This document shows, in pieces, positions 1 through 64,000 of a stretch of DNA of 64,000 nt (positions within the stretch are counted from its first letter, which is position 1; each line of letters starts with the position of its first letter). The notes below the pieces were generated by a model. The model was not told where the DNA came from and did not search any database. It was given only the letters and a program-made list of their open reading frames with translations. The stretch spans positions 682,001 through 746,000 of the forward strand of contig NZ_CP134949.1 of assembly GCF_032116555.1 (NCBI RefSeq), in the 5' to 3' direction. Made by a program: the position numbers and the translations under genes. The stretch comes from Halobaculum sp. XH14 (GTDB lineage Archaea; Halobacteriota; Halobacteria; Halobacteriales; Haloferacaceae).

Positions 1-75
1 CCGGAGCCGACCGGCGAGCGCTTCTGCATCAACTCGGTCGCGCTGGACTTCGAACCGGACGGGAGCGAGGAGTAG
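1..75 (+). CDS. C-terminal end of an unidentified chromosomal protein (partial)
   Basis: An open frame runs from the left edge to a TAG at 73-75 and encodes the last 24 residues of a protein, ending FEPDGSEE. The acidic tail and GC-rich third positions fit a haloarchaeal gene. Too little is present to name a family. Confidence 0.6.
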   Translation, partial: PEPTGERFCINSVALDFEPDGSEE

Positions 76-99
76 CGGGCTCGGTCGGTCCGGGCCGAA

Positions 100-345
100 T
101 CAGTGCGTCAACACGAGCAGCCGCTCGGCCGTCCGCGCGAGACAGATGGGCCCGCCCGGCGCGCCCTCGAACGTCACCTCGTCGTCGTCGGTGACGAACA
201 GGCGCTCGAACGGCCGGTCGCAGGCGGGACACGCCAGCCCGTCCCGGTTGTCGAGCGTCATCGACCCGGCGTCCTGCCGCCGCAGTTTCAGCTTCGCGCG
301 GTAGTCGTGGACGTCGAAGCCGTCCGAGAGGTCGAGCCGGTCCAT
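100..345 (-). CDS. Small CxxC protein, DUF7385-like
   Basis: An 81-residue protein. The N-terminal helix (VHDYRAKLKLRRQD) is followed by GLACPACDRPFERL, a CxxC pair that may bind a metal, and a tail ending ERLLVLTH. This layout matches a small haloarchaeal family sometimes annotated as a flagella cluster protein; I recognise it from memory of the family and no flagellar gene is nearby. It converges on the partial gene at the left edge. Confidence 0.65.
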   Translation of the reverse strand: MDRLDLSDGFDVHDYRAKLKLRRQDAGSMTLDNRDGLACPACDRPFERLFVTDDDEVTFEGAPGGPICLARTAERLLVLTH

Positions 346-446
346 ACCGGTCGCTGCCGGGCGGCGTTGAAATACGTGGCGGGCCGGGAGTCAGCGGTGA
401 GAACGAGCGACCGAGCGCCGGGAACCGAACCGCGATACGACCCGGA

Positions 447-1061
447 TCAGGCCGGTCGAGCGAACGCGAGCGTGCCCGAGACGTTGTGGACGTAGGCGTT
501 CACCACGTCGCCCTCCTGTGCGCCCGAGACGAACACGGTGAACTTCCCCTTCTCCGCGACGCCGTCGCCCTTCCGCCCGGTGCCGGTGATCTTCAGTTCG
601 TACGTCTTCCCCTCCTCGATGTCGGGGCCGGCCGCCTGGCGCGACGCCGACCCGGAGCGCTTCTCGACCGGCCGGAACGCGCCACAGGCCTGACAGCGGA
701 GCATGTCGATGCCGTCCTCGGTCTTGAGCACGGTGTCGGGCAGGCCACACTCCGAGCAGGTGACGAACTCGGCGACGTACTCGTCGATGGCGGCCTCGAA
801 GTCGGCGACCGAGAACGAGCCGTTGTAGCGGGCGACGCCGTTCTCGAACTGGCCGTTCGTCCCCAGGTCGCGCTGGATGGAGCGGTGGACGTGCTCGGCG
901 TCACGCGAGAGCGCGTCGGCGATGGCGTCGAGGTTGGTGAGGCGGGTGAACGCCCCGTCCGTCTGGCCCTCGGGATCCGGCACGTCGAGCCGGTCCCCGC
1001 CCTCGGCGGGCGATTCGGGCAGCGACTCGTAGGCTCGGTCGAGCGCAGAATCGTAGTTCAT
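447..1061 (-). CDS. Translation initiation factor aIF2, beta subunit, with C-terminal TRAM domain
   Basis: 204 residues. The beta subunit of archaeal IF2 helps the heterotrimer deliver initiator tRNA to the small ribosomal subunit. The central alpha-beta core (GQFENGVARYNGSF) is followed by a four-cysteine zinc ribbon (CSECG ... CQACG, about residues 102-126). Residues from about 148 form a TRAM-like RNA-binding domain (GKTYELKITGTGRKGDGVAE), an extension known in haloarchaeal copies and absent from the short archaeal form. The ATG at 1061 is the natural start. It is divergent from the GTPase gene at 1330. Confidence 0.93.
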   Translation of the reverse strand: MNYDSALDRAYESLPESPAEGGDRLDVPDPEGQTDGAFTRLTNLDAIADALSRDAEHVHRSIQRDLGTNGQFENGVARYNGSFSVADFEAAIDEYVAEFVTCSECGLPDTVLKTEDGIDMLRCQACGAFRPVEKRSGSASRQAAGPDIEEGKTYELKITGTGRKGDGVAEKGKFTVFVSGAQEGDVVNAYVHNVSGTLAFARPA

Positions 1062-1329
1062 GCACGGGGTAAGGGAGTTCCCGCGTAAATGGATTCCGAG
1101 ACAGGCGTCAACATGGTCCGAGCGGTTCCGGGACCGTCCGTATCCACGAGCCGAAGCCGACGGCCGGAACCGGCGGCAGAAGCCGACGACCAGCGGTCGA
1201 AGCCGACGCTCGAATCCGGCAGCCGGACAGATCGCTCGAATCGAGCGCCAGTGTCGAGCGGTGTGTCACCGACGACCACGCCGCGGTCGGGTAGAAATCC
1301 TTTCCACAGACGGCCGCCGAGTGCGGTCA

Positions 1330-2529
1330 ATGAGCTACAAGGTCGGCCTCGTGGGGAAGCCCTCGGTGGGGAAATCCAGCTTCTTCAACGCGGCCACGAT
1401 GAACGACGTGCCCGAGGGGGCCTACCCGTTCACGACCATCGACCCGAGCGTGGGGGAAGCGTACGTCGGCATCGACTGTGCGGCCCCGGAGTTCGACGAG
1501 GAGTGCGAGCCGAACCACGGCTTCTGTACCGGCGACACGCGGTTCGTGCCCGTCAAACTCGTCGACGTCGCCGGGCTCATCCCCGGCGCACACGAGGGGA
1601 AGGGGCTGGGCAACCAGTTCCTCACCGACCTGAACGAGGCGGACGTGCTCGTCCACGTCGTCGACTTCTCGGGCACGACGGACATCGAGGGCGAGCCGAC
1701 CGAGGGCCACGACCCGCGCGAAGACGTCGACTTCCTCGCGGACGAACTCGACCAGTGGTACCTGGGAATCCTGGAGAAGGGTATCGAGAAGTACGGCTCC
1801 ATGTACGAGGGGCCGAACCCGGGGGACGAGATCAAACTCGAGGAGGTGCTCGCGGAGCAGTTGAGCGCGTTCAGGACGAACAAGGACGAGATCAAGCAGG
1901 TCGTGCTCTCGCTCGGTCTCGAACTCGACCCCGAAGGCTGGGACGACGACGACCGGTTCGAGCTCGCGCGGGAGCTGCGAACGCGGACGAAACCGATGAT
2001 CGTCGCGGCGAACAAGATGGACACGCCCGAGGCGCGGGCGAACTACGAGGCGATCACCGCCGACCCCGAGTACGACCACCTCACGGTGATTCCGACCAGC
2101 GCCCACGCCGAGCGGTCGCTGAAGAACGCGGCCGAGTCCGGCGTCGTGGAGTACACCCAGGGAGAAAGCGAGTTCGACGTCGTCGGCGACGTCTCCGAGG
2201 AGCAGGCCGCCGGCCTGGAGGCCATCCGCGAGTTCGTGACCGAGTTCGGCGGCACGGGCGTCCAGGCGGCCATCGAGACCGCGCTGTTCGAGGAGCTCGA
2301 CGCGAAGGCCGTCTTCCCGGGCACCGCGAACGGCGACTGGTCGAAGGGACCGTTCCGCGACTGCTTCATCCTTCCCGGCCACGCGACCGCCGAGGAGTTC
2401 GCGTACCACCTCCACTCGGACATCGGGGACGGCTTCCTCCACGGCATCGACTGCCGGAGCCGGCGGCAGGTCGGCGCGGACGCGGAGCTCGATCACCGTG
2501 CCGTCCTCGAGGTCGTGACGACCGGGTGA
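1330..2529 (+). CDS. ychF: YchF/OBG-family P-loop NTPase
   Basis: 399 residues, normal for archaeal YchF. The P-loop is GKPSVGKSS at residues 8-16, the G3 region is DVAGLIPGAHEGKGLGN, the base-recognition motif is ANKMD, and a TGS-like domain closes the protein. Family members bind ATP or GTP and associate with ribosomes; the NKMD motif would allow GTP. The frame is open upstream to about 1060, but the ATG at 1330 begins exactly at the conserved MSYKVGLVGKP, so the longer reading is rejected. Confidence 0.95.
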   Translation: MSYKVGLVGKPSVGKSSFFNAATMNDVPEGAYPFTTIDPSVGEAYVGIDCAAPEFDEECEPNHGFCTGDTRFVPVKLVDVAGLIPGAHEGKGLGNQFLTDLNEADVLVHVVDFSGTTDIEGEPTEGHDPREDVDFLADELDQWYLGILEKGIEKYGSMYEGPNPGDEIKLEEVLAEQLSAFRTNKDEIKQVVLSLGLELDPEGWDDDDRFELARELRTRTKPMIVAANKMDTPEARANYEAITADPEYDHLTVIPTSAHAERSLKNAAESGVVEYTQGESEFDVVGDVSEEQAAGLEAIREFVTEFGGTGVQAAIETALFEELDAKAVFPGTANGDWSKGPFRDCFILPGHATAEEFAYHLHSDIGDGFLHGIDCRSRRQVGADAELDHRAVLEVVTTG

Positions 2530-2654
2530 GCCCGGCCGTGTGGGGCCGGAAGCCGTGTCCCGGCCACGGGCTTCATTACACAGTGAGCCGTAGTCGCCTC
2601 CAGTGGGTCACTCGCTAGCGACGCGATAGGACGGTCGCTGGCACGCTTCCAGGA

Positions 2655-3390
2655 ATGACAGGTTCGATCCGGGTGCTCTACGTCGACGGCGATGGGGACG
2701 CGGCCGAGACGGCGTCCGAGTCTCTCGAACGCGAGTCCGGGGAGTGTTCCGTCCGGACGCGGGCAACGGCCGCGGACGCGCTCGCCGCCGCCCTCGAGCG
2801 GCCGCCCGACTGTCTCGTCACGGACGCCGAACTGCCCGACTGCGACGGGCTGTCGTTGCTCGAACGGGTTCGGCGCGAGGTCGGCGACGTGCCGGGCATC
2901 CTCTTCACGGACGATGCCCCCGAGGCCGTCGTCCGGACGGCGCTCGGGGCGGAGGGAACGGATTTCGTCTCGCGGTCCGGGCCCGCGGCGATGCCAGCCC
3001 TGGCGGACCGGATCGAGGGGCTGGGGGAAACTCGGCGGACGATGGCGGGGTTACAGCAACGGGAGGCACACGCTCGGGCGCTGACCGAGGCCGCCTCGGA
3101 CGTGATCGTCACGATCGACGAGGGGAGCGAGATCACGTCCGTCAACCGGGCCGGGCCGTCGAGGACGTGTTCGGCTACGAGCCGGCGGAGCTGGTCGGAA
3201 GCCAGCTCACCCGACTGATGTCGGACGAACTCGCCGAGCGACACCTCGAGGCGGTCGGTCGCTACCTCCTCACGGGCCAGCGGACGGTCGACTGGGAGTA
3301 CGTCGAGCTTCCCGGCCAGCACAGGGACGGCCACGGGGTGCCCCTGGCCGTCTCCTTCGGCGAGTTCGAACACGGGGGCGAGCCGTCGCG
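2655..3390 (+). pseudogene. Frameshifted and truncated receiver-PAS signalling protein
   Basis: The first frame (2655 to about 3160) encodes a receiver-like domain (IRVLYVDGDGDAAE ... DCLVTDAELPDCDGLSLLERV) and the start of a PAS domain (VIVTIDEGSEITSVN). The PAS domain continues in another frame (AVEDVFGYEPAELVGSQLTRL ... LPLAVSFGEFE-like text) until about 3390, where similarity stops at the end of the convergent gene. A one-base loss near 3155-3165 explains the frame change. The missing C-terminus, normally a kinase or HTH output domain, indicates a decayed gene. Confidence 0.75.
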
Positions 3391-3394
3391 CCGA

Positions 3395-3856
3395 TCAGTC
3401 CGTCGGTGCGACCGGCACCAAGTACTCGAATTCGGTGTCGGGCTCGCCGTCGTACCCCTCGCCGTATCGCTCGAACTCCGGCCCCTCCGCCCGGTCGTAC
3501 GCCGCGCCGGGCAGCCACTCCCCGTGGATCTCGTCGATCCGTGCCCGGAGGTCGGCGAGGGTGATCGAAAACACGGCGTACCGGCGCGCCGGCAGGTCCA
3601 CCGACGCCATCCCGTCGGGGACCTCGGCGTCGGCATCGGCGGCCACGCCGGCCAGATACGTCACCCTCCCCGACGACTCCTCGAACGCGGTACAGACGCC
3701 GAAGAACTCCTCCGCGTCGGCCAGCGCCGCGAACTCGCCGGTCCACCCGTCGAGCGCGTCCCAGAGCTCCCCGATCTCGCCGTCCTCGACGGCTCCCTCG
3801 TACTGGTGTCCGACGACGGTGAACGCGTCCTTCGACTCGATCGCTGGGTCGTCCAT
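3395..3856 (-). CDS. GyrI-like small-molecule-binding domain protein
   Basis: 153 residues from the ATG at 3856 (MDDPAIESKDAFTVVGHQYEG). The pattern fits the GyrI/AraC-effector-binding fold: a lead strand with FTVVGHQYEG, a central FFGVCTAF strand, a VPDGMASVDLPARRYAVFSI segment, and a C-terminal DIHGEWLP-like loop with a FEYLVPV strand. Such domains bind small hydrophobic ligands. No DNA-binding domain is attached. A start 33 codons further up exists but adds only basic, low-complexity residues. Confidence 0.75.
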   Translation of the reverse strand: MDDPAIESKDAFTVVGHQYEGAVEDGEIGELWDALDGWTGEFAALADAEEFFGVCTAFEESSGRVTYLAGVAADADAEVPDGMASVDLPARRYAVFSITLADLRARIDEIHGEWLPGAAYDRAEGPEFERYGEGYDGEPDTEFEYLVPVAPTD

Positions 3857-3951
3857 GTGGACGAGTCGCGCGGGGGGGACAAGAGCCTCCGCCAGCCGGG
3901 GTGAAACTGAACGCGGCGACCTGGCCGCCCGGTTCGGTCGACCGTGAACCG

Positions 3952-4140
3952 TCATTCGTCGCGGGTCCCGCCGGCCAGGTAGTGCCGGGTCCGGTCCCGC
4001 GTGGACTCGGCGACCTTGACGAATTCGACGACGCGGGACCCGCCCTCGCCACGGTCGACCGCCGTCTCGAGCGTCAGCGACTGCCCCTCGAGGTGCTCGA
4101 GCAGCGCGTCGACGGTGAGCGGCGTCCGATCAGCCTTTAC
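3952..4140 (-). CDS. Small hypothetical protein without a standard start codon
   Basis: An open frame of about 62 codons reads KADRTPLTVDALLEHLEGQS ... and ends HYLAGGTRDE. Composition and codon use look coding. There is no ATG, GTG or TTG between the upstream stop and the conserved-looking N-terminus; the best-placed codon is GTA at 4140. Either the start is unusual, or a point change destroyed a GTG start. It is divergent from the methyltransferase gene at 4152. Confidence 0.45.
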   Translation of the reverse strand, partial: VKADRTPLTVDALLEHLEGQSLTLETAVDRGEGGSRVVEFVKVAESTRDRTRHYLAGGTRDE

Positions 4141-4151
4141 GCGTCACGGAC

Positions 4152-4787
4152 GTGAGTGCACCCGTGAATTCTCACGAGGTCCGTCGCCAGTGGGCCGACC
4201 GGTCCGGCGAGTACTCGCCGGCGTACTACGCTCACTACGGGCCGGACGGCTCGAGCGAGTCGGTTCGGGCGACGCTCGCTCGGTTCCTGGACCGGGACGC
4301 GTCGATCCTCGAACTCGGCTGCAGTTCCGGCCGTCACCTCTCGCACCTGTACGACCACGGGTTCGAGAACCTGACCGGAATCGAGGTCAACGACGCCGCC
4401 TTCGAGGTGATGCGGGAGACCTACCCGGAGGTCGCCGCGGCGGGGACGTTCTTCCCGGAAGCCATCGAGGACGTCGTCGGCGAGTTCGAGGACGGGCGGT
4501 TCGACGCCGTCTACTCCGTGGAGACGCTCCAGCACATCCACCCGGACGCCGAGTGGGTGTTCGCGGAACTGGCCCGGATCACCGACGACCTCGTCGTCAC
4601 GGTCGAAAACGAGGGCGACCGCGAGCGAGACGGGAACGGCGACCCCGAGGTGAACTACGTCAACGACGAGTTCCCCCTGTACTACCGCGACTGGAACCGC
4701 GTCTTCACCGACCTGGGCCTCGTCGAGGTCGACGTCTCGCAGGGGTCGAGAGACACCGCCCGGACGTTCCGGCAGTCGCGGGACTGA
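4152..4787 (+). CDS. Class I SAM-dependent methyltransferase
   Basis: 211 residues from the GTG at 4152 (a second GTG lies at 4164). Motif I is ILELGCSSGRHLSHL (about residues 52-66), followed by the acidic strand end TGIEVNDAAFEVM and motif IV-like FDAVYSVETLQHIHPD. These are the S-adenosylmethionine-binding elements of Rossmann-fold methyltransferases. The substrate cannot be told. It is the last clearly chromosomal gene before the change in base composition. Confidence 0.88.
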   Translation: MSAPVNSHEVRRQWADRSGEYSPAYYAHYGPDGSSESVRATLARFLDRDASILELGCSSGRHLSHLYDHGFENLTGIEVNDAAFEVMRETYPEVAAAGTFFPEAIEDVVGEFEDGRFDAVYSVETLQHIHPDAEWVFAELARITDDLVVTVENEGDRERDGNGDPEVNYVNDEFPLYYRDWNRVFTDLGLVEVDVSQGSRDTARTFRQSRD

Positions 4788-5185
4788 TTCGGTCGCCGAT
4801 TGTCACGGCCGCTGGGGCGTCTCGATCGTCCTCGAAAACTTGGCCCTTCGTCTTTCGGTTGGAACGTGGCCTCGGTGCTTTCGGCGACTCCGGCCGGCAC
4901 GAAGGAAGTTCACGGCGCTGCTGGGAACTCGGGGGATGAAACAGTTCGTCCGCCGGTACAGCCGTGGGGACGTACCGAGCGAGCCGATGGACGTCTCACC
5001 GACGTCGAACGGAGCCCAGCGGGAGGAACCCGCGGACTGCATGTGGCCACTGGCTCGTACGAGCACACGCCTCCGGGCCGTCAGATCACCGATGCAGCAA
5101 CTGCGTGGACATCGTGAGGGTGAACGTCCTCCACTGTCTCTTTCAGTAGTTCTATTGACGTCGAATTGTAACCGATCTGTTACTG
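4788..5185. other. Gene-free junction between chromosome and integrated element
   Basis: About 400 bases without a convincing gene. The left part keeps chromosomal GC content, and AT content rises after about 5120. Open frames here are arginine- and serine-rich artefacts of GC-rich DNA. I see no tRNA gene or obvious attachment repeat, although an integrase lies 2.1 kb downstream, so the exact left end of the element is unresolved. Confidence 0.5.
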
Positions 5186-6577
5186 ATGAGACGGCGAAAT
5201 TTCCTTCGGACCGGGTTCGCTGTCGGGTTGGCAGCGACGTTGGCGGGCTGTTCGAACAACTCAGGAGACGGTGCTGGAACAGGTACGCCAACCGGGACGG
5301 AACATGATGGTGCCACGGAGATAGATTCACCGGACGACGACACAACGACTGCAGAGGAAACAGAGGGCGACCCGGAAGTCGACAGACCGGCCAACTACCG
5401 ATGGGATATGAACCCGGCCCGGAACGAGGAGATCCGAAGCCGACTGGGTCAGTACGTCGAGGGAAGCGTTGGCAGCGTCGTACAGGATCATCCGGCTTTC
5501 GAGTTTTCCACTGATAGAGAAGCAGATGACCAGGCTGTCGACTTTGAAGGCTTGAAACTGTACCGAGACGCCACGTTCGACCTGATGGCAGAAGAGGGAC
5601 TTAATAGAATCATTGACGATGATGGCGGTAGGCCTGTCCCTCTTGAAGAAAGGGTGCAAGCCTTCGTCGATGAAGATCTATTCACAGATGCCAAAACAGG
5701 TCAATACTTCGTACAGCACGATTTAGAAGCACCTTCGCAGTATGATGCGGAGGGATGGTTGAATGCGGAAACAGTAGCGGACTCACTTGACTACGGACAC
5801 AACCTTCTAGTGACCGTTGTAGATGAACCTGGTAAGCGGACTCCTGATACTGTGCAAAATAACGCGGTTGCGATAAGAGAAGCGTACAAGCGGCATCACG
5901 ACTTCGATGTTCTCGCCTGGGGCACAATGATGGGTAGCGCTACTAGAGAAGGCATCGTCGACCCTACGGGGCTTCTGTATTCTCCCGATGACGATACTCT
6001 CAGGAACTTCAACTTCGATACATTCGAAGGTAATGGAGAAGACTCCCTACAGATGCATGCACCTATCGAGGAGTGGGAGGTCTTAAACGGTGAAAGTCGC
6101 TGGTCTGAGAGTCCTGGCGGCGATCAACGGTACCATCCCTTACTCTTCCATCAGGGATGGGCTGTAAGCGGTCAGGCATCAGACTTTGGGGAGGCAAAAG
6201 GCGTAGCTGCAGGAGCAATAAGAAGTATAGCAACTGGCCCTACCAGAGAAAGTCTTATAGAAGGTGAAGGAAGTAATTATTCGATGACGACCGGGATGAC
6301 TGAGCAGTTAAGTCGGACTTTGTTCGAGTACAATAGTAATGATGCTGAGTTTGAATATGTGTGGAATCTTGCAAGCGTAATTGAAACTGTAAACCGGAAG
6401 GATGGGAACTACATCTTCGATACCGCTGATCAGGATGATGATTACAGCGGCTTCTTTGATGGTGGCTTCGCAGTCTACGAAGTAGAAGACGACTCACTGG
6501 TCAACGAGGTCTGGCAAGACGAAGCAGGTCAGTACGACAACTTCGGCCAGGTCTATGACAAAGTCGAGGCTGCCTGA
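5186..6577 (+). CDS. Tat-exported lipoprotein, unknown function
   Basis: 463 residues. The N-terminus RRRNFLRTGFAVGLAATLAGC has the twin-arginine motif and a lipobox with Cys22 as the likely lipidated residue. A low-complexity linker rich in T, G, D and E (residues 23-66) precedes a long acidic domain that I do not recognise. Expected location is the outer face of the membrane. It is the first gene with the lower GC content of the element. Confidence 0.82.
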   Translation: MRRRNFLRTGFAVGLAATLAGCSNNSGDGAGTGTPTGTEHDGATEIDSPDDDTTTAEETEGDPEVDRPANYRWDMNPARNEEIRSRLGQYVEGSVGSVVQDHPAFEFSTDREADDQAVDFEGLKLYRDATFDLMAEEGLNRIIDDDGGRPVPLEERVQAFVDEDLFTDAKTGQYFVQHDLEAPSQYDAEGWLNAETVADSLDYGHNLLVTVVDEPGKRTPDTVQNNAVAIREAYKRHHDFDVLAWGTMMGSATREGIVDPTGLLYSPDDDTLRNFNFDTFEGNGEDSLQMHAPIEEWEVLNGESRWSESPGGDQRYHPLLFHQGWAVSGQASDFGEAKGVAAGAIRSIATGPTRESLIEGEGSNYSMTTGMTEQLSRTLFEYNSNDAEFEYVWNLASVIETVNRKDGNYIFDTADQDDDYSGFFDGGFAVYEVEDDSLVNEVWQDEAGQYDNFGQVYDKVEAA

Positions 6578-6657
6578 AGGGCCCGGTCACTGCGACAGTA
6601 TTGGACATTCAACCGGAAAATAATATTGCAGACACCTCTAATTCGATTACCGGACGT

Positions 6658-6681
6658 TATAGGACGAATAGTGGTCCTATA
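6658..6681. repeat. Perfect 8-bp inverted repeat upstream of the integrase operon
   Basis: TATAGGAC (6658-6665) and GTCCTATA (6674-6681) flank an 8-base spacer, with weaker symmetry continuing outward for several bases. It lies about 100 bases before the ribbon-helix-helix/integrase gene pair. It could be an operator for the small DNA-binding protein, an integrase arm site or a hairpin. Confidence 0.6.
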
Positions 6682-6780
6682 GTCGTCGGCCTCGGCACTC
6701 ATACAGTGTCGAAGTATCACCAAACGAATAAAAGGTTTTGAGCCGGTTATAGATACATGGCGGTGCGGAGGCGATGAATC

Positions 6781-7281
6781 ATGACGGACAATGACGAGTA
6801 TGCGAAACTTTCTGAAGACCGGTGCGCGGTAAAGATCTACCCCGAGAAAGAGGTCGCGGAGCAGTGGAGTGACGAGGCAGACAACCAGGATATCTCCCTA
6901 TCCCGTTACCTGCAGAACCTGATCCACGAGGCACGGTCCTACCGACAACACGGACTGGTGCAGACTGACGGAAGCCAGAGGCGTGTTCAGGAACTGGAGG
7001 AAGAGGTCGAAGCTCTTCGCAACCGGTTGGAGCAGAAGGAAGCTGAATCTGCGGAAGCAGTCAGCTTTGACCCGGAGACGTTGAAGCGGGAAGTCCTGAC
7101 GGACCAGTACCAGTCCTTAGAGGAGGTTCTACAGACGATCGTAGAGTCCGGGATCCTGAATGATGTTTTGCTGGGGCCTGTGGAAAACCAGCTGTACTTC
7201 CTCGCGGCTCAAAACGAGGTACAGTACGAGCGTGGCTGGGGATGGAAACTCTCTGAAGAAGAATCCGGGGGTGCTGCATAG
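6781..7281 (+). CDS. Ribbon-helix-helix-like protein with coiled coil, integrase partner
   Basis: 166 residues. The N-terminus (CAVKIYPEKEVAEQW ... ISLSRYLQNLIHEA) has the strand-helix-helix pattern of RHH DNA-binding proteins, and residues about 68-95 form a coiled coil (VQELEEEVEALRNRLEQKEA). The stop at 7281 directly abuts the integrase ATG at 7282, so the two are co-translated. A role as regulator or recombination directionality partner is inferred from this position only. Confidence 0.75.
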   Translation: MTDNDEYAKLSEDRCAVKIYPEKEVAEQWSDEADNQDISLSRYLQNLIHEARSYRQHGLVQTDGSQRRVQELEEEVEALRNRLEQKEAESAEAVSFDPETLKREVLTDQYQSLEEVLQTIVESGILNDVLLGPVENQLYFLAAQNEVQYERGWGWKLSEEESGGAA

Positions 7282-8283
7282 ATGGCCTCTGGCAAGTACG
7301 ATGTCCTGCTGGACGCAGATGAGTGGGAGAGGAGGGTCTTCGAGAACAAGCACAAGTGCATCAATGACTGGCTTCGCAGCAAAGACTCTACGAACAAGTC
7401 GAGTTCACGTCGAACGCTGAACTCGTATAGCAGGACTGCGGCCAGGTTCTTCCACGAGTTCTTCCCGGAGGTGCATCCTTCCGATGTGACGGTTGGGGAC
7501 GTCGAGGAATACGTTCTGGACTTGAACGATAGGGATGTAGCGCAGAACACGAAGAGGAGGTACATCGAATCGTTGTCTGCGTTCTATACCTGGGCGATGA
7601 AGCGGCCACGGTTCGAAGATATCACAGGTAATCCTGCAGCTGTGGTGTTAGAGGAGATTCCGAAGAAGAAACGGCCTCGTCCGGAGACCGCGACATGGGA
7701 GAACGGCCGTGAGATTATCCGGAATATCCCTGATCCCAGGGACAAGGCTGCGGCTATCCTGATGGCGAAGACCGGTGCCCGTGTCCGTGAAGTCCTGACT
7801 GTGAAGGAAGAGGACTTGATGCTTGAAGACGGGTTCATACGGTTCACCGACAGGAAGGGCGGTCATGAAACCGTAAATCCGTTAGACGGTGAAAGCATTC
7901 AGGCCATCCGCCGGTTGCAAGCGGTCTCCTCGGATGACTCGGTGTACCTGTTCACAGGTATCCACGGAGGCAGGGTGAAACGAGAACGGATTAGACGTGA
8001 GATACGCCGAGCAGCAGTGAAAGCGGGAGTCATGGAGCATGAGGAGGAGGATCGGTGGCACCACAAGTTCACGCCGCACTACTACAGGACGATCTTCACG
8101 TCCTTAATGCGGAATAACGGGATGCCGGACCATTTCACCCGGTATCTCCGTGGCGACGGTGACCGGGAAGTCATGGATCTGTATACGAAGATTCCCAGGG
8201 ACCAAGTCCGGGACGAATACTTGGATCTCATCAAACCACTCAACCTGTACGCCAGGACTGACGGAGGTGAGAATCACAGCTGA
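7282..8283 (+). CDS. Tyrosine recombinase (integrase)
   Basis: 333 residues. An N-terminal SAM-like core-binding domain (about 40-110) precedes the catalytic domain. The active-site residues appear as Arg167 in KTGARVREVL, a basic beta-hairpin at RKGG (191-194), His266-x-x-Arg269 in TPHYYRT and Tyr301 in VMDLYTKI. The enzyme would integrate and excise the element by site-specific recombination. It follows the RHH-like gene with no gap, and its stop overlaps the next small ORF. Confidence 0.93.
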   Translation: MASGKYDVLLDADEWERRVFENKHKCINDWLRSKDSTNKSSSRRTLNSYSRTAARFFHEFFPEVHPSDVTVGDVEEYVLDLNDRDVAQNTKRRYIESLSAFYTWAMKRPRFEDITGNPAAVVLEEIPKKKRPRPETATWENGREIIRNIPDPRDKAAAILMAKTGARVREVLTVKEEDLMLEDGFIRFTDRKGGHETVNPLDGESIQAIRRLQAVSSDDSVYLFTGIHGGRVKRERIRREIRRAAVKAGVMEHEEEDRWHHKFTPHYYRTIFTSLMRNNGMPDHFTRYLRGDGDREVMDLYTKIPRDQVRDEYLDLIKPLNLYARTDGGENHS

Positions 8284-8411
8284 CGAAGCACGAGATCTCA
8301 GAATTTACGGATCAAACCGGGGAACTGGTAGGAGCTACACTTCTGCTTTCCCCGGAAGAGACTCGGGAGCTGAAGGAAGAAGGCACGGTAGAGATCGAGT
8401 TGGATCAGTGA
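8280..8411 (+). CDS. Small acidic protein with probable CTG start
   Basis: 43 residues (TKHEISEFTDQTGELVGATL ... ending TVEIELDQ), with clear coding composition. There is no ATG, GTG or TTG at the front of the frame. A CTG at 8280 overlaps the integrase stop (CTGA) and lies exactly 9 nt after the Shine-Dalgarno GGAGGTGA (8263-8270), the spacing used by several GTG-started genes of this element. CTG initiation is an inference from that geometry. Confidence 0.65.
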   Translation: MTKHEISEFTDQTGELVGATLLLSPEETRELKEEGTVEIELDQ

Positions 8412-8420
8412 AGCCCTGGT

Positions 8421-9353
8421 TTAGATGATTTTGGGGCCGGTGTGACCGTCGACGTGAAGCCGTCCGTCCTTGATTCCGAAGGTATGCTCACCTGGTTCAG
8501 AGATATCGTAAGGGAAGACGGCGAACCGGATTCTGTAAAGTTGGACATCCTCGGTGTCGCCGAAGATGTGTGTATCGAGGTCGGGCTTGATGTACGGGTT
8601 GCGGACCGGTAGAAGCCGGGCCTCTGCAGATCTTCTTGCTGCGTTGATGGTGAGGCTTTGGATCAGTATGAGATCCAGGTTCAGGTAGTCGCCGGGATTT
8701 TCTCTTAGTTCCTTCAGCGTCAGGTGGTAGTAGGTATCGTCGCCAGCGGCCAGGAAGCTGTGGGTTCCGACGACCGCTACGTTGTATTGAAGCGGGTCTT
8801 CTCTTGTCTCCAGTTGGCTGGATGCTCCTCGAAGGGTGCTGCGGATCTTGTTCTGGATCAGTTCCTGGCCGTAGAAATCTGGGCTGAACTGGATGCGTGC
8901 GGCGCTGCCGGGTGCAGATGGTAGACGGGTGACCTCTGCCCGCATGTCTTGAGGAGACTTGTAGAGGATGTCGTAGGCGGCATTGTGGGAACTGTCCTTG
9001 ATGGATTCGTAGAACTCCTCGACCTTGTCGTGGGCTGTTGGGAAGAATCCGTCTGAGTCGTAGAAGTTCTTGGCCTTGACCTGGAGTTGGTAGGTCTTTT
9101 CCTCGTACTCTACGAGGATGTCGACGTCGCCACTGTCGACGTCTGGTTCGATCTCGATATCCCCTGGGTCTACGACTCCTTGGTCGACGATGGCCTTCGC
9201 TGTCCTTAGCTGGGACTCGAAACCGACCTTCTGCCCTCTGTCGCCGTGTTCGATTGCGTGGTTGATTAGGCCTTGACCCTGTTCGGAGAACTGGACTCCC
9301 CTCTCCTCGAGAGTGCTTTTCAACCGCTGGATTTCGAGGGAAGAGGGGATCAC
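8421..9353 (-). CDS. Putative PD-(D/E)XK-type nuclease
   Basis: 310 residues. Around residues 46-93 there is a nuclease-like arrangement: Glu46 in a helix, Asp78 in GDVDILV and Gln91-Val-Lys93 in YQLQVKAK, equivalent to the E...D...(E/Q)xK core of restriction-endonuclease-fold enzymes. The rest is not recognised. It converges on the integrase gene. A stand-alone restriction-like or recombination nuclease is plausible; the fold is inferred from this motif alone. Confidence 0.6.
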   Translation of the reverse strand: MIPSSLEIQRLKSTLEERGVQFSEQGQGLINHAIEHGDRGQKVGFESQLRTAKAIVDQGVVDPGDIEIEPDVDSGDVDILVEYEEKTYQLQVKAKNFYDSDGFFPTAHDKVEEFYESIKDSSHNAAYDILYKSPQDMRAEVTRLPSAPGSAARIQFSPDFYGQELIQNKIRSTLRGASSQLETREDPLQYNVAVVGTHSFLAAGDDTYYHLTLKELRENPGDYLNLDLILIQSLTINAARRSAEARLLPVRNPYIKPDLDTHIFGDTEDVQLYRIRFAVFPYDISEPGEHTFGIKDGRLHVDGHTGPKII

Positions 9354-9449
9354 TGATTCTCTCTATTACCTTCGGTCAAATAAGAGAACTGCAGATAGGG
9401 TAGACGAACAGGCAACGTTTGAAGGAGACGGCCTGAGTTGGCCAGTGAT

Positions 9450-9818
9450 ATGAGAGTCCGAGAGTTCTACTGCGATACCTGTGATTTCTGGATGCCTGGT
9501 GGTTTCGGGGAGTATCGGTATGTCATCACGGACGACGGGGAGCGGGAGAAGCTGCTGCATCCCGGTGAGGGTTTGCAGATCCGGAAGGTGTTGGGAGAGG
9601 ACGCCTCTGACGAGTTGATTGAGGAGCGGACGGGTTACATGGTGTACTATGCTTGCAGGGATTGTGCTGCTGTCTTCGAGCTGGAGCGGGAGGAAGATGA
9701 GGAGCTCTGCCCGGAGTGTGGCAGTGGGGACGTGACCTCGGAAAACGACCTGGTTGGCGAGTCTTGTCCAAGCTGTGGAGAGGGAACCTTTGTCGACGAG
9801 ACTACCGGTATAGCTTGA
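9450..9818 (+). CDS. Zinc-ribbon protein
   Basis: 122 residues from the ATG at 9450. Four CxxC knuckles are visible: CDTC near the N-terminus, CRDC in the middle, and CPECG and CPSCG near the end, enough for two zinc ribbons. The last two knuckles resemble rubredoxin-like zinc ribbons. The rest is acidic. Function unknown; protein or nucleic-acid binding is the usual role of such ribbons. Confidence 0.72.
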   Translation: MRVREFYCDTCDFWMPGGFGEYRYVITDDGEREKLLHPGEGLQIRKVLGEDASDELIEERTGYMVYYACRDCAAVFELEREEDEELCPECGSGDVTSENDLVGESCPSCGEGTFVDETTGIA

Positions 9819-10183
9819 GGAGTAGGATTGCTGGTCGTGCTCGAATCTGGAAAACCGTGGAGCCAGCCTCGGAACTGGACGCCTTATGACAACTGTTTTA
9901 CAACCGGAGAAACTCGATTCTTTATAAAGGGTTTAATCTGGTTCAAGACGGTCGTAATGAAGGGAGATACCTGGCCGTACGTAGAGAGATGTCCTCGAAC
10001 CGTATTGATTCCGGAAGTTCGGGTCTGGCGATCTCTCGCTTCAGAGGGGTTTCGTTATATTCTGTGTGAAGTTAGCGGTGTTTGTGCCGCGCGACCCTAG
10101 GGGTGAAGCTGGAAATTCCCCTCCGCTACATTTGTCAAACGGGTTAAACTTTATCGTCCTCCAGGCCCTGTACCTTTCTCGGC
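9819..10183. other. Intergenic region with promoter-like AT-rich stretches
   Basis: 365 bases without a supported gene. AT-rich TATA-like elements lie near 9911-9925 (TTTATAAAGG) and near 10143-10152 (GTTAAACTTTA); the second is at a plausible distance for the gene beginning at 10184. The one open frame here has composition unlike its neighbours. Confidence 0.4.
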
Positions 10184-10912
10184 ATGACCGCCAACTACCG
10201 AACGGAGGCAGTCGGTGATAGCTTCGTAGAAGCGTATGCAGATGCATCTGACCTGTGGCTCCGGCACCGGCCACAATCCCTGACAGTGCGAGTAACCGAC
10301 CCTGTTTCAGAATGGAGTGCTGTTCCCAGCGACCGAGATACCCAGCTCGATACCTGGCGGCAGGCACTCCGACTCGGTGACCAGTTCAGCACTATCGAGG
10401 ATGTCTCACTCAGCAAGACGTCGCCGCTTACCGGCGGTGACACCGTAGCCCACTGGGTCGAGGATCGTGTGATCGAGCAACTGGACGGAGGATACTGGGG
10501 GCAGAGCGGGGAAGCGATCGAAGAGTGCATCGACCAGGGCCTGAAGGGATATCCCGGTAATCGAAGGAACGCTCTAATCGCCAATCTGTTCGATGAAAGC
10601 GACCGGCAGAAAGCGATGAAGGCACCGAAGGTGAAGGGACTGCCCTGCGTCAGCCACCTACAGTTCACGACGGACTTCGGGACGCTCGGCCTCTGCACGA
10701 CACTCCGCAGCCAGTACTTCGGCCTGAAAGGGCTGGGGAACCTCGTGGCATCAGGTGCTCTCCTGGCATACGCTGCACGGCAGGCTGACTACGAGGTAGG
10801 CGAGGTACGCGAAGAGATCCACAACGTCACGACTCACGACGAGGAGAACGTCCGGAAGATCTACCGAAAGCTCCAGGATGCTGAGCAGGAGGATGAACTT
10901 GTCGAGGCTTGA
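10184..10912 (+). CDS. Thymidylate-synthase-like protein
   Basis: 242 residues. The C-terminal half follows the thymidylate synthase pattern: catalytic-type Cys155 in GLPCVSHLQF, an LRSQYFGLKGLGN segment that matches the RSxDxxLGLPFN block (Arg175, Ser176, Asn186), then ASGALLAYAARQ and EVGEVREEIHNVTTH. TS-family enzymes methylate or hydroxymethylate dUMP or dCMP. The fully conserved RSxD aspartate is absent and the FN motif is one residue shorter, so the substrate may differ. Viral members often make modified pyrimidines. Confidence 0.72.
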   Translation: MTANYRTEAVGDSFVEAYADASDLWLRHRPQSLTVRVTDPVSEWSAVPSDRDTQLDTWRQALRLGDQFSTIEDVSLSKTSPLTGGDTVAHWVEDRVIEQLDGGYWGQSGEAIEECIDQGLKGYPGNRRNALIANLFDESDRQKAMKAPKVKGLPCVSHLQFTTDFGTLGLCTTLRSQYFGLKGLGNLVASGALLAYAARQADYEVGEVREEIHNVTTHDEENVRKIYRKLQDAEQEDELVEA

Positions 10913-10949
10913 CCTTGAAAAAGGTCGCCTCCCTCAATAGAAGGTAGGA

Positions 10950-11672
10950 ATGGAACTGGGCCTGATCTCGGACGTTCACGCGAACCTGCCGGCGTTGGAA
11001 GCAGTATTCGAGGATATGCCGGAGAGTGTAGACGAAGTCGCTTGTCTCGGTGACGTCGTCGGATACAATCCCTACCCTGTGGAGTGCGTGGACCAGGTCC
11101 AGGAAGAATGTAGCTACGTGCTGCAGGGGAACCATGACCGAGAGATCAGGAACCCAAGTTACGGCAGTAATCAGCAAGCGGTGAAAGGTTTGCAGCTGGC
11201 CGAGGATAGGATGGAAGAAGAGGATATCGAGTATCTATTGGAGTTGCCGGAGACGCAAGAACTCGCGGACGGGGATATCTTGGCGGCTCACAGCCACCCA
11301 GAGAACACTGACGAGTACGTGTTCCCCAGCGGTTTCTCCGATATCGAGAGATATCTGGACAGCTACGATGCTGTGGTCCTTGGGCATACCCATCTACAAG
11401 CCGTGGAACAGTTCGAGGAAGGCGTGGTCTTGAATCCGGGTAGTGTCGGGCAGCCACGGGACGAGGCCACGGCGGCCTACGCTGTATTGGATACTGAGTC
11501 GTGGGAGACTGAGCTTGGCCGGACGAGTTACGATATCTGGAGGGTAGTCGAGGAGATCGAGAAGACTGGTTTGCCGCCGGGGACTGGTGACAGGCTTCTT
11601 CCTGAGAGCCGTGGACAGTCCCAGGGCCGAGGCGGCGGTAATCCTTGGAGTACTGGTGGACGTCGACGCTGA
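10950..11672 (+). CDS. Calcineurin-like metallophosphoesterase (YfcE/MJ0936 type)
   Basis: 240 residues. Metal-binding motifs appear in order: SDVHAN (residues 7-12), LGDVVG, GNHDRE and GHTHLQ, followed by the NPGSVGQPRD signature of the YfcE/MJ0936-type phosphodiesterases. A purine-rich GAAGGTAGGA lies just before the ATG. The last about 30 residues are basic and glycine-rich and look less conserved. The likely activity is hydrolysis of phosphodiesters; the natural substrate is unknown. Confidence 0.9.
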   Translation: MELGLISDVHANLPALEAVFEDMPESVDEVACLGDVVGYNPYPVECVDQVQEECSYVLQGNHDREIRNPSYGSNQQAVKGLQLAEDRMEEEDIEYLLELPETQELADGDILAAHSHPENTDEYVFPSGFSDIERYLDSYDAVVLGHTHLQAVEQFEEGVVLNPGSVGQPRDEATAAYAVLDTESWETELGRTSYDIWRVVEEIEKTGLPPGTGDRLLPESRGQSQGRGGGNPWSTGGRRR

Positions 11673-11684
11673 ACCCTGGTACTT

Positions 11685-11855
11685 CTACACCTTGTCGGGC
11701 ATCGGGTTCCCGGTTTCTCGACACCAGCGGACGCGGCATTCCAGGCTGCAGAAGAAGAGCTGTTCCCCACTGACGATTGCATAATACCAGTGAGCTTTGT
11801 CCAAGTCTCGTCTCTGGCCGCACCACTGGCAGTCACTAATTGTCTCGTCCTTCAC
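11685..11855 (-). CDS. Small zinc-finger protein
   Basis: 56 residues from a GTG at 11855 (KDETISDCQWCGQRRDLDKA ...). A CxxC pair (CQWC) and a later CSLEC pair would form a treble-clef-like zinc site, as in small FCS/MYM-type or HNH-less fingers. It ends NPMPDKV and converges on the phosphoesterase gene. Too small for automatic calling, but composition and the Cys spacing support it. Confidence 0.62.
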   Translation of the reverse strand: MKDETISDCQWCGQRRDLDKAHWYYAIVSGEQLFFCSLECRVRWCRETGNPMPDKV

Positions 11856-11899
11856 ATCGCAGTAAACGGTTTATTGGAGCAAAAGGTTAACTACAGGCT

Positions 11900-12085
11900 A
11901 TGAGTGATGCTGAGGCACTGGAGGAGTTGGCGGCAGCGATATATCATGTTCAGAAAGCAGAGAGCAAGGCTGAGACAGAGTTAGTGGCTAATATGCTGGA
12001 GAACTCGCTGGATGACCTGGATGATCAGGCCCGAGAGATCCTAACGGTAATCGGTGAACAGGAGTACCAGAAAGGGAGGCTGTAA
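11900..12085 (+). CDS. Small acidic helical protein
   Basis: 61 residues, mostly predicted alpha-helix (AEALEELAAAIYHVQKAESK ...), strongly acidic, no recognised family. An AT-rich promoter-like stretch lies just upstream (GGTTTATTGGAGCAAAAGG). Confidence 0.6.
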   Translation: MSDAEALEELAAAIYHVQKAESKAETELVANMLENSLDDLDDQAREILTVIGEQEYQKGRL

Positions 12086-12087
12086 GG

Positions 12088-12207
12088 ATGGGTCGTTTAG
12101 CTTGTAAAGTCGTGGAGGCTGTACTCGAGGAGTGTGAGAGGCGGGGAATCGAACTGAGCGATCTGCCTCTTTCTGAAGATGTTGAGGATGATTTGGATTC
12201 TTCTTAA
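12088..12207 (+). CDS. Very small acidic protein
   Basis: 39 residues (GRLACKVVEAVLEECERRGI ...), ATG at 12088, two bases after the stop of the preceding small gene, with the purine-rich GGGAGG just before. Helix followed by an acidic tail (SEDVEDDLDSS). Function unknown; co-translated with the 61-residue gene. Confidence 0.55.
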   Translation: MGRLACKVVEAVLEECERRGIELSDLPLSEDVEDDLDSS

Positions 12208-12408
12208 AAAGTTCTGAGCCGCATTACAGCTCGCGGTGGTAGCTGAATCGATTTACGAGAAGCTCAACGACTCCAATATTGCTGTAGTACGGGTCGCGTC
12301 CCATTTGCTGTAGAAGCGTTCGAGGCTGGGTTTCTTCCGGGAAATCGTGAGGACAGCAGTTACCAGCTTACGGAGGAGCATACGAACGTCGACCTGCCCT
12401 CTGGATTC

Positions 12409-13161
12409 ATGGATAATGATTACGAGGACCCGGATCTGGACAGGTTGCTTGAGAAGTTCCATGAACGGGAGCCACGAGTCGCGGTGATCGGAGACGCCTA
12501 CACCAGGGAAGAGGCGGAGAAGTACCAAGATACCATCGACGACCTCGCTGACGAGTACCCGTACCGGCGTTTCATCGTTGCGCCAAAGTGCGAGGCAGCT
12601 TTCGAGGTCCTGGATGCCGAGACTACGACTCTGGGTTATGCGAACGGGAAGAGTTCGGTGCAGGCAGAAGACTTGGGGCCAGTGAAGTTCCGTGGATGGA
12701 ACGTACATATCCTGGGCGGCAATCCTATCGACGCTTATGAGGCTATGCAGTCATTGACTCAGCCAACTCTGGACGGTCGAGAGCCGGCGAACATCGTTGG
12801 ATATGACTGGAATGGGCCGCTGCGGATGGCCTACTGGGAGTATTGGACGCCAGATGGTTGGCAGGACAACGGGCACTTGACACCTCGGGAAACAGCCCGT
12901 AGATCGTACCAGGAAATCAAGCAGTACCTGCAGGAGAAAGATGTGTGGCCGGAGACTGAGCCTCGGGAACTGTACGGTGAGGCTGTAGAGGAACCGGACT
13001 TTGACATCTTCATGGACAAGGGTGGAGACCCGATTCCGTCGCGTGAAGCCTTGGAGACTTCGTACGTCCGTGAGTACGAGGAGAAAGGCACGCTGGCGTT
13101 TGAGTCAGAGTCGCAGATGAAGTTTATCGAGTACCGGGAAGGCTTGACACCGGTCGGCTGA
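12409..13161 (+). CDS. Hypothetical protein with a distant TGT/DUF6610-like core
   Basis: 250 residues. A first half with RVAVIGDAYTREEAEKYQD and RRFIVAPKCEAAFEVL is followed by WNVHILGGNPIDAYEAMQSL and NIVGYDWNGPLRMAYWEYW. The block HILGG...P......VGYDWN resembles haloarchaeal DUF6610 proteins and, more distantly, tRNA-guanine-transglycosylase-like barrels. This is a memory-based likeness and weak. The C-terminus (from about 195) is acidic and not recognised. Confidence 0.6.
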   Translation: MDNDYEDPDLDRLLEKFHEREPRVAVIGDAYTREEAEKYQDTIDDLADEYPYRRFIVAPKCEAAFEVLDAETTTLGYANGKSSVQAEDLGPVKFRGWNVHILGGNPIDAYEAMQSLTQPTLDGREPANIVGYDWNGPLRMAYWEYWTPDGWQDNGHLTPRETARRSYQEIKQYLQEKDVWPETEPRELYGEAVEEPDFDIFMDKGGDPIPSREALETSYVREYEEKGTLAFESESQMKFIEYREGLTPVG

Positions 13162-13196
13162 ACTGTTTTAAACACGGGATTCGGATATTTTCTACA

Positions 13197-13580
13197 ATGG
13201 CGCTGAACGAGTTCGACCAAGACCAAATGGAACACTTCGAGTGGATCAGCGACGAGCTGTATGATTCACTGGAGTCAGGGGAGGATGTGGAGATCCGTGT
13301 CCGCCCTGGTTACGATGATGCGCCGCGTCAGTACGACCTGCAGAGGATTCTCGATCCGAGGATGGAACGGTTCCAGGAGTCCAGCAGTGAAGCTGTCGAC
13401 GACCTGTACGAGTTTGTCGACGACTTCTTTGGCGAGACTCAGTACGTGGACTGGACGACTGTAGCGTTCGATGAGTTGGAGCAGAGAGGCGAGGAGTTTT
13501 TCGAGTACGATGACGGCAGCGAGCTACATATTGAGGTATATGAGCCAAGAGAAGACGGCCATGATATTCTACGTCTCTAG
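13197..13580 (+). CDS. Acidic hypothetical protein
   Basis: 127 residues, very rich in D and E, with aromatic clusters (MEHFEWISDELYDSLE, YEFVDDFFGETQYVDW). No recognised domain. It overlaps the end of the convergent 97-residue gene by 12 bases. Confidence 0.6.
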   Translation: MALNEFDQDQMEHFEWISDELYDSLESGEDVEIRVRPGYDDAPRQYDLQRILDPRMERFQESSSEAVDDLYEFVDDFFGETQYVDWTTVAFDELEQRGEEFFEYDDGSELHIEVYEPREDGHDILRL

Positions 13581-13862
13581 TTTCTTTTCTGCGTGGATTT
13601 TCATGAGATCCCAGTTGTTCTTCAGGTAGTCGTAGAGTTCGTCGTCGCCATCGTTCAGTGCTTGATGGGTTGCTTCTTCGATGTTCCGCCAGACCTCGTA
13701 GAAATACTCAGTGTCATCTCTCTGGTGCTGTGCTTCCGCGATCTCCTCAAGGATCTGTTTCCGGGCTTCTTTGATTTCGTCTTCACTGGATTCAGGGGCG
13801 AAGATTGTGGTATACGGGGGACGCATTTTTCTCCGTGTCTGCTTATCGAGCCTATTGACCAA
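13569..13862 (-). CDS. Hypothetical helical protein
   Basis: 97 residues. Basic N-terminus (VNRLDKQTRRKMRPPY) followed by long charged helices (EIKEARKQILEEIAEAQHQR). No family recognised. An AT-rich stretch precedes the start on this strand. It could be a small regulator, but nothing shows this directly. Confidence 0.6.
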   Translation of the reverse strand: MVNRLDKQTRRKMRPPYTTIFAPESSEDEIKEARKQILEEIAEAQHQRDDTEYFYEVWRNIEEATHQALNDGDDELYDYLKNNWDLMKIHAEKKLET

Positions 13863-13909
13863 AATAGTTATTGTAGTATATGGTTTACTGTGCTATTGGC
13901 GATACTGGT

Positions 13910-14350
13910 ATGAACGGTAGTTTGCCTGAGGCCGGTCGAGAAGGTATCGAGCAACTGGAGAACGGGAACGTGGTTCAGGCGCGGAATGAGTTTGCCCGTC
14001 TCCACGTCAAGGCAGGGATGAAGAAGCAGGGTGTACTGAAGACGGATACTGATGAGAGTTACTGGGAACGAGTGGAGGACTTGGCGGAGGAGGCTACACA
14101 GATTCTCCACAACGTGGGAGACGCTGCGGAGGCGTTGAAACGGTTGGAGGAGTTGTTTGAGGGCCGTGTTTTCGACAGTTCTGCGATCACCTACCAGGGC
14201 GGTGTCGGTGAGGCGGAGAAGACTGTCTCGGAGTCTGATACGGATGAGGTGGTGCAGGATCGTATCGAGTTCTTGGAGGAGGAGATTAAGCGGTCGCAGG
14301 AGGACTTGATGGAGTTGAAGGAGGAGCTCGACGAACTCCGTGACGAGTGA
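13910..14350 (+). CDS. Helical protein, first of a tandem paralogous pair
   Basis: 146 residues from the ATG at 13910. Helical bundle-like N-terminus (AGREGIEQLENGNVVQARNE), a YWERVEDLAEEATQIL segment and a C-terminal coiled coil (IEFLEEEIKRSQEDLMELKE). The next gene repeats this layout with clear residue matches, so the two arose by duplication. The role is unknown; scaffold-like proteins often look like this. Confidence 0.7.
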   Translation: MNGSLPEAGREGIEQLENGNVVQARNEFARLHVKAGMKKQGVLKTDTDESYWERVEDLAEEATQILHNVGDAAEALKRLEELFEGRVFDSSAITYQGGVGEAEKTVSESDTDEVVQDRIEFLEEEIKRSQEDLMELKEELDELRDE

Positions 14351-14353
14351 GTG

Positions 14354-14800
14354 ATGCGGGGTTCTTCGCCTGAGCCGCTGCGTAGTGCTGTGGAGAAACT
14401 GGAGGAAGGTGATTTTCAAGGGGCGAAGGAGGAGTTTGAGCAGGTCCGGCAGCAAGCTGAATTGAAAAACGAGGGAGTGTTGGAGAGAAGGTCGGGGGAG
14501 GAGTACTGGAGAGGTATTGGTGAAGCAGCTGAGGAAGCTGTCCGTGTCATCGAGGTCTTAGGAAGCTCTGAGGAGGCGTTGAACCGGTTAGAGAATGTTG
14601 TTAGGAGTGCGGACCCTGATTCCGGTGTTTCCTACAAGCCAGGTGTAGGTGAGGAGGAGAGGACGTTGGATCATCAGTCTACGGACGAGGTTATCCAGAA
14701 TCGTATCGAGTTCCTCGAGGAGGAGATTGAGAACTCTGACGAGGAATTACCGGGGTTACGCCGGGAGTTAGATGAGCTTCGAGACTACCAAGAAGAGTGA
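14354..14800 (+). CDS. Helical protein, second of a tandem paralogous pair
   Basis: 148 residues. It aligns with the preceding gene over its full length: LRSAVEKLEEGDFQGAKEEF, EEYWRGIGEAAEEAVRVI, VSYKPGVGEEERTL and a shared DEVIQNRIEFLEEEI coiled coil. The start is the ATG at 14354 or the GTG at 14351, in a TGA-GTG-ATG junction with the upstream stop, so it is translationally coupled. Confidence 0.7.
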   Translation: MRGSSPEPLRSAVEKLEEGDFQGAKEEFEQVRQQAELKNEGVLERRSGEEYWRGIGEAAEEAVRVIEVLGSSEEALNRLENVVRSADPDSGVSYKPGVGEEERTLDHQSTDEVIQNRIEFLEEEIENSDEELPGLRRELDELRDYQEE

Positions 14801-14812
14801 AATCGACGGGTT

Positions 14813-15133
14813 CTATTCGGTCTCCAGTAGTTCATCGATCTCCCAGAAGTCCATTGTCTCGTCCTGTTCTTCGTCGTAGAGTGCGACTGCTTTCACGCCT
14901 TCTTCCGGCTTCGTGTAGAGCAGGTCATATCGTTCATCGTTGCCGGTGTCGATGGAGAAGTAGGGCATGGTGCTGCCTTTGACTTCGTGACTGTAATCGC
15001 CGGCTTGGTCTTCAAGGATGGATCTGACTTTTTCGAGCGGCAGATTCACGGGGAAGATGTAGTCGCCGTCGTTGAGTTTGATAGAGCCGCCGAGTGGCTC
15101 GCTCAGGGTTTTGTCGTATTCTACACGTCCTAT
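14813..15133 (-). CDS. Hypothetical protein with ATA start, short paralogue of the 52-kb gene
   Basis: 106 residues from an ATA at 15133. The standard-start reading begins only at a GTG at 15049 and would lose EPLGGSIKLNDGDYIFP, which matches ALGGSILLDDGDYVLP in the protein at 51958-52911, so the upstream reading is real. The ATA lies 6 nt after GGTGA (15140-15144), the same spacing as for GTG starts in this operon. Last gene of the leftward small-gene operon. Confidence 0.65.
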   Translation of the reverse strand: MGRVEYDKTLSEPLGGSIKLNDGDYIFPVNLPLEKVRSILEDQAGDYSHEVKGSTMPYFSIDTGNDERYDLLYTKPEEGVKAVALYDEEQDETMDFWEIDELLETE

Positions 15134-15170
15134 ACACAGTCACCTATCCGGGTTCTTCTCAATGGTATTT

Positions 15171-15263
15171 TTATTCAATTTGGTCGAAGTCGCGGTTTCC
15201 GCATTTGGGACAGATACCCATGTCGTCCGGTTCTTTGTTGCCGCATTCGCTGCACTCCTTCAT
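15171..15263 (-). CDS. Thirty-residue zinc-ribbon miniprotein
   Basis: MKECSECGNKEPDDMGICPK is followed by CGNRDFDQIE: two CxxC knuckles, the minimum for a zinc ribbon. The ATG at 15263 follows GGAGGGAGATGATTTCAG, a good Shine-Dalgarno. It lies in the leftward operon between another miniprotein and the ATA-started gene. Such single ribbons often act as protein- or nucleic-acid-binding adaptors. Confidence 0.65.
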   Translation of the reverse strand: MKECSECGNKEPDDMGICPKCGNRDFDQIE

Positions 15264-15305
15264 CTGAAATCATCTCCCTCCACGAAGTCGATAAACCTGG
15301 CTCGT

Positions 15306-15398
15306 TCACCTGGACCGGATCAGGTCGTCTCCCCTGCAGGAGTTGCACAAGCCGAACATTGTAACGTTGTCACAGCCTTTCCGGACGCATTCCCGCAT
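15306..15398 (-). CDS. Thirty-residue cysteine-pair miniprotein
   Basis: MRECVRKGCDNVTMFGLCNS continues CRGDDLIRSR. The spacing CxxxxC ... CxxC suits a zinc site. The ATG at 15398 lies two bases after the stop of the DUF6884 gene and is preceded by GGAAGGTGG, so it is coupled to it. Confidence 0.58.
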   Translation of the reverse strand: MRECVRKGCDNVTMFGLCNSCRGDDLIRSR

Positions 15399-15400
15399 CT

Positions 15401-16099
15401 CTAACCACCTTCCAGCCAGTCGTTCCAGTCTGATTGTCCGTCGACGTCCGGTACATCCAGGTCCGGTTCTCTGTAGGAACGTACTGAGGATTGCCGTGAC
15501 TCAGTATCTTGGTTCCGGGTTTCTTCGTAGAACTCGGCCTCTTCCTTCAACCAGGCCATTTGCTCCCCGATTCCGGAGAAGTCCTGCTCCTGGAATGGGA
15601 ACCGGGTTTCCCAGGGAAACGGTTCGAACACATCGTTCTCTTTGAGAGGGTCGACGTAGTCGTCGCCGGCGAGTACGATTAATCGGCGGCAGTGCGGATT
15701 CTCTTCGGGAAACCCTGATTTCATGCCGAGCCAGGAAGCGAGTCCGTAGTGAACGCGGCGGGTCCAGAAGTCGAGCCGGTCGTTGTAGAGTGGTTCGTCC
15801 CAGGGATAGCTGGTGTGTTGGTAGGCTTCTGGTTCGACTGGTGCTGGTTCTCCTTCCAGGTCTCCTATGGTGGTGTTGTAGGGTTCTGTTTCGAGGCTGG
15901 GCCAGAGTACGTCGTGTTCGGCGGAGAGTATCGCCCAAGGCGTGGTCCCTTCCGGGGCGTCTTCCCCGATTTGTGACCGGGCCTCTGCGTATCGCTTCTT
16001 CAGCTGGAAGTACGTCGACGTGTAGAGATCCTCGGCAGGTACGGGTTCATTCTGTTTCTGCTGGCCGCAGCCAACCAAGACGTAGGTGCCGTCCTCGAT
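15401..16099 (-). CDS. DUF6884 family protein, probable ATC start
   Basis: 232 residues. YVLVGCGQQKQNEPVPAEDL followed by LYTSTYFQLKKRYAEA and WAILSAEHDVLWP is the DUF6884 signature. The first standard codon, TTG at 16078, falls inside the first strand of the domain; reading from the ATC at 16099 adds EDGTYV and restores it. That ATC follows the upstream TAG directly and is 7 nt after GGTGA (16107-16111). The biochemical role of DUF6884 is not settled; it is common in phage and defence contexts. Confidence 0.75.
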   Translation of the reverse strand: MEDGTYVLVGCGQQKQNEPVPAEDLYTSTYFQLKKRYAEARSQIGEDAPEGTTPWAILSAEHDVLWPSLETEPYNTTIGDLEGEPAPVEPEAYQHTSYPWDEPLYNDRLDFWTRRVHYGLASWLGMKSGFPEENPHCRRLIVLAGDDYVDPLKENDVFEPFPWETRFPFQEQDFSGIGEQMAWLKEEAEFYEETRNQDTESRQSSVRSYREPDLDVPDVDGQSDWNDWLEGG

Positions 16100-16327
16100 C
16101 TACGAATCACCTTCTCCGGGTTCGAGTGCTTCCCCAGCTTCTTCGATCGTGGCCGGGAAGATCATCAGATCCGGGTTTTCCTCCAAGGCGGTGTCGATAC
16201 AGTCCTCGTGGCTTTGGATGTAGTCGGGGACTCCAGAGTAGACGAATTTCAGGACTGGTTCTTCAAGATCTGTACCGGTGTAGAGTTCTGCGATGTAGTA
16301 GCCGTCGACCTCTCTGCCGTCTACTAT
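16100..16327 (-). CDS. Small hypothetical protein, non-canonical start
   Basis: About 75 residues (VDGREVDGYYIAELYTGTDL ... PDLMIFPATIEEAGEAL ...). The frame has no ATG, GTG or TTG near its front. Candidate starts are GTC at 16330 (9 nt after GGTGA), ATA at 16327 or GTA at 16324, which overlaps the preceding TAG. Clear coding composition and its fit between coupled genes make it real even though the start is uncertain. Confidence 0.6.
   Translation of the reverse strand: MVDGREVDGYYIAELYTGTDLEEPVLKFVYSGVPDYIQSHEDCIDTALEENPDLMIFPATIEEAGEALEPGEGDS
16107..16111 (-). promoter_or_regulatory. Shine-Dalgarno core deciding the ATC start of the DUF6884 gene
   Basis: GGAGAAGGTGA precedes the ATC at 16099 by 7 nt. 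GGTGA pairs with the 3-prime end of archaeal 16S rRNA. The only standard start, TTG at 16078, is 28 nt away, too far for this site. Confidence 0.6.
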
Positions 16328-16431
16328 GACCGGTGATTCTCACCTTGATTGAGTAAATGTAACCCGAAGAGAGTCGCCGCGACTCCTCCAAAATATGCCA
16401 GTAAAACCACATCCATACAGCTGAACGTCAC
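16324..16431 (-). CDS. Small single-pass membrane protein
   Basis: 35 residues from a GTG at 16431: TFSCMDVVLLAYFGGVAATL then FGLHLLNQGENHRS. One transmembrane helix spans about residues 6-26. The GTG lies 6 nt after GGTGA, and the gene overlaps the end of the 116-residue gene upstream, so it is translationally coupled. Confidence 0.62.
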   Translation of the reverse strand: MTFSCMDVVLLAYFGGVAATLFGLHLLNQGENHRS

Positions 16432-16778
16432 TCTGTATCACCTTCCAGTATCTCCGACACTGGCTCCAGGTCGGCCTCTTCCCGTGCCCGGTCGACGTTT
16501 TCCAAACTCGTTGACGGTCCGGCGGAGAGGAAGACTGCTTTCTTCGCTTCGAAGTACAGATCCTCCGGGATGTCGTAGTCGTCGAGGATGTCCTCGATCA
16601 GTTCTTCCTGCTTGTCCTCGTGGAGATAATGCCGTAGGTAGGTTGGCGGATCGTCTCTGACTGCGTCACCTGGGTCCAGGCTGCTGTAGTCGAGGCCGGG
16701 AGTGGCTTCTTCGTAGAGTGTGTCGAGTATTTCAAAGTAGGCGTCTTCCCATTCATCCTGTACGTCGTCGAGGTTCAC
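16428..16778 (-). CDS. Acidic hypothetical protein
   Basis: 116 residues from a GTG at 16778 (NLDDVQDEWEDAYFEILDTL ...). The GTG is 9 nt after GGTGA and overlaps the stop of the gene before it (GTGA). Mostly helical and acidic, no recognised family. Confidence 0.65.
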   Translation of the reverse strand: MNLDDVQDEWEDAYFEILDTLYEEATPGLDYSSLDPGDAVRDDPPTYLRHYLHEDKQEELIEDILDDYDIPEDLYFEAKKAVFLSAGPSTSLENVDRAREEADLEPVSEILEGDTE

Positions 16779-17269
16779 AGGGAAGGATCACCTTCGCCTT
16801 TCTGGGGTATGTAGTAGGGTTCGTTGCCGCTGAACTTCTCGACACGCTCCAGGTCAACCTCTTCCTCGACGTACTGGTCGATGGCTTCCTCCGCTGCTTC
16901 CAATGTGATCGCTCCTGATCTGCCGCCGAGTTGCTCTGGGTCCGTCCTGTAGAGTGCGTCGAGGCATGGCCCGTAGCCGTACTTGTTCATGATTCCGGCG
17001 CGGCTGCTCCACGGACCTTTCAGAGTGACTTCTTCTCCGTCGACGGTTTCGATCTCGTAGTGGCGTCCGTTGTACCCGTCTTGTTGGCCACCGTCCCAGG
17101 CGAAGAACTGGACGTAACCCGAGTCGTGTTCAGCGTACCATAGCCCCTGTTCCTCGCTGCCTTCAAACTCGAGGTCGCTGGTGTCGGGGATTTCGTCGAC
17201 GTATAGTATGAGTCGTGGGTCGTTTCCGAAGTCTTCCTTCCAGTCGATTTCAGCGTCTTCTAACTCGAT
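16775..17269 (-). CDS. Hypothetical protein with ATC start
   Basis: 164 residues. The first ATG (16990) is preceded in frame by 93 codons of convincing protein, including YAEHDSGYVQFFAWDGGQQD and YEIETVDGEEVTLKGPWSSR. The frame opens after a TGA inside the Shine-Dalgarno GGTGA, and the codon 6 nt later is ATC (17269); the GTG-started genes at 18396 and 16431 have exactly this geometry. The first domain looks beta-rich; function unknown. Confidence 0.68.
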   Translation of the reverse strand: MELEDAEIDWKEDFGNDPRLILYVDEIPDTSDLEFEGSEEQGLWYAEHDSGYVQFFAWDGGQQDGYNGRHYEIETVDGEEVTLKGPWSSRAGIMNKYGYGPCLDALYRTDPEQLGGRSGAITLEAAEEAIDQYVEEEVDLERVEKFSGNEPYYIPQKGEGDPSL

Positions 17270-17275
17270 TGTGTA

Positions 17276-17280
17276 TCACC
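17276..17280 (-). promoter_or_regulatory. Shine-Dalgarno core 6 nt before an ATC start
   Basis: AAGGTGA followed by TACACA and then ATC (17269). The gene at 18396 has AGGTGA, TACAGA, GTG: the same context with a normal start codon. This pair is the cleanest internal comparison for ATC acting as a start. Confidence 0.6.
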
Positions 17281-17652
17281 TTAGAGAGTTTTTGGTTGCA
17301 GATTTGTCTCGTCAGCTTTTACGACAATCACTCCCGTTGCTATTCTGGGTGCTGTATAGTATGTGGGCAAAACCCGGAAATTTACCTGCTCTCCCTCTTC
17401 AAAGTCATCAGGGTTCTGAGTCAAGACTATATACACCTTAGAATAACCGAAAATCCAGTCTGGAGTGCCTCTGATAAGTCTCTTTTTCCAAAGTGAATCT
17501 GGTTCTGCATCTACTATAACCCTAATCGCAGACCAGTCAGTATCATGCAAGCACTGAGTAGCCGGATAGTGAATAACCTCCTTGTTTTCTATGACTTGGC
17601 CGATCTTACCTTCTATCTCTTTGATCCCAACTCCTTTAGTCAGATCTACCAC
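17281..17652 (-). CDS. Hypothetical protein
   Basis: About 123 residues. The C-terminal part is clear (VIVDAEPDSLWKKRLIRGTP, FGYSKVYIVLTQNPDDFEEG). The GTG at 17652 overlaps the previous gene by 17 bases and has a weak ribosome site. An ATC at 17625, after AAAGGAG and just past the upstream stop, is an alternative start of the kind seen elsewhere in this operon. Family not recognised. Confidence 0.55.
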   Translation of the reverse strand: MVDLTKGVGIKEIEGKIGQVIENKEVIHYPATQCLHDTDWSAIRVIVDAEPDSLWKKRLIRGTPDWIFGYSKVYIVLTQNPDDFEEGEQVNFRVLPTYYTAPRIATGVIVVKADETNLQPKTL

Positions 17653-18160
17653 CTTCTGATTCAAGTTCTTCCTGTAGGATTTGCCGTCCGTGTGTACCGA
17701 GGTTGAACGCGGCCTGCTCCACCAGCTTCCGAGCTCCCTCGTCCTCATCGCTATTGTCAAAGTCGAGTTCTTTCTTGAGGTCGGCCAGCCAGAGATGGAA
17801 CTCCGGCTTGGTCACGAGGTCGGAGGTGCTGAGGATTTCTAGGTCTTCGTCGAGCTGGGTGTCGTCCTCGTTGTAGCTGAGAACGGTTTCTCTCCCGTTT
17901 GCAGGTGTGTAGACGGTGTGTTCGTAGGCCGTGACCTGCAGCCAGACTTCTTCTTCCGGCTCCGGTTCTTCCGTTGGGTCTGCCTGGATATCTTCCGGGA
18001 CTGATAGTTTGATGTATTCGGTGACGTCGAAGTCGGACTTGTCTTGGAAGAACTGAATGTCTTCCCTGCACTCCTTGCAGAAGTCGTCGTCGGAGCAGGA
18101 CTGGCACATATCCACCATCCTGGCTACGACTGATTTCGTCTCTTCCTCCATCGTCATCAC
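17636..18160 (-). CDS. Acidic protein with an N-terminal cysteine cluster
   Basis: 174 residues from a GTG at 18160, 9 nt after GGTGA. CQSC and CKEC near residues 20-32 suggest a zinc site, followed by a long acidic region with EEPEPEEEVWLQVTAYEHTV. Function unknown. It overlaps the preceding stop by four bases. Confidence 0.65.
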   Translation of the reverse strand: MMTMEEETKSVVARMVDMCQSCSDDDFCKECREDIQFFQDKSDFDVTEYIKLSVPEDIQADPTEEPEPEEEVWLQVTAYEHTVYTPANGRETVLSYNEDDTQLDEDLEILSTSDLVTKPEFHLWLADLKKELDFDNSDEDEGARKLVEQAAFNLGTHGRQILQEELESEGGRSD

Positions 18161-18396
18161 TGGTCGTTCTCACCTGCGGTGACTTCCTCGGCTTTCTCAA
18201 GAATATCTTCGAGTTCTTCTCGATCTATACCGATGATATCGTCCGGTATGAACTCGTTGTCACCAGTCTTCGGTCCCTGGTGTATCTGGATGTTGCCGTC
18301 GCCATAGATCAGGGCTCTGGTGATCATAGGTTCCCCTTGGAAATTTCCCTCAAACGCTATCGCTTGCTCGTAGTCGTCGTAGTCGCCTTCGCTCAC
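18157..18396 (-). CDS. Small hypothetical protein
   Basis: 79 residues from a GTG at 18396, 6 nt after GGTGA. Beta-rich first half (AIAFEGNFQGEPMITRALIY) and acidic helical end. It overlaps the next gene by GTGA, showing coupling. Not recognised. Confidence 0.62.
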   Translation of the reverse strand: MSEGDYDDYEQAIAFEGNFQGEPMITRALIYGDGNIQIHQGPKTGDNEFIPDDIIGIDREELEDILEKAEEVTAGENDQ

Positions 18397-18402
18397 TCTG
18401 TA

Positions 18403-18714
18403 TCACCTGTTGTCCTCCTCGTTCCCTACGACGTACATTATCCGTCCGAGTGCCTCGGGAAGTGGTGAGGAGGTGTCTTGGTTCAGCTGCCAGTGGTCTA
18501 CTTCGGATTCTACCTCGGCTTTCTCTATGAGGCCGCCTTTGACCAGGGTATCCCACCGGTCGTAGAGTGCGTCTTTGGAGACTCCGGCTTTCTCTGCCAG
18601 CGTGGTCTTGTTGTACTTGATTTTCGGGTTTTCAAGCAGTAGTTTTGCGATTTTCAGCGTCACCGAGTCCAGTATGTCGTCGGCATCTACACGTTCTTGA
18701 GTCTCTTCTGTCAT
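18403..18714 (-). CDS. Winged-helix transcription regulator leading the small-gene operon
   Basis: 103 residues. The segment KIAKLLLENPKIKYNKTTLA followed by EKAGVSKDALYDRWDTLVKG and LIEKAEV is a winged helix of the MarR/ArsR type. Upstream on this strand, ATATTAAAAAG is placed for a leaderless transcript starting at the ATG. As first gene of the leftward operon it may control the operon and the divergent gene at 18833; that is inferred from position. Confidence 0.75.
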   Translation of the reverse strand: MTEETQERVDADDILDSVTLKIAKLLLENPKIKYNKTTLAEKAGVSKDALYDRWDTLVKGGLIEKAEVESEVDHWQLNQDTSSPLPEALGRIMYVVGNEEDNR

Positions 18715-18832
18715 ATACTACTACCTGCGAAAACGACTTTTTAATATCTAATCCACAACCGAATCCAGACGATAGAATCTGCCCAAAGCTTATGCGGGAA
18801 CCCGGAAAACGTCAGCAGTAAGACCGGAAAGA

Positions 18833-19207
18833 ATGTCTGGAAGCTTGCCCGAAGACCTCTGGCAAACCGGGAAGTTCGCTGTTGGATACTACCGAGGAGA
18901 CAAAACCAGCCTGATCTCCCGGGGGATCGACGCCGTATCTCCCCTACTGCTAATCCTGGTTGTGGCCTTCGGTATAGGGCACTATCACGGGATTGTATCT
19001 GCAGCTGACCTCCTCCGTGTTCTCGGAGTCACCGCACTAATCGGGGCAATCGACCTGACCTTGATCCTCGATCTTTCGATCATTCTCGACTTCCTTATCG
19101 GCGACATCTTCGGCCTGGTCGGCCTTAGAAATCTGCTGACCGGTTTGGCGGCTCTAGGGCTTGGAGGTCCTGTGGTGAACTACTTCCGGGCTCTGCGTAA
19201 CCAGTAA
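18833..19207 (+). CDS. Multi-pass membrane protein
   Basis: 124 residues with about three hydrophobic segments: SPLLLILVVAFGIGHYHGIV, LGVTALIGAIDLTLILDLSI, and LLTGLAALGLGGPVV. The cytoplasmic N-terminus carries GYYRGDKTSLISRGIDAV. No family recognised. It is divergent from the winged-helix gene. Confidence 0.68.
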   Translation: MSGSLPEDLWQTGKFAVGYYRGDKTSLISRGIDAVSPLLLILVVAFGIGHYHGIVSAADLLRVLGVTALIGAIDLTLILDLSIILDFLIGDIFGLVGLRNLLTGLAALGLGGPVVNYFRALRNQ

Positions 19208-19261
19208 CGCGGTCTTTTCTGACCCAAACAGTTTCACGGCTCTACACAAGGGATTAGCTGT

Positions 19262-20158
19262 ATGCATAGGCGCACGTTCCTCAAGGGGGCATTATCGGCC
19301 TTTGCTATCCCGAGTCTTTCTCTCAGTGTTGCTGCCGAGCCCTCCACTCCGAGCATCAGTCAGACCGATCTCTCTCAGTATGGATGGAAAGTCACGGATC
19401 CGACCCCGACCATTCCTTCGTTCAGCGATAGTGGTCGCAAGGAGGATGTTCAGAAGACATCGTGGGGCCTGAATGCATTTCACGGAACCAATCTCCCCGG
19501 TAAGATAGAAGAGGCAACTCCGTTGGAAGATGTGGATCCTCTCAAGCACATCTGGACCACTCACGTTACAACAACGGATGAGGATACGAAGCAGGTGTGG
19601 ACGGGAAGTGAATCAGGGGAAGCAGCCGCCAGTATCGACGGGACGACGGAAGCTGCATTCGAGAAGTACGTTACTGAGTCGGTTCTTCAGGGAGAGATGG
19701 AGTTCCGTGGAGAGTTCCACCGTAAAGCAGCTAAACAGGGAACGACGGGGCTCCTTGGTCAAATCCCGACCTTTGGCCCTCTAATCGCCCAGTTGACGTC
19801 CTGGGTTTGGGATATGAAGACTTCAGTAACGACAGCTACCGAGGATACAGCACATATCTCGCAGTACTACTTCAGTGTCCCACTAACTGCGATCTCATCT
19901 GATGCGGAGAGCAAAGTTGACGAGGAGGTTTCACTGGATTACCGAGGAATCTACATCGACTGGTTCACAGATGATAACGAGTTCTACGCAGCTGGCGGAG
20001 TCTATCCTCAGAGCATGGAACACATGAACGTGCGATTGTCTGAGGCATTCGATTCTGGCATGGTCGATATCGATCTCGGGATTGACCCGGAAATCCAGAT
20101 GGAGACGAGTAGAGGATTTGAGAAGGAGGTTCTTGATCTTCTAAGGAAGGTTGGTTGA
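19262..20158 (+). CDS. Tat-secreted protein of unknown function
   Basis: 298 residues. MHRRTFLKGALSAFAIPSLS with a following SVAAEPS is a twin-arginine signal, probably cleaved after the AA; no lipobox cysteine. The mature domain has a small amphipathic stretch (GTTGLLGQIPTFGPLIAQLT) in the middle and a DYRGIYIDWFTDDNEFYAAG motif. Function unknown; probably a surface or secreted factor. Confidence 0.75.
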   Translation: MHRRTFLKGALSAFAIPSLSLSVAAEPSTPSISQTDLSQYGWKVTDPTPTIPSFSDSGRKEDVQKTSWGLNAFHGTNLPGKIEEATPLEDVDPLKHIWTTHVTTTDEDTKQVWTGSESGEAAASIDGTTEAAFEKYVTESVLQGEMEFRGEFHRKAAKQGTTGLLGQIPTFGPLIAQLTSWVWDMKTSVTTATEDTAHISQYYFSVPLTAISSDAESKVDEEVSLDYRGIYIDWFTDDNEFYAAGGVYPQSMEHMNVRLSEAFDSGMVDIDLGIDPEIQMETSRGFEKEVLDLLRKVG

Positions 20159-20173
20159 TCAGGATAAGACCAG

Positions 20174-21283
20174 CTAAGGGAGATACACTGAGTGGTCCTC
20201 CGGGTCGGTTGATTCGAGATCGTAGGATGGGAGACCGTCGAAAAACTCTTCGATAACTGGGATTAGGTGGTGGAAGTCAGTTATCAGAGTGTGCATCATT
20301 TCGTTCGGATCCTGGTTCTCGACTTCGTATCCCCAGAAGTCCTCAGGCGGGATATCGAATTTGCCCACTGACTGGTGGGTGATCGTCATGTCGAAGTCGC
20401 TGATGTAGTTGTCTTCGACCTCGAACGTGTAGCTTCGGTGGCTGCTAATCCCGGTAGAAAATTTGAAATCAGGGGTGTCGTCCGTTGTCCGGTAGTCTAT
20501 GCAGCTCCATCTGTTGATATCGGAGCTGTCGTCAATCTTGAACGTGACTCTCAACCCGTTACTGTCTTCCTCTGAGTTTCCGCTGGCAGCCTTCACAGTT
20601 TGAACCTTCCACGGATGATCCTCGTATTCCTGCAGACGAGCCTTCAGATCAGGTACAGAATCCAGTGCTTCTCGGTACTCGGAATGCGTGGTATAGTACT
20701 GGCTGAAGAACCCGTCATCTTCGTCCGGGTCGTAGTCGTCTGGTTTGAGACCGTCGGGCTGCCAGTCCTCCAGTAACTGCTCTACTTCGTCGTCAAAACT
20801 GGGCTCATCCGACATCTCCTCAAGAAGTTTTTCTACCGACGGTACAGTTCCGCCGCCCGATTCAGGCGTGGTAGATCCGCCGGTATCGTCGCTGAACTCT
20901 TCTCGAAGCTCTTTGACCCGGGACTGATACTGACCCCTGTAGTCCTCCGTAAGATCGAGGATTGTCTCAATGTCATCCGTTGTGAGATCCGGACCTGCGA
21001 CCTCTCGGAGATCATCGAAGTCAAGGTCTGAAGCATCTCCTTGAGGCCCGGAGTTTTCTGTCCAGTGCAGATCGACGTCGAAGAGCGTCCAAGTCAGGTG
21101 CTTGGGAACATTGACACCGCCGTCATCCCCTGGTTTTATCGGTTCATATCCCAGTTCTCGATAGATCTCTTCCGTCACTTCGGGTGTCTGTAACGGGAGA
21201 GGGTGACTTAAGCCGGAGACGTGTGCATGGACGTAGTAACCGTCTTTGTCGTTGGAATCAGCATATTCCTTTAGAACCGGCAT
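20174..21283 (-). CDS. Large acidic hypothetical protein
   Basis: 369 residues. A first folded part (YYVHAHVSGLSHPLPLQTPE) is followed by an acidic helical linker (about 100-200) and a beta-rich C-terminal domain with RSYTFEVEDNYISDFDMTIT and LITDFHHLIPVIEEFFDGLP. No recognised family. It lies with the DUF4238 and HEPN genes on the same strand, so a role in the same island is possible but unproven. Confidence 0.6.
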   Translation of the reverse strand: MPVLKEYADSNDKDGYYVHAHVSGLSHPLPLQTPEVTEEIYRELGYEPIKPGDDGGVNVPKHLTWTLFDVDLHWTENSGPQGDASDLDFDDLREVAGPDLTTDDIETILDLTEDYRGQYQSRVKELREEFSDDTGGSTTPESGGGTVPSVEKLLEEMSDEPSFDDEVEQLLEDWQPDGLKPDDYDPDEDDGFFSQYYTTHSEYREALDSVPDLKARLQEYEDHPWKVQTVKAASGNSEEDSNGLRVTFKIDDSSDINRWSCIDYRTTDDTPDFKFSTGISSHRSYTFEVEDNYISDFDMTITHQSVGKFDIPPEDFWGYEVENQDPNEMMHTLITDFHHLIPVIEEFFDGLPSYDLESTDPEDHSVYLP

Positions 21284-21395
21284 AAGAAGCTGTTGTCAGG
21301 ACCCATCATATAGTCCTCGTTCTCATCAAACAGAGATTGAGATTTTAGGGAGGACGGGTATCTTATATCGGCTAAACCGGTTCCACAGCAGGTTT

Positions 21396-22535
21396 CTATA
21401 GGTCCAGGGTTTCTTCGAGGAGCCTGATGCAGTAGATCACGGCGACATCAGACGCCCAGTTCACCTCGTTGAAGATGCTGTGAACGAGTTGACGGCCCTT
21501 CTCTAATTCAGATGCTGGACGCCGCTCCGTATACCTGACTCCGTCAATCGTCGTGCAGCTGGGAAGACTGGGCGAGGTCTTGGGAACCTGGTAGGCCGGT
21601 GCCTCCTCCATCTCGAACTCGCCCATGTTCTCGGTTTCCTGTGTCGTCGTGATTTCTTCTCTCTGCCGGACCTCGTCGATCCGGTCGTACAGGTCCAGGA
21701 TGTAGTCTTCGCTGCTGTCGTTGAACATGACGACGCTCTCGGCGTTGTGGAACTGCAGTAGGTTCAGGTCGTCAATGACCTCCTCGTCTTTGATCAGGAC
21801 TTGCCTCTTGGAGTTGTGGTCGAACCTGTAGACATCCCAGTCGTAGAGGAGCAGGATATGGTTCTGGTCGATAGGGCAGTAGATCTGGAGGCCGCGGTTG
21901 CCCATGCCTGCAGGAACCAGACCGAGTTGGTGTTTGTACTGGGGGATGTCGAGGACCATCGGGGCGTCGGAGATGATGAACTCCTGGTCGGTGACGTTGC
22001 ACAGCATCACTCCATGGAGGTCTTTGATCCCGATGTAGCCGAAGATACCCTGGGCGATTAGGAAGTGGTGTACGCCGAGGAGCTGATGTTCAACCAGTTT
22101 CTCTTTCTTCTCTTCCTCATTGAACTCGTCTTCCCACTCGATCCGGTCCTCGTACCTGCCGGCTTCCATGTCGTCTTCGACGGCGTCTTTCAGGAAGTCG
22201 TAGCCCTGTTTGATATCCTCCTTTGTCGCCCGGCTTCTGGTTCTTTGAGTGGTGATGAAGGAGAGCAAGAGGTCGATACGTTGCTGGGAGAGATCAGTCA
22301 AGTCGTCTCCATCTCGGAGCTCGTTGAATGGATGTGCGTGGTGGCCGTCGAGGTTTGCCAGCTCGTCTTCTACGACGGGAGGGTTTCCGTAGAAGTAGTT
22401 TCGGGAGCAGACGTTGTCAGTGGTATCTGGAAATATATTTCCGGCAGATAGCGGTAGAACGTTGAGTTTTCCGTCTGTGGCCCAGGCACGGAGGTAGTGC
22501 TTGGGGACGTAGTGCTGGTTTTTCCTCTCCGGCAT
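21396..22535 (-). CDS. DUF4238 family protein
   Basis: 379 residues. The N-terminal KNQHYVPKHYLRAWATDGKL and the later ISDAPMVLD-type strand are the marks of DUF4238, a family of unknown biochemistry frequent near phage-defence genes and on mobile elements. The DUF4238 core covers about residues 5-290. It lies next to the HEPN-protein gene on the same strand with a gap of about 40 bases, so they may be one operon. Confidence 0.82.
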   Translation of the reverse strand: MPERKNQHYVPKHYLRAWATDGKLNVLPLSAGNIFPDTTDNVCSRNYFYGNPPVVEDELANLDGHHAHPFNELRDGDDLTDLSQQRIDLLLSFITTQRTRSRATKEDIKQGYDFLKDAVEDDMEAGRYEDRIEWEDEFNEEEKKEKLVEHQLLGVHHFLIAQGIFGYIGIKDLHGVMLCNVTDQEFIISDAPMVLDIPQYKHQLGLVPAGMGNRGLQIYCPIDQNHILLLYDWDVYRFDHNSKRQVLIKDEEVIDDLNLLQFHNAESVVMFNDSSEDYILDLYDRIDEVRQREEITTTQETENMGEFEMEEAPAYQVPKTSPSLPSCTTIDGVRYTERRPASELEKGRQLVHSIFNEVNWASDVAVIYCIRLLEETLDL

Positions 22536-22576
22536 CCTCTTACGTCCCAGGTAGCGATTCGGGCGTTAAAGAGGTT

Positions 22577-23860
22577 TCAACGGGAGACGAAGTCGTTCGG
22601 TTCGAGATCCGTCATCCCGTGTAGGCTTTCGGTGTTGCCTTCAAGCAGGATTTCTCGTAGAAGTCGTTGGAGGAGTATGAGGAGGGCGTTGTAGTCCCGG
22701 CTGATCTCTGTAGTGGTGACGCTGGATCCTCCGTGGATGACGTGGTTCCGGGCAGGGCACCAGAAGTATTCTGGGGTGATGTCGTCGCGTCCGTAGATGT
22801 CGTCTCCATATTTGGTTATGAGGCTGCCGTTTTCCGGGATCAGGTCCTGGTACTCTACTCCGACTCCATTAACCAGGCCGCTTATCATGTCGGCAGTAGC
22901 GCCTGGGTCTTGCTCTAGGTACCTGTCGGCAAGCATCTCGACTGCTATACAGAGGTTTGTGAACTTGACGTCGACCGGCCGGTTCGGATCGAGTGAGTCG
23001 GCGTAGAAGCCGTGGATTTTCTTGAGTTCGAGGGATTCCTGTTTTTCTCGGAAGTGGTCGTAGGCCCGGTCCAGGAATAAGGGGAGTTCTTGCCCCACCA
23101 TGAGCAGAAGATTCCCTGATTTGCAGCATCCTCCGACGTTGCCGTGTAGGCTGCGGATCCTGACGTAGCCCGGCTGATTTGAGTTTTCTTCCCTGATTTC
23201 GAGCTTCGAGTGGGAGGGCAGCGTTCCCTGTATGTAGGTGGAAAGCCAGGTGACTTCGTTCAGTAGCCCTTCGGTGACCGTGCCAACTCGGTCCAGGCCT
23301 CCGTAGATTCCGCTGATAGATACATCAAGTTGAACGGTGCGGACCAGGTTCTGGTAGTTCTGGATAGAGTTGACCCGAGTAGTATAGTCGGGTAGGGGTC
23401 TAACGGAAATGCTCCAGTCTGCTGTGTTTCCGCTTCCGGCCCGCCATCCCGTTCTTTCGATGAGGTCAACTCTGTCGTCAGGATCGGAAAAGCGAGGAGT
23501 ACCCTTGTACTGGAATCCGAGGACGTCAGCTGTAAGATTTACTTCTTCCCCTTCGATGACCCGGTCTTCACTACTGCAGATTTCGACGACAGAGGGGTTC
23601 AGGGAGAGTAGTTCGTCTGCGAAGCAGAACAGGTCGCTGACGATTACTTGTTCGCCTTGTTCAGTGGTTCCCGTGACCTCTGGGTAGATTCCTGTTTCCA
23701 GTCCTTCCGTTTCTAAGCCCATTCTGGAGGTTTCGAGGTTGAGTTGGCCACCTTCGGATAGGGAGATCTCAACAGGCAGGGTCTCGTCTTCAACCTCTAA
23801 TTCGGCCTGTCGTTGGAAGATTATCGCATGGTTGTCGACGAAATCCTGGGACGGTTCCAT
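22577..23860 (-). CDS. ApeA-like HEPN-domain protein, probable abortive-infection RNase
   Basis: 427 residues. A long beta-rich N-terminal domain is followed by a helical C-terminal domain with CPARNHVIHGG, an R-x4-H motif (Arg371, His376) typical of HEPN ribonucleases. The overall layout, sensor-like N-domain plus HEPN, matches ApeA-type abortive-infection proteins, which cut RNA after sensing phage. Family placement is by motif and layout only. Confidence 0.7.
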   Translation of the reverse strand: MEPSQDFVDNHAIIFQRQAELEVEDETLPVEISLSEGGQLNLETSRMGLETEGLETGIYPEVTGTTEQGEQVIVSDLFCFADELLSLNPSVVEICSSEDRVIEGEEVNLTADVLGFQYKGTPRFSDPDDRVDLIERTGWRAGSGNTADWSISVRPLPDYTTRVNSIQNYQNLVRTVQLDVSISGIYGGLDRVGTVTEGLLNEVTWLSTYIQGTLPSHSKLEIREENSNQPGYVRIRSLHGNVGGCCKSGNLLLMVGQELPLFLDRAYDHFREKQESLELKKIHGFYADSLDPNRPVDVKFTNLCIAVEMLADRYLEQDPGATADMISGLVNGVGVEYQDLIPENGSLITKYGDDIYGRDDITPEYFWCPARNHVIHGGSSVTTTEISRDYNALLILLQRLLREILLEGNTESLHGMTDLEPNDFVSR

Positions 23861-23923
23861 TCTATATACTGGTGCGATAGATGGACATGGGTGAAGACTC
23901 TTCGGTAGATTAGGCTTCGATGG

Positions 23924-24331
23924 TCATTTGTCTCCGAACCATTCTTCGTTGTTTTCGTGGATGCGGTCGTTGACCTCTCGGATTTCCTCGTTGTGGTCCT
24001 CAATTTGCTCAGCTGCGTTCATCATCTCCTCGAACGCTTTCCTTGGGTCGTCGCGGATCTCCTCGGGGTCGTGGAACACCCAGTCTCCAAACTCGGAGAA
24101 ATCCTCGGCGCTCAACTCCTCCAAGTCTCTTTGACTGGGTTCTATGCTCTCGAGAAATTCCTCGATGTCGACTGTGGGCAGCGGCCCGTCTCCTCCTGGT
24201 GACTGGATTTCTTGCCGGAGTTCGAGGACGGTTTTCTCAGATTCTTCGAGCTCCTGCTGGAGGAACTGGATGCGGTCATGCAGGTAGTCAATGTACTCCT
24301 TGGTTTCCTGGTCGAGATCTTCTTCACTCAT
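23924..24331 (-). CDS. Coiled-coil protein
   Basis: 135 residues. Coiled coil at residues 9-43 (YIDYLHDRIQFLQQELEESE), an acidic middle with EDFSEFGDWVFHDPEE and a final helix (IEDHNEEIREVNDRIHENNE). Overlaps the upstream 71-residue gene by ATGA. Not recognised. Confidence 0.6.
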   Translation of the reverse strand: MSEEDLDQETKEYIDYLHDRIQFLQQELEESEKTVLELRQEIQSPGGDGPLPTVDIEEFLESIEPSQRDLEELSAEDFSEFGDWVFHDPEEIRDDPRKAFEEMMNAAEQIEDHNEEIREVNDRIHENNEEWFGDK

Positions 24332-24543
24332 TCTCTGAGTTGGCTGTGTAGTTCTTCGAGGCCGCCGTCTTCCTCTTGGAGCCGTTTGATCATGTCCAGT
24401 AATTCGGTACGGGAGTACATTTCATCGCGCTCCCCTTCGAACTGGTATTCCATGCCGTGACCGGTCAACTGGACGTATCGAAGTTCTTTGTCTTCCTGTT
24501 TTTCCACGTCGGCTGCTGGTTCCAGCTTTGAGTCGGAGCCCAT
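24328..24543 (-). CDS. Small acidic protein
   Basis: 71 residues, ATG at 24543. A short strand pair (ELRYVQLTGHGMEYQFEGER) and a C-terminal helix (ELLDMIKRLQEEDGGLEELH). First gene of a two-gene operon with the coiled-coil protein. Not recognised. Confidence 0.58.
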   Translation of the reverse strand: MGSDSKLEPAADVEKQEDKELRYVQLTGHGMEYQFEGERDEMYSRTELLDMIKRLQEEDGGLEELHSQLRE

Positions 24544-24663
24544 ATATTCGCCATATGGTACACTGTTCTAAAGGGTTTATCCTCGCTTACCCTGAGGGTT
24601 TCCTTAGGGTGTCGAAGGCTTCTACTGGCAGGCTTTTTCTGGAGACCATGTCAATCGCCGAGT

Positions 24664-24846
24664 ATGGCTAAGTGTCCGTATTGCGGGGAAGATGCTGATA
24701 GAGGTGATTTCTTCCAACCGGTTAATGCGTGGGACGTCGATGAACGGTATGACACGGATGCTGGAAGCTTTTTCCTGGTGTGTTGCCCCAGTTGTGACTC
24801 TGTTCTCGGTGGCTCCCACGACGCAGTGGACGACAGCTACCTCTGA
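24664..24846 (+). CDS. Small zinc-ribbon protein
   Basis: 60 residues. CPYCGED near the N-terminus and CCPSCDSVLGG near the C-terminus give two CxxC knuckles, 35 residues apart. Between them lies FFQPVNAWDVDERYDTDAGS. It converges on the ArsR-like gene, overlapping it by 10 bases. Confidence 0.65.
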   Translation: MAKCPYCGEDADRGDFFQPVNAWDVDERYDTDAGSFFLVCCPSCDSVLGGSHDAVDDSYL

Positions 24847-25292
24847 TCTTGGAGTTCTTCCCAGGCTTCTGCTCGGAGCTTGTTCTCCAGTTCTTTGGTG
24901 TCCACGCCGGCATCTTCCATCCGCTGCAAGGTTTCCTCTTCTTCCTCTTCCAGTTCGGCCAGTCGGTCCTGGAAGTCTTCAAGAACCTGGTCCACGTGCT
25001 GCTTCTCCTCGCGGACTTCGTTGACGAAGAACTCCCCCAGGACAGTCAGTTCGTAGGTTTGATCGGAGTCGGTAGGCCGGTAGACGAGTCCGGCGTCGAT
25101 CAACCGTTCAATGTTTTTCTGGAGGCCGGACCGTGTCATCCCGAGTTCGTCGGTGAGCTGGGAGACAGACTCGCCTTCGTCAAGTTGTAGAATAACAGCT
25201 AACCGTGCCTCGTTGCCGAGGGATTTGTAGACTTCAGCTAAGTCCTCCCAGGTAGCCTTGTCGCGTTCGCTCACTGCCTCGAAACTATCCAC
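24837..25292 (-). CDS. ArsR-like winged-helix regulator with coiled-coil tail
   Basis: 151 residues. VYKSLGNEARLAVILQLDEG, SVSQLTDELGMTRSGLQKNI and ERLIDAGLVYRP form a typical ArsR-type helix-turn-helix and wing. The rest is a long acidic coiled coil (about 95-145). It is divergent from the coiled-coil gene at 25406, with AT-rich DNA between them, so local or autoregulation is likely. Confidence 0.8.
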   Translation of the reverse strand: MDSFEAVSERDKATWEDLAEVYKSLGNEARLAVILQLDEGESVSQLTDELGMTRSGLQKNIERLIDAGLVYRPTDSDQTYELTVLGEFFVNEVREEKQHVDQVLEDFQDRLAELEEEEEETLQRMEDAGVDTKELENKLRAEAWEELQDQR

Positions 25293-25405
25293 GACTCCTA
25301 TTTATAAAGTAGGGCTCTGAGAGTGGTTGAGTAGATAGTTAACTACGCCAAAACGCTTATTGTATCGTGGAGTAAATAACCGGGTTAGAGGCGACTGGAA
25401 AAGCC

Positions 25406-26095
25406 ATGCTCGAAAAAATTGGCCACGCCCTCGGCCTGTCCCACGAGAAGCGGCACGGCGAGAACGAAGTGGAGAAATGGAAACGCCTGAAGGATGAAGA
25501 ATCCGACTTCTTCGACGCCCACTGGGACTCGGAAATGCTGGACACCCAGTACGAACGAGAAACAGTCAAAGAAGACATCAGGCACCGTAAACACGACCTG
25601 AAAAAACTGAAAACCCAGATCCGGAACCACTGGCGGACCTACCAGGACCGGTTGGAAACAGCCCGTGACAGCGACGAAGGTATCGACGAGCTGGAGGCGA
25701 AGACGAAGGCAAAACAGGCGAAGAAAGCTGCCAAGGACAAGGAACAGCTGTACAAACTGCTGTGGATGGAGCTGTCGGCGTTGAAGAACGCACTGCGGAA
25801 GGACGGCCAGATCCGTATCCTTGGTGGGGACACCTACAAGGTCGCGTTCTCCGACGTCGACAACGCAGCGGTTGAGCAGATGGCGGAGGAGCATCGTTCC
25901 CTTCTTCGTCGGCGGAGGATGAAGGTGGAAGAGTTCAAGGAAGGTATCGACCGGACTGAAGCTGAAGACGTGCACATCGACTTCAGCGACATCGAGAAGG
26001 ATGCTGCTGAACTCGAGATGGAGGACATGGACGTGGATATCTTCGTCGAGTCCGAGACCCCGGAGATAGAAGCAGGAGAAACCGAGTGGGATTGA
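25406..26095 (+). CDS. Coiled-coil protein
   Basis: 229 residues. N-terminal MLEKIGHALGLSHEKRHGEN is followed by two long charged helices (about 60-115) and a helix-rich middle with RRRRMKVEEFKEGIDR, then an acidic tail. The fold resembles a helical hairpin scaffold, but I cannot assign a family. First gene of a rightward operon with a CxxC protein and a phosphatase. Confidence 0.62.
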   Translation: MLEKIGHALGLSHEKRHGENEVEKWKRLKDEESDFFDAHWDSEMLDTQYERETVKEDIRHRKHDLKKLKTQIRNHWRTYQDRLETARDSDEGIDELEAKTKAKQAKKAAKDKEQLYKLLWMELSALKNALRKDGQIRILGGDTYKVAFSDVDNAAVEQMAEEHRSLLRRRRMKVEEFKEGIDRTEAEDVHIDFSDIEKDAAELEMEDMDVDIFVESETPEIEAGETEWD

Positions 26096-26104
26096 AGCAA
26101 AGCC

Positions 26105-26311
26105 ATGAGTGATGACGTGAGCGAGTTATCTGAGGCGGAGTTGGCGGAGAAGATCCTGGAGTCAGCTGAGGCATCGGATGAGATGACTGCCCGTGTTCCG
26201 TGCCGGGAGTGCGGCCATACATTCGAGTTCGACATGGAGAACGTGTTCGAGTACGTCCTACGGAAGAAGTACGGGATGCGATCGAAGGACCTGGAGAAGA
26301 GGAGGGAGTGA
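26105..26311 (+). CDS. Small CxxC protein
   Basis: 68 residues. VPCRECGHTFEFDMENVF holds one CxxC pair. Acidic helix before it and a basic tail (RKKYGMRSKDLEKRRE) after it. The stop overlaps the ATG of the phosphatase gene (GTGATGG). Confidence 0.6.
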   Translation: MSDDVSELSEAELAEKILESAEASDEMTARVPCRECGHTFEFDMENVFEYVLRKKYGMRSKDLEKRRE

Positions 26312-26745
26312 TGGACCGGGTTCGAGACAACCTGTTTTTCGGAGATATCTACGACGCGGCTGACCACGAGTACTATCGGGAGAACGAGATCGACGCGGTG
26401 GTGAAGCTTTGTGGCATTAACCCTGTTCCAGAGTATCCGGACCATGTCGAGGTCGTGGATATGCGGATGCCGGACAGTGAGGAGAACGAGTTGGAGGAGG
26501 TTGCCAAGGCGGTTGATCTTATCGTGAAGAAGTTGGAGCGTGGGCAGACGGTTTTCGTTCACTGTGCTGCAGGTCAGAGTCGTTCAGTCACCGTTGCGGC
26601 TGCTGTTCATGCTATCTTGGAGAAAACTGGTTTTGACCAGGGTTTGGATAGGATTCGGGAGCTCCGGGATGTGCAGCCCCACCCGAAACTGCAGGAAAAT
26701 GGCGTCAGCATTGTCCAGGTCTTCAACGGGGAAACGGATTCTTAG
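26311..26745 (+). CDS. Dual-specificity protein phosphatase
   Basis: 144 residues from the ATG at 26311, which follows GGAGGGA. The phosphate-binding loop VHCAAGQSRSVTVAAA has the CX5R(S) signature, and the general-acid region VVDMRMPDSEEN carries the aspartate. N-terminus MDRVRDNLFFGDIYDAAD matches the family. It would remove phosphate from Ser/Thr/Tyr residues or from other phosphorylated molecules. It shares its end with the convergent ATPase gene. Confidence 0.9.
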   Translation: MDRVRDNLFFGDIYDAADHEYYRENEIDAVVKLCGINPVPEYPDHVEVVDMRMPDSEENELEEVAKAVDLIVKKLERGQTVFVHCAAGQSRSVTVAAAVHAILEKTGFDQGLDRIRELRDVQPHPKLQENGVSIVQVFNGETDS

Positions 26746-28142
26746 ATGTATTCTGCGAGGCTGGAGTCGCCGGAGCTGCTACTGGAATTGCTGAAATCCT
26801 TGCCTTGGCTCAACGTGTAGTCCAGGCTCTTCCATTTCTCGGATTGGTGCTTCTTCAGGTCGTTGTCACTGACCTCTTTTTCGACGTCATAGTAGTTGAG
26901 GTCGACGGGCACTGGTTTCCGGTTGCCGTGCTGGACCACGGCTTGACCGACGTCCAGGTTCTGGATGTACCGTTTCTGGATCTCGGTCAGCTTCATCGAC
27001 TCCGCTATCGATTTGAACTGCTTCCAGTCTTTCATCGGGAGCAGCATCTTGGTCCCAGTGTTGGCCTTCAGTGAGTCAGTGAGCTTGGTGGCTTCCTGGT
27101 CAGCGGCCATGATCCCGAGTCCGAACTCTCGTGCCCGCGCAGTCAGGTCGTCAATCTCCGGGATGCCAGCTGCGTCTGATTGTTCTTTCTTGTAACTGAA
27201 CGCTTGCTTCGCCTCGTCCCAGATCAGGAGTAGCTGGAGCTGGCCGTTCCGAGACCCGTTTTGGAACATGTATTCGTAGAGCCAGGCGAACAGGATTTCC
27301 TGGATGAAGTTCTGGATATCACGGTTCAAGCCGCCGAACTCAAAGACGACCACGTTCCGCTTCATGAGTTCGGGAAGGCTGTATCCTTGGCTGCAGTCGA
27401 AGATCGGTCCGGTTACCGTGGTCATCGGCTCCAACCTGTTGAGGACGGTGTCGCGGTAGTTCGACTCTTTTCGTACGAAGTTGACCTTGTCTGATTTGAT
27501 GAGGGCTTCCAGGTCGTGGAGACTTGGGTACGGCGGGGATCTGTCTCTGAATAGGTCGTATTCTTTGTAGAGTTCGGTGACATGGCTGAGGATGTAGTTC
27601 TTTGACCCTGAGAGTAGGTCTCCTGCGTGGCTGTAGATCTCGCTGAATACCATTGCCCACCGCAGCAGTCCGACGTTTTCCGGTGGCTGCAATGGGTTGA
27701 ACCTGAGTTTGTTCCAGGGGATTACGAGGACGTCCGTGGTTTCGTGGATGAGGTGGCGGTAGTCTCTTTTCCGGTCGAAGATCCAGCAGGGGGTGGAGAT
27801 CTGGTCGAGGATGTTGTAGTGGTTCGTGGTTTTCCCGGTTCCCGTGGCTCCTACTGTGAGCAGGTGCCGGGTGAGTTCGTCTTCCTTGATGGCGTACGTA
27901 CGTCCTTCACCCACTGTCTCTCCAAGGATCACGGGGCGGTCAGTGTAGGAGACGTTGGGTGTCTCGCCGTTGAACGGGTATTCCTGGTAGCTCTGGATGA
28001 ATACGTGAAGCCTCTGCTTGACCGCTTTCTTGACCCGGGGATTCTCTGCTACTGTGGCTTTCTGCAGCAGTTGCTTTGCCTTCGGATGATCCTGGATCCC
28101 AAGTCTTTCCAATTGCTGCTCAAGTGTTGAGAGGTCTTTCAT
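26742..28142 (-). CDS. VirB4/HerA-like ATPase
   Basis: 466 residues. The Walker A motif is GATGTGKTTN (about residues 99-108) after VILGETVGEGRTYAIKEDEL, and the Walker B is LLLIWDEAK. A helical insertion lies between them, and the C-terminal part (DLTARAREFGLGIMAADQEA) resembles VirB4/TraC and DUF87 motors. Such ATPases drive DNA transfer, DNA packaging or secretion. No relaxase, terminase or channel gene is nearby to decide between these. Confidence 0.85.
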   Translation of the reverse strand: MKDLSTLEQQLERLGIQDHPKAKQLLQKATVAENPRVKKAVKQRLHVFIQSYQEYPFNGETPNVSYTDRPVILGETVGEGRTYAIKEDELTRHLLTVGATGTGKTTNHYNILDQISTPCWIFDRKRDYRHLIHETTDVLVIPWNKLRFNPLQPPENVGLLRWAMVFSEIYSHAGDLLSGSKNYILSHVTELYKEYDLFRDRSPPYPSLHDLEALIKSDKVNFVRKESNYRDTVLNRLEPMTTVTGPIFDCSQGYSLPELMKRNVVVFEFGGLNRDIQNFIQEILFAWLYEYMFQNGSRNGQLQLLLIWDEAKQAFSYKKEQSDAAGIPEIDDLTARAREFGLGIMAADQEATKLTDSLKANTGTKMLLPMKDWKQFKSIAESMKLTEIQKRYIQNLDVGQAVVQHGNRKPVPVDLNYYDVEKEVSDNDLKKHQSEKWKSLDYTLSQGKDFSNSSSSSGDSSLAEYI

Positions 28143-28214
28143 CGAGAATCAGCTGCCGGGATAGAGTGGATTCTCGCAGGGAGATTTATCAATATAAGTT
28201 CAACAAGCTGCAGT

Positions 28215-28373
28215 GTGGAGCAGGGTTTCGATCGAGGCGACTACGGCAAGGTATTGAAGGCGATTAAGAAGAAGCACATCTGCCCGATATGCAGCAAGGC
28301 TTGGGACAGTCAGAAGAAGGCAGTGGAGAAGTTCTTTGAGAATCACAGTGTCGACGAACTCGAGTCCAGATAA
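28215..28373 (+). CDS. Small zinc-finger protein
   Basis: 52 residues from the GTG at 28215. HICPICSKAWDSQKKAVEKF then FENHSVDE gives a C2H2-like finger (CxxC with a later His). A TATA-like ATATAAG at about 28191-28197 lies at the usual distance for a leaderless transcript. It overlaps the convergent gene by about 30 bases. Confidence 0.62.
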   Translation: MEQGFDRGDYGKVLKAIKKKHICPICSKAWDSQKKAVEKFFENHSVDELESR

Positions 28374-28669
28374 TCTTCTGAGAACCGATCGACAAGCGCG
28401 TCGTAGCCTTCGTCTTCCAGTATCTCTATGGCTGTCTCTTTGTGCCAGATCGGGTTGTAAGGCTCTTCTATCCTGTATTGTGGGCCGTAGTGGTCGCTGA
28501 TGTAGAGGCCGAATGGGACGTCTTCGTGGTTGTCGAGGTATTCGTGGTCGCAGATGTACCTCTCGTGGATATTGTATTGGTCGCGGTCGATCCAGTCGTT
28601 CCAAACTATGTCATCGATCAGCTGTTCTTCGAGGGTGCGGCCGAACTCGTCGGTGTGGTCTTCCCCAAT
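28343..28669 (-). CDS. Hypothetical protein with ATT start and no ATG, GTG or TTG in the whole frame
   Basis: 108 residues, GEDHTDEFGRTLEEQLIDDI ... IEEPYNPIWHKETAIEILED ... The 109-codon frame has no standard start codon anywhere, yet composition is typical of its neighbours. It begins with ATT at 28669, 7 nt after the GGTGA (28677-28681) that also holds the upstream TGA, so it is the coupled last gene of the three-gene operon from 30291. The function is unknown. Confidence 0.68.
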   Translation of the reverse strand: MGEDHTDEFGRTLEEQLIDDIVWNDWIDRDQYNIHERYICDHEYLDNHEDVPFGLYISDHYGPQYRIEEPYNPIWHKETAIEILEDEGYDALVDRFSEDYLDSSSSTL

Positions 28670-28676
28670 TCCAGGA

Positions 28677-28681
28677 TCACC
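28677..28681 (-). promoter_or_regulatory. Shine-Dalgarno core overlapping a stop codon, before an ATT start
   Basis: TGGTGATCC: the TGA that ends the upstream gene is part of GGTGA, a perfect match to the anti-Shine-Dalgarno, and ATT follows 7 nt later at 28669. The layout is that of a translationally coupled pair. Confidence 0.6.
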
Positions 28682-29279
28682 ATTCTATCTGGTCGGCTGA
28701 CTCCGCGAGTTCGGTCATGTCGTGGCTGTACCCCTCGGGTAGAGTGTATCCTCCGTCAGGAGCGAATTGATCAAGGCCAGACTGCTCTGTTTTGACTTCG
28801 ACCCCTTCCATCTCCTTTGCGTCGAGTTTGATCTTGTACAGGCCGGCGCTTTCGTATCGGTCCTGTTCTTCGGGATTGCTCTCCATGAGGTTCTCCATCA
28901 TCCTCTCGGCTTCTTCCATGGAGTCGTGGGCGATGTCGGCGGAATCGCCGTTCACCATCTTGTCGGAGATATAGTTCCCGTTCTCGTCTCTCCAAGCCCA
29001 GAAGTATTTCCGCGGTCGGCCTCCGTCAGTCATCAGATCGGTTTCTTCGAGATCTCCAAGTTCATCTTCCAGTTCCTCTATCCGGAGATCGTAGTGAGCG
29101 AGAGGAGCGTAGTTGAACAGGCCGTACTTCATCTCACCGTCTCGGGAAGCGTCGAGGAATAGCCAGTGTGGTTTCCTGAACTCGACGTATTCCTCGGTCT
29201 CGATTTTCTCCTGCTCCAGTTCTTGGATTTCCTGCTCGATTTCCAGTTCCTCAGTAAATGGTTCTGAAGCGTCTGAAAT
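28677..29279 (-). CDS. Hypothetical protein with ATT start
   Basis: 200 residues. The first ATG is at 29132, but 49 upstream codons read as convincing protein (ASEPFTEELEIEQEIQELEQ ... EFRKPHWLFLDASRDGE). The frame begins with ATT at 29279, directly after an in-frame TAG and 8 nt after GGTGA (29288-29292). A coiled coil is followed by a region with GRPRKYFWAWRDENGNYISD. Not recognised. Confidence 0.68.
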   Translation of the reverse strand: MSDASEPFTEELEIEQEIQELEQEKIETEEYVEFRKPHWLFLDASRDGEMKYGLFNYAPLAHYDLRIEELEDELGDLEETDLMTDGGRPRKYFWAWRDENGNYISDKMVNGDSADIAHDSMEEAERMMENLMESNPEEQDRYESAGLYKIKLDAKEMEGVEVKTEQSGLDQFAPDGGYTLPEGYSHDMTELAESADQIEW

Positions 29280-29292
29280 CTATGAGATCACC

Positions 29293-30291
29293 CTACGCCT
29301 CGATCTCGTATTCCTGCATGAGTTCTCGGACGGTTTCGCGTTCTCCTTCCCAGTACTCCTCGGCGTCAGGATCCTCGATCAGTTCGTTGGCACGGCTACG
29401 TACTGCGTTTTCTCCGAGGATGTCTGGATGGGGTATGCCTTCTCCGTATTCCAGGATTCCAGCTGCCTGCTCAAATCCTGTATCCAGCTGGTACTGCGGG
29501 ATGTCGTCTTCTGCGAGATGTGTTAGAGCGTAGGTTGCTGCGTTGTAGGTCTCGTACAGGGACGGATTCTCTGGGTCGTCGACTTCCTCCTGGACAGCAG
29601 TAATCAGGTCCGGTGTCGGGTTCTCCAGGTAACGATCTATCCCGGTGTCTTGCAGAACCAGCAGGGCTTCATCCTGGTTCATCAGGGTCCGGTCCTGTGC
29701 CTGTTCGAGCCTATTTTCGACTTCATCGATTCCCTCGATCGCAGAATCTACTGCGTGTATTGCCAGTCCTGGTTGGAACTCCTCCTCGTGAGTCTGTTCG
29801 TAGGTCTGATCAGCTACGAACGCCATCATACCGTTGCTGCAGACCTGCCGCATCGCCCCGTTCTCGTACTTGACGCCGTGGAAACCACTGTGACCGGACC
29901 GTACTCGGAGATCTGTTTCGATTACGTCGCCGGGCTGTGGCTCTACAGTCTGGTCGAGCCCAATCCGGGCGCTCATCTTGTGAACGGTCGGGGATAGGTT
30001 GACTCTGCCGCTGGGTTCGATATCTTCCTCCCTTTGTTCGATCCCGGTTCTGACGGCGTCGAGTATGTCGCCGTACTGGATTACGTTGTAGAAGTCTTCG
30101 TTGCTGGAGACGATGCCTGTTAGTCGGCCGTCGTCGGTCCAGAGACTGTCTCGGTAGGATGCTTCTTGCCATTCATCGAGGTCTTCGTGGTGTCCGAAGA
30201 CTTTCTGGCGTTCTACTTCGGGTATTTCGTCTTCTATGAGTTTTTCAAGTTCGTAGGAGTCGTCAAATCTGAGTGTGTCGCCTCTTGGAAT
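29293..30291 (-). CDS. DUF932-like mobile-element protein with ATT start
   Basis: 332 residues. The block SGFHGVKYENGAMRQVCSNG then MMAFVADQ is characteristic of DUF932, a family frequent on plasmids and phages and of unknown activity. The usual reading (ATG 29976) lacks the 105 N-terminal residues, which include TLRFDDSYELEKLIEDEIPE and TGIVSSNEDFYNVIQYGDIL. The first codon is ATT at 30291, 6 nt after GGTGA. A TATA-like CTTATAAAAA upstream (about 30330-30339) gives a short leader with this ribosome site. Confidence 0.72.
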   Translation of the reverse strand: MPRGDTLRFDDSYELEKLIEDEIPEVERQKVFGHHEDLDEWQEASYRDSLWTDDGRLTGIVSSNEDFYNVIQYGDILDAVRTGIEQREEDIEPSGRVNLSPTVHKMSARIGLDQTVEPQPGDVIETDLRVRSGHSGFHGVKYENGAMRQVCSNGMMAFVADQTYEQTHEEEFQPGLAIHAVDSAIEGIDEVENRLEQAQDRTLMNQDEALLVLQDTGIDRYLENPTPDLITAVQEEVDDPENPSLYETYNAATYALTHLAEDDIPQYQLDTGFEQAAGILEYGEGIPHPDILGENAVRSRANELIEDPDAEEYWEGERETVRELMQEYEIEA

Positions 30292-30297
30292 AGAGAT

Positions 30298-30302
30298 TCA
30301 CC
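30298..30302 (-). promoter_or_regulatory. Shine-Dalgarno core 6 nt before the ATT start of the DUF932-like gene
   Basis: AGGTGA, then ATCTCT, then ATT at 30291. The TGA within the site is the in-frame stop that closes the reading frame upstream, so no further upstream start is possible. Confidence 0.62.
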
Positions 30303-30330
30303 TGCTAACTCCTGTTTTCTCTGTGTCATT

Positions 30331-30340
30331 TTTATAAGTA
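30331..30340. promoter_or_regulatory. Shared TATA region between divergent genes
   Basis: TTTATAAGTA reads as a TATA box in both directions. Rightward, the centre is about 26 bases before the ATG at 30361, suiting a leaderless message. Leftward, it would start a message with a short leader carrying the GGTGA site at 30298. Confidence 0.5.
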
Positions 30341-30360
30341 GGTTTTCCACAATGCGTGTT

Positions 30361-31482
30361 ATGGTCCACCGGAGGATACTGGATTTTCTAAGCGATCACA
30401 AGTACCTGTCCGCAGGAGGCGGATTTCTCATTGTTCTACTGGTTCTCGCCGGACTCTCTGTATTCTACACTCAAGGAAGCGTAGTCGGATCTACTCCTCT
30501 GGTATTCGATGAGTGCCCGGTCAACCAGGAATACGATATTTCTGGTTGCTCTGCTTCTACCACCAACTGGCTTGACGACTCCAAGATAAACGATCCTACG
30601 CAGGTGTTCTGGGTCAAAGTCGATGACGTGGACTACAAAGGCGAATTGATGACGCCGTACGTCCCTCTTCTCTACTACAATGGTTTCAGGACGGAGACTG
30701 AGGACAGGATAAGCGATATCGGGATTGATGAAGTCGACAGCTCTCCTGCAGTGCTCTCGGGTTTGAGGAAAGGCTCTACCTGTGAATTAACAGCTGACCT
30801 TGCCCCGAGTGATGGAGGGAATGTCAAGTACCGTAGTCCGTCCGGCGAAGTGACTTGGGCAGAATATCAGGAGGACTACGAGGACATGGATTCCGACGAT
30901 GTTCATACGAGCAAGATGATGAGCCGTGCCACTGTTTCAGCTGAAGCAATCAAAGTCACTGAAGGCGATGTCTTCTGCGCCTTCAACGCCAGTGAACTAA
31001 TCGAATCAGGGTTGAACGTGGACGGAGAGTTCCTCGAGTACGGCGGCGATCCACTGGACTGGCATCACGCCAGTATCGCCGTAGATTTCGAGGTCGACAA
31101 AGATGGAGACGGCGTAATCCAGGATCAATGTCCGAACACACCAGGATTGAAGTCGAAGAACGGTTGTCCGAACGAGGAAGTCGTCGTTGATTCTATTGAG
31201 GGTCCTCGAAACATTACAGTCGGAAAATCAGTCAACTACACTGTCAACTTGGTGAACCCGGATAACGACGACCTCAGTATATCTTGGAGCAACGGCGAAT
31301 CCGGGAGATATGCAATTTACCGGTTCAATTCTACCGGTGAGAGAACTGTCACGGTTTCGGTCAGCGACGGCTTCACATCTGTCTCTGAATCAGTCCAGGT
31401 CAACGTGAGGAAGAAGTCAATCATCGAGTCGATTCTCGGGTTCTTCGATGGTCTATGGAGCATCCTTCTCTACGGAGGTTGA
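30361..31482 (+). CDS. Membrane-anchored surface protein with thrombospondin-type-3 and PKD-like domains
   Basis: 373 residues from the ATG at 30361. An N-terminal anchor (GGGFLIVLLVLAGLSVFY, about 20-38) leads to an extracellular region with several cysteines, a calcium-binding type-3 repeat (DKDGDGVIQDQCPNTPG) and a PKD/Ig-like domain (about 280-350, ending TVTVSVSDGF). The C-terminus is amphipathic (IESILGFFDGLWSILLYG). It probably projects from the cell or particle surface. The next small gene is coupled to it. Confidence 0.8.
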   Translation: MVHRRILDFLSDHKYLSAGGGFLIVLLVLAGLSVFYTQGSVVGSTPLVFDECPVNQEYDISGCSASTTNWLDDSKINDPTQVFWVKVDDVDYKGELMTPYVPLLYYNGFRTETEDRISDIGIDEVDSSPAVLSGLRKGSTCELTADLAPSDGGNVKYRSPSGEVTWAEYQEDYEDMDSDDVHTSKMMSRATVSAEAIKVTEGDVFCAFNASELIESGLNVDGEFLEYGGDPLDWHHASIAVDFEVDKDGDGVIQDQCPNTPGLKSKNGCPNEEVVVDSIEGPRNITVGKSVNYTVNLVNPDNDDLSISWSNGESGRYAIYRFNSTGERTVTVSVSDGFTSVSESVQVNVRKKSIIESILGFFDGLWSILLYGG

Positions 31483-31489
31483 AGGAACA

Positions 31490-31612
31490 GTGATTGAGGT
31501 TTTCCAGCAGCACCAGGCTTTCTGGCTACTGGTTTTCTTTGTCCTGTTTCTCGTCACCGCGTTCTACGTCGTACAGGGATTGAAGAAGATAGGAGCGGCT
31601 CTGTTCGGTTAA
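31490..31612 (+). CDS. Forty-residue single-pass membrane protein
   Basis: IEVFQQHQAFWLLVFFVLFL then VTAFYVVQGLKKIGAALFG. One transmembrane helix (about 10-30) and a short basic tail. The GTG at 31490 follows GGAGGTTGA, which includes the stop of the surface-protein gene. It converges on the HerA-like ATPase gene with a four-base overlap. Confidence 0.65.
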   Translation: MIEVFQQHQAFWLLVFFVLFLVTAFYVVQGLKKIGAALFG

Positions 31613-33156
31613 ACCGGGCTGTAGACCTGGCTCTCATTCCCGTAACGCTCCACAGTCTCTTTCTGCAGAATGTTTGTCTCCAGTAGTTGGTCGAGGACGC
31701 GCTGGGTCTTACTGGATCCAAACGGTGCGTCATCTTCCCGGTAGCATTTCGACTTGGATGGTCTCTCGTCGTTTTCCTCTATGTACCGGCGGATGAACTC
31801 CAGTAACTGCTGCTCGTCACTGGACAAATCGCTGCCCTGGTCCTCTGTTTCTGGCTCGGAGTTTTCTTCGACTGTATCGACTTCTTTGAGATCTGGTGTG
31901 GAGGCGGTAAATCGGTCCTGTAACCGGTCGATCTGGTTCTGTGTCGGCGCGGTTGGCAGGGTGAATGCTTGACGGACTTCGACGCGGAGCTTCGGATAGT
32001 CTCGGGACTGGATGATTGCCTCGCCGGTAGCCAGGTCCTGGATCTCTCTTCCGTCGTCGAGGAACTTGGAGGCGTAGTCGAAGTACTCGCCGTGAAGGAA
32101 CACGGACACCGTGTTTTCCCGGACGTGCTTGTGGTTCCGGTTGAAGTCCATCGGGCTCTGGGAGACGATGACGACGTGGACTCCGAACTTCCGGGCTTCG
32201 CGTACCAGGTCTTGGATGGCGTCGGCGGCAGCTCCTTTTGTGAAATTGTGTGCCTCTTCCAGGAAGACGAACAAGGGGGTATCTCGTCGGTCGATCTTGG
32301 CGAGCTCGGTGAACACCTTGTTGACGAACTCTTGCTTCTCATCGTCGTCCAGGTCTTTCAGCGTGGCTGCGTTCACCCCGGAGAACAATTCGTGGATGTC
32401 GTCCGGCTTGTCGAGCAGCTGGTCGCCGCCGATCCAGTACTGGTCAGCTGCAAGTCCTACGCCTTCGTCGTGATCCGGGTTCGGCAGGGAAACACCGACT
32501 TCCTCAGTGTCTGATGGCGAGATCGAGAGGACGTCGTAACCGAGTGACGCGATATTTTCCAGGAGAACCCGCTTCAGGTAGCTCTTTCCAGAACCAGTTT
32601 CTCCGGTGATGTAGTAGTGCGGCAGCTCTGCCGGATCGAATCCGACGACCTGGTTAGTCCCGGTCAGGGTGCCGATCATCGGCCCTGTGTTCGGAACCTC
32701 TTCTGCGTACGCCACGGTCTCGGCTTTCAATCCTTGAAGCACGGAGCTGACCGCGCGTGCCGGAGTCGCCTTCGACCGTTCAACCGTGGACTCCCCGACC
32801 TCGACGTCCCGCAACGCAACCGCCATGTACTGCTCGGCAGAACTCCGGCGAAGATCCTTCAACGACTCCCCGAGGTCGTCGTCGACCTGATCCAATAGTT
32901 GCTCGAAGCCATCCGGGTTCAACAAGCCGGTATGCTCTAACCGGTTGAAGACTCGTGGCTCCTCGAGTTCCTCGACGTGCAACTTGAACTTCGGACCCTG
33001 CAGGACTTGCTTCACCTTCCTCCGATGCAGGTCGAAGACTTCGTCGACGTGCCTCTCCGCTGCCTCACCGACCCGGTCTTCCGGGATGACTTCGGGATCG
33101 GTGGAGAACTGGAACAGGTAGGCCAGTGAGACACCGTTAGCCCGCCACTGCTCCAC
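31609..33156 (-). CDS. HerA/DUF87-like ATPase (main frame)
   Basis: 515 residues in this frame. Walker A is ITGETGSGKSYLKR (about 178-191), Walker B LFVFLEEAHNF, followed by GVHVVIVSQSPMDF and a C-terminal winged-helix-like region (about 455-515, KTQRVLDQLLETNILQKE). HerA-type rings translocate DNA or drive secretion. The true N-terminus lies further upstream in another frame: coiled-coil residues VRGELQQAESRLQQILETLE sit in frame before the nominal GTG start. Last gene of the operon from 36386. Confidence 0.85.
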   Translation of the reverse strand: MEQWRANGVSLAYLFQFSTDPEVIPEDRVGEAAERHVDEVFDLHRRKVKQVLQGPKFKLHVEELEEPRVFNRLEHTGLLNPDGFEQLLDQVDDDLGESLKDLRRSSAEQYMAVALRDVEVGESTVERSKATPARAVSSVLQGLKAETVAYAEEVPNTGPMIGTLTGTNQVVGFDPAELPHYYITGETGSGKSYLKRVLLENIASLGYDVLSISPSDTEEVGVSLPNPDHDEGVGLAADQYWIGGDQLLDKPDDIHELFSGVNAATLKDLDDDEKQEFVNKVFTELAKIDRRDTPLFVFLEEAHNFTKGAAADAIQDLVREARKFGVHVVIVSQSPMDFNRNHKHVRENTVSVFLHGEYFDYASKFLDDGREIQDLATGEAIIQSRDYPKLRVEVRQAFTLPTAPTQNQIDRLQDRFTASTPDLKEVDTVEENSEPETEDQGSDLSSDEQQLLEFIRRYIEENDERPSKSKCYREDDAPFGSSKTQRVLDQLLETNILQKETVERYGNESQVYSPV

Positions 33157-33229
33157 GGCCTGTTTCTTCTCCTCCAGCGTCTCCAGGATCTGCTGAAGCC
33201 GGCTCTCGGCCTGCTGAAGCTCTCCTCGG

Positions 33230-33656
33230 ACCTCGTCCTGTTCTGCTGCATCACCGCTTCCAAACTACTTACAGAGTTCCTGACCGCGACCGAGACCGAC
33301 TCCTGCCGGTCCCGAAGCTCCTGTGCCTGTCGCTGCAGACGTCCGGCCTCTGCCAGGAGTTCAGCTACTTCGTCGTGCTCGTCGAGGACTTGGACCGAGG
33401 TCGTGTCGCAGTAGTCGACGCTGAGGGAGAAGCTGGGGAACGTGTTGGCGAGGTACTTGTTGAGTTTGCCGAGGTTGCGGTCCCACATCTCCTGGCCTTC
33501 CTCGTCCTGCTTCACCAAGCGGTACGTCTTCGATGCCCGGACCAGGAACCGGTCCTCTACCAGGTGCGTGACCTCTACCGTGGCCTGGTTGTCCGTATCC
33601 CAGAAAAACTCGGTGCAGGGTTCGACCTCTGTACTGCCGATTTTAACAAGTTCCAT
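33230..33656 (-). CDS. N-terminal part of the HerA-like ATPase in a different frame
   Basis: From the ATG at 33656 this frame encodes a beta-rich domain (STEVEPCTEFFWDTDNQATV, FSLSVDYCDTTSVQVLDE) and the start of a coiled coil (LLAEAGRLQRQAQELRDRQE). At about 33235-33290 the coiled coil passes to the frame of the ATPase by a -1 shift. The frame stays open to 33012, but its residues beyond the switch are arginine/serine/tryptophan-rich noise. I see no classic slippery heptamer, so an indel is the simplest reading. Confidence 0.6.
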
Positions 33657-33662
33657 GGCTTT

Positions 33663-34055
33663 TCACAGGTCGTCTCTCTGGAACCGGCGGGGACTGTATG
33701 GACAGCCATCCCGAGGAACGCCACCAGGCTTCCACGTCCTCTTCCCGCTACTCCACTCCTTGATGCCTTTAATCGGACCGCTGCACACCGGTTTCTGCTT
33801 GCCGTCCTCCGGGTCAGGCCGCTTGAACAGGACACACGCATAGTGGACGACCTGGTCGCCCAGCATAGCGTGTTTCGAGCACGGGCACTTGATCGCCGCC
33901 CGGTCCTCATCGAGAAGGAACTGGCCTTCCTTGATGGCTTTCTTTGCCACGTCCTTCTTCGACATGTCCGAAACGTCTACTTCGTTGACGTCGCTGTCCG
34001 TGTCATCGTCGCTGATCAGGTCTTCGAGGTCGATGTCGATTTCTTCAAGTCCCAT
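33663..34055 (-). CDS. Cysteine-cluster protein
   Basis: 130 residues. Acidic N-terminus (EIDIDLEDLISDDDTDSDVN) and a compact C-terminal half with CPCSKHAMLGDQVVHYACVL, KQKPVCSGPIKG and PRDGCPYSPRRF: five cysteines and two histidines able to bind zinc. It lies seven bases before the ATPase N-terminal part and is probably co-translated. Confidence 0.62.
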   Translation of the reverse strand: MGLEEIDIDLEDLISDDDTDSDVNEVDVSDMSKKDVAKKAIKEGQFLLDEDRAAIKCPCSKHAMLGDQVVHYACVLFKRPDPEDGKQKPVCSGPIKGIKEWSSGKRTWKPGGVPRDGCPYSPRRFQRDDL

Positions 34056-34064
34056 AGTTCCGAG

Positions 34065-34853
34065 TCACTCCTTGAGTTGGTCGTCAATCTCGTTCTCTGT
34101 CTCTTCCAACCAGTCAGGGCCGCTGACCGAGCCGCTGCTGTCGCTGAAGGTGCTGCCTTCATCCAGCAAGCCCTCGCCGCCGAAGAACCCGTCCTGGTCG
34201 TTGTCTTCGTCGCTGTCGTCACTGCTTTGCAGCGTATCCAGCAGCTGGATTACTACCTTCCAGTCCTGCCGGATCTGGTCGCGTTGCTGCTTCGCCTCCT
34301 GGAGCTGCAGCTTCTTCTCCTGCTTCTCCTCCTTCAACTCGTACTCCAGTTCATCCATTTCCTCGCTGTGCCGGAGCTCCCGCTTCTCGATCCCCCGATC
34401 GAACTCCACGTCTTCATCGACGTCGACGAGGCAGTCCCCGCAGTACGTGCCGTCCTTCAATCCGTGGCCGGTCGTACAACTGGGGCAGAGCAGCGTGCCG
34501 CAGGCATCACACCGTGACTGGCAGCGGTGACACGTCTCCGTTCCGCAGACGGAGCACGTTCCTGAGAGCTGGTTGGGTTCGTCAGCTTCAGCAAGTACGT
34601 GCTGGCATGACGGGCATTCCGGGCGTTTCTGGACTGTGACGGAGAACTGGCTGCCGTCTTCCAGGACGAAGTTGTGCGTCTCGTCTTTTACGAAGCCGTC
34701 GCCGGGTTTGAACGGTTTGACGACGGTCGCTTCCTTCGTCTCCATGTCGAGACGGGAGCCGTCGCTGGCTTCCAGGTCTGGTTCGACTGGCTCCAGATCT
34801 ATGTCGAGGTCGACGCCGAACTCGTCGGCCAGGTCTTCGAGGTTCGAGCTCAC
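34065..34853 (-). CDS. Multi-zinc-finger protein with coiled coil
   Basis: 262 residues. Acidic N-terminus; a small beta domain; then five or more zinc knuckles in a row (CPSC, CSVCGTETCHRC, CDACG, CPSC, CGDC, about residues 90-150); then a long coiled coil (MDELEYELKEEKQEKKLQLQ) and an acidic tail. It looks like a RING- or B-box-like protein-interaction hub. The GTG at 34853 is 6 nt after the GGAGGTGA at the end of the upstream gene. Confidence 0.68.
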   Translation of the reverse strand: MSSNLEDLADEFGVDLDIDLEPVEPDLEASDGSRLDMETKEATVVKPFKPGDGFVKDETHNFVLEDGSQFSVTVQKRPECPSCQHVLAEADEPNQLSGTCSVCGTETCHRCQSRCDACGTLLCPSCTTGHGLKDGTYCGDCLVDVDEDVEFDRGIEKRELRHSEEMDELEYELKEEKQEKKLQLQEAKQQRDQIRQDWKVVIQLLDTLQSSDDSDEDNDQDGFFGGEGLLDEGSTFSDSSGSVSGPDWLEETENEIDDQLKE

Positions 34854-35581
34854 AGAGCATCACCTCCTGCGCTTCCGCCGATGCCGCCGTCACCGGCACC
34901 GCCGCTGCTTCCTCCGCTGCCAGACCCGCCGGAGCCTCCTGCATCTCCACCGGAGCTGCCGCCGTCCATGCCGTAGCCGGAGGGACCGGTAGGTCCGAGA
35001 TCACCGGCATCTGCCGTAGAGACGTCACCGCTGTACGCTGCGGCGTCGGAAGCTGCTTCAGCCGCAGAACTACCTGAAGCACCGTTACCGTCTCCACTGT
35101 CGCCGGCAGGAGAGACGTTCCCGTCAGCGTCGGCCTCTAAGCCGTGGGCTTCCACAGCGTCACTCATTTTCGCCCAGCCAGGGTTCTGCTCCGCAATCTT
35201 GGCAACGGCCTCAGTCTCTCCGCTGGCGTCGACCAGACCCGGGTCGTTGAGGACGTCGGAGAAGATGTAGGGATTGTCTGAGGACCTGTTTGCGATCTTC
35301 TCCGGTGACTGGCCTTTGTACGAGGACTGTCGGGCAAGCTTCGACACGTCGTCCCCACGCGCCAATTTTCTCTTCCGGTGACTGAACTTCCGCTCCTCTT
35401 TCTCCTCTTCCGGCAACCCGTCGAAGTCGACGAGTTCGGGTCCGTCGCCGGTCAGCAGGAGGTATCGTTCTCCGACCGCTCGGACTAGGTTCTTCCCGGC
35501 GTCCATCAGCTGCCGCAGAGCGTCGATGACGCCGTCGACCTCCAGGTCGTCACGGGTTTCAGGGTGTTCTGGGTTCACCAT
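34850..35581 (-). CDS. Glycine-rich low-complexity protein
   Basis: 243 residues. The N-terminal half is helical and charged (DALRQLMDAGKNLVRAVGER). The last about 90 residues are mostly G, S, A and D (GGSSGGDAGGSGGSGSGGSS), a flexible tail. Disordered tails of this kind suit structural or scaffolding roles. Its stop is overlapped by the next gene. Confidence 0.65.
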   Translation of the reverse strand: MVNPEHPETRDDLEVDGVIDALRQLMDAGKNLVRAVGERYLLLTGDGPELVDFDGLPEEEKEERKFSHRKRKLARGDDVSKLARQSSYKGQSPEKIANRSSDNPYIFSDVLNDPGLVDASGETEAVAKIAEQNPGWAKMSDAVEAHGLEADADGNVSPAGDSGDGNGASGSSAAEAASDAAAYSGDVSTADAGDLGPTGPSGYGMDGGSSGGDAGGSGGSGSGGSSGGAGDGGIGGSAGGDAL

Positions 35582-35585
35582 GGTT

Positions 35586-36386
35586 TCACATACTTTCGGC
35601 TATCGCGTCAGCAACCTCATCCAGCTGGTCGAAGAACCCCTTCTTCCGCCTACGGCTCGAAGATGACTTTGAACTCGCCGTCTTCTTTTTCTGGACGGAG
35701 AAGCCCTGGCTATGGCTGGTCTTGGAATCCACCATCCACTTTTCCATGATGTTGTGCCAGCTCCAGCCGCTGCTGGTCTCCTTGATGTAGTCACCGGTCA
35801 AACTGGAGCGATCCCCGACGTAACTGCTCCACTCTGCATCCGCGATAAGGTACGGATCTCCGTTGATCCGTGTCCATGCCATCTTGCCAGGTCGCCAGCC
35901 AAACAATTCGTCGTATGCTTCCCGGAGCCGGTCTGTTCCTGTGTCAGTGTCTTCGGGGATCCGGACCTGGGGGAGCAGATGGCAATTCTTGTCGCCCATG
36001 TGTTCAACGAGGATGATCCTGACGTCGAACCCAGCTGCTACGAACAGGTTGGAGAGGAGAACGGTCTGATCTTCACAGTCGCCGCTTAGACGGTCCAGCA
36101 TCTCCGACGCCAGAGGCACCGAACTCCCGCTTCTGTGGTAGTCGACTTCGTCGGCTACGAGCTTGTGTAGGACAGCGACGTATTTCGTCCAGTTTGGCTG
36201 GGTGGTGGAGAAGCGGTTGTCGATGTCCTCGGTGATGTACTGGTATTCGCCTTTCCTGATTTTCCGGGTATAGTCCTTCATCGTGCTGGGTTCGTTGGTT
36301 TCGCGGTTGGTTCGCCTGTGGCTGGACGGTCTGTTGTTGTCGACGTTGTCGAGCAGTTGCGTCAATTTTCTTCGGTCGTTGGGCAC
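35586..36386 (-). CDS. Transglutaminase-like cysteine protease-fold protein
   Basis: 266 residues. LDRLSGDCEDQTVLLSNLFV has the catalytic-type Cys of the transglutaminase-like fold, followed by AGFDVRIILVEHMGDKNCHL with the His and DPYLIADAEW with a likely Asp. The GTG at 36386 follows GAGGTGGA by 7-8 nt; an earlier in-frame GTG at 36398 overlaps that site and is less likely. Archaeal members are mainly thought to be proteases or amidases. First gene of the five-gene operon ending at 31609. Confidence 0.78.
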   Translation of the reverse strand: MPNDRRKLTQLLDNVDNNRPSSHRRTNRETNEPSTMKDYTRKIRKGEYQYITEDIDNRFSTTQPNWTKYVAVLHKLVADEVDYHRSGSSVPLASEMLDRLSGDCEDQTVLLSNLFVAAGFDVRIILVEHMGDKNCHLLPQVRIPEDTDTGTDRLREAYDELFGWRPGKMAWTRINGDPYLIADAEWSSYVGDRSSLTGDYIKETSSGWSWHNIMEKWMVDSKTSHSQGFSVQKKKTASSKSSSSRRRKKGFFDQLDEVADAIAESM

Positions 36387-36431
36387 GGGTTGATCCACCT
36401 CTCGGATTGTCGGTTGCTACGTGGCTTCGTC

Positions 36432-36467
36432 GGTTAACTTTTTGGTTAACTGTACCTATAGGTTAAT
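36432..36467. repeat. GGTTAAC repeats between divergent operons
   Basis: Three copies of GGTTAA(C/T) start at 36432, 36444 and 36461, in the AT-rich region between the transglutaminase operon and the gene at 36564. Each of the first two is a GTTAAC palindrome, a plausible operator half-site array. The regulator is unknown. Confidence 0.45.
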
Positions 36468-36563
36468 GGAGCAGTGTCTATCTGTCTTGTAGCGAAACTT
36501 TATCGCCGAGACGGTGATAATCGCTGTCAGGAGCCAGCTAAGGAATAAAGACAGATTTCCTAT

Positions 36564-37544
36564 ATGAAACAGAAACGAGTCTCTCCAACCCGTGTAGAAG
36601 TCCGGGAACCTGAGAAACGATCCGGCGGTGAATACTACCCCTTGCCACTGCCTGATGAAATCGAGTTACTGGAAATCGACCAAGGGGACACGGTTGTACT
36701 GGAACTGGTCGAAGAAGAGGTCCAGGGCAAATCCATCCGGTACATCCAAGGACACAGTGGGGAGGCTCCTCGGAACCAAATGACTGTTAGACGGCAGTCT
36801 GGATGTTCTCCGGAGCTGTTCATACAGTGTCCTGCCGCTTTCTCCGGTGAACACGGGTCACCGCCGTTCAACGAACTAGGGAAAGGTGATCGGCTTGTTG
36901 TCGAGGTCCTTGTCGATGAGGGAGAGTTCCGGATTTACGGCTACGACGATTACCGATATCGGTTCCAACAGCTTTCAGAGGATGATGGTCCGCCACCGGA
37001 GCTGCCGCTGGCAATTCCTTTGATCGCCTCTAACAACGACGGATACACGGATTTGTCCGGTGAGAAAGAGGGCCAGGAGTTCGAGATCGTGCCTTTCCAC
37101 GGCCAAGATGAGGTTTTTGTGGAGCTTGGGGAGGAGATGGGTAAACAGGATTTGATGCGCGGCAATCGGTTTCGCGGTATCCCTAATCTGCTTCGGGCAG
37201 CTGGAGAACGGACGGGAATACCTGAAAGATCTGTCGACAAGATCGAGATATACTGGGACTCAGAAGACGTTTCGATGAATCCTGACGGCGAGAAAATCTA
37301 CGAGGAACATGACACAGATTCTGCGAAAGTGGTGCTTCCGGAGCAGGGTTCGTATTTGATTATAGTTGAAGCCGGTGAGGACTCAGGGAGTCATTGGCTT
37401 GCAGCGGACCCAAATATTGCGCTGACTGATCCAATCAGAGACAAATGGAGTGCTTTCCTGTTCGAGGACTCGGAAGAGTTGCAGGCTCCGAAGATCTACA
37501 TCCCAGTTCCGAGAACGGGTAAAGGTCACTGGGATACTTACTGA
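36564..37544 (+). CDS. Beta-rich hypothetical protein
   Basis: 326 residues. The first third reads as an AbrB- or OB-like small beta domain (GDTVVLELVEEEVQGKSIRY), and similar strands recur later (GDRLVVEVLVDEGEFRIYGY, QEFEIVPFHGQDEVFVELGE). No family recognised. It is the first gene rightward of the GGTTAAC repeats. Confidence 0.62.
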   Translation: MKQKRVSPTRVEVREPEKRSGGEYYPLPLPDEIELLEIDQGDTVVLELVEEEVQGKSIRYIQGHSGEAPRNQMTVRRQSGCSPELFIQCPAAFSGEHGSPPFNELGKGDRLVVEVLVDEGEFRIYGYDDYRYRFQQLSEDDGPPPELPLAIPLIASNNDGYTDLSGEKEGQEFEIVPFHGQDEVFVELGEEMGKQDLMRGNRFRGIPNLLRAAGERTGIPERSVDKIEIYWDSEDVSMNPDGEKIYEEHDTDSAKVVLPEQGSYLIIVEAGEDSGSHWLAADPNIALTDPIRDKWSAFLFEDSEELQAPKIYIPVPRTGKGHWDTY

Positions 37545-37570
37545 ATTAGTCTTCCCCAGTGGAAATCAGA

Positions 37571-37607
37571 GGGTGTTCTATCTCTGGTTCACCTGGGCAG
37601 AACACCC
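37571..37607. repeat. Inverted repeat with 9-bp arms after the 326-residue gene
   Basis: GGGTGTTCT (37571-37579) and AGAACACCC (37599-37607) are perfect complements with a 19-base loop. The following 190 bases up to the convergent gene contain no supported gene. The repeat could be a transcription end or a small structured RNA. Confidence 0.45.
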
Positions 37608-37795
37608 CGTGGTTCACCCCTGTATCAGTCCGGGCAGCATACCGTGCGTGAATCACGGGACGGCGGCAGGTTTCAGGTTAGAGCACCCCCACGGGAAAAT
37701 TGGGTCAGGCAGGGGAGAAAAGGTAGGTCGTAACTGAGAGAAAAGAGCAGCTGAGTTGAAGAAAAAAGAGAGGGAAAATGTGGGCGCGGAGAAAG

Positions 37796-38629
37796 TCAGC
37801 GGTGCGGCTGACGATACATCTCTAATTTCCGCTGGTACTCATCCCAGTCGCTTTCCTGAATCAATTCCTCGTCCTCATCCTCGTACTCCACATCTTCCTC
37901 GTAGCTTCCCCATCCGAAACTGGAGTAGACTGAGTCGCTTCGGTCGGTGACTATCTGAGGTTCCATGTGGAACTGGTCGGCTTTCTTGATTTTCTGGTCG
38001 ATCTGGTAGACGGTTTCTTCCTCGGGTTCGCTGTATCTGAGGTTCTCCCATCCAAATGCTGAGTCCAGGCGGTGTCCTACAGTTGCTCCCGCGAGTTCTC
38101 CTGTGTCTTTGATCCGGGCAAATTGGAATCTGCTGCCATCTCTGAAGTAGTAGAGGTCGCCTTTGTAGTCGTATAGGAAGACTGAGACGCTGCCAGAGGT
38201 GTTCTTCAAGGAGTTTTGAACCGCGTTCACTGTATCGCGGTCTTTCCGTTTGTAGATGTCTCTCAGGAGTTGGTAGCTGTCGGCTCTCCCATCCTTGAAG
38301 TGGTTTTCCGGTGTGACTGAGCCGTTATGGACGAGAACGTTCTCCCGGTGCTTGAACGGGTGACTGTTCTTGAAGCAGACCGCGCCTTGAGTCGCTAAAC
38401 GAAGGTGTAGGACGATAAAACGGCTGTCCTTGTATCTCTCCACGATTTCTTCGATGTCCTCGAAGCCGAGTTGTTCTTCGCTCTTGTAGACTTCTCTGTC
38501 TTCATTGAATACTCCGAATCCGTCGCTGTTTCTCGGCGCGGCTTCATGGACGGCGACGTGGAGCAGTCGGATTAGGTTGGAGGTTTTGATTGTTCCTGTG
38601 GGGTTGTGTAGGAAGAAGATTTCACACAT
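37796..38629 (-). CDS. Class II glutamine amidotransferase (Ntn hydrolase)
   Basis: 277 residues. The N-terminus MCEIFFLHN exposes Cys2 as the nucleophile after Met removal. Further marks are RNSDGFGVFNEDREVY, LHLRLATQGAVCFKNSHPFK and VLVHNGSVTPEN, the glutamine-site and oxyanion elements of GATase II. The enzyme frees ammonia from glutamine for a partner. It overlaps the amidoligase gene by eight bases, so the likely acceptor reaction is that of the amidoligase. Confidence 0.88.
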   Translation of the reverse strand: MCEIFFLHNPTGTIKTSNLIRLLHVAVHEAAPRNSDGFGVFNEDREVYKSEEQLGFEDIEEIVERYKDSRFIVLHLRLATQGAVCFKNSHPFKHRENVLVHNGSVTPENHFKDGRADSYQLLRDIYKRKDRDTVNAVQNSLKNTSGSVSVFLYDYKGDLYYFRDGSRFQFARIKDTGELAGATVGHRLDSAFGWENLRYSEPEEETVYQIDQKIKKADQFHMEPQIVTDRSDSVYSSFGWGSYEEDVEYEDEDEELIQESDWDEYQRKLEMYRQPHR

Positions 38630-39365
38630 TGTAGTTCACCTGTTCTTGAATTGTAGAGTTGTAGCTGGTTTCTGAGCTGTTTTGAATTGATTCTGCTGTA
38701 AGTTCGGCTTCTAAAGTGTCGTTGTAGAGTCCTTGACGTAGGTATGAGTTGATCGATGTCGTCACTATATTGACCGCGTTCATCACGTCTTCTGCTGACT
38801 GCATGGCGGGGAATAGCCGGAACTCGATGGTGTCGTATTTCCCTTTCATAAACGTGATTCTCCGGTATTTCTGCCTCCGGCTCTTTAGCTGACTGTCTAT
38901 CATCCAGCTATTCTCTAACGGGCGGCAGTAGTACCCGTAAGTGGAATCCGGGTCAAATGGATGGAGGTCTTCGTTTCTCACCCGTTTTCTGAGTCGTGGA
39001 CAGGTGTCCCAGAGGTCTGAGTCCTTGAGGCGGTCGATAAACCAGTTATGGAACTTGAGGGATGCGAGTCGGTAGTAATCTCGGTCGTTGTTCAATGAGA
39101 CGTGGATATGCAGTCCCATTGAGGCGTTTATCTCCGAGATTATCTCGTATAACTGGTTTAGAGAGCCTTCGAGCCTGTTTTGCCCGTCTGGGTAACTGAG
39201 CGGTTCGGAGACGTATTCGATGCGTTTTGCGTGGGGTTTTTCGGTTCTTAGAGAGCCGTCGTGTACGGAGTTGAAGTAGGGTATTGCCCGTTCTGTCGGG
39301 GTTGTGCGGTCGTCAATGCCGCACTCTACTTCTACTCCTATTTGGTCTATCCATAGTCCTGAAAT
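38622..39365 (-). CDS. Amidoligase (COOH-NH2 ligase family) with ATT start
   Basis: 247 residues. IDQIGVEVECGI (N-terminal strand with two Glu), HDGSL, RIEYVSEPLS, NASMGLHIHVSLNND and TIEFRLFPAM are the ordered motifs of amidoligase/glutamate-cysteine-ligase-like enzymes. The first ATG (39119) would remove 82 residues including IGVEVE. The frame starts with ATT at 39365, 6 nt after GGTGA, and is closed upstream by TGA. Amidoligases are known to occur beside class II amidotransferases, as here, and are thought to form amide bonds on peptides or proteins. Confidence 0.83.
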   Translation of the reverse strand: MSGLWIDQIGVEVECGIDDRTTPTERAIPYFNSVHDGSLRTEKPHAKRIEYVSEPLSYPDGQNRLEGSLNQLYEIISEINASMGLHIHVSLNNDRDYYRLASLKFHNWFIDRLKDSDLWDTCPRLRKRVRNEDLHPFDPDSTYGYYCRPLENSWMIDSQLKSRRQKYRRITFMKGKYDTIEFRLFPAMQSAEDVMNAVNIVTTSINSYLRQGLYNDTLEAELTAESIQNSSETSYNSTIQEQVNYNV

Positions 39366-39371
39366 CGTTTG

Positions 39372-39376
39372 TCACC
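39372..39376 (-). promoter_or_regulatory. Shine-Dalgarno core 6 nt before the ATT start of the amidoligase
   Basis: AGGTGA, CAAACG, ATT. A TATA-like TTTTTTAAAG (about 39397-39406) lies upstream on the same strand, so the message has a short leader carrying this site. Confidence 0.65.
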
Positions 39377-39448
39377 TATACCAACACTGTGATGTTATCT
39401 TTAAAAAAGTATAATCATAGTGACTATTTGAGGTGAAACAACCGTACA

Positions 39449-39928
39449 ATGCCCGACACACTACAACAATACCGGGAAACTGAGATGGATGAGGACGGGA
39501 TATTCCGCGCCCTTGTCCAGCGACAAAAATCAGGGAAACTCAAACTCTACATAGAAGGATCAGAAGAACTCGAAGACTTCTTCCAGACCGAAGAAACCGA
39601 GCAATCCAGTCAATGGAAGAGCGGAGACAGTTACCACGATTATTACCTTCGACAGTACGAGAGAAACGGTGAATCCGACCTTGCCGAGTATTTCAGCGAC
39701 AAGCACGACAAGTTCGGCAGTGACTACGTGCAGAGCGGGAAGATAAACGTTGGACTGCTACGCACCGTTGGACTGAGCGAAGGAGTTGTTTTCCAGATTC
39801 CAGAAACGTACTCCGAGGAGACCCTCAAGGAGTCGGTAGAATCCTTGAAGACTGTTATCGAAGAGATTTATGAGGAGTTCATCAGACCGATGAACGTCAC
39901 CACTCAGATTTCCATTCAGGAGTTCTAA
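39449..39928 (+). CDS. Hypothetical protein
   Basis: 159 residues, ATG at 39449. Charged and mainly helical (YRETEMDEDGIFRALVQRQK; ESVESLKTVIEEIYEEFIRP). It is divergent from the amidoligase gene, whose promoter region it shares. No family recognised. Confidence 0.62.
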   Translation: MPDTLQQYRETEMDEDGIFRALVQRQKSGKLKLYIEGSEELEDFFQTEETEQSSQWKSGDSYHDYYLRQYERNGESDLAEYFSDKHDKFGSDYVQSGKINVGLLRTVGLSEGVVFQIPETYSEETLKESVESLKTVIEEIYEEFIRPMNVTTQISIQEF

Positions 39929-39932
39929 CTGC

Positions 39933-39984
39933 ACCCCTTCCCATTTTCCCCTCTTTCTTTCTCTTTTTCGCGCCCTATTTTTTC
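39933..39984 (+). terminator. Pyrimidine-rich tract after the 159-residue gene
   Basis: About 50 bases of almost only C and T, with runs such as TTTTCCCC, TCTTTCTTTC and ATTTTTT. Archaeal transcription often ends in T-rich tracts, so this is a likely end for the upstream message. About 170 further bases to 40156 carry no gene but contain a TATA-like GCATATAAAG near 40112. Confidence 0.45.
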
Positions 39985-40144
39985 TGAACCGCCGTACTTG
40001 TTGCCGCCCCTGTTTTCCCCGGAGAGTTTGTTCCTGTTTGAGCCTTTGCGCGTATCCGCGTACACGCACCCGTGAGAAGGTCGCCGGAATCACGCACCGC
40101 ATCAGCATAATGCATATAAAGATAATTCGGTCAACCCTTTCCCA

Positions 40145-40149
40145 GGTGA
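40145..40149 (+). promoter_or_regulatory. Shine-Dalgarno core 7 nt before an ATT start
   Basis: CAGGTGA, ACTACCA, ATT at 40157. The TATA-like element near 40112-40120 would give a message starting just before this site. Confidence 0.6.
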
Positions 40150-40156
40150 ACTACCA

Positions 40157-40471
40157 ATTACATCCGAACAAGAACGCGAGATCGAATCTATACTCAAGAA
40201 ATTCCCATTCCACGGCAGAGACACAGACCGCCAAGTCACCGTGCTATCCTCATACCTGGTAGAGGCACTCGGCAACAACAAGACCGACACAGCCGAAGAA
40301 CTCGAGGTGGATAGGAACACGGTGAACAAGATCGAAAAATCTTGGAACAGTCTGTCCCTATCTGAGAAATTGAAGCTGATCGACTTCCTCCGCAGGGAGG
40401 TTGCCGAGAGACACTTCACAGATCTAGAGGCAGTGTCCGTTGATTCGGGGACCGGCGGCCAGACCGCATAA
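40157..40471 (+). CDS. Helix-turn-helix protein with ATT start
   Basis: 104 residues: TSEQEREIESILKKFPFHGR, then VTVLSSYLVEALGNN and KTDTAEELEVDRNTVNKIEK, the last a helix-turn-helix of the sigma/Xre-like type. The first standard codon (GTG 40241) would lose 28 residues of the first helices. The ATT at 40157 has GGTGA 7 nt before it. Likely a regulator of the small-gene run that follows. Confidence 0.68.
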   Translation: MTSEQEREIESILKKFPFHGRDTDRQVTVLSSYLVEALGNNKTDTAEELEVDRNTVNKIEKSWNSLSLSEKLKLIDFLRREVAERHFTDLEAVSVDSGTGGQTA

Positions 40472-40539
40472 CTATCATTATTAATTATGTGGTAATATAG
40501 ACAACACTTATTTAAAAGAAAGTTGTCATATATACCACT

Positions 40540-40749
40540 GTGGAAACCATGAGTACAACAAGCTCAGACGCAACTGGAGTGGCGAACCGAAGCGCCGTAG
40601 ACGAATCTAAAGGAAAACCAGAAGTAGAACCTGGCAACCGGGATATTCAACCAGTAATAGACGAAAACCAGGACAACCACGTCAACGAGGAAGCCGTCAT
40701 CCAAAAAGCCAGCAGAACACTCGGATTCATCCGATACCCTCGTAGGTGA
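40540..40749 (+). CDS. Small hydrophilic protein
   Basis: 69 residues. A TATA-like TTTAAAAG (40511-40518) is about 26 bases before the GTG at 40540, suiting a leaderless start; an ATG at 40549 is the alternative. The sequence is polar and probably disordered (SDATGVANRSAVDESKGKPE). Its stop is part of the GGTGA for the next gene. Confidence 0.58.
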   Translation: METMSTTSSDATGVANRSAVDESKGKPEVEPGNRDIQPVIDENQDNHVNEEAVIQKASRTLGFIRYPRR

Positions 40750-40758
40750 GAATCAGTA

Positions 40759-41040
40759 GTGGATGAGGTCAACGAGATACTGGAAGGCCCAGCTAAACAC
40801 GAGGACAAAGGAATCGCGGCACGGCTAACCTACGACCAGGAGACAGACTCCTACAGAGTCGAATACAGCCCGCTTCTGGAGAACGGAGAAATCACCGAGG
40901 AGTGGATCGTATTCGGCGGCACTGTCGGATACAACGACTCTGTCTACAGTAGTGAAGAAGCGGCCCACGAGTTCTATGATCAGCTGGAAAACCTGGGACA
41001 AGACGAGATCCTGGACGAGCTCGCAGTAGGTGAAGAGTAG
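40759..41040 (+). CDS. Small acidic protein
   Basis: 93 residues from a GTG 9 nt after GGTGA, overlapping no standard frame upstream. YRVEYSPLLENGEITEEWIV and YSSEEAAHEFYDQLENLGQD suggest a small alpha-beta fold. Not recognised. Second in the rightward small-gene run from 40540 to 42892. Confidence 0.62.
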   Translation: MDEVNEILEGPAKHEDKGIAARLTYDQETDSYRVEYSPLLENGEITEEWIVFGGTVGYNDSVYSSEEAAHEFYDQLENLGQDEILDELAVGEE

Positions 41041-41406
41041 ATGGAAGCAGTACGCGAGATTCTCGAAGCCGAAGGCACCAGCGTAGAGGAAATGGACATC
41101 AACGAGTCCTACAGCTACGACGGCGGAGAAGCCTTCAACGACCTGGCCATCGAGAAAGTCTACGACAACGTTCTCAGCGTCGAACAGCACTACACGCAGC
41201 GGATGGACCGTATGAGCGACCCAGAAGTCAGGTTCGACGTATCCGATCCGGAGGACTGGACGCCGATAGAATATACTCAGCACCCGGCAATTTACCAGAG
41301 AGACGAGGACGGGCTCGAGATGGACGACTTCCTACGGAAGTGGGACAAGAATCTACAAAACCAATTCCCAGCTGACGAAGTCACAGAAGGAGGCGGTAGA
41401 CAGTGA
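41041..41406 (+). CDS. Acidic hypothetical protein
   Basis: 121 residues. The ATG directly follows the previous TAG and is 7 nt after GGTGA. Helical and acidic; not recognised. It ends in a four-base overlap with the next gene. Confidence 0.62.
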   Translation: MEAVREILEAEGTSVEEMDINESYSYDGGEAFNDLAIEKVYDNVLSVEQHYTQRMDRMSDPEVRFDVSDPEDWTPIEYTQHPAIYQRDEDGLEMDDFLRKWDKNLQNQFPADEVTEGGGRQ

Positions 41407-41651
41407 GTGAAGACGGCTATCTAAGAGTTGGATGCAAGAACCACGGAATCATAGACACAGAGATCAGGGATGAGGAGAAGGCCAAAAAAATCCGAGAAGA
41501 ACACGTCGAGGAAAACGACTGCTTTGATTCGGAGGTACAGATACAGGATTTAGGATTCTACGACCACTCAAAGAGAAAACCGGATGATGGCAGTGCTGAA
41601 GAAGCAGAGGAAAGACTAAACGAGATTCTTGGAGAAGGTGAGAATCGGTAG
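41403..41651 (+). CDS. Small hypothetical protein
   Basis: 82 residues from a GTG at 41403 (GTGA overlap). YLRVGCKNHGIIDTEIRDEE and CFDSEVQIQDLGFYDHSKRK hold two cysteines and histidines far apart. Not recognised. Confidence 0.6.
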   Translation: MSEDGYLRVGCKNHGIIDTEIRDEEKAKKIREEHVEENDCFDSEVQIQDLGFYDHSKRKPDDGSAEEAEERLNEILGEGENR

Positions 41652-42115
41652 TGGGAGAAGCTACTGTAGATTATCTTGGCTGGCATCTTGAGGACCGTGG
41701 CCCGGCTACCGAATTGTTCCACGACCTCCACGGATTCGACAACGATATCCCCGACCTTGATGCGACAGAGTTCGAGGATCTGTACCGTGAAGTCCGGGAG
41801 CTGGAGGAAGAGCCGGAGGATTTGGAGCAGCTCTGGGCGGAGTGGAATCGTGGCAGCGGCCAGGAATCACAGGAGTTCCTGGAGATGCGGTACTGCGAGC
41901 CCTGCGACACCTACCAGATCGGCAGCGACCAAGCAATTCAGCACGCCGCAGATAACCACGGATACGATCCGTTCAACGAGGTAGGTGAACCGGACTACGT
42001 CCACGGTATCCGGTCGATGTCAGTCGGTGACGTCGTCGAGATGGGCGACACGTACTACATGGCCGCCTCGATCGGCTGGGAAGAACTCGAAGTAGGAGGT
42101 GAGAATCCGGAGTGA
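41651..42115 (+). CDS. Hypothetical protein with a CxxC/H motif
   Basis: 154 residues from a GTG that overlaps the previous TAG and is 9 nt after GGTGA. YCEPCDTYQIGSDQAIQHAA followed by DNHGYD forms a C2H2-like zinc motif (CxxC, then His). A C-terminal beta segment (SVGDVVEMGDTYYMAASIGW) resembles domains in other haloarchaeal mobile-element proteins. Confidence 0.64.
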   Translation: MGEATVDYLGWHLEDRGPATELFHDLHGFDNDIPDLDATEFEDLYREVRELEEEPEDLEQLWAEWNRGSGQESQEFLEMRYCEPCDTYQIGSDQAIQHAADNHGYDPFNEVGEPDYVHGIRSMSVGDVVEMGDTYYMAASIGWEELEVGGENPE

Positions 42116-42288
42116 ACCTGACAGAGAAGGAGTGGCTATTGGACTACATAGCTGGAGTCATGGTTTTACTCGGGATTATTTACGCTGCTATTCAGAAGGA
42201 TTGGACGGTTACGCTCACCTGCGTGAATCTCCTTATGTGGATTGTAATCGCTCATCTACGTCTGCAGGAGGTGCAGCTCTATCGATGA
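42112..42288 (+). CDS. Small two-helix membrane protein
   Basis: 58 residues from a GTG at 42112, 9 nt after GGTGA. Two hydrophobic stretches: DYIAGVMVLLGIIYAAI and VTLTCVNLLMWIVIAHL. Overlaps genes on both sides by four bases. Confidence 0.62.
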   Translation: MNLTEKEWLLDYIAGVMVLLGIIYAAIQKDWTVTLTCVNLLMWIVIAHLRLQEVQLYR

Positions 42289-42662
42289 TAAGTGGTGAGG
42301 AGCAGAAAGCCGTGGAGAAGATGTTTGACCCAGATAAGTTGTTCCAGGAGCAACTGTTCTTCAAGTCATTTAGAGTCCGGACTATCAACACCCGTCACCT
42401 GGTCAAGGAGAAGCACAGAGAGGAACGGAAGTACCCGGAAGATTCGAGCGATAAAACTGTGTACACGTCGTTATGCGGCCAGGAAACCTCTACCGGGTCT
42501 ATACATTCTCTGAAGGAGTTGGCGGGCTGTGAAAACTCCACGATACGTAACCCGCAGTTCGTGAAGGTCTGCAACCGATGCAAGGAGATATTCGAGTCCA
42601 AGACGGACAGAGATCCGAGGGAAGACATAGAGAAATACAATGGAGGTGAGTCTCCGCAGTGA
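42285..42662 (+). CDS. Zinc-binding hypothetical protein
   Basis: 125 residues from the ATG at 42285 (ATGA overlap). TVYTSLCGQETSTGSIHSLK, LAGCENS and KVCNRCKEIFES give four cysteines and a histidine for a zinc site. An AGGAGGTG site precedes the start. Function unknown. Confidence 0.62.
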   Translation: MISGEEQKAVEKMFDPDKLFQEQLFFKSFRVRTINTRHLVKEKHREERKYPEDSSDKTVYTSLCGQETSTGSIHSLKELAGCENSTIRNPQFVKVCNRCKEIFESKTDRDPREDIEKYNGGESPQ

Positions 42663-42892
42663 GTCTTGTAGACGACATCCTCTCGGAGTATTCGTTGACT
42701 CGGGAGATTGCGGAGGACTACGTTGACGCGATCGTTCGGATGAATCAGAAGGATACTGCAGAAGCAGCTGGTGTGTCGAAGGAGACGATTCGGAAGTACA
42801 AGAACAAGTTCAAGGAGATGAAGGCGACTGAGAGAGCTTTTCTGATCTCCAAGTTGATGCGGGAGCGATCCCAGAAGGAGTTCGTTCGTTAG
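42659..42892 (+). CDS. Small helix-turn-helix protein
   Basis: 77 residues from a GTG at 42659, 9 nt after GGTGA. MNQKDTAEAAGVSKETIRKY is a helix-turn-helix, followed by a basic helix. Last gene of the run before the origin region; a role in controlling replication or the orc1 gene is possible but not shown. Confidence 0.65.
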   Translation: MSLVDDILSEYSLTREIAEDYVDAIVRMNQKDTAEAAGVSKETIRKYKNKFKEMKATERAFLISKLMRERSQKEFVR

Positions 42893-42951
42893 AGGGGGTA
42901 ACACCCCTTGGAGATTCTTTGATGGTTAGTTCTGGGTAGGGATTTAGGAGG

Positions 42952-42972
42952 CCCTACCCTTTCGACTGGAAA
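42952..42972 (-). repeat. ORB-like origin recognition box, left copy
   Basis: CCCTACCCTTTCGACTGGAA; its complement matches the right box at 19 of 20 positions (TTCCAGTCGAAAGGGTAGGG). The G-rich end is the halophile-specific part of the box that Orc1/Cdc6 contacts. Confidence 0.7.
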
Positions 42973-43109
42973 ACGGGATCTGGCGAGAGTTCCTGGATAT
43001 TACGCCGCTATAATTTTGACTGAGTTCGATGATGTGGGAATTGACTGATATGACCTATGTACTATACTACAATTCACTGTTATACTGAGTATGTTAGTAT
43101 ATTATAGAG

Positions 43110-43130
43110 TTCCACTCGAAAGGGTAGGGG
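43110..43130 (+). repeat. ORB-like origin recognition box, right copy
   Basis: TTCCACTCGAAAGGGTAGGG, inverted relative to the left box about 140 bases away and about 95 bases before the orc1/cdc6 start. Similar in form to known haloarchaeal ORBs (TTCCA-core plus G-string). Confidence 0.7.
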
Positions 43131-43226
43131 GCTTCCTCTTCCACTCGAACGATTCTCCACTTGAAGCACGGGAAGGGATGGGATATAAAAAAGATATTAC
43201 ATAAACCACAACCAAGGTGAAGAAAA

Positions 43227-44534
43227 GTGGGAGAAGACTCGAAAACAGAACTGAAACAGGAAGACTTCGGACTCTTCCAAGACAACAACGACAGCAAAAT
43301 CTTCGCAGACATCGATATCCTCGACCCTGATAGGATTCCTGGTCCCGACGAGTTCGTAGAGAGAAAAGAGGAGATGCAGACCATAGCGTCCGGCCTGCGT
43401 CACATGATTAACGGGAACTCCGGGAGGAACATGATGATAACCGGGGACACCGGGCTCGGGAAAACGATGTGTGCCCGGATAACCGTCAACGAACTCTCCC
43501 GGAATATGGACGAGCACCAGAACTTCCGGCACGAATACTTCAACGACCTCGAGTCGGAGAGAGACACGTTACAGAAGCTATCCCGTGCCTTGGAACTTGT
43601 TCCCGAGAAGAAGACGGAGCCATACCAAGGGACAAATCTCTCCTTCTACTACGACCTACTCGTTGAGAAATTGAAGCAGGAGGAGATCTACCTCGTCATT
43701 ACTTTCGACGAAGTCGACCGGTTGATGTCGAACAAGAAGGAGGGGAAGCCGGCGAGTCACGGGAACTCAATGCTAAAACAGCTGTTAGAGGTGAGGAAGA
43801 AATTGAAGAACTCCGATGCAGAGGCAGGGTTAACTCTGATCTGTATCACCAACGATTCCAGCGTTCCCGGAGATCTCTCGTCCAAAGTCAAGGACCGCTT
43901 CGGGAGAGAGGGACTTCACTTCTCAAGCTACAACGCCCTCCAGCTGAGGAACATCCTTGAGAAAAGGGCGGAGAAGGCTTTCCAGCCTGGTGTAGTTGAT
44001 AGCGGGGCAATCTTCGCCACGGCTTCCCTGGTGGCTCGTGATAGTGCTTCAGCCAGAAGAGCGATTGAACTCTTGCGGAAAGCAGGTGAACTGGCTGATG
44101 AGAACGGAGACGGTGAAATAAGGAAAGAGGATCACGTCGATCCGGCACACGAGGCCCTGGAAACGAACGAAATTCTGGAGGCGATCAAAAGTCTGCCGAA
44201 GCACAACAAGATCACTCTGTACGCCATTATAGCGAATTACTCTGGAGGCAAGCTCGCAACCGGCGATGTCTACGAGAATTACAAGGAGATCTGCAGGAAG
44301 CGGGCTGACCTTTCAGAGAGTGAGATGCTGTCTCAGAGATCGATCAGTGAACACATCAAGAAGATGGATATGCAAGGTATCATCCAGGCCAAGACGGTGT
44401 CCAAGGGAAGGTATGGCCGGACGCGTGAGATAACTATCAATTTCAGTGAGTCCACACGCCAAGATTTGATGGAGCATCTCCATGAGGAAAACCTGTACCT
44501 GGCTCCGGACTCGATGGCTGCAGAGCCCACCTGA
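43227..44534 (+). CDS. Orc1/Cdc6 replication initiator
   Basis: 435 residues. The AAA+ part has Walker A MMITGDTGLGKTMCA (about residues 70-84), Walker B LVITFDEVDRLMS, sensor 1 LTLICITNDSSVP and an arginine-finger-type region DRFGREGLHF; a winged helix closes the protein. The GTG at 43227 is 6 nt after AAGGTGA. It should bind the ORB boxes just upstream and start replication of the element. Confidence 0.93.
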   Translation: MGEDSKTELKQEDFGLFQDNNDSKIFADIDILDPDRIPGPDEFVERKEEMQTIASGLRHMINGNSGRNMMITGDTGLGKTMCARITVNELSRNMDEHQNFRHEYFNDLESERDTLQKLSRALELVPEKKTEPYQGTNLSFYYDLLVEKLKQEEIYLVITFDEVDRLMSNKKEGKPASHGNSMLKQLLEVRKKLKNSDAEAGLTLICITNDSSVPGDLSSKVKDRFGREGLHFSSYNALQLRNILEKRAEKAFQPGVVDSGAIFATASLVARDSASARRAIELLRKAGELADENGDGEIRKEDHVDPAHEALETNEILEAIKSLPKHNKITLYAIIANYSGGKLATGDVYENYKEICRKRADLSESEMLSQRSISEHIKKMDMQGIIQAKTVSKGRYGRTREITINFSESTRQDLMEHLHEENLYLAPDSMAAEPT

Positions 44535-44625
44535 AACAGGGGTGGGTCGGCCTTGATTTCAATTGAATCTTTAAAATCGAGTATTCCTCAACACGATTCC
44601 ATGATTAGACACGGGGTGGTATCGA

Positions 44626-46296
44626 ATCGCAAATCTGTCGGAGGTATCTGACCGACCCCACCGTGTAGATTCTATCCAGTCCTGGTTTCTGAAAGCAGTT
44701 GCAAATCGATGGTCTGCCGAGAAGATGGCCGACCATCTCACCGAATATACTGACGACGACTTCTCACCTCGAACTGTTAGACGAGCCTTGAAAGGACTCT
44801 CCGGGCAGAAACAGAACGTCCCGAAGAAGTACCACTCCGAGCAACGCTTCCTGAAGCCGATCCAGGAACACCCGGACAACGCAGTCAACTACGCCCTGAC
44901 CGACGAAGGACGGGCGGTGGTCCGGGAAGTTGACGTGCCCCTGAATCTGTCGACGGTCGGGGATGATGTCGGTGGGTTCGGTGAGGTGGAGTCGCCAGAG
45001 GTTCGTCCGCATAAGTGCTGGTGGCGTGAGGAGGTTCGCCGGAAGGAGGGGGATGCGCCTGGTGACTTGGATTGGGGTGATCGGAAGGCGATTCTCGCTG
45101 AGAAGGATATCGGCTGGGAGTCGGTGGAGAAGGAGTTGCCGCATCGGGAGCAGTCGGAGCGGGGTCAATTGGTTCACTTCAAGTCGGTGCGGTTGATCTT
45201 GTTCGAGAACTCGGTTCTGGTTCGGTACAGCTTGCCGTCAAGCGAGAGGGATGTTTTCGATGTCCTGGATGAGTGGTGGAATACTCGGCAGGAGGCGGTG
45301 GATTGGCTGGAGTCCGTGTTCCCGGTGAAGGTCAGGAGTTCTCCGTTGGATGTGTCGATGCCGTTGTCGACGCAGGAGTGGGGTGATGTCCGGAACGAGT
45401 TTGCGGAGTGGATCCAGGAGAATCCCGAGTTCCAGGACGACTCACCAAACTCCCTTTTTGAGGTGAAGAACGACGAAGGGGAGCGAGTCTTCCACGTCGA
45501 CACCAGTCCAGAAGACGGCCTGGGTAACGACGTAGCGGAGGGGGAGTTTCCGCATAGCCAGTTCGGTGCCGGGCACATCACGAATATGAAGCAGGCGGTG
45601 AAGTGGCTGGCCTGTCTCGGTGTGAAGCCCCAGGATTTTACTGCGGCTCAGTGGACCCGAAGCAACAGGGATGAACTGCAGAAGGTTGTTGAACTGGATG
45701 CAGAAGAACTTGAGAGCCGGGTCGAAGACGTCGAGGATTCTGTCGATGGTCTCCAGGACGACATCAGTTCGTTGGAGAGTCAGGTGACTCGGCTGGACGG
45801 GAAGGTCGACGGGGTATCGGAGGGTTTGCAGCAGAACCGGGAGTGGATCAGCGATGTCGAAGAACGTGTGGATGATGCTGTAGGCCGTGTCGACGGCACT
45901 CGGAGAGAGTTCTCCCAGTTGAAGGATGACGTCAACACGGACATCGAATCCCTGGAGGACAAGATCGGTGAGGAGGTTGAGTCGACACGGCAACTGGTCC
46001 GGGAGGAAGTCGGCGGTGTGGAGTCACAGGTCGAAAGTATGGAGGACGAGTTGGGGACGGTCAGAGGCACGGTCACGGATTTGACGTTGACGACGTCGGA
46101 GCTTCAGTCGGCGATTGAGAAGCGGGGAGAGCGGCTGGACAGGCAGAACCAGAAAATGATTGAAGAATTGCAGCGGCTTCGACGGCTTCAGGAGAGATCC
46201 GTTGTCGACAGGGTTCGGGATACAGCTGAAGACCTGGCAGAAGTAGGTAGATCTGCAGTCAAGTCCGCGAAGGAAGCATTGACTTCTGTTCTGTGA
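44626..46296 (+). CDS. HTH/coiled-coil protein, start uncertain
   Basis: About 556 residues if read from an ATC at 44626. The first standard start (ATG 44725) would lose ANLSEVSDRPHRVDSIQSWF and FLKAVANRWSAEKMADHLTE, which look like part of the N-terminal HTH. The ATC is 6 nt after GGTGG. A leaderless ATG at 44601, well placed after TTTAAAAT, is in another frame, so a one-base insertion in a G run is the alternative. A long coiled coil covers about 340-520. Confidence 0.68.
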   Translation: MANLSEVSDRPHRVDSIQSWFLKAVANRWSAEKMADHLTEYTDDDFSPRTVRRALKGLSGQKQNVPKKYHSEQRFLKPIQEHPDNAVNYALTDEGRAVVREVDVPLNLSTVGDDVGGFGEVESPEVRPHKCWWREEVRRKEGDAPGDLDWGDRKAILAEKDIGWESVEKELPHREQSERGQLVHFKSVRLILFENSVLVRYSLPSSERDVFDVLDEWWNTRQEAVDWLESVFPVKVRSSPLDVSMPLSTQEWGDVRNEFAEWIQENPEFQDDSPNSLFEVKNDEGERVFHVDTSPEDGLGNDVAEGEFPHSQFGAGHITNMKQAVKWLACLGVKPQDFTAAQWTRSNRDELQKVVELDAEELESRVEDVEDSVDGLQDDISSLESQVTRLDGKVDGVSEGLQQNREWISDVEERVDDAVGRVDGTRREFSQLKDDVNTDIESLEDKIGEEVESTRQLVREEVGGVESQVESMEDELGTVRGTVTDLTLTTSELQSAIEKRGERLDRQNQKMIEELQRLRRLQERSVVDRVRDTAEDLAEVGRSAVKSAKEALTSVL

Positions 46297-46297
46297 G

Positions 46298-46498
46298 CTA
46301 CGATAGACTGTCGATTATCTTGTCCCGCATTTCTGTCGTCCGTGTGGGTGCGTCCGGGTACTTTGCCCGGTAGTCCTCGACGTCGTCTACTTCGCCGGTG
46401 CAGTTCTGGCTCTGGAGGTGGCCTTTCTCGATCGTTTCGAGTTCTTCGCCGCACTCTCGACACTTGATGGGGCTGGGAGCGTATTTCGTGTCGGTCAT
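46298..46498 (-). CDS. Ros/MucR-like small zinc-finger protein
   Basis: 66 residues. IKCRECGEELETIEKGHLQS then QNCTGEVDDVEDYRAKYPDA follows the Ros/MucR pattern CxxC...HL...(H/C)...YRxxYP, with Cys replacing the final His. Probably a DNA-binding or protein-binding finger. It converges on the coiled-coil gene. Confidence 0.68.
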   Translation of the reverse strand: MTDTKYAPSPIKCRECGEELETIEKGHLQSQNCTGEVDDVEDYRAKYPDAPTRTTEMRDKIIDSLS

Positions 46499-46567
46499 CG
46501 TTCTTCTCTGGTTCTCGTGCGGGAATGATGATAAATACGCGGGTGACTCGAAGGGCTGAGAGATGGA

Positions 46568-47347
46568 TTAGTCCTGTTCTTGGTCTATAGGAATCTCTTC
46601 GTCAATCTCGGGATCCTGGTGGGCGAACTTATTTTTCAGGTAGACGAGGGTCAACCGGGTTATCGGCTCCAGTTTGTCCTTGTTGGAGATCATATCTCCT
46701 TTATCTCCGGTTACGACAGTGTCGATGAGGTACCTATCTTTCAGGTCCATTGCGTCGGTTAGGACCTCTGCGTCAGGGGAATATTCATCTTCATCGCCGT
46801 CGATTATCCTGCTCATCTGGGAGCAGGGCGTGGAGTAGTCCTTGTCGTCTCGGCGGCGACGGATTTTGACCCGTTGCCGTACCTCGTCTTTCCGGTCGAT
46901 AGCGGTGCTGTTGATCCGGTTGATGAGTTTGTTTAGAGAGTCTTCGACGTCGTCTAAGGTGCAGCTTTGATCGAGTTCTTTCTCGAAGTAGTTCTCGACC
47001 TTGTGCTTGATTTGGTCCTCTACATCGAATTTGTCGATGAAGACTTCGGAAACCGAGTCTGGATCCAGGTCCTCCTCATCCTTGGTCTTGAGCTCGAGGT
47101 AGGTGAAGCGTTTCCGTTTCCGGAGCTTCCGCTTTTCCTTGCCGATGACGCCGTCTTCCTTTGACCAGTCGAGGGGTTCGCCGTCTCTCGGTCCGTGGCC
47201 GACGTTGACGCAGTATTCGTAGAGAACAGTGTTGCCGGCGTACAGAGTGTTTTCTGACGCCATGAGGCGGCGGGTATGGTCTTGCCACCGGTTGTGCAGA
47301 AAGGTGTATCCGACAAGGACGTTCGTGTCTACGTAGTAGCTCGCCAT
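46568..47347 (-). CDS. PIN-domain protein, probable toxin nuclease
   Basis: 259 residues. YYVDTNVLVGYTF at the N-terminus, DAEVLTDAMDLKDRYLIDTV and VVTGDKGDMISNKD near the end carry the acidic metal-site residues of PIN RNases. A charged insert (about 60-185) enlarges the domain. It starts four bases after the stop of the next-listed upstream gene, forming a two-gene operon like a toxin-antitoxin pair. Confidence 0.78.
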   Translation of the reverse strand: MASYYVDTNVLVGYTFLHNRWQDHTRRLMASENTLYAGNTVLYEYCVNVGHGPRDGEPLDWSKEDGVIGKEKRKLRKRKRFTYLELKTKDEEDLDPDSVSEVFIDKFDVEDQIKHKVENYFEKELDQSCTLDDVEDSLNKLINRINSTAIDRKDEVRQRVKIRRRRDDKDYSTPCSQMSRIIDGDEDEYSPDAEVLTDAMDLKDRYLIDTVVTGDKGDMISNKDKLEPITRLTLVYLKNKFAHQDPEIDEEIPIDQEQD

Positions 47348-47350
47348 TCC

Positions 47351-48229
47351 TCAGTCTGCGTTAACCTCTGTAAAGTCCAGTTGAGACGTCATCACTGTAT
47401 CTGCTGCTTCGACTAAGTGGTCGCTCTCGTCCTCGATGTATAAGTGTTCGCGCTCCTGCTCATGGAGCTCGTTTCTAAAGTACTGCTTCCGGTTCTCCAG
47501 GTCGCCTATCCCCAGTTCTCGCTGGATTTCTTCCTTGGAGAGGCCGGTGTCGATATCGACTGCAAGTTCCAGGGTGAAGAGGGACCAGAAGATTTCGACC
47601 AGTTCTTCGATGTCTCCGAGAGTGGTTTCTGGGTCGTTGAGGCGGTTGCTGAGGAGGTCGTACCAGAGGTAGAGGTCGTTTACGTACTGCGGGTATTCGT
47701 CTTCGGGGAAGGCGTCGATGAACTCGTTGACGTATCGGTGGATTTCGTCCCGTTCAAAGCTTGTCTCGTCGTCGTCTTTCTTGTAGAGCTGCCACTGGAC
47801 GAAGTCATCCAGTTTCCGGTATTTTCTCTGGGCGTCGTATGGTGCGTCCTCCTCGTACATTCTGTCCGTGAGTCCCTCCGTCCCGATATCATCGTGGTCC
47901 TCGAGTACGTATCTGGTGGCGTCTCTGATGATGTTTTCTTGCCGTGTAGTCAGTGAGAGGTCGTCTGTTCTCTTGGAGCAGAGGACTTCTGACTCCTCCT
48001 CGTCGTATTGGATCGTGACAGGACTATTCTGGGTGACGGTCATCGTCCCGAATTTGTACCAGAAGTAGGGGAGGTCGAAGTCACATCCGAGGTCGTTGAT
48101 TTTCTTCTCGATGAAGTACGTGGTTTTGTGGAACGTCTTTGCGTCCATCGAACTGGATCTTCCAAATTCGTCGAAAAGGATGGCGGCGACGTCTCCCAGG
48201 TCAATATCACTGGGATCCTCTAAGCTCAT
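47351..48229 (-). CDS. Partner of the PIN protein, Panacea/DUF4065-like N-terminus
   Basis: 292 residues from the ATG at 48229 (the frame is open slightly further up). SSSMDAKTFHKTTYFIEKKI then LPYFWYKFGTMT resembles the SocA-like/Panacea antitoxin domain (a helix with K-x-x-YF-I-E, then a YGP-like motif). The rest is helical and acidic. Its position before a PIN gene supports an antitoxin role. The family link is tentative. Confidence 0.6.
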   Translation of the reverse strand: MSLEDPSDIDLGDVAAILFDEFGRSSSMDAKTFHKTTYFIEKKINDLGCDFDLPYFWYKFGTMTVTQNSPVTIQYDEEESEVLCSKRTDDLSLTTRQENIIRDATRYVLEDHDDIGTEGLTDRMYEEDAPYDAQRKYRKLDDFVQWQLYKKDDDETSFERDEIHRYVNEFIDAFPEDEYPQYVNDLYLWYDLLSNRLNDPETTLGDIEELVEIFWSLFTLELAVDIDTGLSKEEIQRELGIGDLENRKQYFRNELHEQEREHLYIEDESDHLVEAADTVMTSQLDFTEVNAD

Positions 48230-48342
48230 TACTGACCGCTCTGAGCGCAAATTACTTGTAGTTTGCCTACATGAGGCGGCGTTCTCTTAAAAGACCCAAA
48301 CGAACTTATCACTTCGACGCCGTTCTACGGTCAACTTCAGTA

Positions 48343-49761
48343 ATGTTTCGCAACCACGAGGGCGGGCGTGAGGCAAGCCACCATCACGGCGAACTCTACA
48401 AGGATCTTGTCCGCAGGTACTGGGAGGCCCGTGAATACAATGTTGTCGCGGACTCGAAGGACGACAGCATCACGTCCGACCTGATTATCAGGCGGGCTCA
48501 TGAACACGGGAACCAAGATCTGTGGATCGAGACGAAGGACACGAAGCTGACTCGGACCAATCCGGATTTCCTGGCCGAGTTTGCCCGGTACATGATCGAG
48601 TATCAGGAAATTTCTGCGGAACACCGGTTCGACCTGCATATTTTCGTCCGGTATCTCCGGGCTCCGGAGAAGTGGGAGCGGATTTTCAAGGTGGTCAAGC
48701 AGAAGGATGAGGCTGTAAAGGACTTCTATCAGCGGGTCCAGGATGATGCGGATCTGGACGAGGCTGAGGAAGACAAGTTCAACAGCTACCCTTACGAGGA
48801 TTTTGACCACTTCGTTACAGAGGTCACAACTGTCCATCAGATGTCGCCTGCGAAGGTCCAGCAGGCTACGGAGGAGTTGGAACGCAGTGACCGGTACGAG
48901 CACGACACCTTCACCGAGGAAAGGGAACCGATCAACAAGCGAGAGGAGCTGAGACCGAACTTCGCGGAGATAAACAGTCCGCCAGAGAACATCTATATCG
49001 GGGACGTGGACGTTCCGAACTTCTTCCAGGGAGTTACGAACCTGATTGAGGATACGGAGGCAGTCCGGTTCCGGTCGAACAAGGTATTCAGCTTGCTGCC
49101 TCCCGAGGATTTCCCGGATTACGTGGAGTCGGTCGTGGAGATGGATACGGTTTCAGCTGAGTCTTTCGAGGACTGGGCTAAGGACGAAGAGAACACAGAT
49201 CTGGCTTCGTCCTTGCTGACTCGGGAGATCTGCAGGCAGACCGTGGAGAACCACGAGTTGGACGACTGTGTGGCGTTCCGGTACCGTGGCGACTACTACC
49301 TGATGTTCGAGCACGGACCTCTAGAGAAAGAGGTCGAGAAAGTTCGGGGTCAGCAGGTTTCCCGGGTTTTCAGTGATGCCTCTTCCAGGTTTGTTCGTCA
49401 CCGGACTGCCCAGCTGAACGTCCGGCGTTTGAACGACGACTACTTCCTCTTCGTATTGATCAAGGACCACTTTACGGACAACGGAGAGCACATGACCTTG
49501 ATCAGAGGTGAGAGAAAGGGAAGTCTCCACGATAATTTCCCGCAGCACCGGTACAACAACAGTCAGACGTACAGCAGGTATAACCACTGGCGGAAGATCC
49601 TGGGAATCCACAACCGGGCGAAGGATACCAGTGGTCAGATAATCGGGTTCCGACGTATCACTGAGATCTCGATCGGGAAGCGTCCCGCCGGGACACGGGA
49701 GGCAATCGATACTCGGGACACTGATTCGGTTCAGCAGAAACTGGGTGATCACAATGACTGA
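48343..49761 (+). CDS. Nuclease-APAZ protein, partner of a short Argonaute (SPARDA-like)
   Basis: 472 residues from the ATG at 48343. Residues 17-65 show a PD-(D/E)XK core: Glu17 in HGELYKDL, Asp46 in SDLIIRR and Glu63-Thr-Lys65 in DLWIETKDT. The C-terminal half is an APAZ domain: SSRFVRHRTAQLNVRRLNDD, YFLFVLIKDHFTDNGEH and YSRYNHWRKIL. In SPARDA systems such a protein binds the short pAgo and, when activated by guide-target pairing, degrades nucleic acids indiscriminately. It overlaps the Argonaute gene by eight bases. Confidence 0.85.
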   Translation: MFRNHEGGREASHHHGELYKDLVRRYWEAREYNVVADSKDDSITSDLIIRRAHEHGNQDLWIETKDTKLTRTNPDFLAEFARYMIEYQEISAEHRFDLHIFVRYLRAPEKWERIFKVVKQKDEAVKDFYQRVQDDADLDEAEEDKFNSYPYEDFDHFVTEVTTVHQMSPAKVQQATEELERSDRYEHDTFTEEREPINKREELRPNFAEINSPPENIYIGDVDVPNFFQGVTNLIEDTEAVRFRSNKVFSLLPPEDFPDYVESVVEMDTVSAESFEDWAKDEENTDLASSLLTREICRQTVENHELDDCVAFRYRGDYYLMFEHGPLEKEVEKVRGQQVSRVFSDASSRFVRHRTAQLNVRRLNDDYFLFVLIKDHFTDNGEHMTLIRGERKGSLHDNFPQHRYNNSQTYSRYNHWRKILGIHNRAKDTSGQIIGFRRITEISIGKRPAGTREAIDTRDTDSVQQKLGDHND

Positions 49762-51175
49762 TTTCGATGCACGGTGGCTGGGCGAGCCGTCTCTGAAGTT
49801 CGGAGATGGTGAAGCGAAGGATCCTCGCGCCGGCCTGCTGAAACACGGGCCGTGGTCGCCTGGGGAAGGCAACAACCACAACGATATCTATGTCGGGTTC
49901 ATCGGGACCAGTCACTCCATCAGCGCGGTCAAGCGGTTGTTCACTGAGATGGAGACGGTGATCCCCCGGGAGGAGGAAGAACCTCAAAGGCACAAGCCTC
50001 CGTTCCCGGCCCTGGGCACCGACTCTGCCTTCCGTGCCAGCTTCACGATGCTGGACAGGTGGACGTGGGAGATGCCGCCGAGCGACGTCAAACTCGTTAC
50101 TGACGAGCCCACGACTGACCAGAGCGTAGAGACTCTGCTTGACTTAATGGAGATCTATATCAAGGATCTTTCCGGGGATGACCCGCCTCCGAACGTACTT
50201 GTTATTTCGCTGCCGGAGGAGATCGAGGAAGCCTGTACTCACCCGGACAAGAGCAAGGAGAAGATGAAAGCGGGGGACACTGACTTCCACGACCGGATTA
50301 AGACGTTCGGCCTCGAGTATGACGTCCCCACCCAGCTGATTCGACCGAGTTCTCTCCGGTTCGATGACGATGAGGGACAGGAGAAGGCCGAGGTTGCCTG
50401 GAATCTCGCCGTGGCGATGCTCTACAAGTCACGTGAGGGCCATCCCTGGAAGCTGGGGCACCTGGAGAACGACACCTGCTACGCCGGGATCTCATTCTAC
50501 CGTGTGCGGCACGGCGATAAGAGCCAGACACGGGCTTCACTCGCCCAGGTTTTCCTGGGCACCGGGGAGAGCTTCGTGCTTCGCGGCGGCCAAGCAATTA
50601 GAGACGAGTCAACAGGAAACAACCACTTGACCGAGGACAGTGCGGAGGAGATTGTCGGGCAGATCCTTGACCAGTACAAGAGGAAGCGTCGAGGAGCCGA
50701 GCCCAGCAGGTTCGTGCTTCACAAGACTTCCCGGTTCAAGCCCGGTGAACGAGAAGGGTTCAAACGAGGGGCTGGAGACATCGACAAACTGGACTTCGTC
50801 ACGGTGCGCGACGGCGACCCAGTCAGGCTGTACAGTTCAGGGAATTACCCGCCGCTTCGTGGGACAGTAGTCACTCCGAAAGGCGAGGACAAACACTACC
50901 TCTACACACAGGGCTACACTCCGGCCATTCAGACGTATCCAGGTCCTCGCATCCCGGCCCCGATCACCGTTGAGCCAGATCCGGAGGAATGCCACAGCTC
51001 GTACGACGAGATATGTGAGGAGATTCTCTCGTTCACGAAGCTGGACTGGAACACGTCCGACTTTTCGAAAAAGAAGCCGGTCACGATCCGTGTGGCGCAG
51101 GCTGTCGGCGCGATCCTTGCAGAGGCCGACAAACGGGGAATCACGGTCAAACCGCAGTACTACTATTATATGTAA
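49754..51175 (+). CDS. Short prokaryotic Argonaute (MID-PIWI)
   Basis: 473 residues from the ATG at 49754, just after GGTGATCAC. MID features: VPTQLIRPSSLRFDDDEGQE and NLAVAMLYKSREGHPWKL. PIWI features: CYAGISFYRV, SRFVLHKTSRFKPGEREGF, LYSSGNYPPLRGTVV, YTPAIQTYPGPRIPAPI and FTKLDWNTSDFS. The catalytic Asp expected in the first PIWI strand is missing (AGISF), so it should be slicer-inactive, as short pAgos are. It would use small guides to detect invading nucleic acid and activate its nuclease partner. Confidence 0.93.
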   Translation: MTDFDARWLGEPSLKFGDGEAKDPRAGLLKHGPWSPGEGNNHNDIYVGFIGTSHSISAVKRLFTEMETVIPREEEEPQRHKPPFPALGTDSAFRASFTMLDRWTWEMPPSDVKLVTDEPTTDQSVETLLDLMEIYIKDLSGDDPPPNVLVISLPEEIEEACTHPDKSKEKMKAGDTDFHDRIKTFGLEYDVPTQLIRPSSLRFDDDEGQEKAEVAWNLAVAMLYKSREGHPWKLGHLENDTCYAGISFYRVRHGDKSQTRASLAQVFLGTGESFVLRGGQAIRDESTGNNHLTEDSAEEIVGQILDQYKRKRRGAEPSRFVLHKTSRFKPGEREGFKRGAGDIDKLDFVTVRDGDPVRLYSSGNYPPLRGTVVTPKGEDKHYLYTQGYTPAIQTYPGPRIPAPITVEPDPEECHSSYDEICEEILSFTKLDWNTSDFSKKKPVTIRVAQAVGAILAEADKRGITVKPQYYYYM

Positions 51176-51233
51176 CGTCCCGGGCGGTTACTGTGCATGA
51201 ACCTTTACCACGTCTACCTGTCTCAGAGCAGTT

Positions 51234-51941
51234 ATGCAACTGACGCCGGATAATGTTCAGAAGTTCGTTGATGGTGTGATGGAGTATTACGGTGAGAAGA
51301 CGCTTCTTGGAGACGCCACGTATGTCGACGATTACGGTTCTGCGAATATCCCTTTGGAGAGACGCCGCGTGAGTCCTAAGCTGAAGGTGAAGCAGTTCGA
51401 TCGGGGCATCGCAGCTGAGCAGGTGAAGAGGGATGTCGACGATATCACTTCCTTCGAGCAGGACAAACTGCTGAACTGGTTGGAAGCCGAGGCGGATGTG
51501 AAGGAGCAGGTGGATGGCTCAGAGTTCTCGAAGGACTTGATGAAGAAGACGTTGAAGCCGTTGAGCAGTCCTGTCCATGTGCTTCTACCTGATGAGATGG
51601 AGTACAGGTTGCGAGTGAACAACGATTCGTATATCCGAGGGAATGATAAGATCCCGATTACCTGGTTCACGTCAAGCCAGTTCGACCAGACCGGGTTCGT
51701 GTTGGATCGTGGTGCCCGGGTCCTGCAGAAAAGGCAGGGTGACGACCCAATCGTCGACAGTTCGCTGAATGTAGGTGCACTGCCGAAGGACAACAGCGGA
51801 AACGGATTGACCCTCAAGCTGCTGGACGACAAGAAAGGTGACCTGGAGGCAGTGATCCAGTCTGAGTTCACCGAGCTTCGGAAATCCGACCGGTACGATT
51901 CGGTGTGTCTCTTGGATCTTCCTTCGCTCAGTCTCCCGTAA
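51234..51941 (+). CDS. Hypothetical protein downstream of the Argonaute
   Basis: 235 residues, ATG at 51234. VHVLLPDEMEYRLRVNNDSY and PITWFTSSQFDQTGFVLDRG suggest an alpha-beta fold. No family recognised. It follows the Argonaute by 58 bases on the same strand and may belong to the same module, though SPARDA systems need only two genes. Confidence 0.62.
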   Translation: MQLTPDNVQKFVDGVMEYYGEKTLLGDATYVDDYGSANIPLERRRVSPKLKVKQFDRGIAAEQVKRDVDDITSFEQDKLLNWLEAEADVKEQVDGSEFSKDLMKKTLKPLSSPVHVLLPDEMEYRLRVNNDSYIRGNDKIPITWFTSSQFDQTGFVLDRGARVLQKRQGDDPIVDSSLNVGALPKDNSGNGLTLKLLDDKKGDLEAVIQSEFTELRKSDRYDSVCLLDLPSLSLP

Positions 51942-51957
51942 CCGGGAAGCACTGAGG

Positions 51958-52911
51958 CTAGAAGTCAGTGAGGCCGATCTGCTCCGTTTCTTCGCCGTCC
52001 TCGTCTTCCTGTTCGTCTTCTTCGAGTCCGTATTCTTTTTTGACTCGTTCCGGCATCTGCAGGACCCCAGAGTCAGGGCTGTGCTCGTTCCTGTAGACTC
52101 CGGCTTTCTGAAGTTCTTCGAATAGGCTGTGAGCGTCGATGTCCCACGTGTTCTCGAGATGGGTGACGTCGCTGGTCGTGGCCCAGGAGATCGTTCTCAA
52201 GTTGGTGTATTCGTCGATCAAGAGTTCAGCAAGAGATGAATCGACGCCGTCGACCTCGGAAAGCCGTTCGATGAAGTGGTCCTCGGCCAGGTCGTCTACG
52301 TGGAAGGTGTCGTAGACCTCTTCGCTGCCCCGGTCCAGTACGTGGATCTCGTTCAGGATCTTCGTCCCGGTTATCTCGTTGGTGCCGCGTAGCTCGGCGG
52401 TCAATTGGTATTTCTCCAGAGCGGCTTCTGGTGTGAGTTCGAGGAAGTCGGGTCGGTAGTCGACGTAGATGTCGTTCGAGTCCTCGGTTTTTGATTCGAG
52501 TATGTCCGCTGCGGTGGAGAACGGTGCCCGGAACGGAAGCACGTAGTCGCCGTCGTCGAGTAGGATGGAGCCGCCGAGTGCGTCATTCAGTCCTGGGTCG
52601 AACTCCGGGTCGGGCAGTGAGCGGTAGCCGTGGTTCTCCAGATTATCGATGACGTCTTCCCAGGGCTGCTGGTAAACGTAGTCTTGAAGCCGTGCTTTGG
52701 GGTCGCCGTGGTCCAGTCTCCAGGCATCGTCTTGCTGGAGCTGGCCTTCCTGGTCGGGGCTGGCGAGTATGACTTCTGCGTGTTCGGGTGTGTATCGGTA
52801 GAAGTGTAGGTAGCCTTGTTCTGCGTCTTTTCCAAGGAACTGGTACTCTGCGTCGTGGAACTCGACTGTTTCCGGAGCGCCAGTGTCGATTTGATGTCCA
52901 CCCTGAAGCAG
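51958..52911 (-). CDS. Hypothetical protein, N-terminus missed by standard starts
   Basis: About 317 residues. The usual reading starts at a GTG at 52542, but the frame upstream encodes convincing protein: QIDTGAPETVEFHDAEYQFL, YLHFYRYTPEHAEVILASPD and ALGGSILLDDGDYVLP, the last shared with the gene at 14813-15133. No ATG, GTG or TTG precedes it; a CTG at 52911 follows an in-frame TAA. A well-placed leaderless GTG (near 52900) is in another frame, so an early one-base indel is an alternative. Confidence 0.68.
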   Translation of the reverse strand: MLQGGHQIDTGAPETVEFHDAEYQFLGKDAEQGYLHFYRYTPEHAEVILASPDQEGQLQQDDAWRLDHGDPKARLQDYVYQQPWEDVIDNLENHGYRSLPDPEFDPGLNDALGGSILLDDGDYVLPFRAPFSTAADILESKTEDSNDIYVDYRPDFLELTPEAALEKYQLTAELRGTNEITGTKILNEIHVLDRGSEEVYDTFHVDDLAEDHFIERLSEVDGVDSSLAELLIDEYTNLRTISWATTSDVTHLENTWDIDAHSLFEELQKAGVYRNEHSPDSGVLQMPERVKKEYGLEEDEQEDEDGEETEQIGLTDF

Positions 52912-52956
52912 TATGCGGGTTTACTTTTTAAATCAGTTTGAGAAATTGATGTCTAA

Positions 52957-53238
52957 GTGGTATTATCGGTGGTACACAACGCTGAAGGCGACGATCTCGT
53001 ACAATATCTTGAAAATCGGCTAAAGAAGCTTCTTGGAGAGAGGCCAGACGGCTCTCGTCTGAAGACAGACGATTACAGCAAGCTCTGGTTTCTACCGGTC
53101 TACCATCTGAATACCAAGAAACATCGAGAAAACGGATGGTGGACTAGTAACAGCATCTCTGTTTCGACATACAGGACTGCTCGTGAACTGGAGAAGATGA
53201 TTGATCGCCTGACGGAAGGATTTCGCAACGAGGGATAA
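52957..53238 (+). CDS. Small hypothetical protein
   Basis: 93 residues from a GTG at 52957 (another GTG at 52969). EGDDLVQYLENRLKKLLGER and KLWFLPVYHLNTKKHRENGW point to a small alpha-beta protein. It is divergent from the gene at 52911 with AT-rich promoter DNA between. Confidence 0.58.
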   Translation: MVLSVVHNAEGDDLVQYLENRLKKLLGERPDGSRLKTDDYSKLWFLPVYHLNTKKHRENGWWTSNSISVSTYRTARELEKMIDRLTEGFRNEG

Positions 53239-53241
53239 TCG

Positions 53242-53499
53242 GTGAAAGACTACGAACTGGCGCAGAAACTCTACATCTTGCTCATCGGTCTTTCAGTCGG
53301 TGCAGGGAGATACATTCCATGGACCATAGAGATCCCGGTATCGTTCAGTGATTACGCGGAAGTCCCTATTGCCGAGTTCATAGGGCATCCCCTTGTACTG
53401 GTTTCCCTGGTGATCATGTACATAGTAATCGAGGCCAGAGAGCCTACCTTCGAGGAGAAACTGAGTGAGGTGATACAGGAATCTGACCTGAAGATTTGA
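53242..53499 (+). CDS. Small membrane protein
   Basis: 85 residues from a GTG at 53242. Hydrophobic segments QKLYILLIGLSVGAG and HPLVLVSLVIMYIVIEA flank a polar middle. Three bases after the preceding stop, so co-translated with it. Confidence 0.6.
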   Translation: MKDYELAQKLYILLIGLSVGAGRYIPWTIEIPVSFSDYAEVPIAEFIGHPLVLVSLVIMYIVIEAREPTFEEKLSEVIQESDLKI

Positions 53500-53584
53500 A
53501 ATAAGTGATGATACAATTCTGTGGGGGTAGGGATTCGCTTTTTAAATCACTTTCACACATTAGAAGGTAGATTGTGATGATGAG

Positions 53585-53683
53585 ATGTGCAGCGTGAGTG
53601 TGCCCGGAGAAGGACACGTGGAGGCAGAAAACCCGTCCAAGCTTCCTCTGGAGGAAGCCGAAGAAGGCAGCTTCTACCTGTGA
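53585..53683 (+). CDS. Possible 32-residue protein
   Basis: CSVSVPGEGHVEAENPSKLP then LEEAEEGSFYL. A TATA-like TTTTTAAATC (53539-53548) lies upstream. The stop TGA is followed by the GGTGA of the next gene. Composition is coding-like, but the gene is short enough to be chance. Confidence 0.42.
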   Translation: MCSVSVPGEGHVEAENPSKLPLEEAEEGSFYL

Positions 53684-53697
53684 GGTGAGGAACTGAG

Positions 53698-54012
53698 GTG
53701 ATGACGGAGCCGGTCGACGCTGCAAGAAGTCTTCTCAGGATTACTCGTCCCTCGGTGGAGGAACTAAGACAGCAGCGGGAGTTACGGGAGTATTCGAGTT
53801 CGGAGGTAGATGTTCCAGATCCTCAGAAGGTTTTACTGGAGAACTTGGACCATCTCACTGGTTCGGAGCACGTAATAGAGGAGAATGTGGAGGACGCTAT
53901 TCAACTGGTTCTGGAGTGGCCTGAGGACCAGCTGGATGAGGTCAAGGAGCGTGTCCGGGAACTGGCGAAGCCTGTAGTCACTGGAGGTGAGGAATCTGAG
54001 GAAGGAATTTAA
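53698..54012 (+). CDS. Helical hypothetical protein
   Basis: 104 residues. GTG at 53698, 9 nt after GGTGA (an ATG follows immediately). Acidic helices (EDAIQLVLEWPEDQLDEVKE). First clear gene of a rightward run of overlapping small genes ending at 55085. Confidence 0.62.
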   Translation: MMTEPVDAARSLLRITRPSVEELRQQRELREYSSSEVDVPDPQKVLLENLDHLTGSEHVIEENVEDAIQLVLEWPEDQLDEVKERVRELAKPVVTGGEESEEGI

Positions 54013-54355
54013 CGGTCAGACTTACAGTGTGTCGAACCACGCTGATTTCCGGCATACGATGCGGATTGACCCTGAAAATGGTATCTCCTACGAAGTATTG
54101 AGAGAGGCGGTCCCCTACACCTTGTCCAAGGGCTACAAGCGTGGCTTCGTGAACTTTGAGGAGGAGGTCGTGTTTCTCGTGGCCGGCGATAAGATTACTA
54201 CGACGATCCCGTTGGAGGGCTTGGAGTTTTCTGAGGACGACCCGGAGTGCCCTGAGTGTGGGACACGGATTCAGAAAACCTGTAGGAAGCCGCGGAAGTG
54301 CCGGTTCTGCAGTACGAGGATACAGACGGAGGTGGAGTATCCGAGTGCCTCCTGA
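53996..54355 (+). CDS. Zinc-ribbon protein with probable CTG start
   Basis: About 119 residues. C-terminal ribbon CPECGTRIQ ... CRFCSTRIQ with an additional Cys between. The frame also has a GTG at 53987, but that GTG lies inside the Shine-Dalgarno GGAGGTGA itself; the next in-frame codon at workable distance is CTG at 53996, 5 nt after the site. Overlaps the previous gene. Confidence 0.6.
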   Translation: MRKEFNGQTYSVSNHADFRHTMRIDPENGISYEVLREAVPYTLSKGYKRGFVNFEEEVVFLVAGDKITTTIPLEGLEFSEDDPECPECGTRIQKTCRKPRKCRFCSTRIQTEVEYPSAS

Positions 54356-54518
54356 GTGTGAGGACTGCGGCAACGACCTCCAGGTGAACTCGGTAGACAA
54401 GCCAAATATTGACTGGGTTAAGGTGGTCTGCAGTGACTGCGGCCATATCACCGAGGTATCGATGATTCGTGTCGTAGCTAAGTCGAAGACCGGAGGTGAT
54501 ACTGCGAGTGGCAGGTAG
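54345..54518 (+). CDS. Small zinc-ribbon protein
   Basis: 57 residues from a GTG at 54345, 9 nt after GGAGGTGG. PPECEDCGNDLQVNSV and VVCSDCGHITEV hold two CxxC knuckles, similar to a TFIIS- or TF2B-type ribbon. It overlaps the genes on both sides. Confidence 0.65.
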   Translation: MPPECEDCGNDLQVNSVDKPNIDWVKVVCSDCGHITEVSMIRVVAKSKTGGDTASGR

Positions 54519-54708
54519 AGAAGATCTGGATAACTTCCAGGTGTACGTGACGGTGGCTCTGTACTTCATCGCCGTGGTGACCGTTGTCCTTTCTATCGGT
54601 TACCGGGTTCCCGCAGGCGGTGTTGCTGGTTTCTCGTTGATGATCAGCTCTTACCTGTACGAACGGGTATCGATCTTCATAGAGCAAGTTGACGAGGGTG
54701 GTGCGTGA
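54508..54708 (+). CDS. Small two-helix membrane protein
   Basis: 66 residues from a GTG at 54508, 8 nt after GGTGA. VYVTVALYFIAVVTVVLSIG and GGVAGFSLMISSYLYERVSI are hydrophobic. It overlaps the next gene by GTGA. Confidence 0.62.
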   Translation: MAGREDLDNFQVYVTVALYFIAVVTVVLSIGYRVPAGGVAGFSLMISSYLYERVSIFIEQVDEGGA

Positions 54709-55085
54709 TTTCGGAGAGCTCTCCTTTCGCGGTCAACGCCGTCCAGAGAGTCGACCACTACATGGAACTGATGGACGTCGACGAGGAGGACCTGGGCCTG
54801 ATTTTGGCACCGTGGCTTCGAGAGTACGATGATATCAGGACCGGCGAGCTCCTGGACAAGGAGGACCGGTACTTCGAAATGCACGTCCACGGACGCGACG
54901 TCGACGCTCTACGAGATCCTGACGTTGACGCCAGCTACGAATTTGACGCGGTAATCGAGTTCGACTACGACGACCTGGATGTGGAGGAGTTCCTTGACGT
55001 GGAGTATCGGACGTGGATTAACGTGTTCGAGGAGGAGTTCCCGGATGCAGAGCTGTGTTATCCGGAGCCGGACGACCACTTCTGA
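54705..55085 (+). CDS. Acidic hypothetical protein
   Basis: 126 residues from a GTG at 54705. Very acidic, with YEFDAVIEFDYDDLDVEEFL. Not recognised. It ends 18 bases before the convergent stop of the large motor-protein gene. Confidence 0.6.
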   Translation: MISESSPFAVNAVQRVDHYMELMDVDEEDLGLILAPWLREYDDIRTGELLDKEDRYFEMHVHGRDVDALRDPDVDASYEFDAVIEFDYDDLDVEEFLDVEYRTWINVFEEEFPDAELCYPEPDDHF

Positions 55086-55103
55086 GGGAATACGTATCTT
55101 TGG

Positions 55104-58100
55104 CTATCTGTACTGGTTGATGAGTTCGCGGATGTCGTCGGAGTCTACGTAGAGACCTTGCAGACGGGTGGTTCTGTCTGCTTCTTTCAGCAGCATGTCG
55201 CCGTCGCCACCGAGTTCCTCGGCTCCGCCCTCGTCGATCAGGATCCGTGAGTCGGACTGCTTCGGGAGGCGGAAGGCTACCCGGGTGTCCAGGTTGGCAC
55301 GGAGATCCGTGTCGATGGCCTCGTGCGAAGGCCGCTGGGTCGAGATAACGAGGTGGACGCCTTGCGCCCGTGCGATCTGGGCGATACGCCGCACGTTGTC
55401 CTCGGTGTCGTCAGCGTCTTCTCCCAGCTGCTGGAGCAGGTCGCTGTATTCGTCGATGATGACGACGATTGGCTTCATCTGGTCGTCCGGGTTCTGCTCG
55501 TTGTACTCTCCGATGTCCCGGCAGACGCTTTCCCGCAGCAATTGTTTTCTACGCGGGATTTCTTCGTCGACCAGCCACTCGAACAGGTCGGCTGCGTCCT
55601 CCGAGTCGGTGATCACCTCACCATTGGCAAGGTTCGGCAGGGCGTCGAAGAAGATGAAGTCGGTCTCCTTCGGATCGACCAGGGCGAACTCGACGTTGTC
55701 CTCGCCTTTCTGCTCGATGAAGTTGAAGATCAGCGAGTACAGGAAGACGGTTTTCCCGCCGCCAGTGGCACCTCCGACCAGCATGTGAGGGGCTTCGGAA
55801 AGATCGGACCGGTAAACCTCCCCGTCGGGTGTGACTCCTGCGAGGTAGGGCAGTGAGGCAGTGTCGATCTCGTTGGAAGGCAGGTACTGGTCTCTGTAGT
55901 CGCGGAGGGGTACGGCGACGTTGTTCTCACGTGGGACGTCCAGGGCTACGTACTCTGTGCCTGGTAGTCGCTGGACGATGGGTTCTTTCTCGAACGCCAT
56001 TTCCCGGGCGATGTCCTCTGTTCGTTGTTCCAGAGGACTCTGTTTTTCGCCAGCTGCTAACCGGATTTTGAACCGGACGACGTTTGGTCCGACCTCGATG
56101 TCATCTGGGTCGATATCCCGGATGTTGATTTTGAAGTCGTTGAGCACCCGTTTCAGGGTCTCGACTAGCTCTGAGTACTCTTCTGGGTCGCCGAACCGCT
56201 TAGTGGGCTTCGCTTCGACTTCCGTTTCTTCCTCGTCTTCTTCGTCTGTCTCCTCGTCTTCTCCAACTTCGTCTTCGGATTCGTCGGGTTCAGTTTCTTC
56301 CTCTATTTCTTCTTCGACGTCTTCTTCGACGTCTGGCTCTTCCGTGTCCTGGTCTTGTTGCTTCTCCTCCCGGTCTTCGATTCCGCTGACGATGAGGCGT
56401 TTGATGGACTGCCGTGGAAGCCTGTCGAGTCGGATGGACTGTGCGTTCGGCGTGACTCCGTCGATGCGTTCGTCCGATGTCCCTTCATCGGTGACTTCAA
56501 CGGAGATGATTCGGGGATTGATCTCGATCTGAGCGTCTCCCTTGAACACGTCGTTGATGCGGTCAGCCCATTCCTGCTTGCCCTCCATCGCTTCAGCGGA
56601 CGTGAGTTCGTAGTACAGCTGTTCCCGGAGTGCTTCTTTCCGGGGCGAAGTAGTGATGTTGCTGTCGCCGGTGAACAAGCCGCGGATGGTGTCCGTCGTT
56701 TCGAATACCTGGTCGACGGCACTTCCCTTGATTACCGGTGTGTCCTCGTCTCGTGAGATTGTGTACGCGCTGCTGGTCTCCTCGAGTGTTTTTATCTCGA
56801 TTATATCGAGGATGAGGCCGCCATCGTCATCGAATTGGACGGTAAGGATGTCTGCCCGGCTCTCGCTGTCGCCCAGGTTCAACCATTCTCTGGTCCGCGG
56901 GTTGTCGATGGAGAAGATTAGCTTGGGATCTGCCAGTGTCTGTTGCAACCACTGGACTGCGATGATCGAGCCAAGCAGCCCTTTCGTGTTACGGGATTTT
57001 CCGCTGCCGAGGGTTTCCCGCGTGATGAGCCGGAGAAGTCCGCTTTGCTGCAGATCTGCGATTCTTTCAGCGATTTCTTCGAGGTCGGTGTCGTCGGGAG
57101 CGAGCCGGTATTCGTTGATGATGCGGCGGAGTACCCGTCGGAAGTAGTCGATGTCTTCCGAGTACGTGGCGAAGTCACGGTCACCGCGTCGTTCCCTGGA
57201 GATCAGGTTTTCCTTCCAGAACGGGTTGCCGTTCATCGGCGGGGAGGAGATCGATACCCAGATCCCGGAGTCGAGAAGTTTGTCGATGGTCTCCTTGTCG
57301 ACGTTCAGTTCGTTGATCTCAGCGTTGTGGATAGCTTGACGCTGATTGTATAGTTGGTTGATCAGGTCCTGGTACTCTGAGAAGAGCACGCCTTCCTTCG
57401 ACGGCGAGATGTTGATCTTGTCTTCGAGGAGGTCGTAGTCGAACTCCTTCGGGACGTACAGTGGATGGATGTTGGTGTCGGCGTCTCGTTCGAAGGTTTG
57501 GATGCTGAAGTTGCTCTGGTCGTTGAGCAGGATGAAGTGCTTGGGGTCGCCGGTCAGGTCCTCGGCGTACGAGTCGTAGCTGGTGTGTTCGGTCGTGACG
57601 ATTTCGAAGTTCCCGGAGTCGTTGTCCGGGCCGAACAGGTTGATGATGTCCTCTGAGGTTTGGGGTGAGACAGTTCCGTTGAGGACTGGCTTCTCCTCGT
57701 CCTCGATGAACACGAACTCGACAGTGGCACCTTGGATCTTCTCTTTGTCGGCCAGGTCAACGATGTCTTCCAGCAGGTCGATCGGGTCAAGCGGGTCGAT
57801 AACGCTGATCCGCAGCTGGCGTTGGGATGGCGGGTATGCCGATACGAACTTGTTCAGGACGTAGTCGTAGAACTTGGAGTTCGTGCCTTCTGCAGCGTTG
57901 TCTATACGGGTGTAGACTGGCAGCCGGTCGAGTTCGGCGGACTGTACGAGGTAGGTTTCTTCGCCAAGTCGGTAGTTTCCGCCGACGTGGATGCTACGGA
58001 GTACGTGGGGTTGTTCCTCGACGCTGTCGATCAGGAAGTTCCGTTCCTCTTCTGTGAGCGACTCGTGTTCGTCGTTCACTCCCCGTGCCAGTTCGGAGTA

Positions 58101-59711
58101 TTTCCAGAGGTGAAGGGGGTGGAGCGGTGACAGGACGAGTTCACGGTCGTCTTCGTATTCGAAGATGATCGTGTCGAAGAGGAGGAAGTCGGAGAGGAGT
58201 TTCGAGGATCCTTCGGAGCTTACGTTCTGGATTTCACGGTACTGCTTGTCCAGTTTGTCCTGGACTTCTCGGTATGCCTCGATGTACTCTTCTGCAGACT
58301 CAAGCAGGTCTTCGTCACCGAGTAGCCGGATCAGCGGTGCTGACAGGAGGCCGGGTAGTGCGTCGACGAGTTCGGTCCGTGCTTCTACGTACCGGTTGAT
58401 TGAGTCGACGAGGTCCTCGAATTTCCCGGTGTTTTCAGCTACCTTTCGGAGTTTTTCGAAGGCGCTGTCCTCTTCACGCGGGTTGAACTGTTCTGTTTCG
58501 AGGGCTTGGAAGTTCTTGATGGCGTCTTGCTTGTCTTCGGGGTTGTGGATGATTCCGCCGAAGGATTCCTCTGTGACGAAGTGGTCGACGAAGTAGTACA
58601 GGTCGTCGTTGACGTCGAAGGCGAGCTGTTCGTCGCCTGTGAACTCGATGTCGATCCTGTTCTCTTCGTCTTCTATGGCTTCCCGGTATTTCTCGTCGAA
58701 CTCGCTGGAAACTCGTTCCAGTTCTTCGTCCTCTCCGTCGAACACGGCTTCGACTCCGGCGGATTCACTGTCTCGACGGGTGCTGGTTGTGGATCGGCGG
58801 GAAGAGGAGGAGCCGGATGTAGAGAAGATCTCGTCGACCTCGTTGTAGGTGAGGTCGGCCAGGATATCGGAGTCTCCAGTCCGTTCGAATCTTCGGAGTT
58901 TGGCGACGGCTTCTTCTCGTTCTTCCCTGTTTGCGTCGTCGACCTTGGTGACGCTGTTTGTCAGGCGTCGTCGGTCCGTGTTCGACATGTGGGAGACCCG
59001 GAGTACGAGGTCGAGGTTGTCGGAGAGCCGGTCAGGGATTTGGTCTGGGTTGTTCAGCCCGGGGTCGTTGAAGAGTCGAAGCCGATGGAGTTCGGTTCCA
59101 AGGGCGTCGAGGGATGCCTGTTCGTTGTCCTGTAGGGTGGCGTTTGCGTAGTCTGCTATGGCAGGGATTTCGAACCTGTCGTAGAGGCTGGATCCGAGGG
59201 TTTCCCAGATTGCTTGGGCTGGGGGACTGTCGGTGAACTGGTCGTGTGCCTGCATCCGGTCAGTGATTTCCCGGGTGATCTCTGCCAGCGGCAGATCAAC
59301 CATGCCCTCGAAGTCTTTCATCGAGTTCAGCCGGGCGTGGTCGCCACGGACCAGGATTACCAGCTTCTCGGGTTCTATCCTCCCGTCCCAATCGAAATCG
59401 GTCTGCGTGCCGTTACGCCAGTTGACAGCGACACTGACCTTGTCGGTTATTCGGACTGAGGAACCGTCGGCTTGGGACTGAAGGGAGTTAACATCGGCTT
59501 CATCAATGCTCACCATTGCCAGGCCGACATCGTACCTGGTGCTACTGCAGAGTGTTTCGACGAATGCCTCGGCGTCGAACCGGGGCGGAGACTCGATGAT
59601 GACACCGATGTTCTCCTCGGTCAATTGGTCGACCGTCTCGCTGCCGATCGCTTCTCCGATTAGCTCCTCGTTGGTTTGATACGAGCCGTTCTGGGATTGG
59701 GATTCACTCAT
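55104..59711 (-). CDS. Large FtsK/HerA-like motor protein with embedded nuclease-like motif (DptH/PbeD-like)
   Basis: 1535 residues. The C-terminal third is an FtsK/HerA motor: Walker A LVGGATGGGKTVFLYS, Walker B PIVVIIDEYSDLLQQ, then GVHLVISTQRPSHEAIDTDL. Around residue 955, SRADILTVQF ... LDIIEIKTLE has the D...ExK spacing of PD-(D/E)XK nucleases. An acidic linker (about 1120-1165) separates the halves. Layout and operon match the large effector of Dnd-linked Dpt/Pbe systems. The ATG overlaps the upstream stop and follows GAGGTGG. Confidence 0.8.
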   Translation of the reverse strand: MSESQSQNGSYQTNEELIGEAIGSETVDQLTEENIGVIIESPPRFDAEAFVETLCSSTRYDVGLAMVSIDEADVNSLQSQADGSSVRITDKVSVAVNWRNGTQTDFDWDGRIEPEKLVILVRGDHARLNSMKDFEGMVDLPLAEITREITDRMQAHDQFTDSPPAQAIWETLGSSLYDRFEIPAIADYANATLQDNEQASLDALGTELHRLRLFNDPGLNNPDQIPDRLSDNLDLVLRVSHMSNTDRRRLTNSVTKVDDANREEREEAVAKLRRFERTGDSDILADLTYNEVDEIFSTSGSSSSRRSTTSTRRDSESAGVEAVFDGEDEELERVSSEFDEKYREAIEDEENRIDIEFTGDEQLAFDVNDDLYYFVDHFVTEESFGGIIHNPEDKQDAIKNFQALETEQFNPREEDSAFEKLRKVAENTGKFEDLVDSINRYVEARTELVDALPGLLSAPLIRLLGDEDLLESAEEYIEAYREVQDKLDKQYREIQNVSSEGSSKLLSDFLLFDTIIFEYEDDRELVLSPLHPLHLWKYSELARGVNDEHESLTEEERNFLIDSVEEQPHVLRSIHVGGNYRLGEETYLVQSAELDRLPVYTRIDNAAEGTNSKFYDYVLNKFVSAYPPSQRQLRISVIDPLDPIDLLEDIVDLADKEKIQGATVEFVFIEDEEKPVLNGTVSPQTSEDIINLFGPDNDSGNFEIVTTEHTSYDSYAEDLTGDPKHFILLNDQSNFSIQTFERDADTNIHPLYVPKEFDYDLLEDKINISPSKEGVLFSEYQDLINQLYNQRQAIHNAEINELNVDKETIDKLLDSGIWVSISSPPMNGNPFWKENLISRERRGDRDFATYSEDIDYFRRVLRRIINEYRLAPDDTDLEEIAERIADLQQSGLLRLITRETLGSGKSRNTKGLLGSIIAVQWLQQTLADPKLIFSIDNPRTREWLNLGDSESRADILTVQFDDDGGLILDIIEIKTLEETSSAYTISRDEDTPVIKGSAVDQVFETTDTIRGLFTGDSNITTSPRKEALREQLYYELTSAEAMEGKQEWADRINDVFKGDAQIEINPRIISVEVTDEGTSDERIDGVTPNAQSIRLDRLPRQSIKRLIVSGIEDREEKQQDQDTEEPDVEEDVEEEIEEETEPDESEDEVGEDEETDEEDEEETEVEAKPTKRFGDPEEYSELVETLKRVLNDFKINIRDIDPDDIEVGPNVVRFKIRLAAGEKQSPLEQRTEDIAREMAFEKEPIVQRLPGTEYVALDVPRENNVAVPLRDYRDQYLPSNEIDTASLPYLAGVTPDGEVYRSDLSEAPHMLVGGATGGGKTVFLYSLIFNFIEQKGEDNVEFALVDPKETDFIFFDALPNLANGEVITDSEDAADLFEWLVDEEIPRRKQLLRESVCRDIGEYNEQNPDDQMKPIVVIIDEYSDLLQQLGEDADDTEDNVRRIAQIARAQGVHLVISTQRPSHEAIDTDLRANLDTRVAFRLPKQSDSRILIDEGGAEELGGDGDMLLKEADRTTRLQGLYVDSDDIRELINQYR

Positions 59712-61210
59712 TGTTCCACCTCGGGGACAGAGACAATCGTGACGCCGTCCGCGTATTCCTCAGCGTATCCGAGGCTGGACACGGCTTCTTTGAAGCCCTC
59801 GTAGTTTTGGTTGTTCAGGGGGTCGCTTTCTGAAGCACTGGCACCGAGCCTGATGTCCCATTCGGCCAGGTGGCTTCGGTCTTCTTCGGTGCCGCCAACG
59901 ATGATTCCGTACCGCTGACGGAGTTCCTCGGACAGTTCCTGGAGAGACATCCGTTTTCCAGGTTCAATGACCGAGAGGATGATAGGTTCAAGCATCTCGG
60001 GATCGGGCTGATAGCGGCGCTTGTTTGCCCGGTTTCCACGTGGCTTGAGAAGCCCTGCACGCCAGGCGTACGCTTGCGCAGTGGCCTGCGGGGTGTAGGT
60101 GTCGAACCGGTTCGAGAAGTCGTGGATAACGTTACTGACCGCGTCCACTAACCTGTTGAACGTGGTGTCCTCCTCGGGGTCGCGGGATGCCCGGAATACC
60201 TGCTCAAACTTTTCGTAGTCCTCGTCGATTTTATCATCCTTCTTCCGGTTGAGATCCAGGAAGTTTTGGTTCTCGATTTCGCGCAGGACGTCGTCTTCGC
60301 TGTAGTCTTTGTAGCCGTCTCGGTCGAGGACCTTTTTGACGCCGAGCCGGGTAGCTAACTGGACTTCTGACCCGACGACGCGGAAGGATTCGAGGCTGGC
60401 GTCGGCAACCGGGTTGTTCCTGTTTCCGGTGTAGTTGAAGACGAGTGGGACAGGCTCATCTTTGCCTTCGTCTTCCCGGATCTCGTTGTGCCGGTTGGCC
60501 ATGTAGACGTACATCAGGAATCCGCCGAACTTGACGACTCGGCGGAGATCTCGGGCATAGTTCAGGTCGTAGTCGCCGTTGGAATCCTTGAGGTGTTTCG
60601 ACAGGGTTTCGAATCCGTCTACGAACTCTTCCGCGATTTGGCCGTCGTCGAATGCGTCACCGAGGACAGGTTCATCCCAAGGTGAGACGGTGACGGTGTC
60701 CGTCTCTCCGTCCTTTGCGAGGGGGCGGAAGAGTAGGGAGATGGCGTCGTGGTGATCGCGGAGCTGGTCCGTGAGTTTCTGCTCGATGTCGCTGTTAGAC
60801 TCCTGCATCACCGTGTAGATGAATCGAGATGGAGAGACACCGATGGTCCTGTATGCGATGAACCAGTCGCTCATCGAGGTCATGGCGGACCAATGCGGTG
60901 TGCTGGTGTACAGGGCGTTGTCGTTGTCCAGGACCTTCCGCATCCGGCGACGGAGATTGTCCAGTTGCTCGTCGCTCAGGTCACGCGATGATTCGAACAG
61001 GTCGTGGTATTTCTCGTCGAGTTCGCTGGAAGGAGAGCTTCCAGGTTTGTCGACGAACGTGATGAGGTCTTCCGACTGGTGGGTTGATCCTAAGACGTTG
61101 CTGAAGATTACCTGGGCCAGGTGAACCGGCTTTGTGGAGGTGGATGTGGCTTTGAAGCCGAAGGCGGCTATCGATGCGTCACCGTTCACGTCGTTGAGTC
61201 TCATTGGCAT
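59708..61210 (-). CDS. Defence-operon protein, third gene (PbeC/DptG-like position)
   Basis: 500 residues. MPMRLNDVNGDASIAAFGFK, LYTSTPHWSAMTSMSDWFIA and RRVVKFGGFLMYVYMANRHN are recognisable blocks of proteins found beside DptF- and DptH-like genes; I cannot give a fold. The C-terminal part (SLQELSEELRQRYGIIVGGT) looks winged-helix-like. The ATG is 6 nt after GGAGGTGA. It overlaps the motor gene by four bases, so the proteins are made together. Confidence 0.65.
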   Translation of the reverse strand: MPMRLNDVNGDASIAAFGFKATSTSTKPVHLAQVIFSNVLGSTHQSEDLITFVDKPGSSPSSELDEKYHDLFESSRDLSDEQLDNLRRRMRKVLDNDNALYTSTPHWSAMTSMSDWFIAYRTIGVSPSRFIYTVMQESNSDIEQKLTDQLRDHHDAISLLFRPLAKDGETDTVTVSPWDEPVLGDAFDDGQIAEEFVDGFETLSKHLKDSNGDYDLNYARDLRRVVKFGGFLMYVYMANRHNEIREDEGKDEPVPLVFNYTGNRNNPVADASLESFRVVGSEVQLATRLGVKKVLDRDGYKDYSEDDVLREIENQNFLDLNRKKDDKIDEDYEKFEQVFRASRDPEEDTTFNRLVDAVSNVIHDFSNRFDTYTPQATAQAYAWRAGLLKPRGNRANKRRYQPDPEMLEPIILSVIEPGKRMSLQELSEELRQRYGIIVGGTEEDRSHLAEWDIRLGASASESDPLNNQNYEGFKEAVSSLGYAEEYADGVTIVSVPEVEQ

Positions 61211-61216
61211 CGGTGG

Positions 61217-62770
61217 TCACCTCCGCTCCATCTGGTACCGGTCATCGTTGACTGTCAAGATCTCGAGGTCGCCGGTTTCAGCATCCATGATGTGAACGGT
61301 GCCGTAGTCCTCGTCGTGGCTTTCTCTGTACTCGATTTCCTCCATGAACTCCAGGAGTTGCTGTTCTTCCTCCCTGCCACGGAGGACGTAGGGAATGTTT
61401 CCTTCGAGTGCGCCCAGTGTTTCGGAGAGATCTGGGTCGATCCGGAGTCTGACCGTGGAGTTCCGGCCTTCGTATTCCAGGACGTGGTGGTCGTGGTTGT
61501 AGTCCATCGCTTCCCTGATTTCAGGGTGTAGCTCCGGGACCCGCCGGTTGAGTTCCCGTTTGGGGATCTCGGTGCGGGAGATGAGTGAGAGGGAGCTCTT
61601 CGACCGGTAGTTGTGGGAGAGCCAGACGCGGAGATCTGAGCCTTTCGAGGAGTCTGGCATGAAGTAGCCGTTGATCATCTCTATGACGTCCTCTTTCACG
61701 CTTTCATCTGGGCGTTCCCGGTTGCGTTGCTCGTGGAAGGAGTAGTTGGTTTCGTGGTAGAGATCGCGTGCGTCGAACTTCTCGATATGGGTGTCTTCGA
61801 AGTAGAACTGGCGTTTCTTCTGGATGAAGTGCTGGTCGACTTCATCTGCGGCGTCGTCGGTGTCTCCTTGTGGGATCTCTTCTTCTGCGTCGGCCCACAG
61901 CTTGCTGTCGATGAATGGGTGAGTTAGGTCGCGGGGATGGAAGTTCTCGTTGAGTAGTGTGAAGATTTTCCCGCTGCCGCTGAACGCCAGGTTGTAGTAC
62001 TTCAGTTCTTCGTTGAAGTCGGTGACGCTCCGGTCTTTTGCGCCTGTGATGCAGTACGCGAGGAAGTTGAGTAGGTCTCGGACGGTTACGTGGGCATCGA
62101 GCTTGCCGACGGACTGTAGGAGACGGACGATGTTGTCCCTGACCCGGTCGTTTCGGATCTTGTCCATGTTGTAGGAGATGTGTCCGTCAATGTCGTCGCC
62201 GTTGGGCTCTTTCAGGAACTTGGATGAGGTCAGGTTCTCGATAGCCTGGACGATGACTTTCCGGGTGAGGATGTTCCGGTTGTTGAGGTCAATGACGGTG
62301 ATGGAGTCAAAGTCTGCTTCGTCTGCTTGGCTATCGTCGTAGATAATCTGGTTCTGGAACTGGTCCCTGACTTCTTCGAGGAAGTCGTACTGGTCCGAGT
62401 GCCGGGTCGTCATCTCGTACAAGGGACCGTCGTTGATAGCGAGCACTCCGGGCCGGCCCGCGTCAAGCGCGTCTTGCCACTTGTCGAGAAGGATGGTGTA
62501 GTCGTCGTATTCAGAGGCGTCGGAGAGGTAGAAGTAGTCTGGTTCGGGATAGTCCGGTTCCATCTGAAGGATGTACTGGGTTTTCCCGTCCCCTGGGTTT
62601 CCGGTGAGTACGACCTGCTTGCCGTCGTCCAGGGCGTCTTCCAGGTATCCGTCGAGGCGTGTGGTGATGTGTATCTCGCGGCGTTGTTCTTCAGTCAGCT
62701 TCTCTGCGAATCCTCCCTGAGCGAGTTGGGAGAGGAATCGCAGATCAAGTGTCGATGCTTCGATACCCAT
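61217..62770 (-). CDS. DptF-like P-loop ATPase of the defence operon
   Basis: 517 residues. Walker A is VVLTGNPGDGKTQYIL (about residues 53-68), a likely Walker B is GVLAINDGPL, and LLNFLAYCITGAKDRS resembles the sensor/linker region of DptF-type ATPases. DptF is one of the restriction proteins acting with phosphorothioate modification. It lies between the DUF4338 gene and the third gene on one strand, with gaps under 40 bases. Confidence 0.78.
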   Translation of the reverse strand: MGIEASTLDLRFLSQLAQGGFAEKLTEEQRREIHITTRLDGYLEDALDDGKQVVLTGNPGDGKTQYILQMEPDYPEPDYFYLSDASEYDDYTILLDKWQDALDAGRPGVLAINDGPLYEMTTRHSDQYDFLEEVRDQFQNQIIYDDSQADEADFDSITVIDLNNRNILTRKVIVQAIENLTSSKFLKEPNGDDIDGHISYNMDKIRNDRVRDNIVRLLQSVGKLDAHVTVRDLLNFLAYCITGAKDRSVTDFNEELKYYNLAFSGSGKIFTLLNENFHPRDLTHPFIDSKLWADAEEEIPQGDTDDAADEVDQHFIQKKRQFYFEDTHIEKFDARDLYHETNYSFHEQRNRERPDESVKEDVIEMINGYFMPDSSKGSDLRVWLSHNYRSKSSLSLISRTEIPKRELNRRVPELHPEIREAMDYNHDHHVLEYEGRNSTVRLRIDPDLSETLGALEGNIPYVLRGREEEQQLLEFMEEIEYRESHDEDYGTVHIMDAETGDLEILTVNDDRYQMERR

Positions 62771-62808
62771 ATTTATCTTGGATGTGGTGACCGAGTATTT
62801 CCGACCTG

Positions 62809-64000
62809 TTAACTGTTGCTTATAATGAACTCCCCAAGGCTGGTCTGACGCTTGTCGAAGTCGATTTCACTGCTTAACTTGAAGTCCTGTTTGTCAAATT
62901 CATGGATGTTTTCGAGGATGTCTGTTTTCTGGGCTCGCATACTGGCCCACCGGTCGATCCAGTGCTGGTAGATTGATTGCTGCTCCTGTTCCGGATCTTC
63001 GAACGGCCAGTAGTACTCGGGGTCGTCGTCTATTCCCAATAGGTAGTCCTGGGCGTTTTCGGCGAGATCGATGCCGTAGACGATACGCCGTGATTCGTGC
63101 TTGAGCAGGTCGGTTTCCAGTCCGCAGTTCTTCAATCCTCGCCGGATCTTGCGGATGCGGGGGGAGACGCCTTCTCCAAATCTACCTCGGACGACTTTCC
63201 GACCTTCCTCAAATTGGGTGACTTGACTTAGTCGCTTCCTGGTCTTCGGCCCAAATTGGATTGAGCCGTATCCCTCAGTGTATCCGATCTGGTCGTACTC
63301 GATCCGGCCTCTCTCGGTCGGGACTCTCACCCGGTCATACTGGGCGCTTCCAATCTCGAATAGTCCGGTTGTGTCGAGGAAGACCAGCTCATTCGGCTTC
63401 GTCAACGCTTCTCCTTTCATCGAGCTGGCGATCTCGCTCTGGTTATCGCCGTATTTGTCCTGGTACATGTTGATGACCTTTGGACCGGTCAAGGCCATCG
63501 CCACGAGTTTGCCACCCAGGATACGATTGTAGGGCGGGATAGCACCGCAGACCATGATGTTCATCATACCGGCCCCGACGCGCTCCTTCTTGAGCTCTTT
63601 CAGAGCGGTTTTGATAGCCCGGCGTCCGGACTCGTTGTTCAATCCGGTGTGGATGAACTCCTCGTCGTCCTGGTCGCTGTGTTCTTGGAAGTACTTCCTG
63701 TCTCGCAGGAGTTTCTGAAGTGCGCGTGCCCGCTTCTTCCTGAACAGGGCTGTCTCGCTGCGGTCCTCCCAGGAGTCCATCTTCTCCGGGTTTTCGTCTT
63801 CCCCGTCTTCGATGGTCTGCTCGGCTTGCTGCTCGATTTCTTCCAGGATTTCGATAACCTGTTCATCAGGGTTAACGAAGCTTTCGTCGGACAGTTCCGG
63901 ATGCTCCTCGACGAAGTCGTCGTACCGGATGTTGGCGATCGCGTTCCTGATGGAGTCCACTAGAGCTTCACGTATATCGGAGCAGAACTGGCTGACCCGT
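62809..64000 (-). CDS. DUF4338 (DruA-like) protein, N-terminus possibly beyond the window
   Basis: At least 383 residues. MVCGAIPPYNRILGGKLVAM, LVFLDTTGLFEIGSAQYDRV and YTEGYGSIQFGPKTRKRL are the DUF4338 signature (also in Druantia DruA). A GTG at 63960 gives a possible start, but the frame stays open to the right edge and reads SQFCSDIREALVDSIRNAIA, a continuous helix, so the true start may lie past 64000. It is the first visible gene of the leftward defence operon. Confidence 0.8.
   Translation of the reverse strand, partial: RVSQFCSDIREALVDSIRNAIANIRYDDFVEEHPELSDESFVNPDEQVIEILEEIEQQAEQTIEDGEDENPEKMDSWEDRSETALFRKKRARALQKLLRDRKYFQEHSDQDDEEFIHTGLNNESGRRAIKTALKELKKERVGAGMMNIMVCGAIPPYNRILGGKLVAMALTGPKVINMYQDKYGDNQSEIASSMKGEALTKPNELVFLDTTGLFEIGSAQYDRVRVPTERGRIEYDQIGYTEGYGSIQFGPKTRKRLSQVTQFEEGRKVVRGRFGEGVSPRIRKIRRGLKNCGLETDLLKHESRRIVYGIDLAENAQDYLLGIDDDPEYYWPFEDPEQEQQSIYQHWIDRWASMRAQKTDILENIHEFDKQDFKLSSEIDFDKRQTSLGEFIISNS

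Follow-up and report, generated by a model that had tools for sequence, protein, structure and literature searches.

Conserved AUU, AUC and AUA codons behind Shine-Dalgarno sites are very probably start codons in a family of haloarchaeal mobile elements

Results

AUH codons at gene starts of an integrated element

Several genes of an integrated haloarchaeal element very probably begin at AUU, AUC or AUA codons (collectively AUH), which stand at a short, set distance behind GGTGA, and homologous genes in related elements carry such codons at their starts. Judging from the genomes compared, we think it probable that these are conserved starts of an element family, anchored by the Shine-Dalgarno (SD) site and read by the ordinary initiator tRNA-Met. 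The window analyzed is a 64,000-nt stretch of the Halobaculum sp. XH14 genome, most of which is covered by an element of ~97-99 kb with ~53% GC, in a host of ~70% GC.

The first-pass annotation had listed eight such starts in what it took to be an archaeal element. The element is indeed integrated in a haloarchaeal genome, and re-checking the letters bore out codon, spacer and open frame at all eight sites (Table 1). Stops had been described as usually lying just upstream, and an in-frame stop is found 0-15 nt 5′ of the codon at seven of the eight; at 40157 the distance is 81 nt. The GTG start at 18396, offered for comparison, does sit in the same GGTGA context. Gene calling limited to ATG, GTG and TTG would truncate or lose proteins here, as anticipated; the 28669 frame, for example, has none of these codons over its whole length.

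The weakest of the eight is 40157, whose stop is distant and for which the relatives' stretches yielded no homologue; matches of its protein to HTH families are weak and below Pfam cut-offs. Also among the weakest is 16099, which has a TTG 7 codons downstream (without an SD site) and a homologue in one relative, G083, that carries an extra N-terminal part. The layout around a small frame at 16327, whose first NTG is codon 51 of the open frame, is repeated in G083.

Table 1. Features of the element, in window coordinates; the next start is the distance in codons to the next in-frame ATG, GTG or TTG
Feature	Coordinates	Strand	Start codon	GGTGA	Spacer (nt)	Next start	Remarks
ORF, 106 aa	14813..15133	-	ATA, 15133	15140-15144	6	28	No Pfam match
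ORF, 232 aa, DUF6884	15401..16099	-	ATC, 16099	16107-16111	7	7	
Small ORF	16100..16327	-	Possible ATA, 16327	16340-16344	12		Assignment uncertain
ORF, 164 aa	16775..17269	-	ATC, 17269	17276-17280	6	93	
ORF, 108 aa	28343..28669	-	ATT, 28669	28677-28681	7	none	
ORF, 200 aa	28677..29279	-	ATT, 29279	29288-29292	8	49	
DUF932 protein, 332 aa	29293..30291	-	ATT, 30291	30298-30302	6	105	
Amidoligase_2-like protein, 247 aa	38622..39365	-	ATT, 39365	39372-39376	6	82	
Small protein, 104 aa	40157..40471	+	ATT, 40157	40145-40149	7	28	
Tyrosine integrase	7282..8283	+					95% identical in G007, 68% in G083
16-bp direct repeat	6688..6703	+					Second copy 96.9 kb away, at right-hand composition boundary
HerA/TrwB-like ATPase	26742..28142	-					Present in 13/13 elements
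Orc1/Cdc6-like protein	43227..44534	+	GTG		6		

The starts are conserved among related elements

Using DUF932 as bait we collected 12 relatives, which together with the element itself make a set of 13 elements and 698 kb. Among 35 distinct DUF932 sequences (15 duplicate rows, one genome, G325, and a second place in G427 were left out), the start codon is ATT in 19, ATC in 9, ATG in 5 and CTG in 1, with no start assigned in L081; one ATG, in L091, was assigned by eye and has a GTG five codons upstream. The first-pass annotation had proposed a check against homologues, in which ATG at the same position would point to isolated sequencing errors. ATG is not the usual spelling at the DUF932 site (5 of 34 assignable starts); the 28 ATT or ATC forms, together with ATA at all three members of the 15133 family, exclude sequencing errors, and conservation of AUH in homologues likewise led us to reject pseudogenes. 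Because ATT, ATC, ATG and CTG are mixed and the ATG spelling needs three changes on the DUF932 tree, the site looks like one start in different spellings.

GGTG lies 6-7 nt upstream in all 28 AUH forms and at 6-8 nt in one of the five ATG forms, an association that is partly built in, as the script chose the candidate with the best SD site. In an alignment of 18 sequences, 9 of the 33 invariant residues lie ahead of the window gene's first ATG. No gene ends just upstream of this gene, and a TATA-like TTATAAAA is found about 45 nt before its start. Among the relatives the distance of the upstream in-frame stop ranges from 3 nt to more than 200 nt, but the start keeps its position, so read-through of the TGA within GGTGA was rejected. 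DUF932 gave no match in the phage or plasmid sequences searched, nor did the protein match viral contigs; a search of the same contigs with the alignment returned 23 distant matches.

Other families behave similarly. The ATA of the 15133 family stands 6 nt after GGTGA in each element where the gene was found (the window's own, G083 and G007), and the 28669 family has ATC in G083 and G007. The 17269 family has ATC also in G083, with 87% amino acid identity before the first ATG and mostly third-position substitutions there. Six relatives begin the 29279 gene with ATT, ATC or ATA (a G041 match of only 43 aa was left out); in four of them the N-terminus is shorter by about 13 residues. No homologue of 39365 was found in the relatives' stretches. 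Counted by codon position before the first NTG, substitutions show a third-position excess in the two genes that align best (7/4/29 and 24/13/36), which is weak or absent in the other three of five gene pairs (7/9/6, 39/19/45 and 19/18/23). Two marks of a near-cognate start of the infC/sigR type are thus seen in these genes: AUH at SD spacing without a usable NTG nearby, and its conservation at the gene starts of homologues.

AUH excess is specific to the elements

A comparison with chance, also proposed in the first-pass annotation, was run on the 698 kb of elements with host, plasmid and virus controls, and gave an AUH excess in the elements only. We counted codons 6-8 nt after GGTGA that looked like gene starts, opening a frame of at least 80 codons with a stop within 30 nt upstream. 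The window's own element has 9 AUH among 65 such codons (2.4 expected), namely seven of the reported sites and two beyond the window's right-hand end; 40157 fails the filter. Where no ATG, GTG or TTG is nearby, the count is 7 of 20. Across the 13 elements, AUH makes up 47 of 316 codons (13.2 expected), at least as frequent after SD sites as ATG (25; GTG, 16), and 27 of 101 at places without a near NTG start (4.2 expected). At other spacings (3-5, 9 and 10-12 nt) it falls to background level (34/836). Taken singly, 6 of the 13 elements have a non-significant excess. GTA also looked enriched at 6-8 nt (13 versus 4.2), which we attribute to GTA often directly preceding GTG in a GTG-at-9 motif.

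No AUH excess was seen in a 220-kb sample of the host chromosome or in the host's two other replicons, with C2 (53-64% GC) at background, nor in host DNA beside the relatives; a general host property is therefore rejected for the samples taken. Five haloviruses (HGTV-1, HF2, BJ1, phiCh1 and HVTV-1; 242 kb, being the first 50 kb of each record and 42 kb for BJ1) have AUH at 0 of 147 places, and a general halovirus habit is rejected on these partial genomes. Within our sample, as read from the DNA, the trait runs through the element family in many haloarchaeal genera and is confined to the elements.

In a separate gene-call test, 11 of 102 element genes lacked ATG, GTG or TTG within 25 codons of the onset of coding: seven have AUH after GGTGA, one has CTG and three have no assigned start. 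The codon-usage gene caller flagged 67 of 195 genes in the 70% GC host as lacking a start; as these are most probably wrong frames, the host part was dropped as a control. Two element genes with AUH starts, at 73202 and 82518 in window-extended coordinates, have no match in the relatives' stretches.

Discussion

How AUH codons may be read

We favor a reading in which a strong, exactly spaced SD helix (GGTG or GGTGA, usually 6-7 nt from the codon) would fix the 30S subunit, and AUH would be tolerated by the ordinary initiator tRNA-Met (anticodon CAU) although the third base does not match; the proteins would then carry an N-terminal methionine. Expression would be low and adjustable, set by SD strength, coupling to the upstream gene and aIF1 fidelity, as for infC in principle but spread over many genes. 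Here we infer the tRNA-Met decoding, the low expression and the role of aIF1. A Haloferax volcanii reporter study describes UUG as inactive and GUG as weak (PMC4574771), and another report finds that SD motifs do not help initiation at 5′-UTRs in that species (PMC3986360); AUH after an SD site is therefore not expected to be efficient in every host. If AUH were simply permitted, host genes with SD sites should use it, and the absence of an excess there counts against this.

Alternatively, an element-encoded factor might relax start selection or recognize GGTGA-N6-AUH, leaving the genes silent or weak where the element is absent. This seems unlikely, though it would account for the lack of excess in the same genome's chromosome sample and its two further replicons, of which one is nearer the element in GC, for AUH in unmatched element genes as well as conserved ones, and for the mostly AUH-started DUF932 gene being in all 13 elements, where it served as bait. 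Against it, no translation factor was found among 46 Pfam-scanned proteins of the roughly 100-115 genes called in the element, and both SUI1/aIF1 genes found are chromosomal and outside it. Were it true, the family would have its own start-codon programme, a shared factor making the ribosome accept GGTG-N6-8-AUH; a set of element genes would yield protein only in cells that contain the element, and their non-AUG starts would guard against expression in the wrong setting.

It is quite improbable that a different initiating tRNA, either Ile-tRNA or an element-borne initiator-like species, makes AUH cognate. AUH is the exact isoleucine codon set, and some of the elements do contain tRNA genes. 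G083 has 27, among them Ile(UAU), Ile(GAU) and a Met(CAU) whose anticodon stem is GGG:CCC; G007 has four, and the window's own element two with introns. However, in G257, a 38-kb element whose two composition boundaries both fall within the fetched DNA, AUH stands at 5 of 14 places and the sole tRNA gene found is an edge tRNA-Thr, which speaks against element tRNAs as a requirement. ATG at the same DUF932 site, with three changes on the tree, speaks against a different initiating tRNA.

We give very little credence to an annotation illusion, in which the true starts would be downstream ATG, GTG or TTG codons or the frames would be reached by upstream frameshift or stop read-through. Seven of the eight reported genes do have some downstream NTG, and 18 of 42 AUH sites are crossed by an open upstream frame that starts with NTG and spans 30 codons or more. 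Yet 28669 has no NTG, several genes would lose 49-105 residues that can be aligned between elements, and the set distance to GGTGA would have no explanation. In 16 of these 18 cases the crossing frame closes no more than 31 nt from the start, like an overlapping upstream gene; the other two extend for 85 and 2167 nt. At the remaining 24 sites, which no such frame crosses, frameshifting is unlikely. An ORF of at least 60 codons ends between -60 and +30 nt of the start at 29 of the 42 sites; because the other 13 have none, the AUH starts are not explained by re-initiation only.

Chance, with AT-richer elements simply holding more ATH near GGTGA, is next to negligible even though three spacings were counted per site and six elements are non-significant singly, given background levels at other spacings and in replicon C2 and the conserved DUF932 site.

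Relation to known systems

In E. coli, infC, which encodes translation initiation factor IF3, starts with AUU, has a third-base mismatch to the initiator tRNA and is under initiation-factor control. The AUU starts described here share that mismatch, but infC is one autoregulated bacterial gene, whereas here many unrelated genes of archaeal elements have AUU, AUC or AUA. To our knowledge, near-cognate starts (AUU, GUC) are known as single genes only, and we found no report of starts of the AUU type, whether in archaea or in archaeal elements, in the open-licence PMC literature.

In Streptomyces, sigR is shown experimentally to start at GTC after an extended SD site (AGGAGGTG), with GTC in 32 of 34 species, GTT in 2, and repression by IF3 (PMC5472188). 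It too has a third-base-mismatched start behind an SD site, but is a single bacterial gene known from experiment, where ours are many and known from sequence alone. A GUC start mentioned in PMC4574771 for Halobacterium salinarum is likewise mismatched at the third base and haloarchaeal, but single and on a leaderless mRNA, unlike the many SD-led AUH starts. Distal operon genes of H. volcanii have GGAGGUGA-type SD sites at a fixed distance, proposed for re-initiation (PMC3986360, in part); these resemble the present sites, but AUH starts are not reported in that part of the paper, and about a third of our AUH genes have no gene ending just upstream.

Standard gene annotation would miss the AUH starts of these mobile elements. 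The elements provide natural test cases for the strictness of start-codon choice by archaeal ribosomes and aIF1, and for when haloarchaea use SD sites, given their reported non-use at H. volcanii 5′-UTRs.

The element family

A tyrosine integrase and composition boundaries are present, as in integrative and conjugative elements. The left copy of the 16-bp repeat, a possible attachment site, sits slightly more than 1 kb inside the left-hand composition boundary. Only two genes are common to all 13 elements, DUF932 (the search bait) and the HerA/TrwB-like ATPase. No clear capsid, portal or tail gene was found among 9 large proteins (PHROGs) or the 46 scanned with Pfam; PHROGs matches were weak only, to ATPase/terminase and coiled-coil families. 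Further likenesses to integrative and conjugative elements are an edge tRNA gene in 8 of the 12 relatives and VirB4-like and TraG/TrwB-like ATPases in G257, with VirB4-type homologues in 10 other elements. No VirB4-type homologue was found in the window's own element or in the fetched part of G083; the former has HerA/TrwB-like and FtsK-like ATPases. The relatives' hosts include the cultured Haloarcula vallismortis ATCC 29715 and Natrinema altunense AJ2 (identical sequence).

Probable non-canonical start codons in the window

Direct reading of the sequence bore out the eight starts proposed by the first-pass annotation, in codon, coordinate and open frame: ATT, ATC or ATA (ATH; AUH in mRNA) lies 6-8 nt 3′ of GGTGA in all eight cases. 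The frames they open span 104-332 codons each, and an upstream stop, said to be usual, is found in frame 0-15 nt away at 7/8 sites, being the TGA of GGTGA itself at four. At six sites the next ATG, GTG or TTG (NTG) is 28 to 105 codons downstream; in the 16099 gene it follows after 7 codons, and the ORF at 28669 contains none at all. Because the host 16S rRNA ends in ...GGATCACCTCCT, GGTGA is part of the expected Shine-Dalgarno (SD) sequence GGAGGTGATCC.

An integrated element and its relatives

The window occupies bases 682001-746000 of contig C1 in a 3.68 Mb genome. Fetched chromosomal DNA of the host is ~70% GC, and a tract of ~53% GC runs from ~5.5 kb in the window through neighbouring stretches to ~103.6 kb; the element may be bounded by a 16-bp direct repeat, copies of which lie at 6688 and 103637. 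The element encodes a tyrosine integrase, Orc1/Cdc6, a HerA/TrwB-like ATPase, and FtsK-like and DruA-like proteins (Table). As relatives we took stretches around the DUF932 gene from 12 haloarchaeal genomes, out of 15 found in an order-level search. A tRNA-Thr or tRNA-Gly gene lies at the edge in 8/12, and two genes are common to all 13 elements: DUF932, which was the search bait, and the HerA/TrwB-like ATPase. VirB4-like and TraG/TrwB-like ATPases lie within a conserved module of the G257 element, with homologues in 10 others; none were found in the host's own element or in the fetched part of the Haloarcula vallismortis element (G083). Given the integrase, the edge tRNA genes and this ATPase distribution, the family is best described as integrative and is probably conjugative in part.

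AUH at start-like places is enriched in the element family

We counted codons 6, 7 and 8 nt after every GGTGA that had a frame of at least 80 codons and an in-frame stop at most 30 nt upstream, with expected AUH counts from trinucleotide frequency and an identical filter for elements and controls. The pattern described in the first-pass annotation exceeds chance both in the host's own element (9/65 places, 2.4 expected) and across the 13 elements (698 kb; 47/316, 13.2 expected; ATT 20, ATC 18, ATA 9). Other codons at these 316 places include ATG (25), GTG (16), TTG (6) and CTG (5). Where no NTG occurs from the upstream stop to 25 codons downstream, AUH accounts for 7/20 places in the own element and 27/101 in all 13 (4.2 expected). 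Other spacings are at background (3-5 nt, 11/312; 9 nt, 7/208; 10-12 nt, 16/316). The Fisher p value of 2.8e-9 for spacing 6-8 against the remaining spacings, like the p < 0.05 reached by 7/13 individual elements, is nominal, since the filter was chosen after the sites had been seen, one GGTGA site can supply several places and the elements are related by descent. The other six are G007, G276, G102, G041, G182 and G055; GGTGG replaces GGTGA ahead of the DUF932 ATT in G276, and DUF932 starts with ATG in G102, G041 and G055.

No excess appeared in a 220 kb sample of the host chromosome (3/221; background 1.3%), in the host replicons C2 (159 kb, 53-64% GC; 4/87, 3.2 expected) and C3 (196 kb; 1/195, 2.5 expected), or in host DNA beside the relatives (3/320). 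Parts of five haloviruses (242 kb) gave 0/147, with 13 ATG and 2 GTG. Within what was sampled, the habit is therefore a trait of the element family, not of the cell or of haloarchaeal tailed viruses in general.

Probable start codons vary within gene families

DUF932 matches were found in 16 of 293 genomes of the order and, in an overlapping set, in 31 of 391 genomes of the class (20 genera), the host included in both; a search of genome contigs gave 20 loci. We read these 20 and 30 from the order and class sets (G325 left out). The 35 distinct sequences mostly lack ATG at the start, as they should if the window's codon is no isolated sequencing error: ATT is assigned in 19, ATC in 9, ATG in 5 (one, at locus L091, called by eye, with a GTG five codons upstream) and CTG in 1, with one unassigned and none given GTG, TTG or ATA. 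ATG requires three changes on the DUF932 tree. The chosen codon occupies the same protein position in AUH and ATG forms, and 9 of the 33 residues invariant in an 18-sequence alignment lie upstream of the window gene's first ATG.

The 15133 gene was found in three elements, each time with ATA. The 17269 family has ATC in the window, G083 and G007, the last with no clear SD, and the 28669 family has ATT, ATC and ATC in three elements. In the 29279 family, from which a short G041 match was left out, the start is ATT in the window and G083, ATC in G007 and G251, and ATA in G257, G187 and G238; the G257, G187, G238 and G251 proteins are ~13 residues shorter at the N-terminus than that of the window. 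Before the first NTG, substitutions between window and G083 by codon position number 24/13/36 over 104 codons of DUF932 and 7/4/29 over 92 codons of the 17269 gene. This third-position excess in the two best-aligned pairs is weak or absent in the remaining three.

How AUH codons may be read

AUG, AUU, AUC and once CUG are alternative spellings of one DUF932 start, as AUU, AUC and AUA are in another family, which points to one initiator. GGTG lies 6-7 nt upstream in 28/28 AUH forms of DUF932 and at 6-8 nt in 1/5 ATG forms (Fisher p 1e-4, kinship ignored), an association partly built in, as the script picked the candidate with the best SD. The strict SD of AUH forms and its lack in most ATG forms of DUF932 suggest that SD strength compensates for a poor start codon.

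A factor borne by the element could possibly enable these starts, but Pfam recognised none in 46 element proteins (of ~100-115 called genes). Element-borne tRNAs are probably not required, because none were found in G257 save the tRNA-Thr at its edge. At 29/42 sites an upstream ORF (at least 60 codons, ending -60 to +30 nt from the start) adjoins or overlaps the start, and 13/42 have none, so that re-initiation does not suffice as sole explanation; DUF932 is one of the 13, with a TATA-like sequence.

AUH genes would be weakly expressed and aIF1-sensitive, since archaeal aIF1 is described as counteracting non-AUG initiation complexes (PMC6237735, PMC8211752). An all-codon test cited in PMC10666635 puts ATT at ~0.3% of ATG efficiency. 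In Haloferax volcanii, a reporter is described that was inactive with UUG and, with GUG, 5-37 times weaker than with AUG (PMC4574771), and SD motifs are stated not to raise initiation at 5′-UTRs (PMC3986360). Either the elements circumvent such limits or low expression is intended.

Bacteria are known to use AUU-type starts in single cases (infC). Streptomyces sigR is described with a GTC start behind an extended SD (PMC5472188), and one GUC start, on a leaderless mRNA, is mentioned for Halobacterium salinarum (PMC4574771). Whereas infC and sigR are single bacterial genes, the starts here, known from sequence, concern many genes of an archaeal element family. We found no report of a set of AUU-type starts in archaea or any mobile element in the open-licence PMC literature, and rate these as apparently a known type of start in unusually extensive use. 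Cultured strains exist, making them easy to test.

Other start signals, tRNA genes and frames

In a second start signal, GTG follows GGTGA at a spacing of exactly 9 nt, often as part of GGTGAGAATCAGTA-GTG. The 13 elements hold 22 such GTG codons, compared with 16 at spacing 6-8; at 9 nt AUH shows no enrichment.

Features of the host's element and related loci
Feature	Location	Strand	Remark
DruA-like (Druantia) protein	window 62809-63960	-	in own element
FtsK/SpoIIIE-like protein, 1535 aa	window 55104-59711	-	in own element
GTG-at-9 sites	window 16778, 18160, 40759, 41651, 53698		also in relatives
tRNA-like gene, intron	L006:18082-18257		right of window
tRNA-like gene, intron	L006:18271-18385		right of window
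320-codon open frame	window 51958-52890	-	without SD; first NTG at codon 126
896-codon frame	L007:3366-6056		CTG at its start, 7 nt downstream of GGTGA
551-codon ATPase frame	window 31609-33252	-	first NTG at codon 36

The two tRNA-like genes of the own element, with introns of ~98 and ~29 nt, were not called by ARAGORN without its intron option. The G083 element (locus L038 and neighbours) carries 26-27 tRNA genes in about 3.6 kb. Among them are tRNA-Ile(UAU) and a tRNA-Met(CAU) whose anticodon stem has GGG:CCC, a hallmark of initiator tRNA. The 320-codon frame may be a 5′-truncated gene, as its G083 homologue follows the 28669 homologue within one open frame. The 896-codon frame has its first NTG 80 codons past the CTG and a Gins51_C domain at residues 791-835, and the ATPase frame shows coding signal from near its first codon.

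Follow-up and report, generated by a model that had tools for sequence, protein, structure and literature searches.

Start codons of the AUH kind (AUU, AUC or AUA) are already known, singly in bacteria and as the rule in animal mitochondria. Mitochondria lack a Shine-Dalgarno (SD) mechanism and have a modified tRNA-Met; archaea initiate with aIF1, aIF1A and aIF2 rather than with IF3. Mitogenome papers count ATT, ATC and ATA among the usual starts of metazoan mitochondria. In Staphylococcus aureus, infC, cvfC1 and ccpN have conserved AUU or AUA starts with an extended SD, which reduce expression and in one case respond to the medium (PMC13009471). In E. coli, the AUU start of infC and pcnB limits expression, infC being subject to autoregulation by IF3 (Sacerdot 1996 and Binns 2002, as cited in PMC2268962 and PMC13009471); ATT is credited with approximately 0.3% of ATG activity (Hecht 2017, as cited in PMC10666635). 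In the haloarchaeon H. volcanii, translation from AUG was not increased by an SD in the 5' UTR and was lowered by one of 8 nt (PMC3986360).

The locus described here lies in a window of 64,000 nucleotides from Halobaculum sp. XH14. It shares with the S. aureus genes near-cognate AUU and AUA starts, a strong and well-spaced SD, and a non-AUG codon kept across species. The start is one base from AUG (ATT, ATC or ATA at SD spacing), the SD is present in 41 of the 43 AUH copies of two homology-defined families, and the non-AUG start is conserved in orthologues (29/34 for the DUF932 family, 12/12 for gene 3). Whereas the S. aureus cases are a few chromosomal bacterial genes, we are dealing with an archaeal mobile-element lineage in which AUH, AUC included, is the largest class of SD-led starts. 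E. coli infC and pcnB likewise have an AUU start, but they are single regulatory genes, and an effect on expression in the haloarchaeal element is only inferred. ATN starts are common to metazoan mitochondria and the element, although in the latter AUH goes with an SD. Finally, SD motifs close to an upstream stop codon inside operons are familiar from haloarchaea (Kramer 2014, PMC3986360; Huber 2019, PMC6728339); unlike the genes of those studies, which were taken to have standard starts, the first gene of our operon is SD-led, promoter-proximal and begins with AUU. We found no report in the open-access literature of an archaeal element lineage with AUH starts as a major class.

A three-gene operon with ATT at SD spacing

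The preliminary description had singled out positions 28343-28669 (reverse strand) as an acidic frame without ATG, GTG or TTG and as the third gene of an operon, and each of these observations was borne out. Between its flanking stops the frame spans 113 codons (28343-28684). It contains none of the three codons and four CTG codons, all of them internal, and from 28669 encodes 108 residues followed by TGA. The protein, of unknown fold, is indeed acidic (28% Asp + Glu, 5.6% Lys + Arg, pI 4.06). It has no match in Pfam or PHROG, and its AlphaFold model is poor (pLDDT 57). The absence of NTG codons is by itself weak evidence for a gene. With the codon usage of the element, the chance of finding no ATG, GTG or TTG across 108 codons is approximately 2%, and the window contains 13 stop-free stretches of 100 codons or more that lack them, most being shadow frames of other genes. 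What lifts gene 3 above chance is its SD-ATT arrangement, together with conservation in 10 other genomes.

The start chosen in the preliminary description, 28669, is exactly the ATT (28667-28669) that stands at SD spacing. The GGTGA core (28677-28681) lies 7 nt before it and includes, as its TGA, the stop codon of gene 2; the SD site reads AATGGTGAtcctggaATT, then 7 nt, then ATT, and the sequence immediately 5' of the gene is AATGGTGA, followed by the same 7 nt and ATT. Gene 2 (28677-29279, reverse strand) starts with ATT at 29277-29279, 8 nt after the GGTGA core of its SD GGGTGATC (beginning GGGTGATCTCATAG-ATT), and its homologues start with ATA, ATT or ATC. Gene 1, the first of the operon (29293-30291, reverse strand), encodes a DUF932 protein (PF06067, E 5e-8; 33.4 bits, above the gathering score of 23). 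It starts with ATT at 30289-30291 (beginning AGGTGAATCTCT-ATT), 6 nt after the SD AGGTGA at 30298-30303. Gaps of 13 nt and 7 nt separate gene 1 from gene 2 and gene 2 from gene 3. Since all three genes have an SD-ATT start, the arrangement is common to the whole operon. The upstream neighbour of gene 1 is divergent and there is no co-directed gene upstream, so that initiation at gene 1 cannot derive from a same-strand upstream gene. A TATA-like box lies approximately 45 nt 5' of the gene 1 ATT; at 40 to 50 nt, such a box is present only in the window and its three nearest relatives.

Homologues of gene 3 were found in 10 of the 390 other Halobacteria genomes (391 searched; E 1e-5 to 3e-35). 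They come from independent genomes, share 33-59% protein identity in the same frame, have no internal stops, and retain the GGTGA core. The start region was read in 12 copies, including that of the window; all have a start codon at SD spacing, and in none is it a standard one: ATC occurs in 6, ATT in 2 (one being the window), ATA in 2, and GTC and GTA in 1 each. The non-canonical start put forward in the preliminary description thus holds for every copy read, at a position where AUH (10 copies), GUC or GUA is found. Its hope for conserved homologues was met, but not that for a homologue with a standard start, as gene 3 itself has none; the missing control is provided by two companion families (see below). 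Judged by this comparison, the frame is a real protein-coding gene.

In Haloarcula vallismortis (L013:10471-11727), gene 3 and a homologue of the window gene at 51958-52890 form a single in-frame fusion; in the window, the latter is a separate, distant gene with its own AUC start. Convergent with gene 3 and overlapping its 3' end is a 52-residue frame that starts with GTG and contains a CPIC motif (28215-28373, forward strand).

Start codons in companion families and related elements

The DUF932 family is present in 31 of 391 genomes and 20 of 86 genera. Leaving aside L148, with an unclear start, and the truncated L124, 34 distinct readable copies start with ATT (20), ATC (9) or ATG (5), and the ATG is the same aligned codon as the AUY of the others. 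An SD at 6-7 nt precedes 28 of the 29 AUY starts, whereas it is missing or wrongly spaced in 4 of the 5 ATG copies. The family tree requires three changes from AUY to AUG, while T and C interchange at the third base eight times. The small 'TDYDEEE' gene behaves similarly: 13 copies start with AUY, all with an SD, and 8 have canonical starts (7 ATG, 1 GTG), 3 of which lack one. With the two families pooled, the SD is present or absent in 41 and 2 AUH copies versus 6 and 7 canonical copies (Fisher p = 2e-4). This value counts related sequences, and our rule for picking starts favoured SD-bearing AUH codons where several options existed; the association is inflated for both reasons. Comparison of the copies shows a well-spaced SD before almost every AUH start, and often no such SD before AUG.

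We also surveyed 41 loci of related elements, calling 156 genes purely from the SD and the coding frame; a minority of these start calls will be wrong. AUH is the largest start class among these SD-led genes, with 66 of 156 (ATT 28, ATC 23, ATA 15), versus 51 standard starts (GTG 29, ATG 16, TTG 6) and 39 others. At two control positions deeper in the same frames, ATH occurs only 12 and 20 times; in an earlier set of 112 genes the numbers were 50 versus 4 and 10. The longest anti-SD match averages 6.6 nt. Its length does not differ between AUH genes and GTG or ATG genes in the survey, and we dropped the idea that AUH genes have a stronger SD. Nor is GUH supported as a general start class, with GTC or GTT 13 times at start positions versus 10 and 17 in the controls, not clearly above; GTC or GTT is nonetheless conserved in two families.

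Within the window, several further reverse-strand genes have AUH codons at SD spacing: an amidoligase-like gene (PF12224; 38622-39365, AGGTGA-6-ATT), a gene at 16775-17269 (AGGTGA-6-ATC, with ATC in 3/3 homologues), a DUF6884 gene (PF21818, E 1e-20; 15401-16099, AGGTGA-7-ATC), a gene at 14813-15133 (AGGTGA-6-ATA) and the gene at 51958-52890 (GGTGG-7-ATC, with ATC likewise in homologues L015 and L016). By contrast, no convincing AUH gene was seen in the haloviruses HF2, HCTV-1 and HVTV-1 (50 kb each) or in approximately 119 kb of host chromosome; the only two ATC calls in these samples, both in HCTV-1, are not convincing genes. Of the 19 AGGTGA-N6-ATH sites that the whole host genome has outside the element, none shows a convincing ORF. 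Although neither peptides nor ribosome data are available, comparison strongly supports AUH initiation in element genes.

A probable GTC start belongs to the gene at 16100-16330 (reverse strand; leader AGGTGAGAATCACCG), with GTC identical in 3/3 homologues. The leader AGGTGAGAATC(A/G)G(T/C)A is common to the window at 40750-42115 and 16100-16330, to L015:12713 and to L016:12210, and stands before GTG in some genes and before GTC or GTT in others. Homologues behind it keep GTC (3/3) or GTT (2/2), and GUC or GUU starts are possible.

Probable initiation at AUH codons and its alternatives

We consider it highly probable that gene 3 is translated from the AUU at 28669 by SD-directed near-cognate initiation, probably with the ordinary Met-tRNAi, and that this is shared across the element lineage; the inference is drawn from sequence alone, without peptide, ribosome-profiling or reporter data. 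The GGTGA SD, 5-9 nt (mostly 6-7 nt) upstream, would pair with the 16S rRNA 3' end, placing AUU, AUC or AUA into the P site, where the initiator tRNA would start despite the third-base mismatch, most likely inserting methionine. Methionine as the first residue of these proteins is thus an inference. The same arrangement would serve gene 2, many other element genes, and gene 1, where initiation would be de novo, with no same-strand gene upstream. In DUF932, AUG is rare despite being a single mutation away, which suggests selection for a weak or conditional start; we infer a role for AUH in holding expression low or tying it to initiation fidelity.

That the frame is not a gene, is a pseudogene, or has its true start elsewhere (through a frameshift, a sequencing error or the out-of-frame TTG at 28668) can hardly be maintained. 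The lack of a database family and the 13 ATG/GTG/TTG-free stretches, mostly shadows, would allow for it, but not the 33-59% identity in the same frame in independent genomes without an internal stop, nor the companion families, which place AUG at exactly the AUH position. The comparisons show, as far as they can without protein data, that the predicted gene 3 exists, where it starts, and that AUH goes with a correctly spaced SD. A less easily dismissed, if still unlikely, account is that a ribosome terminating on the upstream gene restarts at whichever codon comes next near the SD, the identity of the codon being nearly irrelevant. Gene 3 would suit it, starting 7 nt past the gene 2 stop with an SD that includes this stop; H. 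volcanii shows strong coupling (PMC6728339), and a role in aiding reinitiation has been proposed for SD motifs close to stops (PMC3986360). However, gene 1 has the same SD-AUY start without a same-strand upstream gene, a TATA-like box lying between it and its divergent neighbour, and the codon at SD spacing is mostly AUH or NTG, which is unexpected if its identity hardly matters.

It is also conceivable, though we give this less credence than reinitiation, that the element, or a host state that it exploits, supplies a factor or an altered tRNA with relaxed third-base reading, making AUH efficient and the genes a translationally gated regulon. AUU, AUC and AUA are the codon box expected from altered third-base reading, AUH is the biggest SD-led start class of the lineage and was not found in the sampled host chromosome and haloviruses, and some relatives have large tRNA arrays. 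Yet neither the window nor its continuation yielded a tRNA, and the proteins that were scanned included no translation factor; GTG, ATG and TTG are used within the same elements, and AUG turns up as isolated replacements, which plain near-cognate initiation would permit. More speculatively, and with about as little confidence as for reinitiation, the lineage may have a distinct initiation regime with AUH as an active gate, in which genes 1-3 and others would be near-silent while integrated and jointly switched on by a change in initiation fidelity or in an element factor.

SD-directed initiation at gene 1, if correct, conflicts with the H. volcanii model, in which an SD in the 5' UTR brought no gain in translation from AUG. 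This species reportedly makes no use of SDs in 5' UTRs (PMC3986360), so that gene 1 is especially informative, and our data bear on SD-directed de novo initiation in haloarchaea, which the H. volcanii work denies. With AUH repeatedly retained one mutation from AUG, the purpose of non-AUG starts becomes testable in a genetic model group. Going by their start-codon rules, standard gene finders, which accept only AUG, GUG and UUG, should miss or mis-start AUH genes; some of what haloarchaeal mobile elements encode is therefore probably hidden.

The integrated element and its cargo

The operon belongs to an integrated element of approximately 98 kb and 53% GC in a host chromosome of approximately 70% GC; its left boundary is at about 5-6 kb of the window and its right one about 40 kb past the window's end. 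A tyrosine integrase (7291-8283, forward strand) lies near the left end, and the cargo further includes an Orc1/Cdc6 protein, HerA/FtsK-like ATPases and defence-type genes. Phage and plasmid collections contain no match for genes 1 and 3, and IMG/VR only distant DUF932 fragments. Membership in the haloarchaeal tailed viruses (Thumleimavirales) is not supported, given the lack of phage matches for genes 1 and 3 and of convincing AUH genes in the surveyed 50 kb of each of the three haloviruses; capsid genes were left out of this test. No tRNA was found in the window and its continuation, and an element tRNA was rejected on this ground as the cause of AUH starts. The Haloarcula vallismortis copy adjoins 26 tRNA genes (L013:1166-4734), including tRNA-Ile(UAU), a cluster reported as possibly proviral (PMC6333295). 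The defence-type cargo (48352-51175 and 55104-63957) comprises an archaeal Argonaute with an REase partner, SspF/SspG/SspH-like proteins and DruA. Beyond the window, the element encodes an 890-residue protein (L024:3484-6156) that combines a P-loop-like GIPRSGKG motif with a Gins51 C-terminal domain (PF22090).

Follow-up and report, generated by a model that had tools for sequence, protein, structure and literature searches.

In many haloarchaeal genomes isoleucine codons occupy a conserved translation start, behind a motif whose form and spacing are fixed, as is shown here by computation. It is likely, although no experiment has been made, that in haloarchaeal integrative elements of low GC content the translation of many genes begins with AUU, AUC or AUA (AUH) behind the motif GGTG[AG]. 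An amidoligase gene (38622..39365, minus strand) of the window, the 64,000-nucleotide stretch of the Halobaculum sp. XH14 genome analysed here, is probably one case of this element-wide habit with AUU 39365 as its start, a reading for which there are no protein, RNA or ribosome data.

Probable isoleucine start codons in the DUF932 family

The DUF932 gene of the window (29293..30291, minus strand) comprises 332 codons from ATT 30291, which follows AGGTGA 30303-30298; its first ATG is at 29976. Against the DUF932 Pfam model the protein scored 24.7 bits without the upstream extension and 33.4 bits with it. Full-length orthologues occur across the haloarchaea, with hosts such as Haloarcula vallismortis (ATCC 29715), Natrinema altunense, Haloferax gibbonsii (ATCC 33959) and Halorubrum vacuolatum, and nearly all of them align from residue 1-10. 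No relatives were found in plasmid and phage collections; distant viral relatives, whose matches to the DUF932 protein are mostly confined to its later part, were left out. Since the loci were collected by protein homology alone, the motif was not imposed on them by the search.

The start column of 36 distinct haloarchaeal loci contained ATT or ATC 29 times, ATG six times, CTG once and GTG or TTG never. In 28 of the 29 loci with an isoleucine codon (19 ATT and 9 ATC) GGTG[AG] stands 6-7 nt upstream, and the remaining ATC (L115) sits behind the variant GGTCG. ATG is found in L066, L070, L106, L110, L111 and L112, with the motif farther off in the latter two. The start codons of L111, L112 and L115 were assigned by eye; the automatic count had returned ACG for L111 and no match for L112 and L115. 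The single CTG belongs to Natronococcus sp. A-GB1 (L114), where it lies 5 nt after GGTGA and is aligned with the ATT of the relative L113, so that a CUG start is a possibility in this orthologue.

In 15 loci an in-frame stop lies no more than five codons upstream of the ATH codon, which leaves no alternative start nearby. Ahead of the first canonical codon, changes at codon position 3 exceeded those at positions 1 and 2 together in 90 of 91 pairs; this region therefore evolves as protein. The recurrence of the same layout in many genomes also rules out a sequencing error or frameshift as its cause. By computation, and without N-terminal protein data, the isoleucine codon at the DUF932 start is thus conserved or exchanged only for other start codons.

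Probable AUH starts in related regions

In addition to the window, the survey included 13 related regions of 40 kb each, all with a GC content of 0.49-0.57. As these 13 were picked for carrying a DUF932 orthologue, the counts give no frequency for haloarchaea at large. The 14 regions contained 38 coding frames without a canonical start in at least their first 28 codons, and 25 of these frames had an ATH codon 5-8 nt after GGTG[AG] (13 ATT, 9 ATC and 3 ATA). The spacing was 6 or 7 nt in 23 of the 25 cases, at which the GTG within GGTGA is out of frame and cannot be the start. On the same 38 frames other NNH codon sets scored 0-2 and permuted motifs 0-5. The 25 AUH frames form 11 families. This set overstates the share of AUH genes, because it was selected for lacking near canonical starts, and the presence of the motif at every accepted AUH start is partly due to the construction of the search.

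None of 71 start-less frames from the host core carried ATH behind the motif. The host-core set is imperfect, as antisense frames of high GC content inflate its start-less count, and a normalised count over 399 coding frames is the better control; host statistics were drawn from about 300-340 kb. When codons behind the motif were counted without reference to frame, the signal was too diluted for a decision; restriction to coding frames resolved this. After GGTGA, ATT was seen 21 times against 2.4 expected (8.7-fold) and ATG 28 times against 3.3 (8.6-fold), with ATA at 9 against 1.7 and GTG at 12 against 3.2. ACG (3 seen, 4.9 expected) and CTG remained near background, and ATC alone was only about 1.5-2-fold enriched after GGTG[AG]. 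No such enrichment was observed in the host core.

Further AUH frames in the window

Besides the amidoligase gene, eight frames of the window have AUH 5-8 nt after GGTG[AG], one of them (40157) merely as a candidate. A window-wide listing of AGGTGA revealed the same layout before ATT 30291, ATC 17269 and ATA 15133, and GGTGA or GGTGG precedes ATT 28669, ATT 29279, ATT 40157, ATC 52890 and ATC 12247. The stretches ahead of the first canonical start scored as coding in all seven cases tested.

Six of the eight frames encode proteins of unknown function. Next to the DUF932 gene lie 28677..29279 (minus strand; ATT 29279, first ATG 29132), whose orthologue in genome G046 reads AGGTGA-TCTACA-ATA, and 28343..28669 (minus strand; ATT 28669), a frame without any ATG, GTG or TTG whose orthologues in G065 and G643 start with ATC. 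The gene at 16775..17269 (minus strand) has ATC 17269 and its first ATG at 16990, with TGA-ATC in the G643 orthologue, and the one at 14813..15133 (minus strand) has ATA 15133 and its first GTG at 15049. On the plus strand, ATC 12247 of the gene at 12247..13161 stands right after an in-frame TGA and 7 nt behind GGTGG, and the orthologue in G116 likewise reads TGA-ATC. ATC 52890 of the gene at 51958..52890 (minus strand) also follows GGTGG by 7 nt, the first GTG being codon 126 of the frame; its G643 orthologue has GGTGA 7 nt ahead of ATC. The candidate, ATT 40157 of a small HTH-like protein (40157..40471, plus strand), has GGTGA 7 nt upstream and its first GTG at 40241.

Two further observations concern window genes outside this set. 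The DUF6884 gene at 15401-16099 (minus strand) has a TTG at 16078, yet ATC 16099 stands 7 nt after AGGTGA and may possibly be another AUC start. At 31609-33264 and 16100-16339 (both minus strand) coding sequence extends upstream of the first canonical start with no ATH 5-8 nt behind the motif.

The amidoligase and its N-terminal part

The minus-strand frame 38622-39371 runs through 249 codons without interruption by a stop or frameshift and is preceded by the in-frame stop TGA 39374-39372. From ATT 39365 it comprises 247 codons of an amidoligase (PF12224, glutamine synthetase (GS)-like COOH-NH2 ligase). The first in-frame ATG, GTG or TTG is the ATG at 39117..39119 (minus strand), which yields a fragment of 165 amino acids, and the 82 codons ahead of it hold the segments IGVEVE (residues 9-14), VHDGSL and EYVSEPL. 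The PF12224 score was 36.2 bits with the 82 N-terminal residues and 16.5 bits without them, at a gathering cut-off of 22. With a custom profile of 14 viral amidoligases the full protein scored 59.1 bits and the protein without its N-terminus 19.6 bits; 200 shuffled N-termini gave 19.2 +/- 1.4 bits (maximum 28.7) and the other two frames about 0. An alignment of 16 sequences has 14 invariant columns, eight of which fall within the N-terminal part (G10, E12, E14, D36, E50, V52, S53 and N80). The protein possesses all motifs of Amidoligase_2, namely the GxExE first strand, D-x-S, E-x-VS, N-x-S-x-G-x-H and E-x-R, and a match to PHROG 7469 covers residues 7-91. Codon usage of the 81 upstream codons is coding-like with 0.26 bit/codon (null mean -0.33), a value reached by 1.5% of the null.

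The predicted structural model has an overall pLDDT of 69.7 and a pTM of 0.71. Its N-terminal elements, strands 6-18, 31-35 and 46-53 and helix 60-75, have block means of 73-94 pLDDT (78, 92 and 73 over residues 1-30). The model aligned with YbdK (Z 12.2, 207 residues, rmsd 3.7) and with glutamine synthetases (Z 10-11.6), in both cases from amidoligase residue 1-4 onwards, and phage amidoligases were at the top of a viral structure search; a PDB sequence search returned nothing useful. The fold predicted by the model is that of a glutamine-synthetase-like carboxylate-amine ligase and begins within the 82-residue part.

These computations show that the 82-residue N-terminal part is needed for the amidoligase. 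The gene is likely to encode a complete GS-like amidoligase of 247 residues, for which ATP-dependent amide-bond formation itself is inferred without an assay. The 165-residue product from ATG 39119, judged from sequence alone, would not be an amidoligase enzyme.

The earlier note had placed IGVEVE, HDGSL and EYVSEPL in the 82 codons before the first ATG and had regarded this segment as enzyme core. Both claims held, the latter on the Pfam score, the custom profile, the invariant residues, the fold and the codon usage. The match to Amidoligase_2 extends over the N-terminus when it is present and falls below the cut-off when it is not; hence the model does not match equally well without the 82 residues, and no independent upstream gene encodes them. 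The expected coverage of the family model from its first strand was not met by the local Pfam alignment, which starts only at position 42 of the model (residue 24). This strand is supported otherwise, by the invariant G10, E12 and E14, by PHROG 7469 and by the predicted strand 6-18. The claim that the strand is present only if translation starts at AUU was too strong on family evidence alone, for which any start at or upstream of 39341 suffices. Family evidence leaves the AUU start undecided; its support comes from the pattern of AUH after GGTG[AG], which the note did not contain.

No orthologue of the amidoligase was found in 99 relatives, nor in viral, named-genome, phage and plasmid collections. 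Within the order, Amidoligase_2 matched just one further protein, a GCS2-type ligase that is not an orthologue. The adjoining gene (37796..38629, minus strand) encodes a class-II glutamine amidotransferase with an ATG start and AGGTGA 6 nt upstream (38641-38636); its orthologue was likewise absent from the 99 relatives. Its position would fit a supply of ammonia to an amide-forming ligase, a coupling inferred from the sequence only.

Start site of the amidoligase

The proposed start codon ATT (39363..39365, minus strand) lies 6 nt behind AGGTGA (39372..39377, minus strand), whose TGA is the in-frame stop and which perfectly complements GGATCACCTCCT, the 3' end of the 16S rRNA encoded by this genome. 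A TATA-like box TTTAAA, read from the sequence at 39400..39405 (minus strand), would put the transcription start near 39376. For family homology to be satisfied, translation must begin no farther downstream than 39341, a limit met in frame by ACG 39368, ATT 39365 and ATA 39350 and 39341; otherwise a frameshift from ATG 39354 would be needed. As there is no amidoligase orthologue, the assignment of AUU 39365 rests on the motif and its spacing of 6, on the lack of alternatives and on the usage elsewhere in the element.

Setting of the gene

The window lies largely in a low-GC island, which spans positions 4500 (approximately) to 64000 and continues on contig C1 as far as about 786 kb, with a GC content of 0.49-0.60 against about 0.70 for the genome. 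Its genes include a tyrosine integrase (7282-8283), HerA/DUF87 ATPases, Cdc6/Orc1 and FtsK-like genes, and the island is likely, as inferred from its sequence, to be an integrative element with a length of perhaps 100 kb. Its continuation carries a 115-nt tRNA-like sequence with an intron-like insert (G000:C1:764271-764385; L042:18271-18385), located directly after a tRNA 3'-half fragment. This sequence scored 31.6 bits with the Rfam tRNA model, was missed by ARAGORN and could be an attachment-site relic. A DruA-like protein (62809-63960) stands beside unknown genes and an FtsK-like ATPase of 1535 amino acids (55104-59711), possibly as a defence-type cluster. The gene at 49745-51175, with a weak match to the Piwi domain (E 0.008), adjoins an unknown gene of 496 amino acids.

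Proposed mechanism and alternative explanations

In the proposed mechanism, translation of the amidoligase would begin at AUU 39365, positioned by pairing of AGGTGA with the 16S tail. Ordinary initiator Met-tRNA would decode AUU, AUC and AUA despite a mismatch at the third base, and pairing between GGUGA and the 16S tail would stabilise the mismatched initiation and compensate for it; both the insertion of methionine and the pairing are inferred. Bacterial initiation requires pairing at the first two bases of the codon and is lax at the third (PMC10158994), with which the presence of AUH and AUG and the lack of GUG and UUG at the DUF932 start agree. The weak start codon may, as an inferred guess, hold expression low or conditional, and the ligase and the adjoining amidotransferase would work together, which is equally an inference.

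A bolder reading, to which we give slightly less than even credence, holds that this element class adopted isoleucine codons plus a Shine-Dalgarno-like motif as its regular start signal, with avoidance of GUG and UUG in at least one family. The signal would act as a translational switch, holding expression of the element's genes down until there is a change in initiation fidelity or in some unknown factor.

Four rival explanations were considered, all of them very unlikely. The first, which concerns the amidoligase only, is a start at the out-of-frame ATG at 39352..39354 (minus strand), possibly leaderless, which opens a frame of 13 codons and would require a +1 shift, an indel or a sequencing error. 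From this ATG it is 13 nt to IGVEVE, with an offset of one base from the frame; GGTATAGG stands about 26 nt upstream of the ATG, and frameshifting has been reported for haloarchaeal viruses (PMC8211752). However, it sits 17 nt from the motif, whereas AUH starts cluster at 6-7 nt, no known slippery sequence is present, and the motif-AUH layout recurs across numerous genes and genomes, in which it cannot stem from an error.

According to the second, the isoleucine codons need a dedicated initiator tRNA or a factor of the element, and the proteins may begin with isoleucine. The use of all three isoleucine codons, the lack of GTG and TTG at the DUF932 start and the tRNA-like sequence at G000:C1:764271 on the same island speak for it. 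Against it, ATG replaces the isoleucine codons freely at the same position, and scanned related regions mostly had no tRNAs, those found being Leu, Gly and Thr. The window has no tRNA genes. No SUI1/aIF1 gene was found in the island, the two such genes lying at 440 kb and 1.93 Mb.

The third is that the amidoligase gene is expressed short from ATG 39119 or is a decaying remnant. The frame from ATG 39119 is the choice of standard gene callers, but the fragment lacks eight of the 14 invariant residues and falls under the Pfam cut-off, and the upstream codons look coding in a frame unbroken by stop or frameshift. Lastly, the start might be a near-cognate codon other than ATT 39365, namely ACG 39368 or ATA 39350; both are in frame and upstream of the conserved strand, but ACG is unenriched after the motif and the two lie 3 nt and 21 nt from it, respectively. 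Initiation at AUU 39365 behind AGGTGA remains the preferred reading.

Comparison with known systems

The AUU start of the Borrelia burgdorferi plasmid gene pncA (bbe22) has been proven by experiment (PMC13398362). As in the amidoligase, an enzyme gene on an extrachromosomal element has AUU, a truncated database entry and a missing N-terminus that is needed for the fold. In contrast to this single bacterial gene, the pattern described here recurs in archaea and is known by comparison alone.

The Escherichia coli genes infC and pcnB have an AUU start and a Shine-Dalgarno motif, and infC is subject to feedback by IF3. Unlike infC, the AUH genes include no initiation factor as far as searched, and feedback is not shown; an element-encoded initiation factor for control of the infC type was absent, in a search limited to SUI1/aIF1.

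Phage amidoligases (PF12224; PHROG 2443 and 7469) share with the archaeal protein the GxExE strand, D-x-S, ExVSPxL, NxSxGxHxH, ExR and a GS-like fold, and one of them has a gamma-glutamyl cyclotransferase nearby. Those examined have canonical starts, whereas the archaeal one, with 17-25% identity, has the proposed AUU.

A survey of start codons in 36 prokaryote genome groups detected two switches to AUU among more than 60,000 starts (PMC5622118). No report of an AUH-started gene family in archaea was found in the literature searched, the coverage of which was incomplete, so precedence is unsettled. Against the view of AUU as a curiosity stands one class of archaeal elements, whose probable isoleucine starts span many genera and no fewer than 11 gene families. 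Gene finders that admit just ATG, GTG and TTG truncate or miss such genes, including one without any canonical start.

In Haloferax volcanii, too, the Shine-Dalgarno motifs contain GGAGGTGA, complementary to the 16S tail (PMC3986360). There the motif precedes distal genes of operons, whose starts are normal, and in a 5' leader it was inactive and failed to drive initiation (PMC3986360). Here, unlike in H. volcanii, it accompanies AUH starts, including that of the first gene of a divergent unit. The pattern reopens the question of the role of Shine-Dalgarno motifs in haloarchaea, and if the bolder reading were true, the motif would gain such a role.
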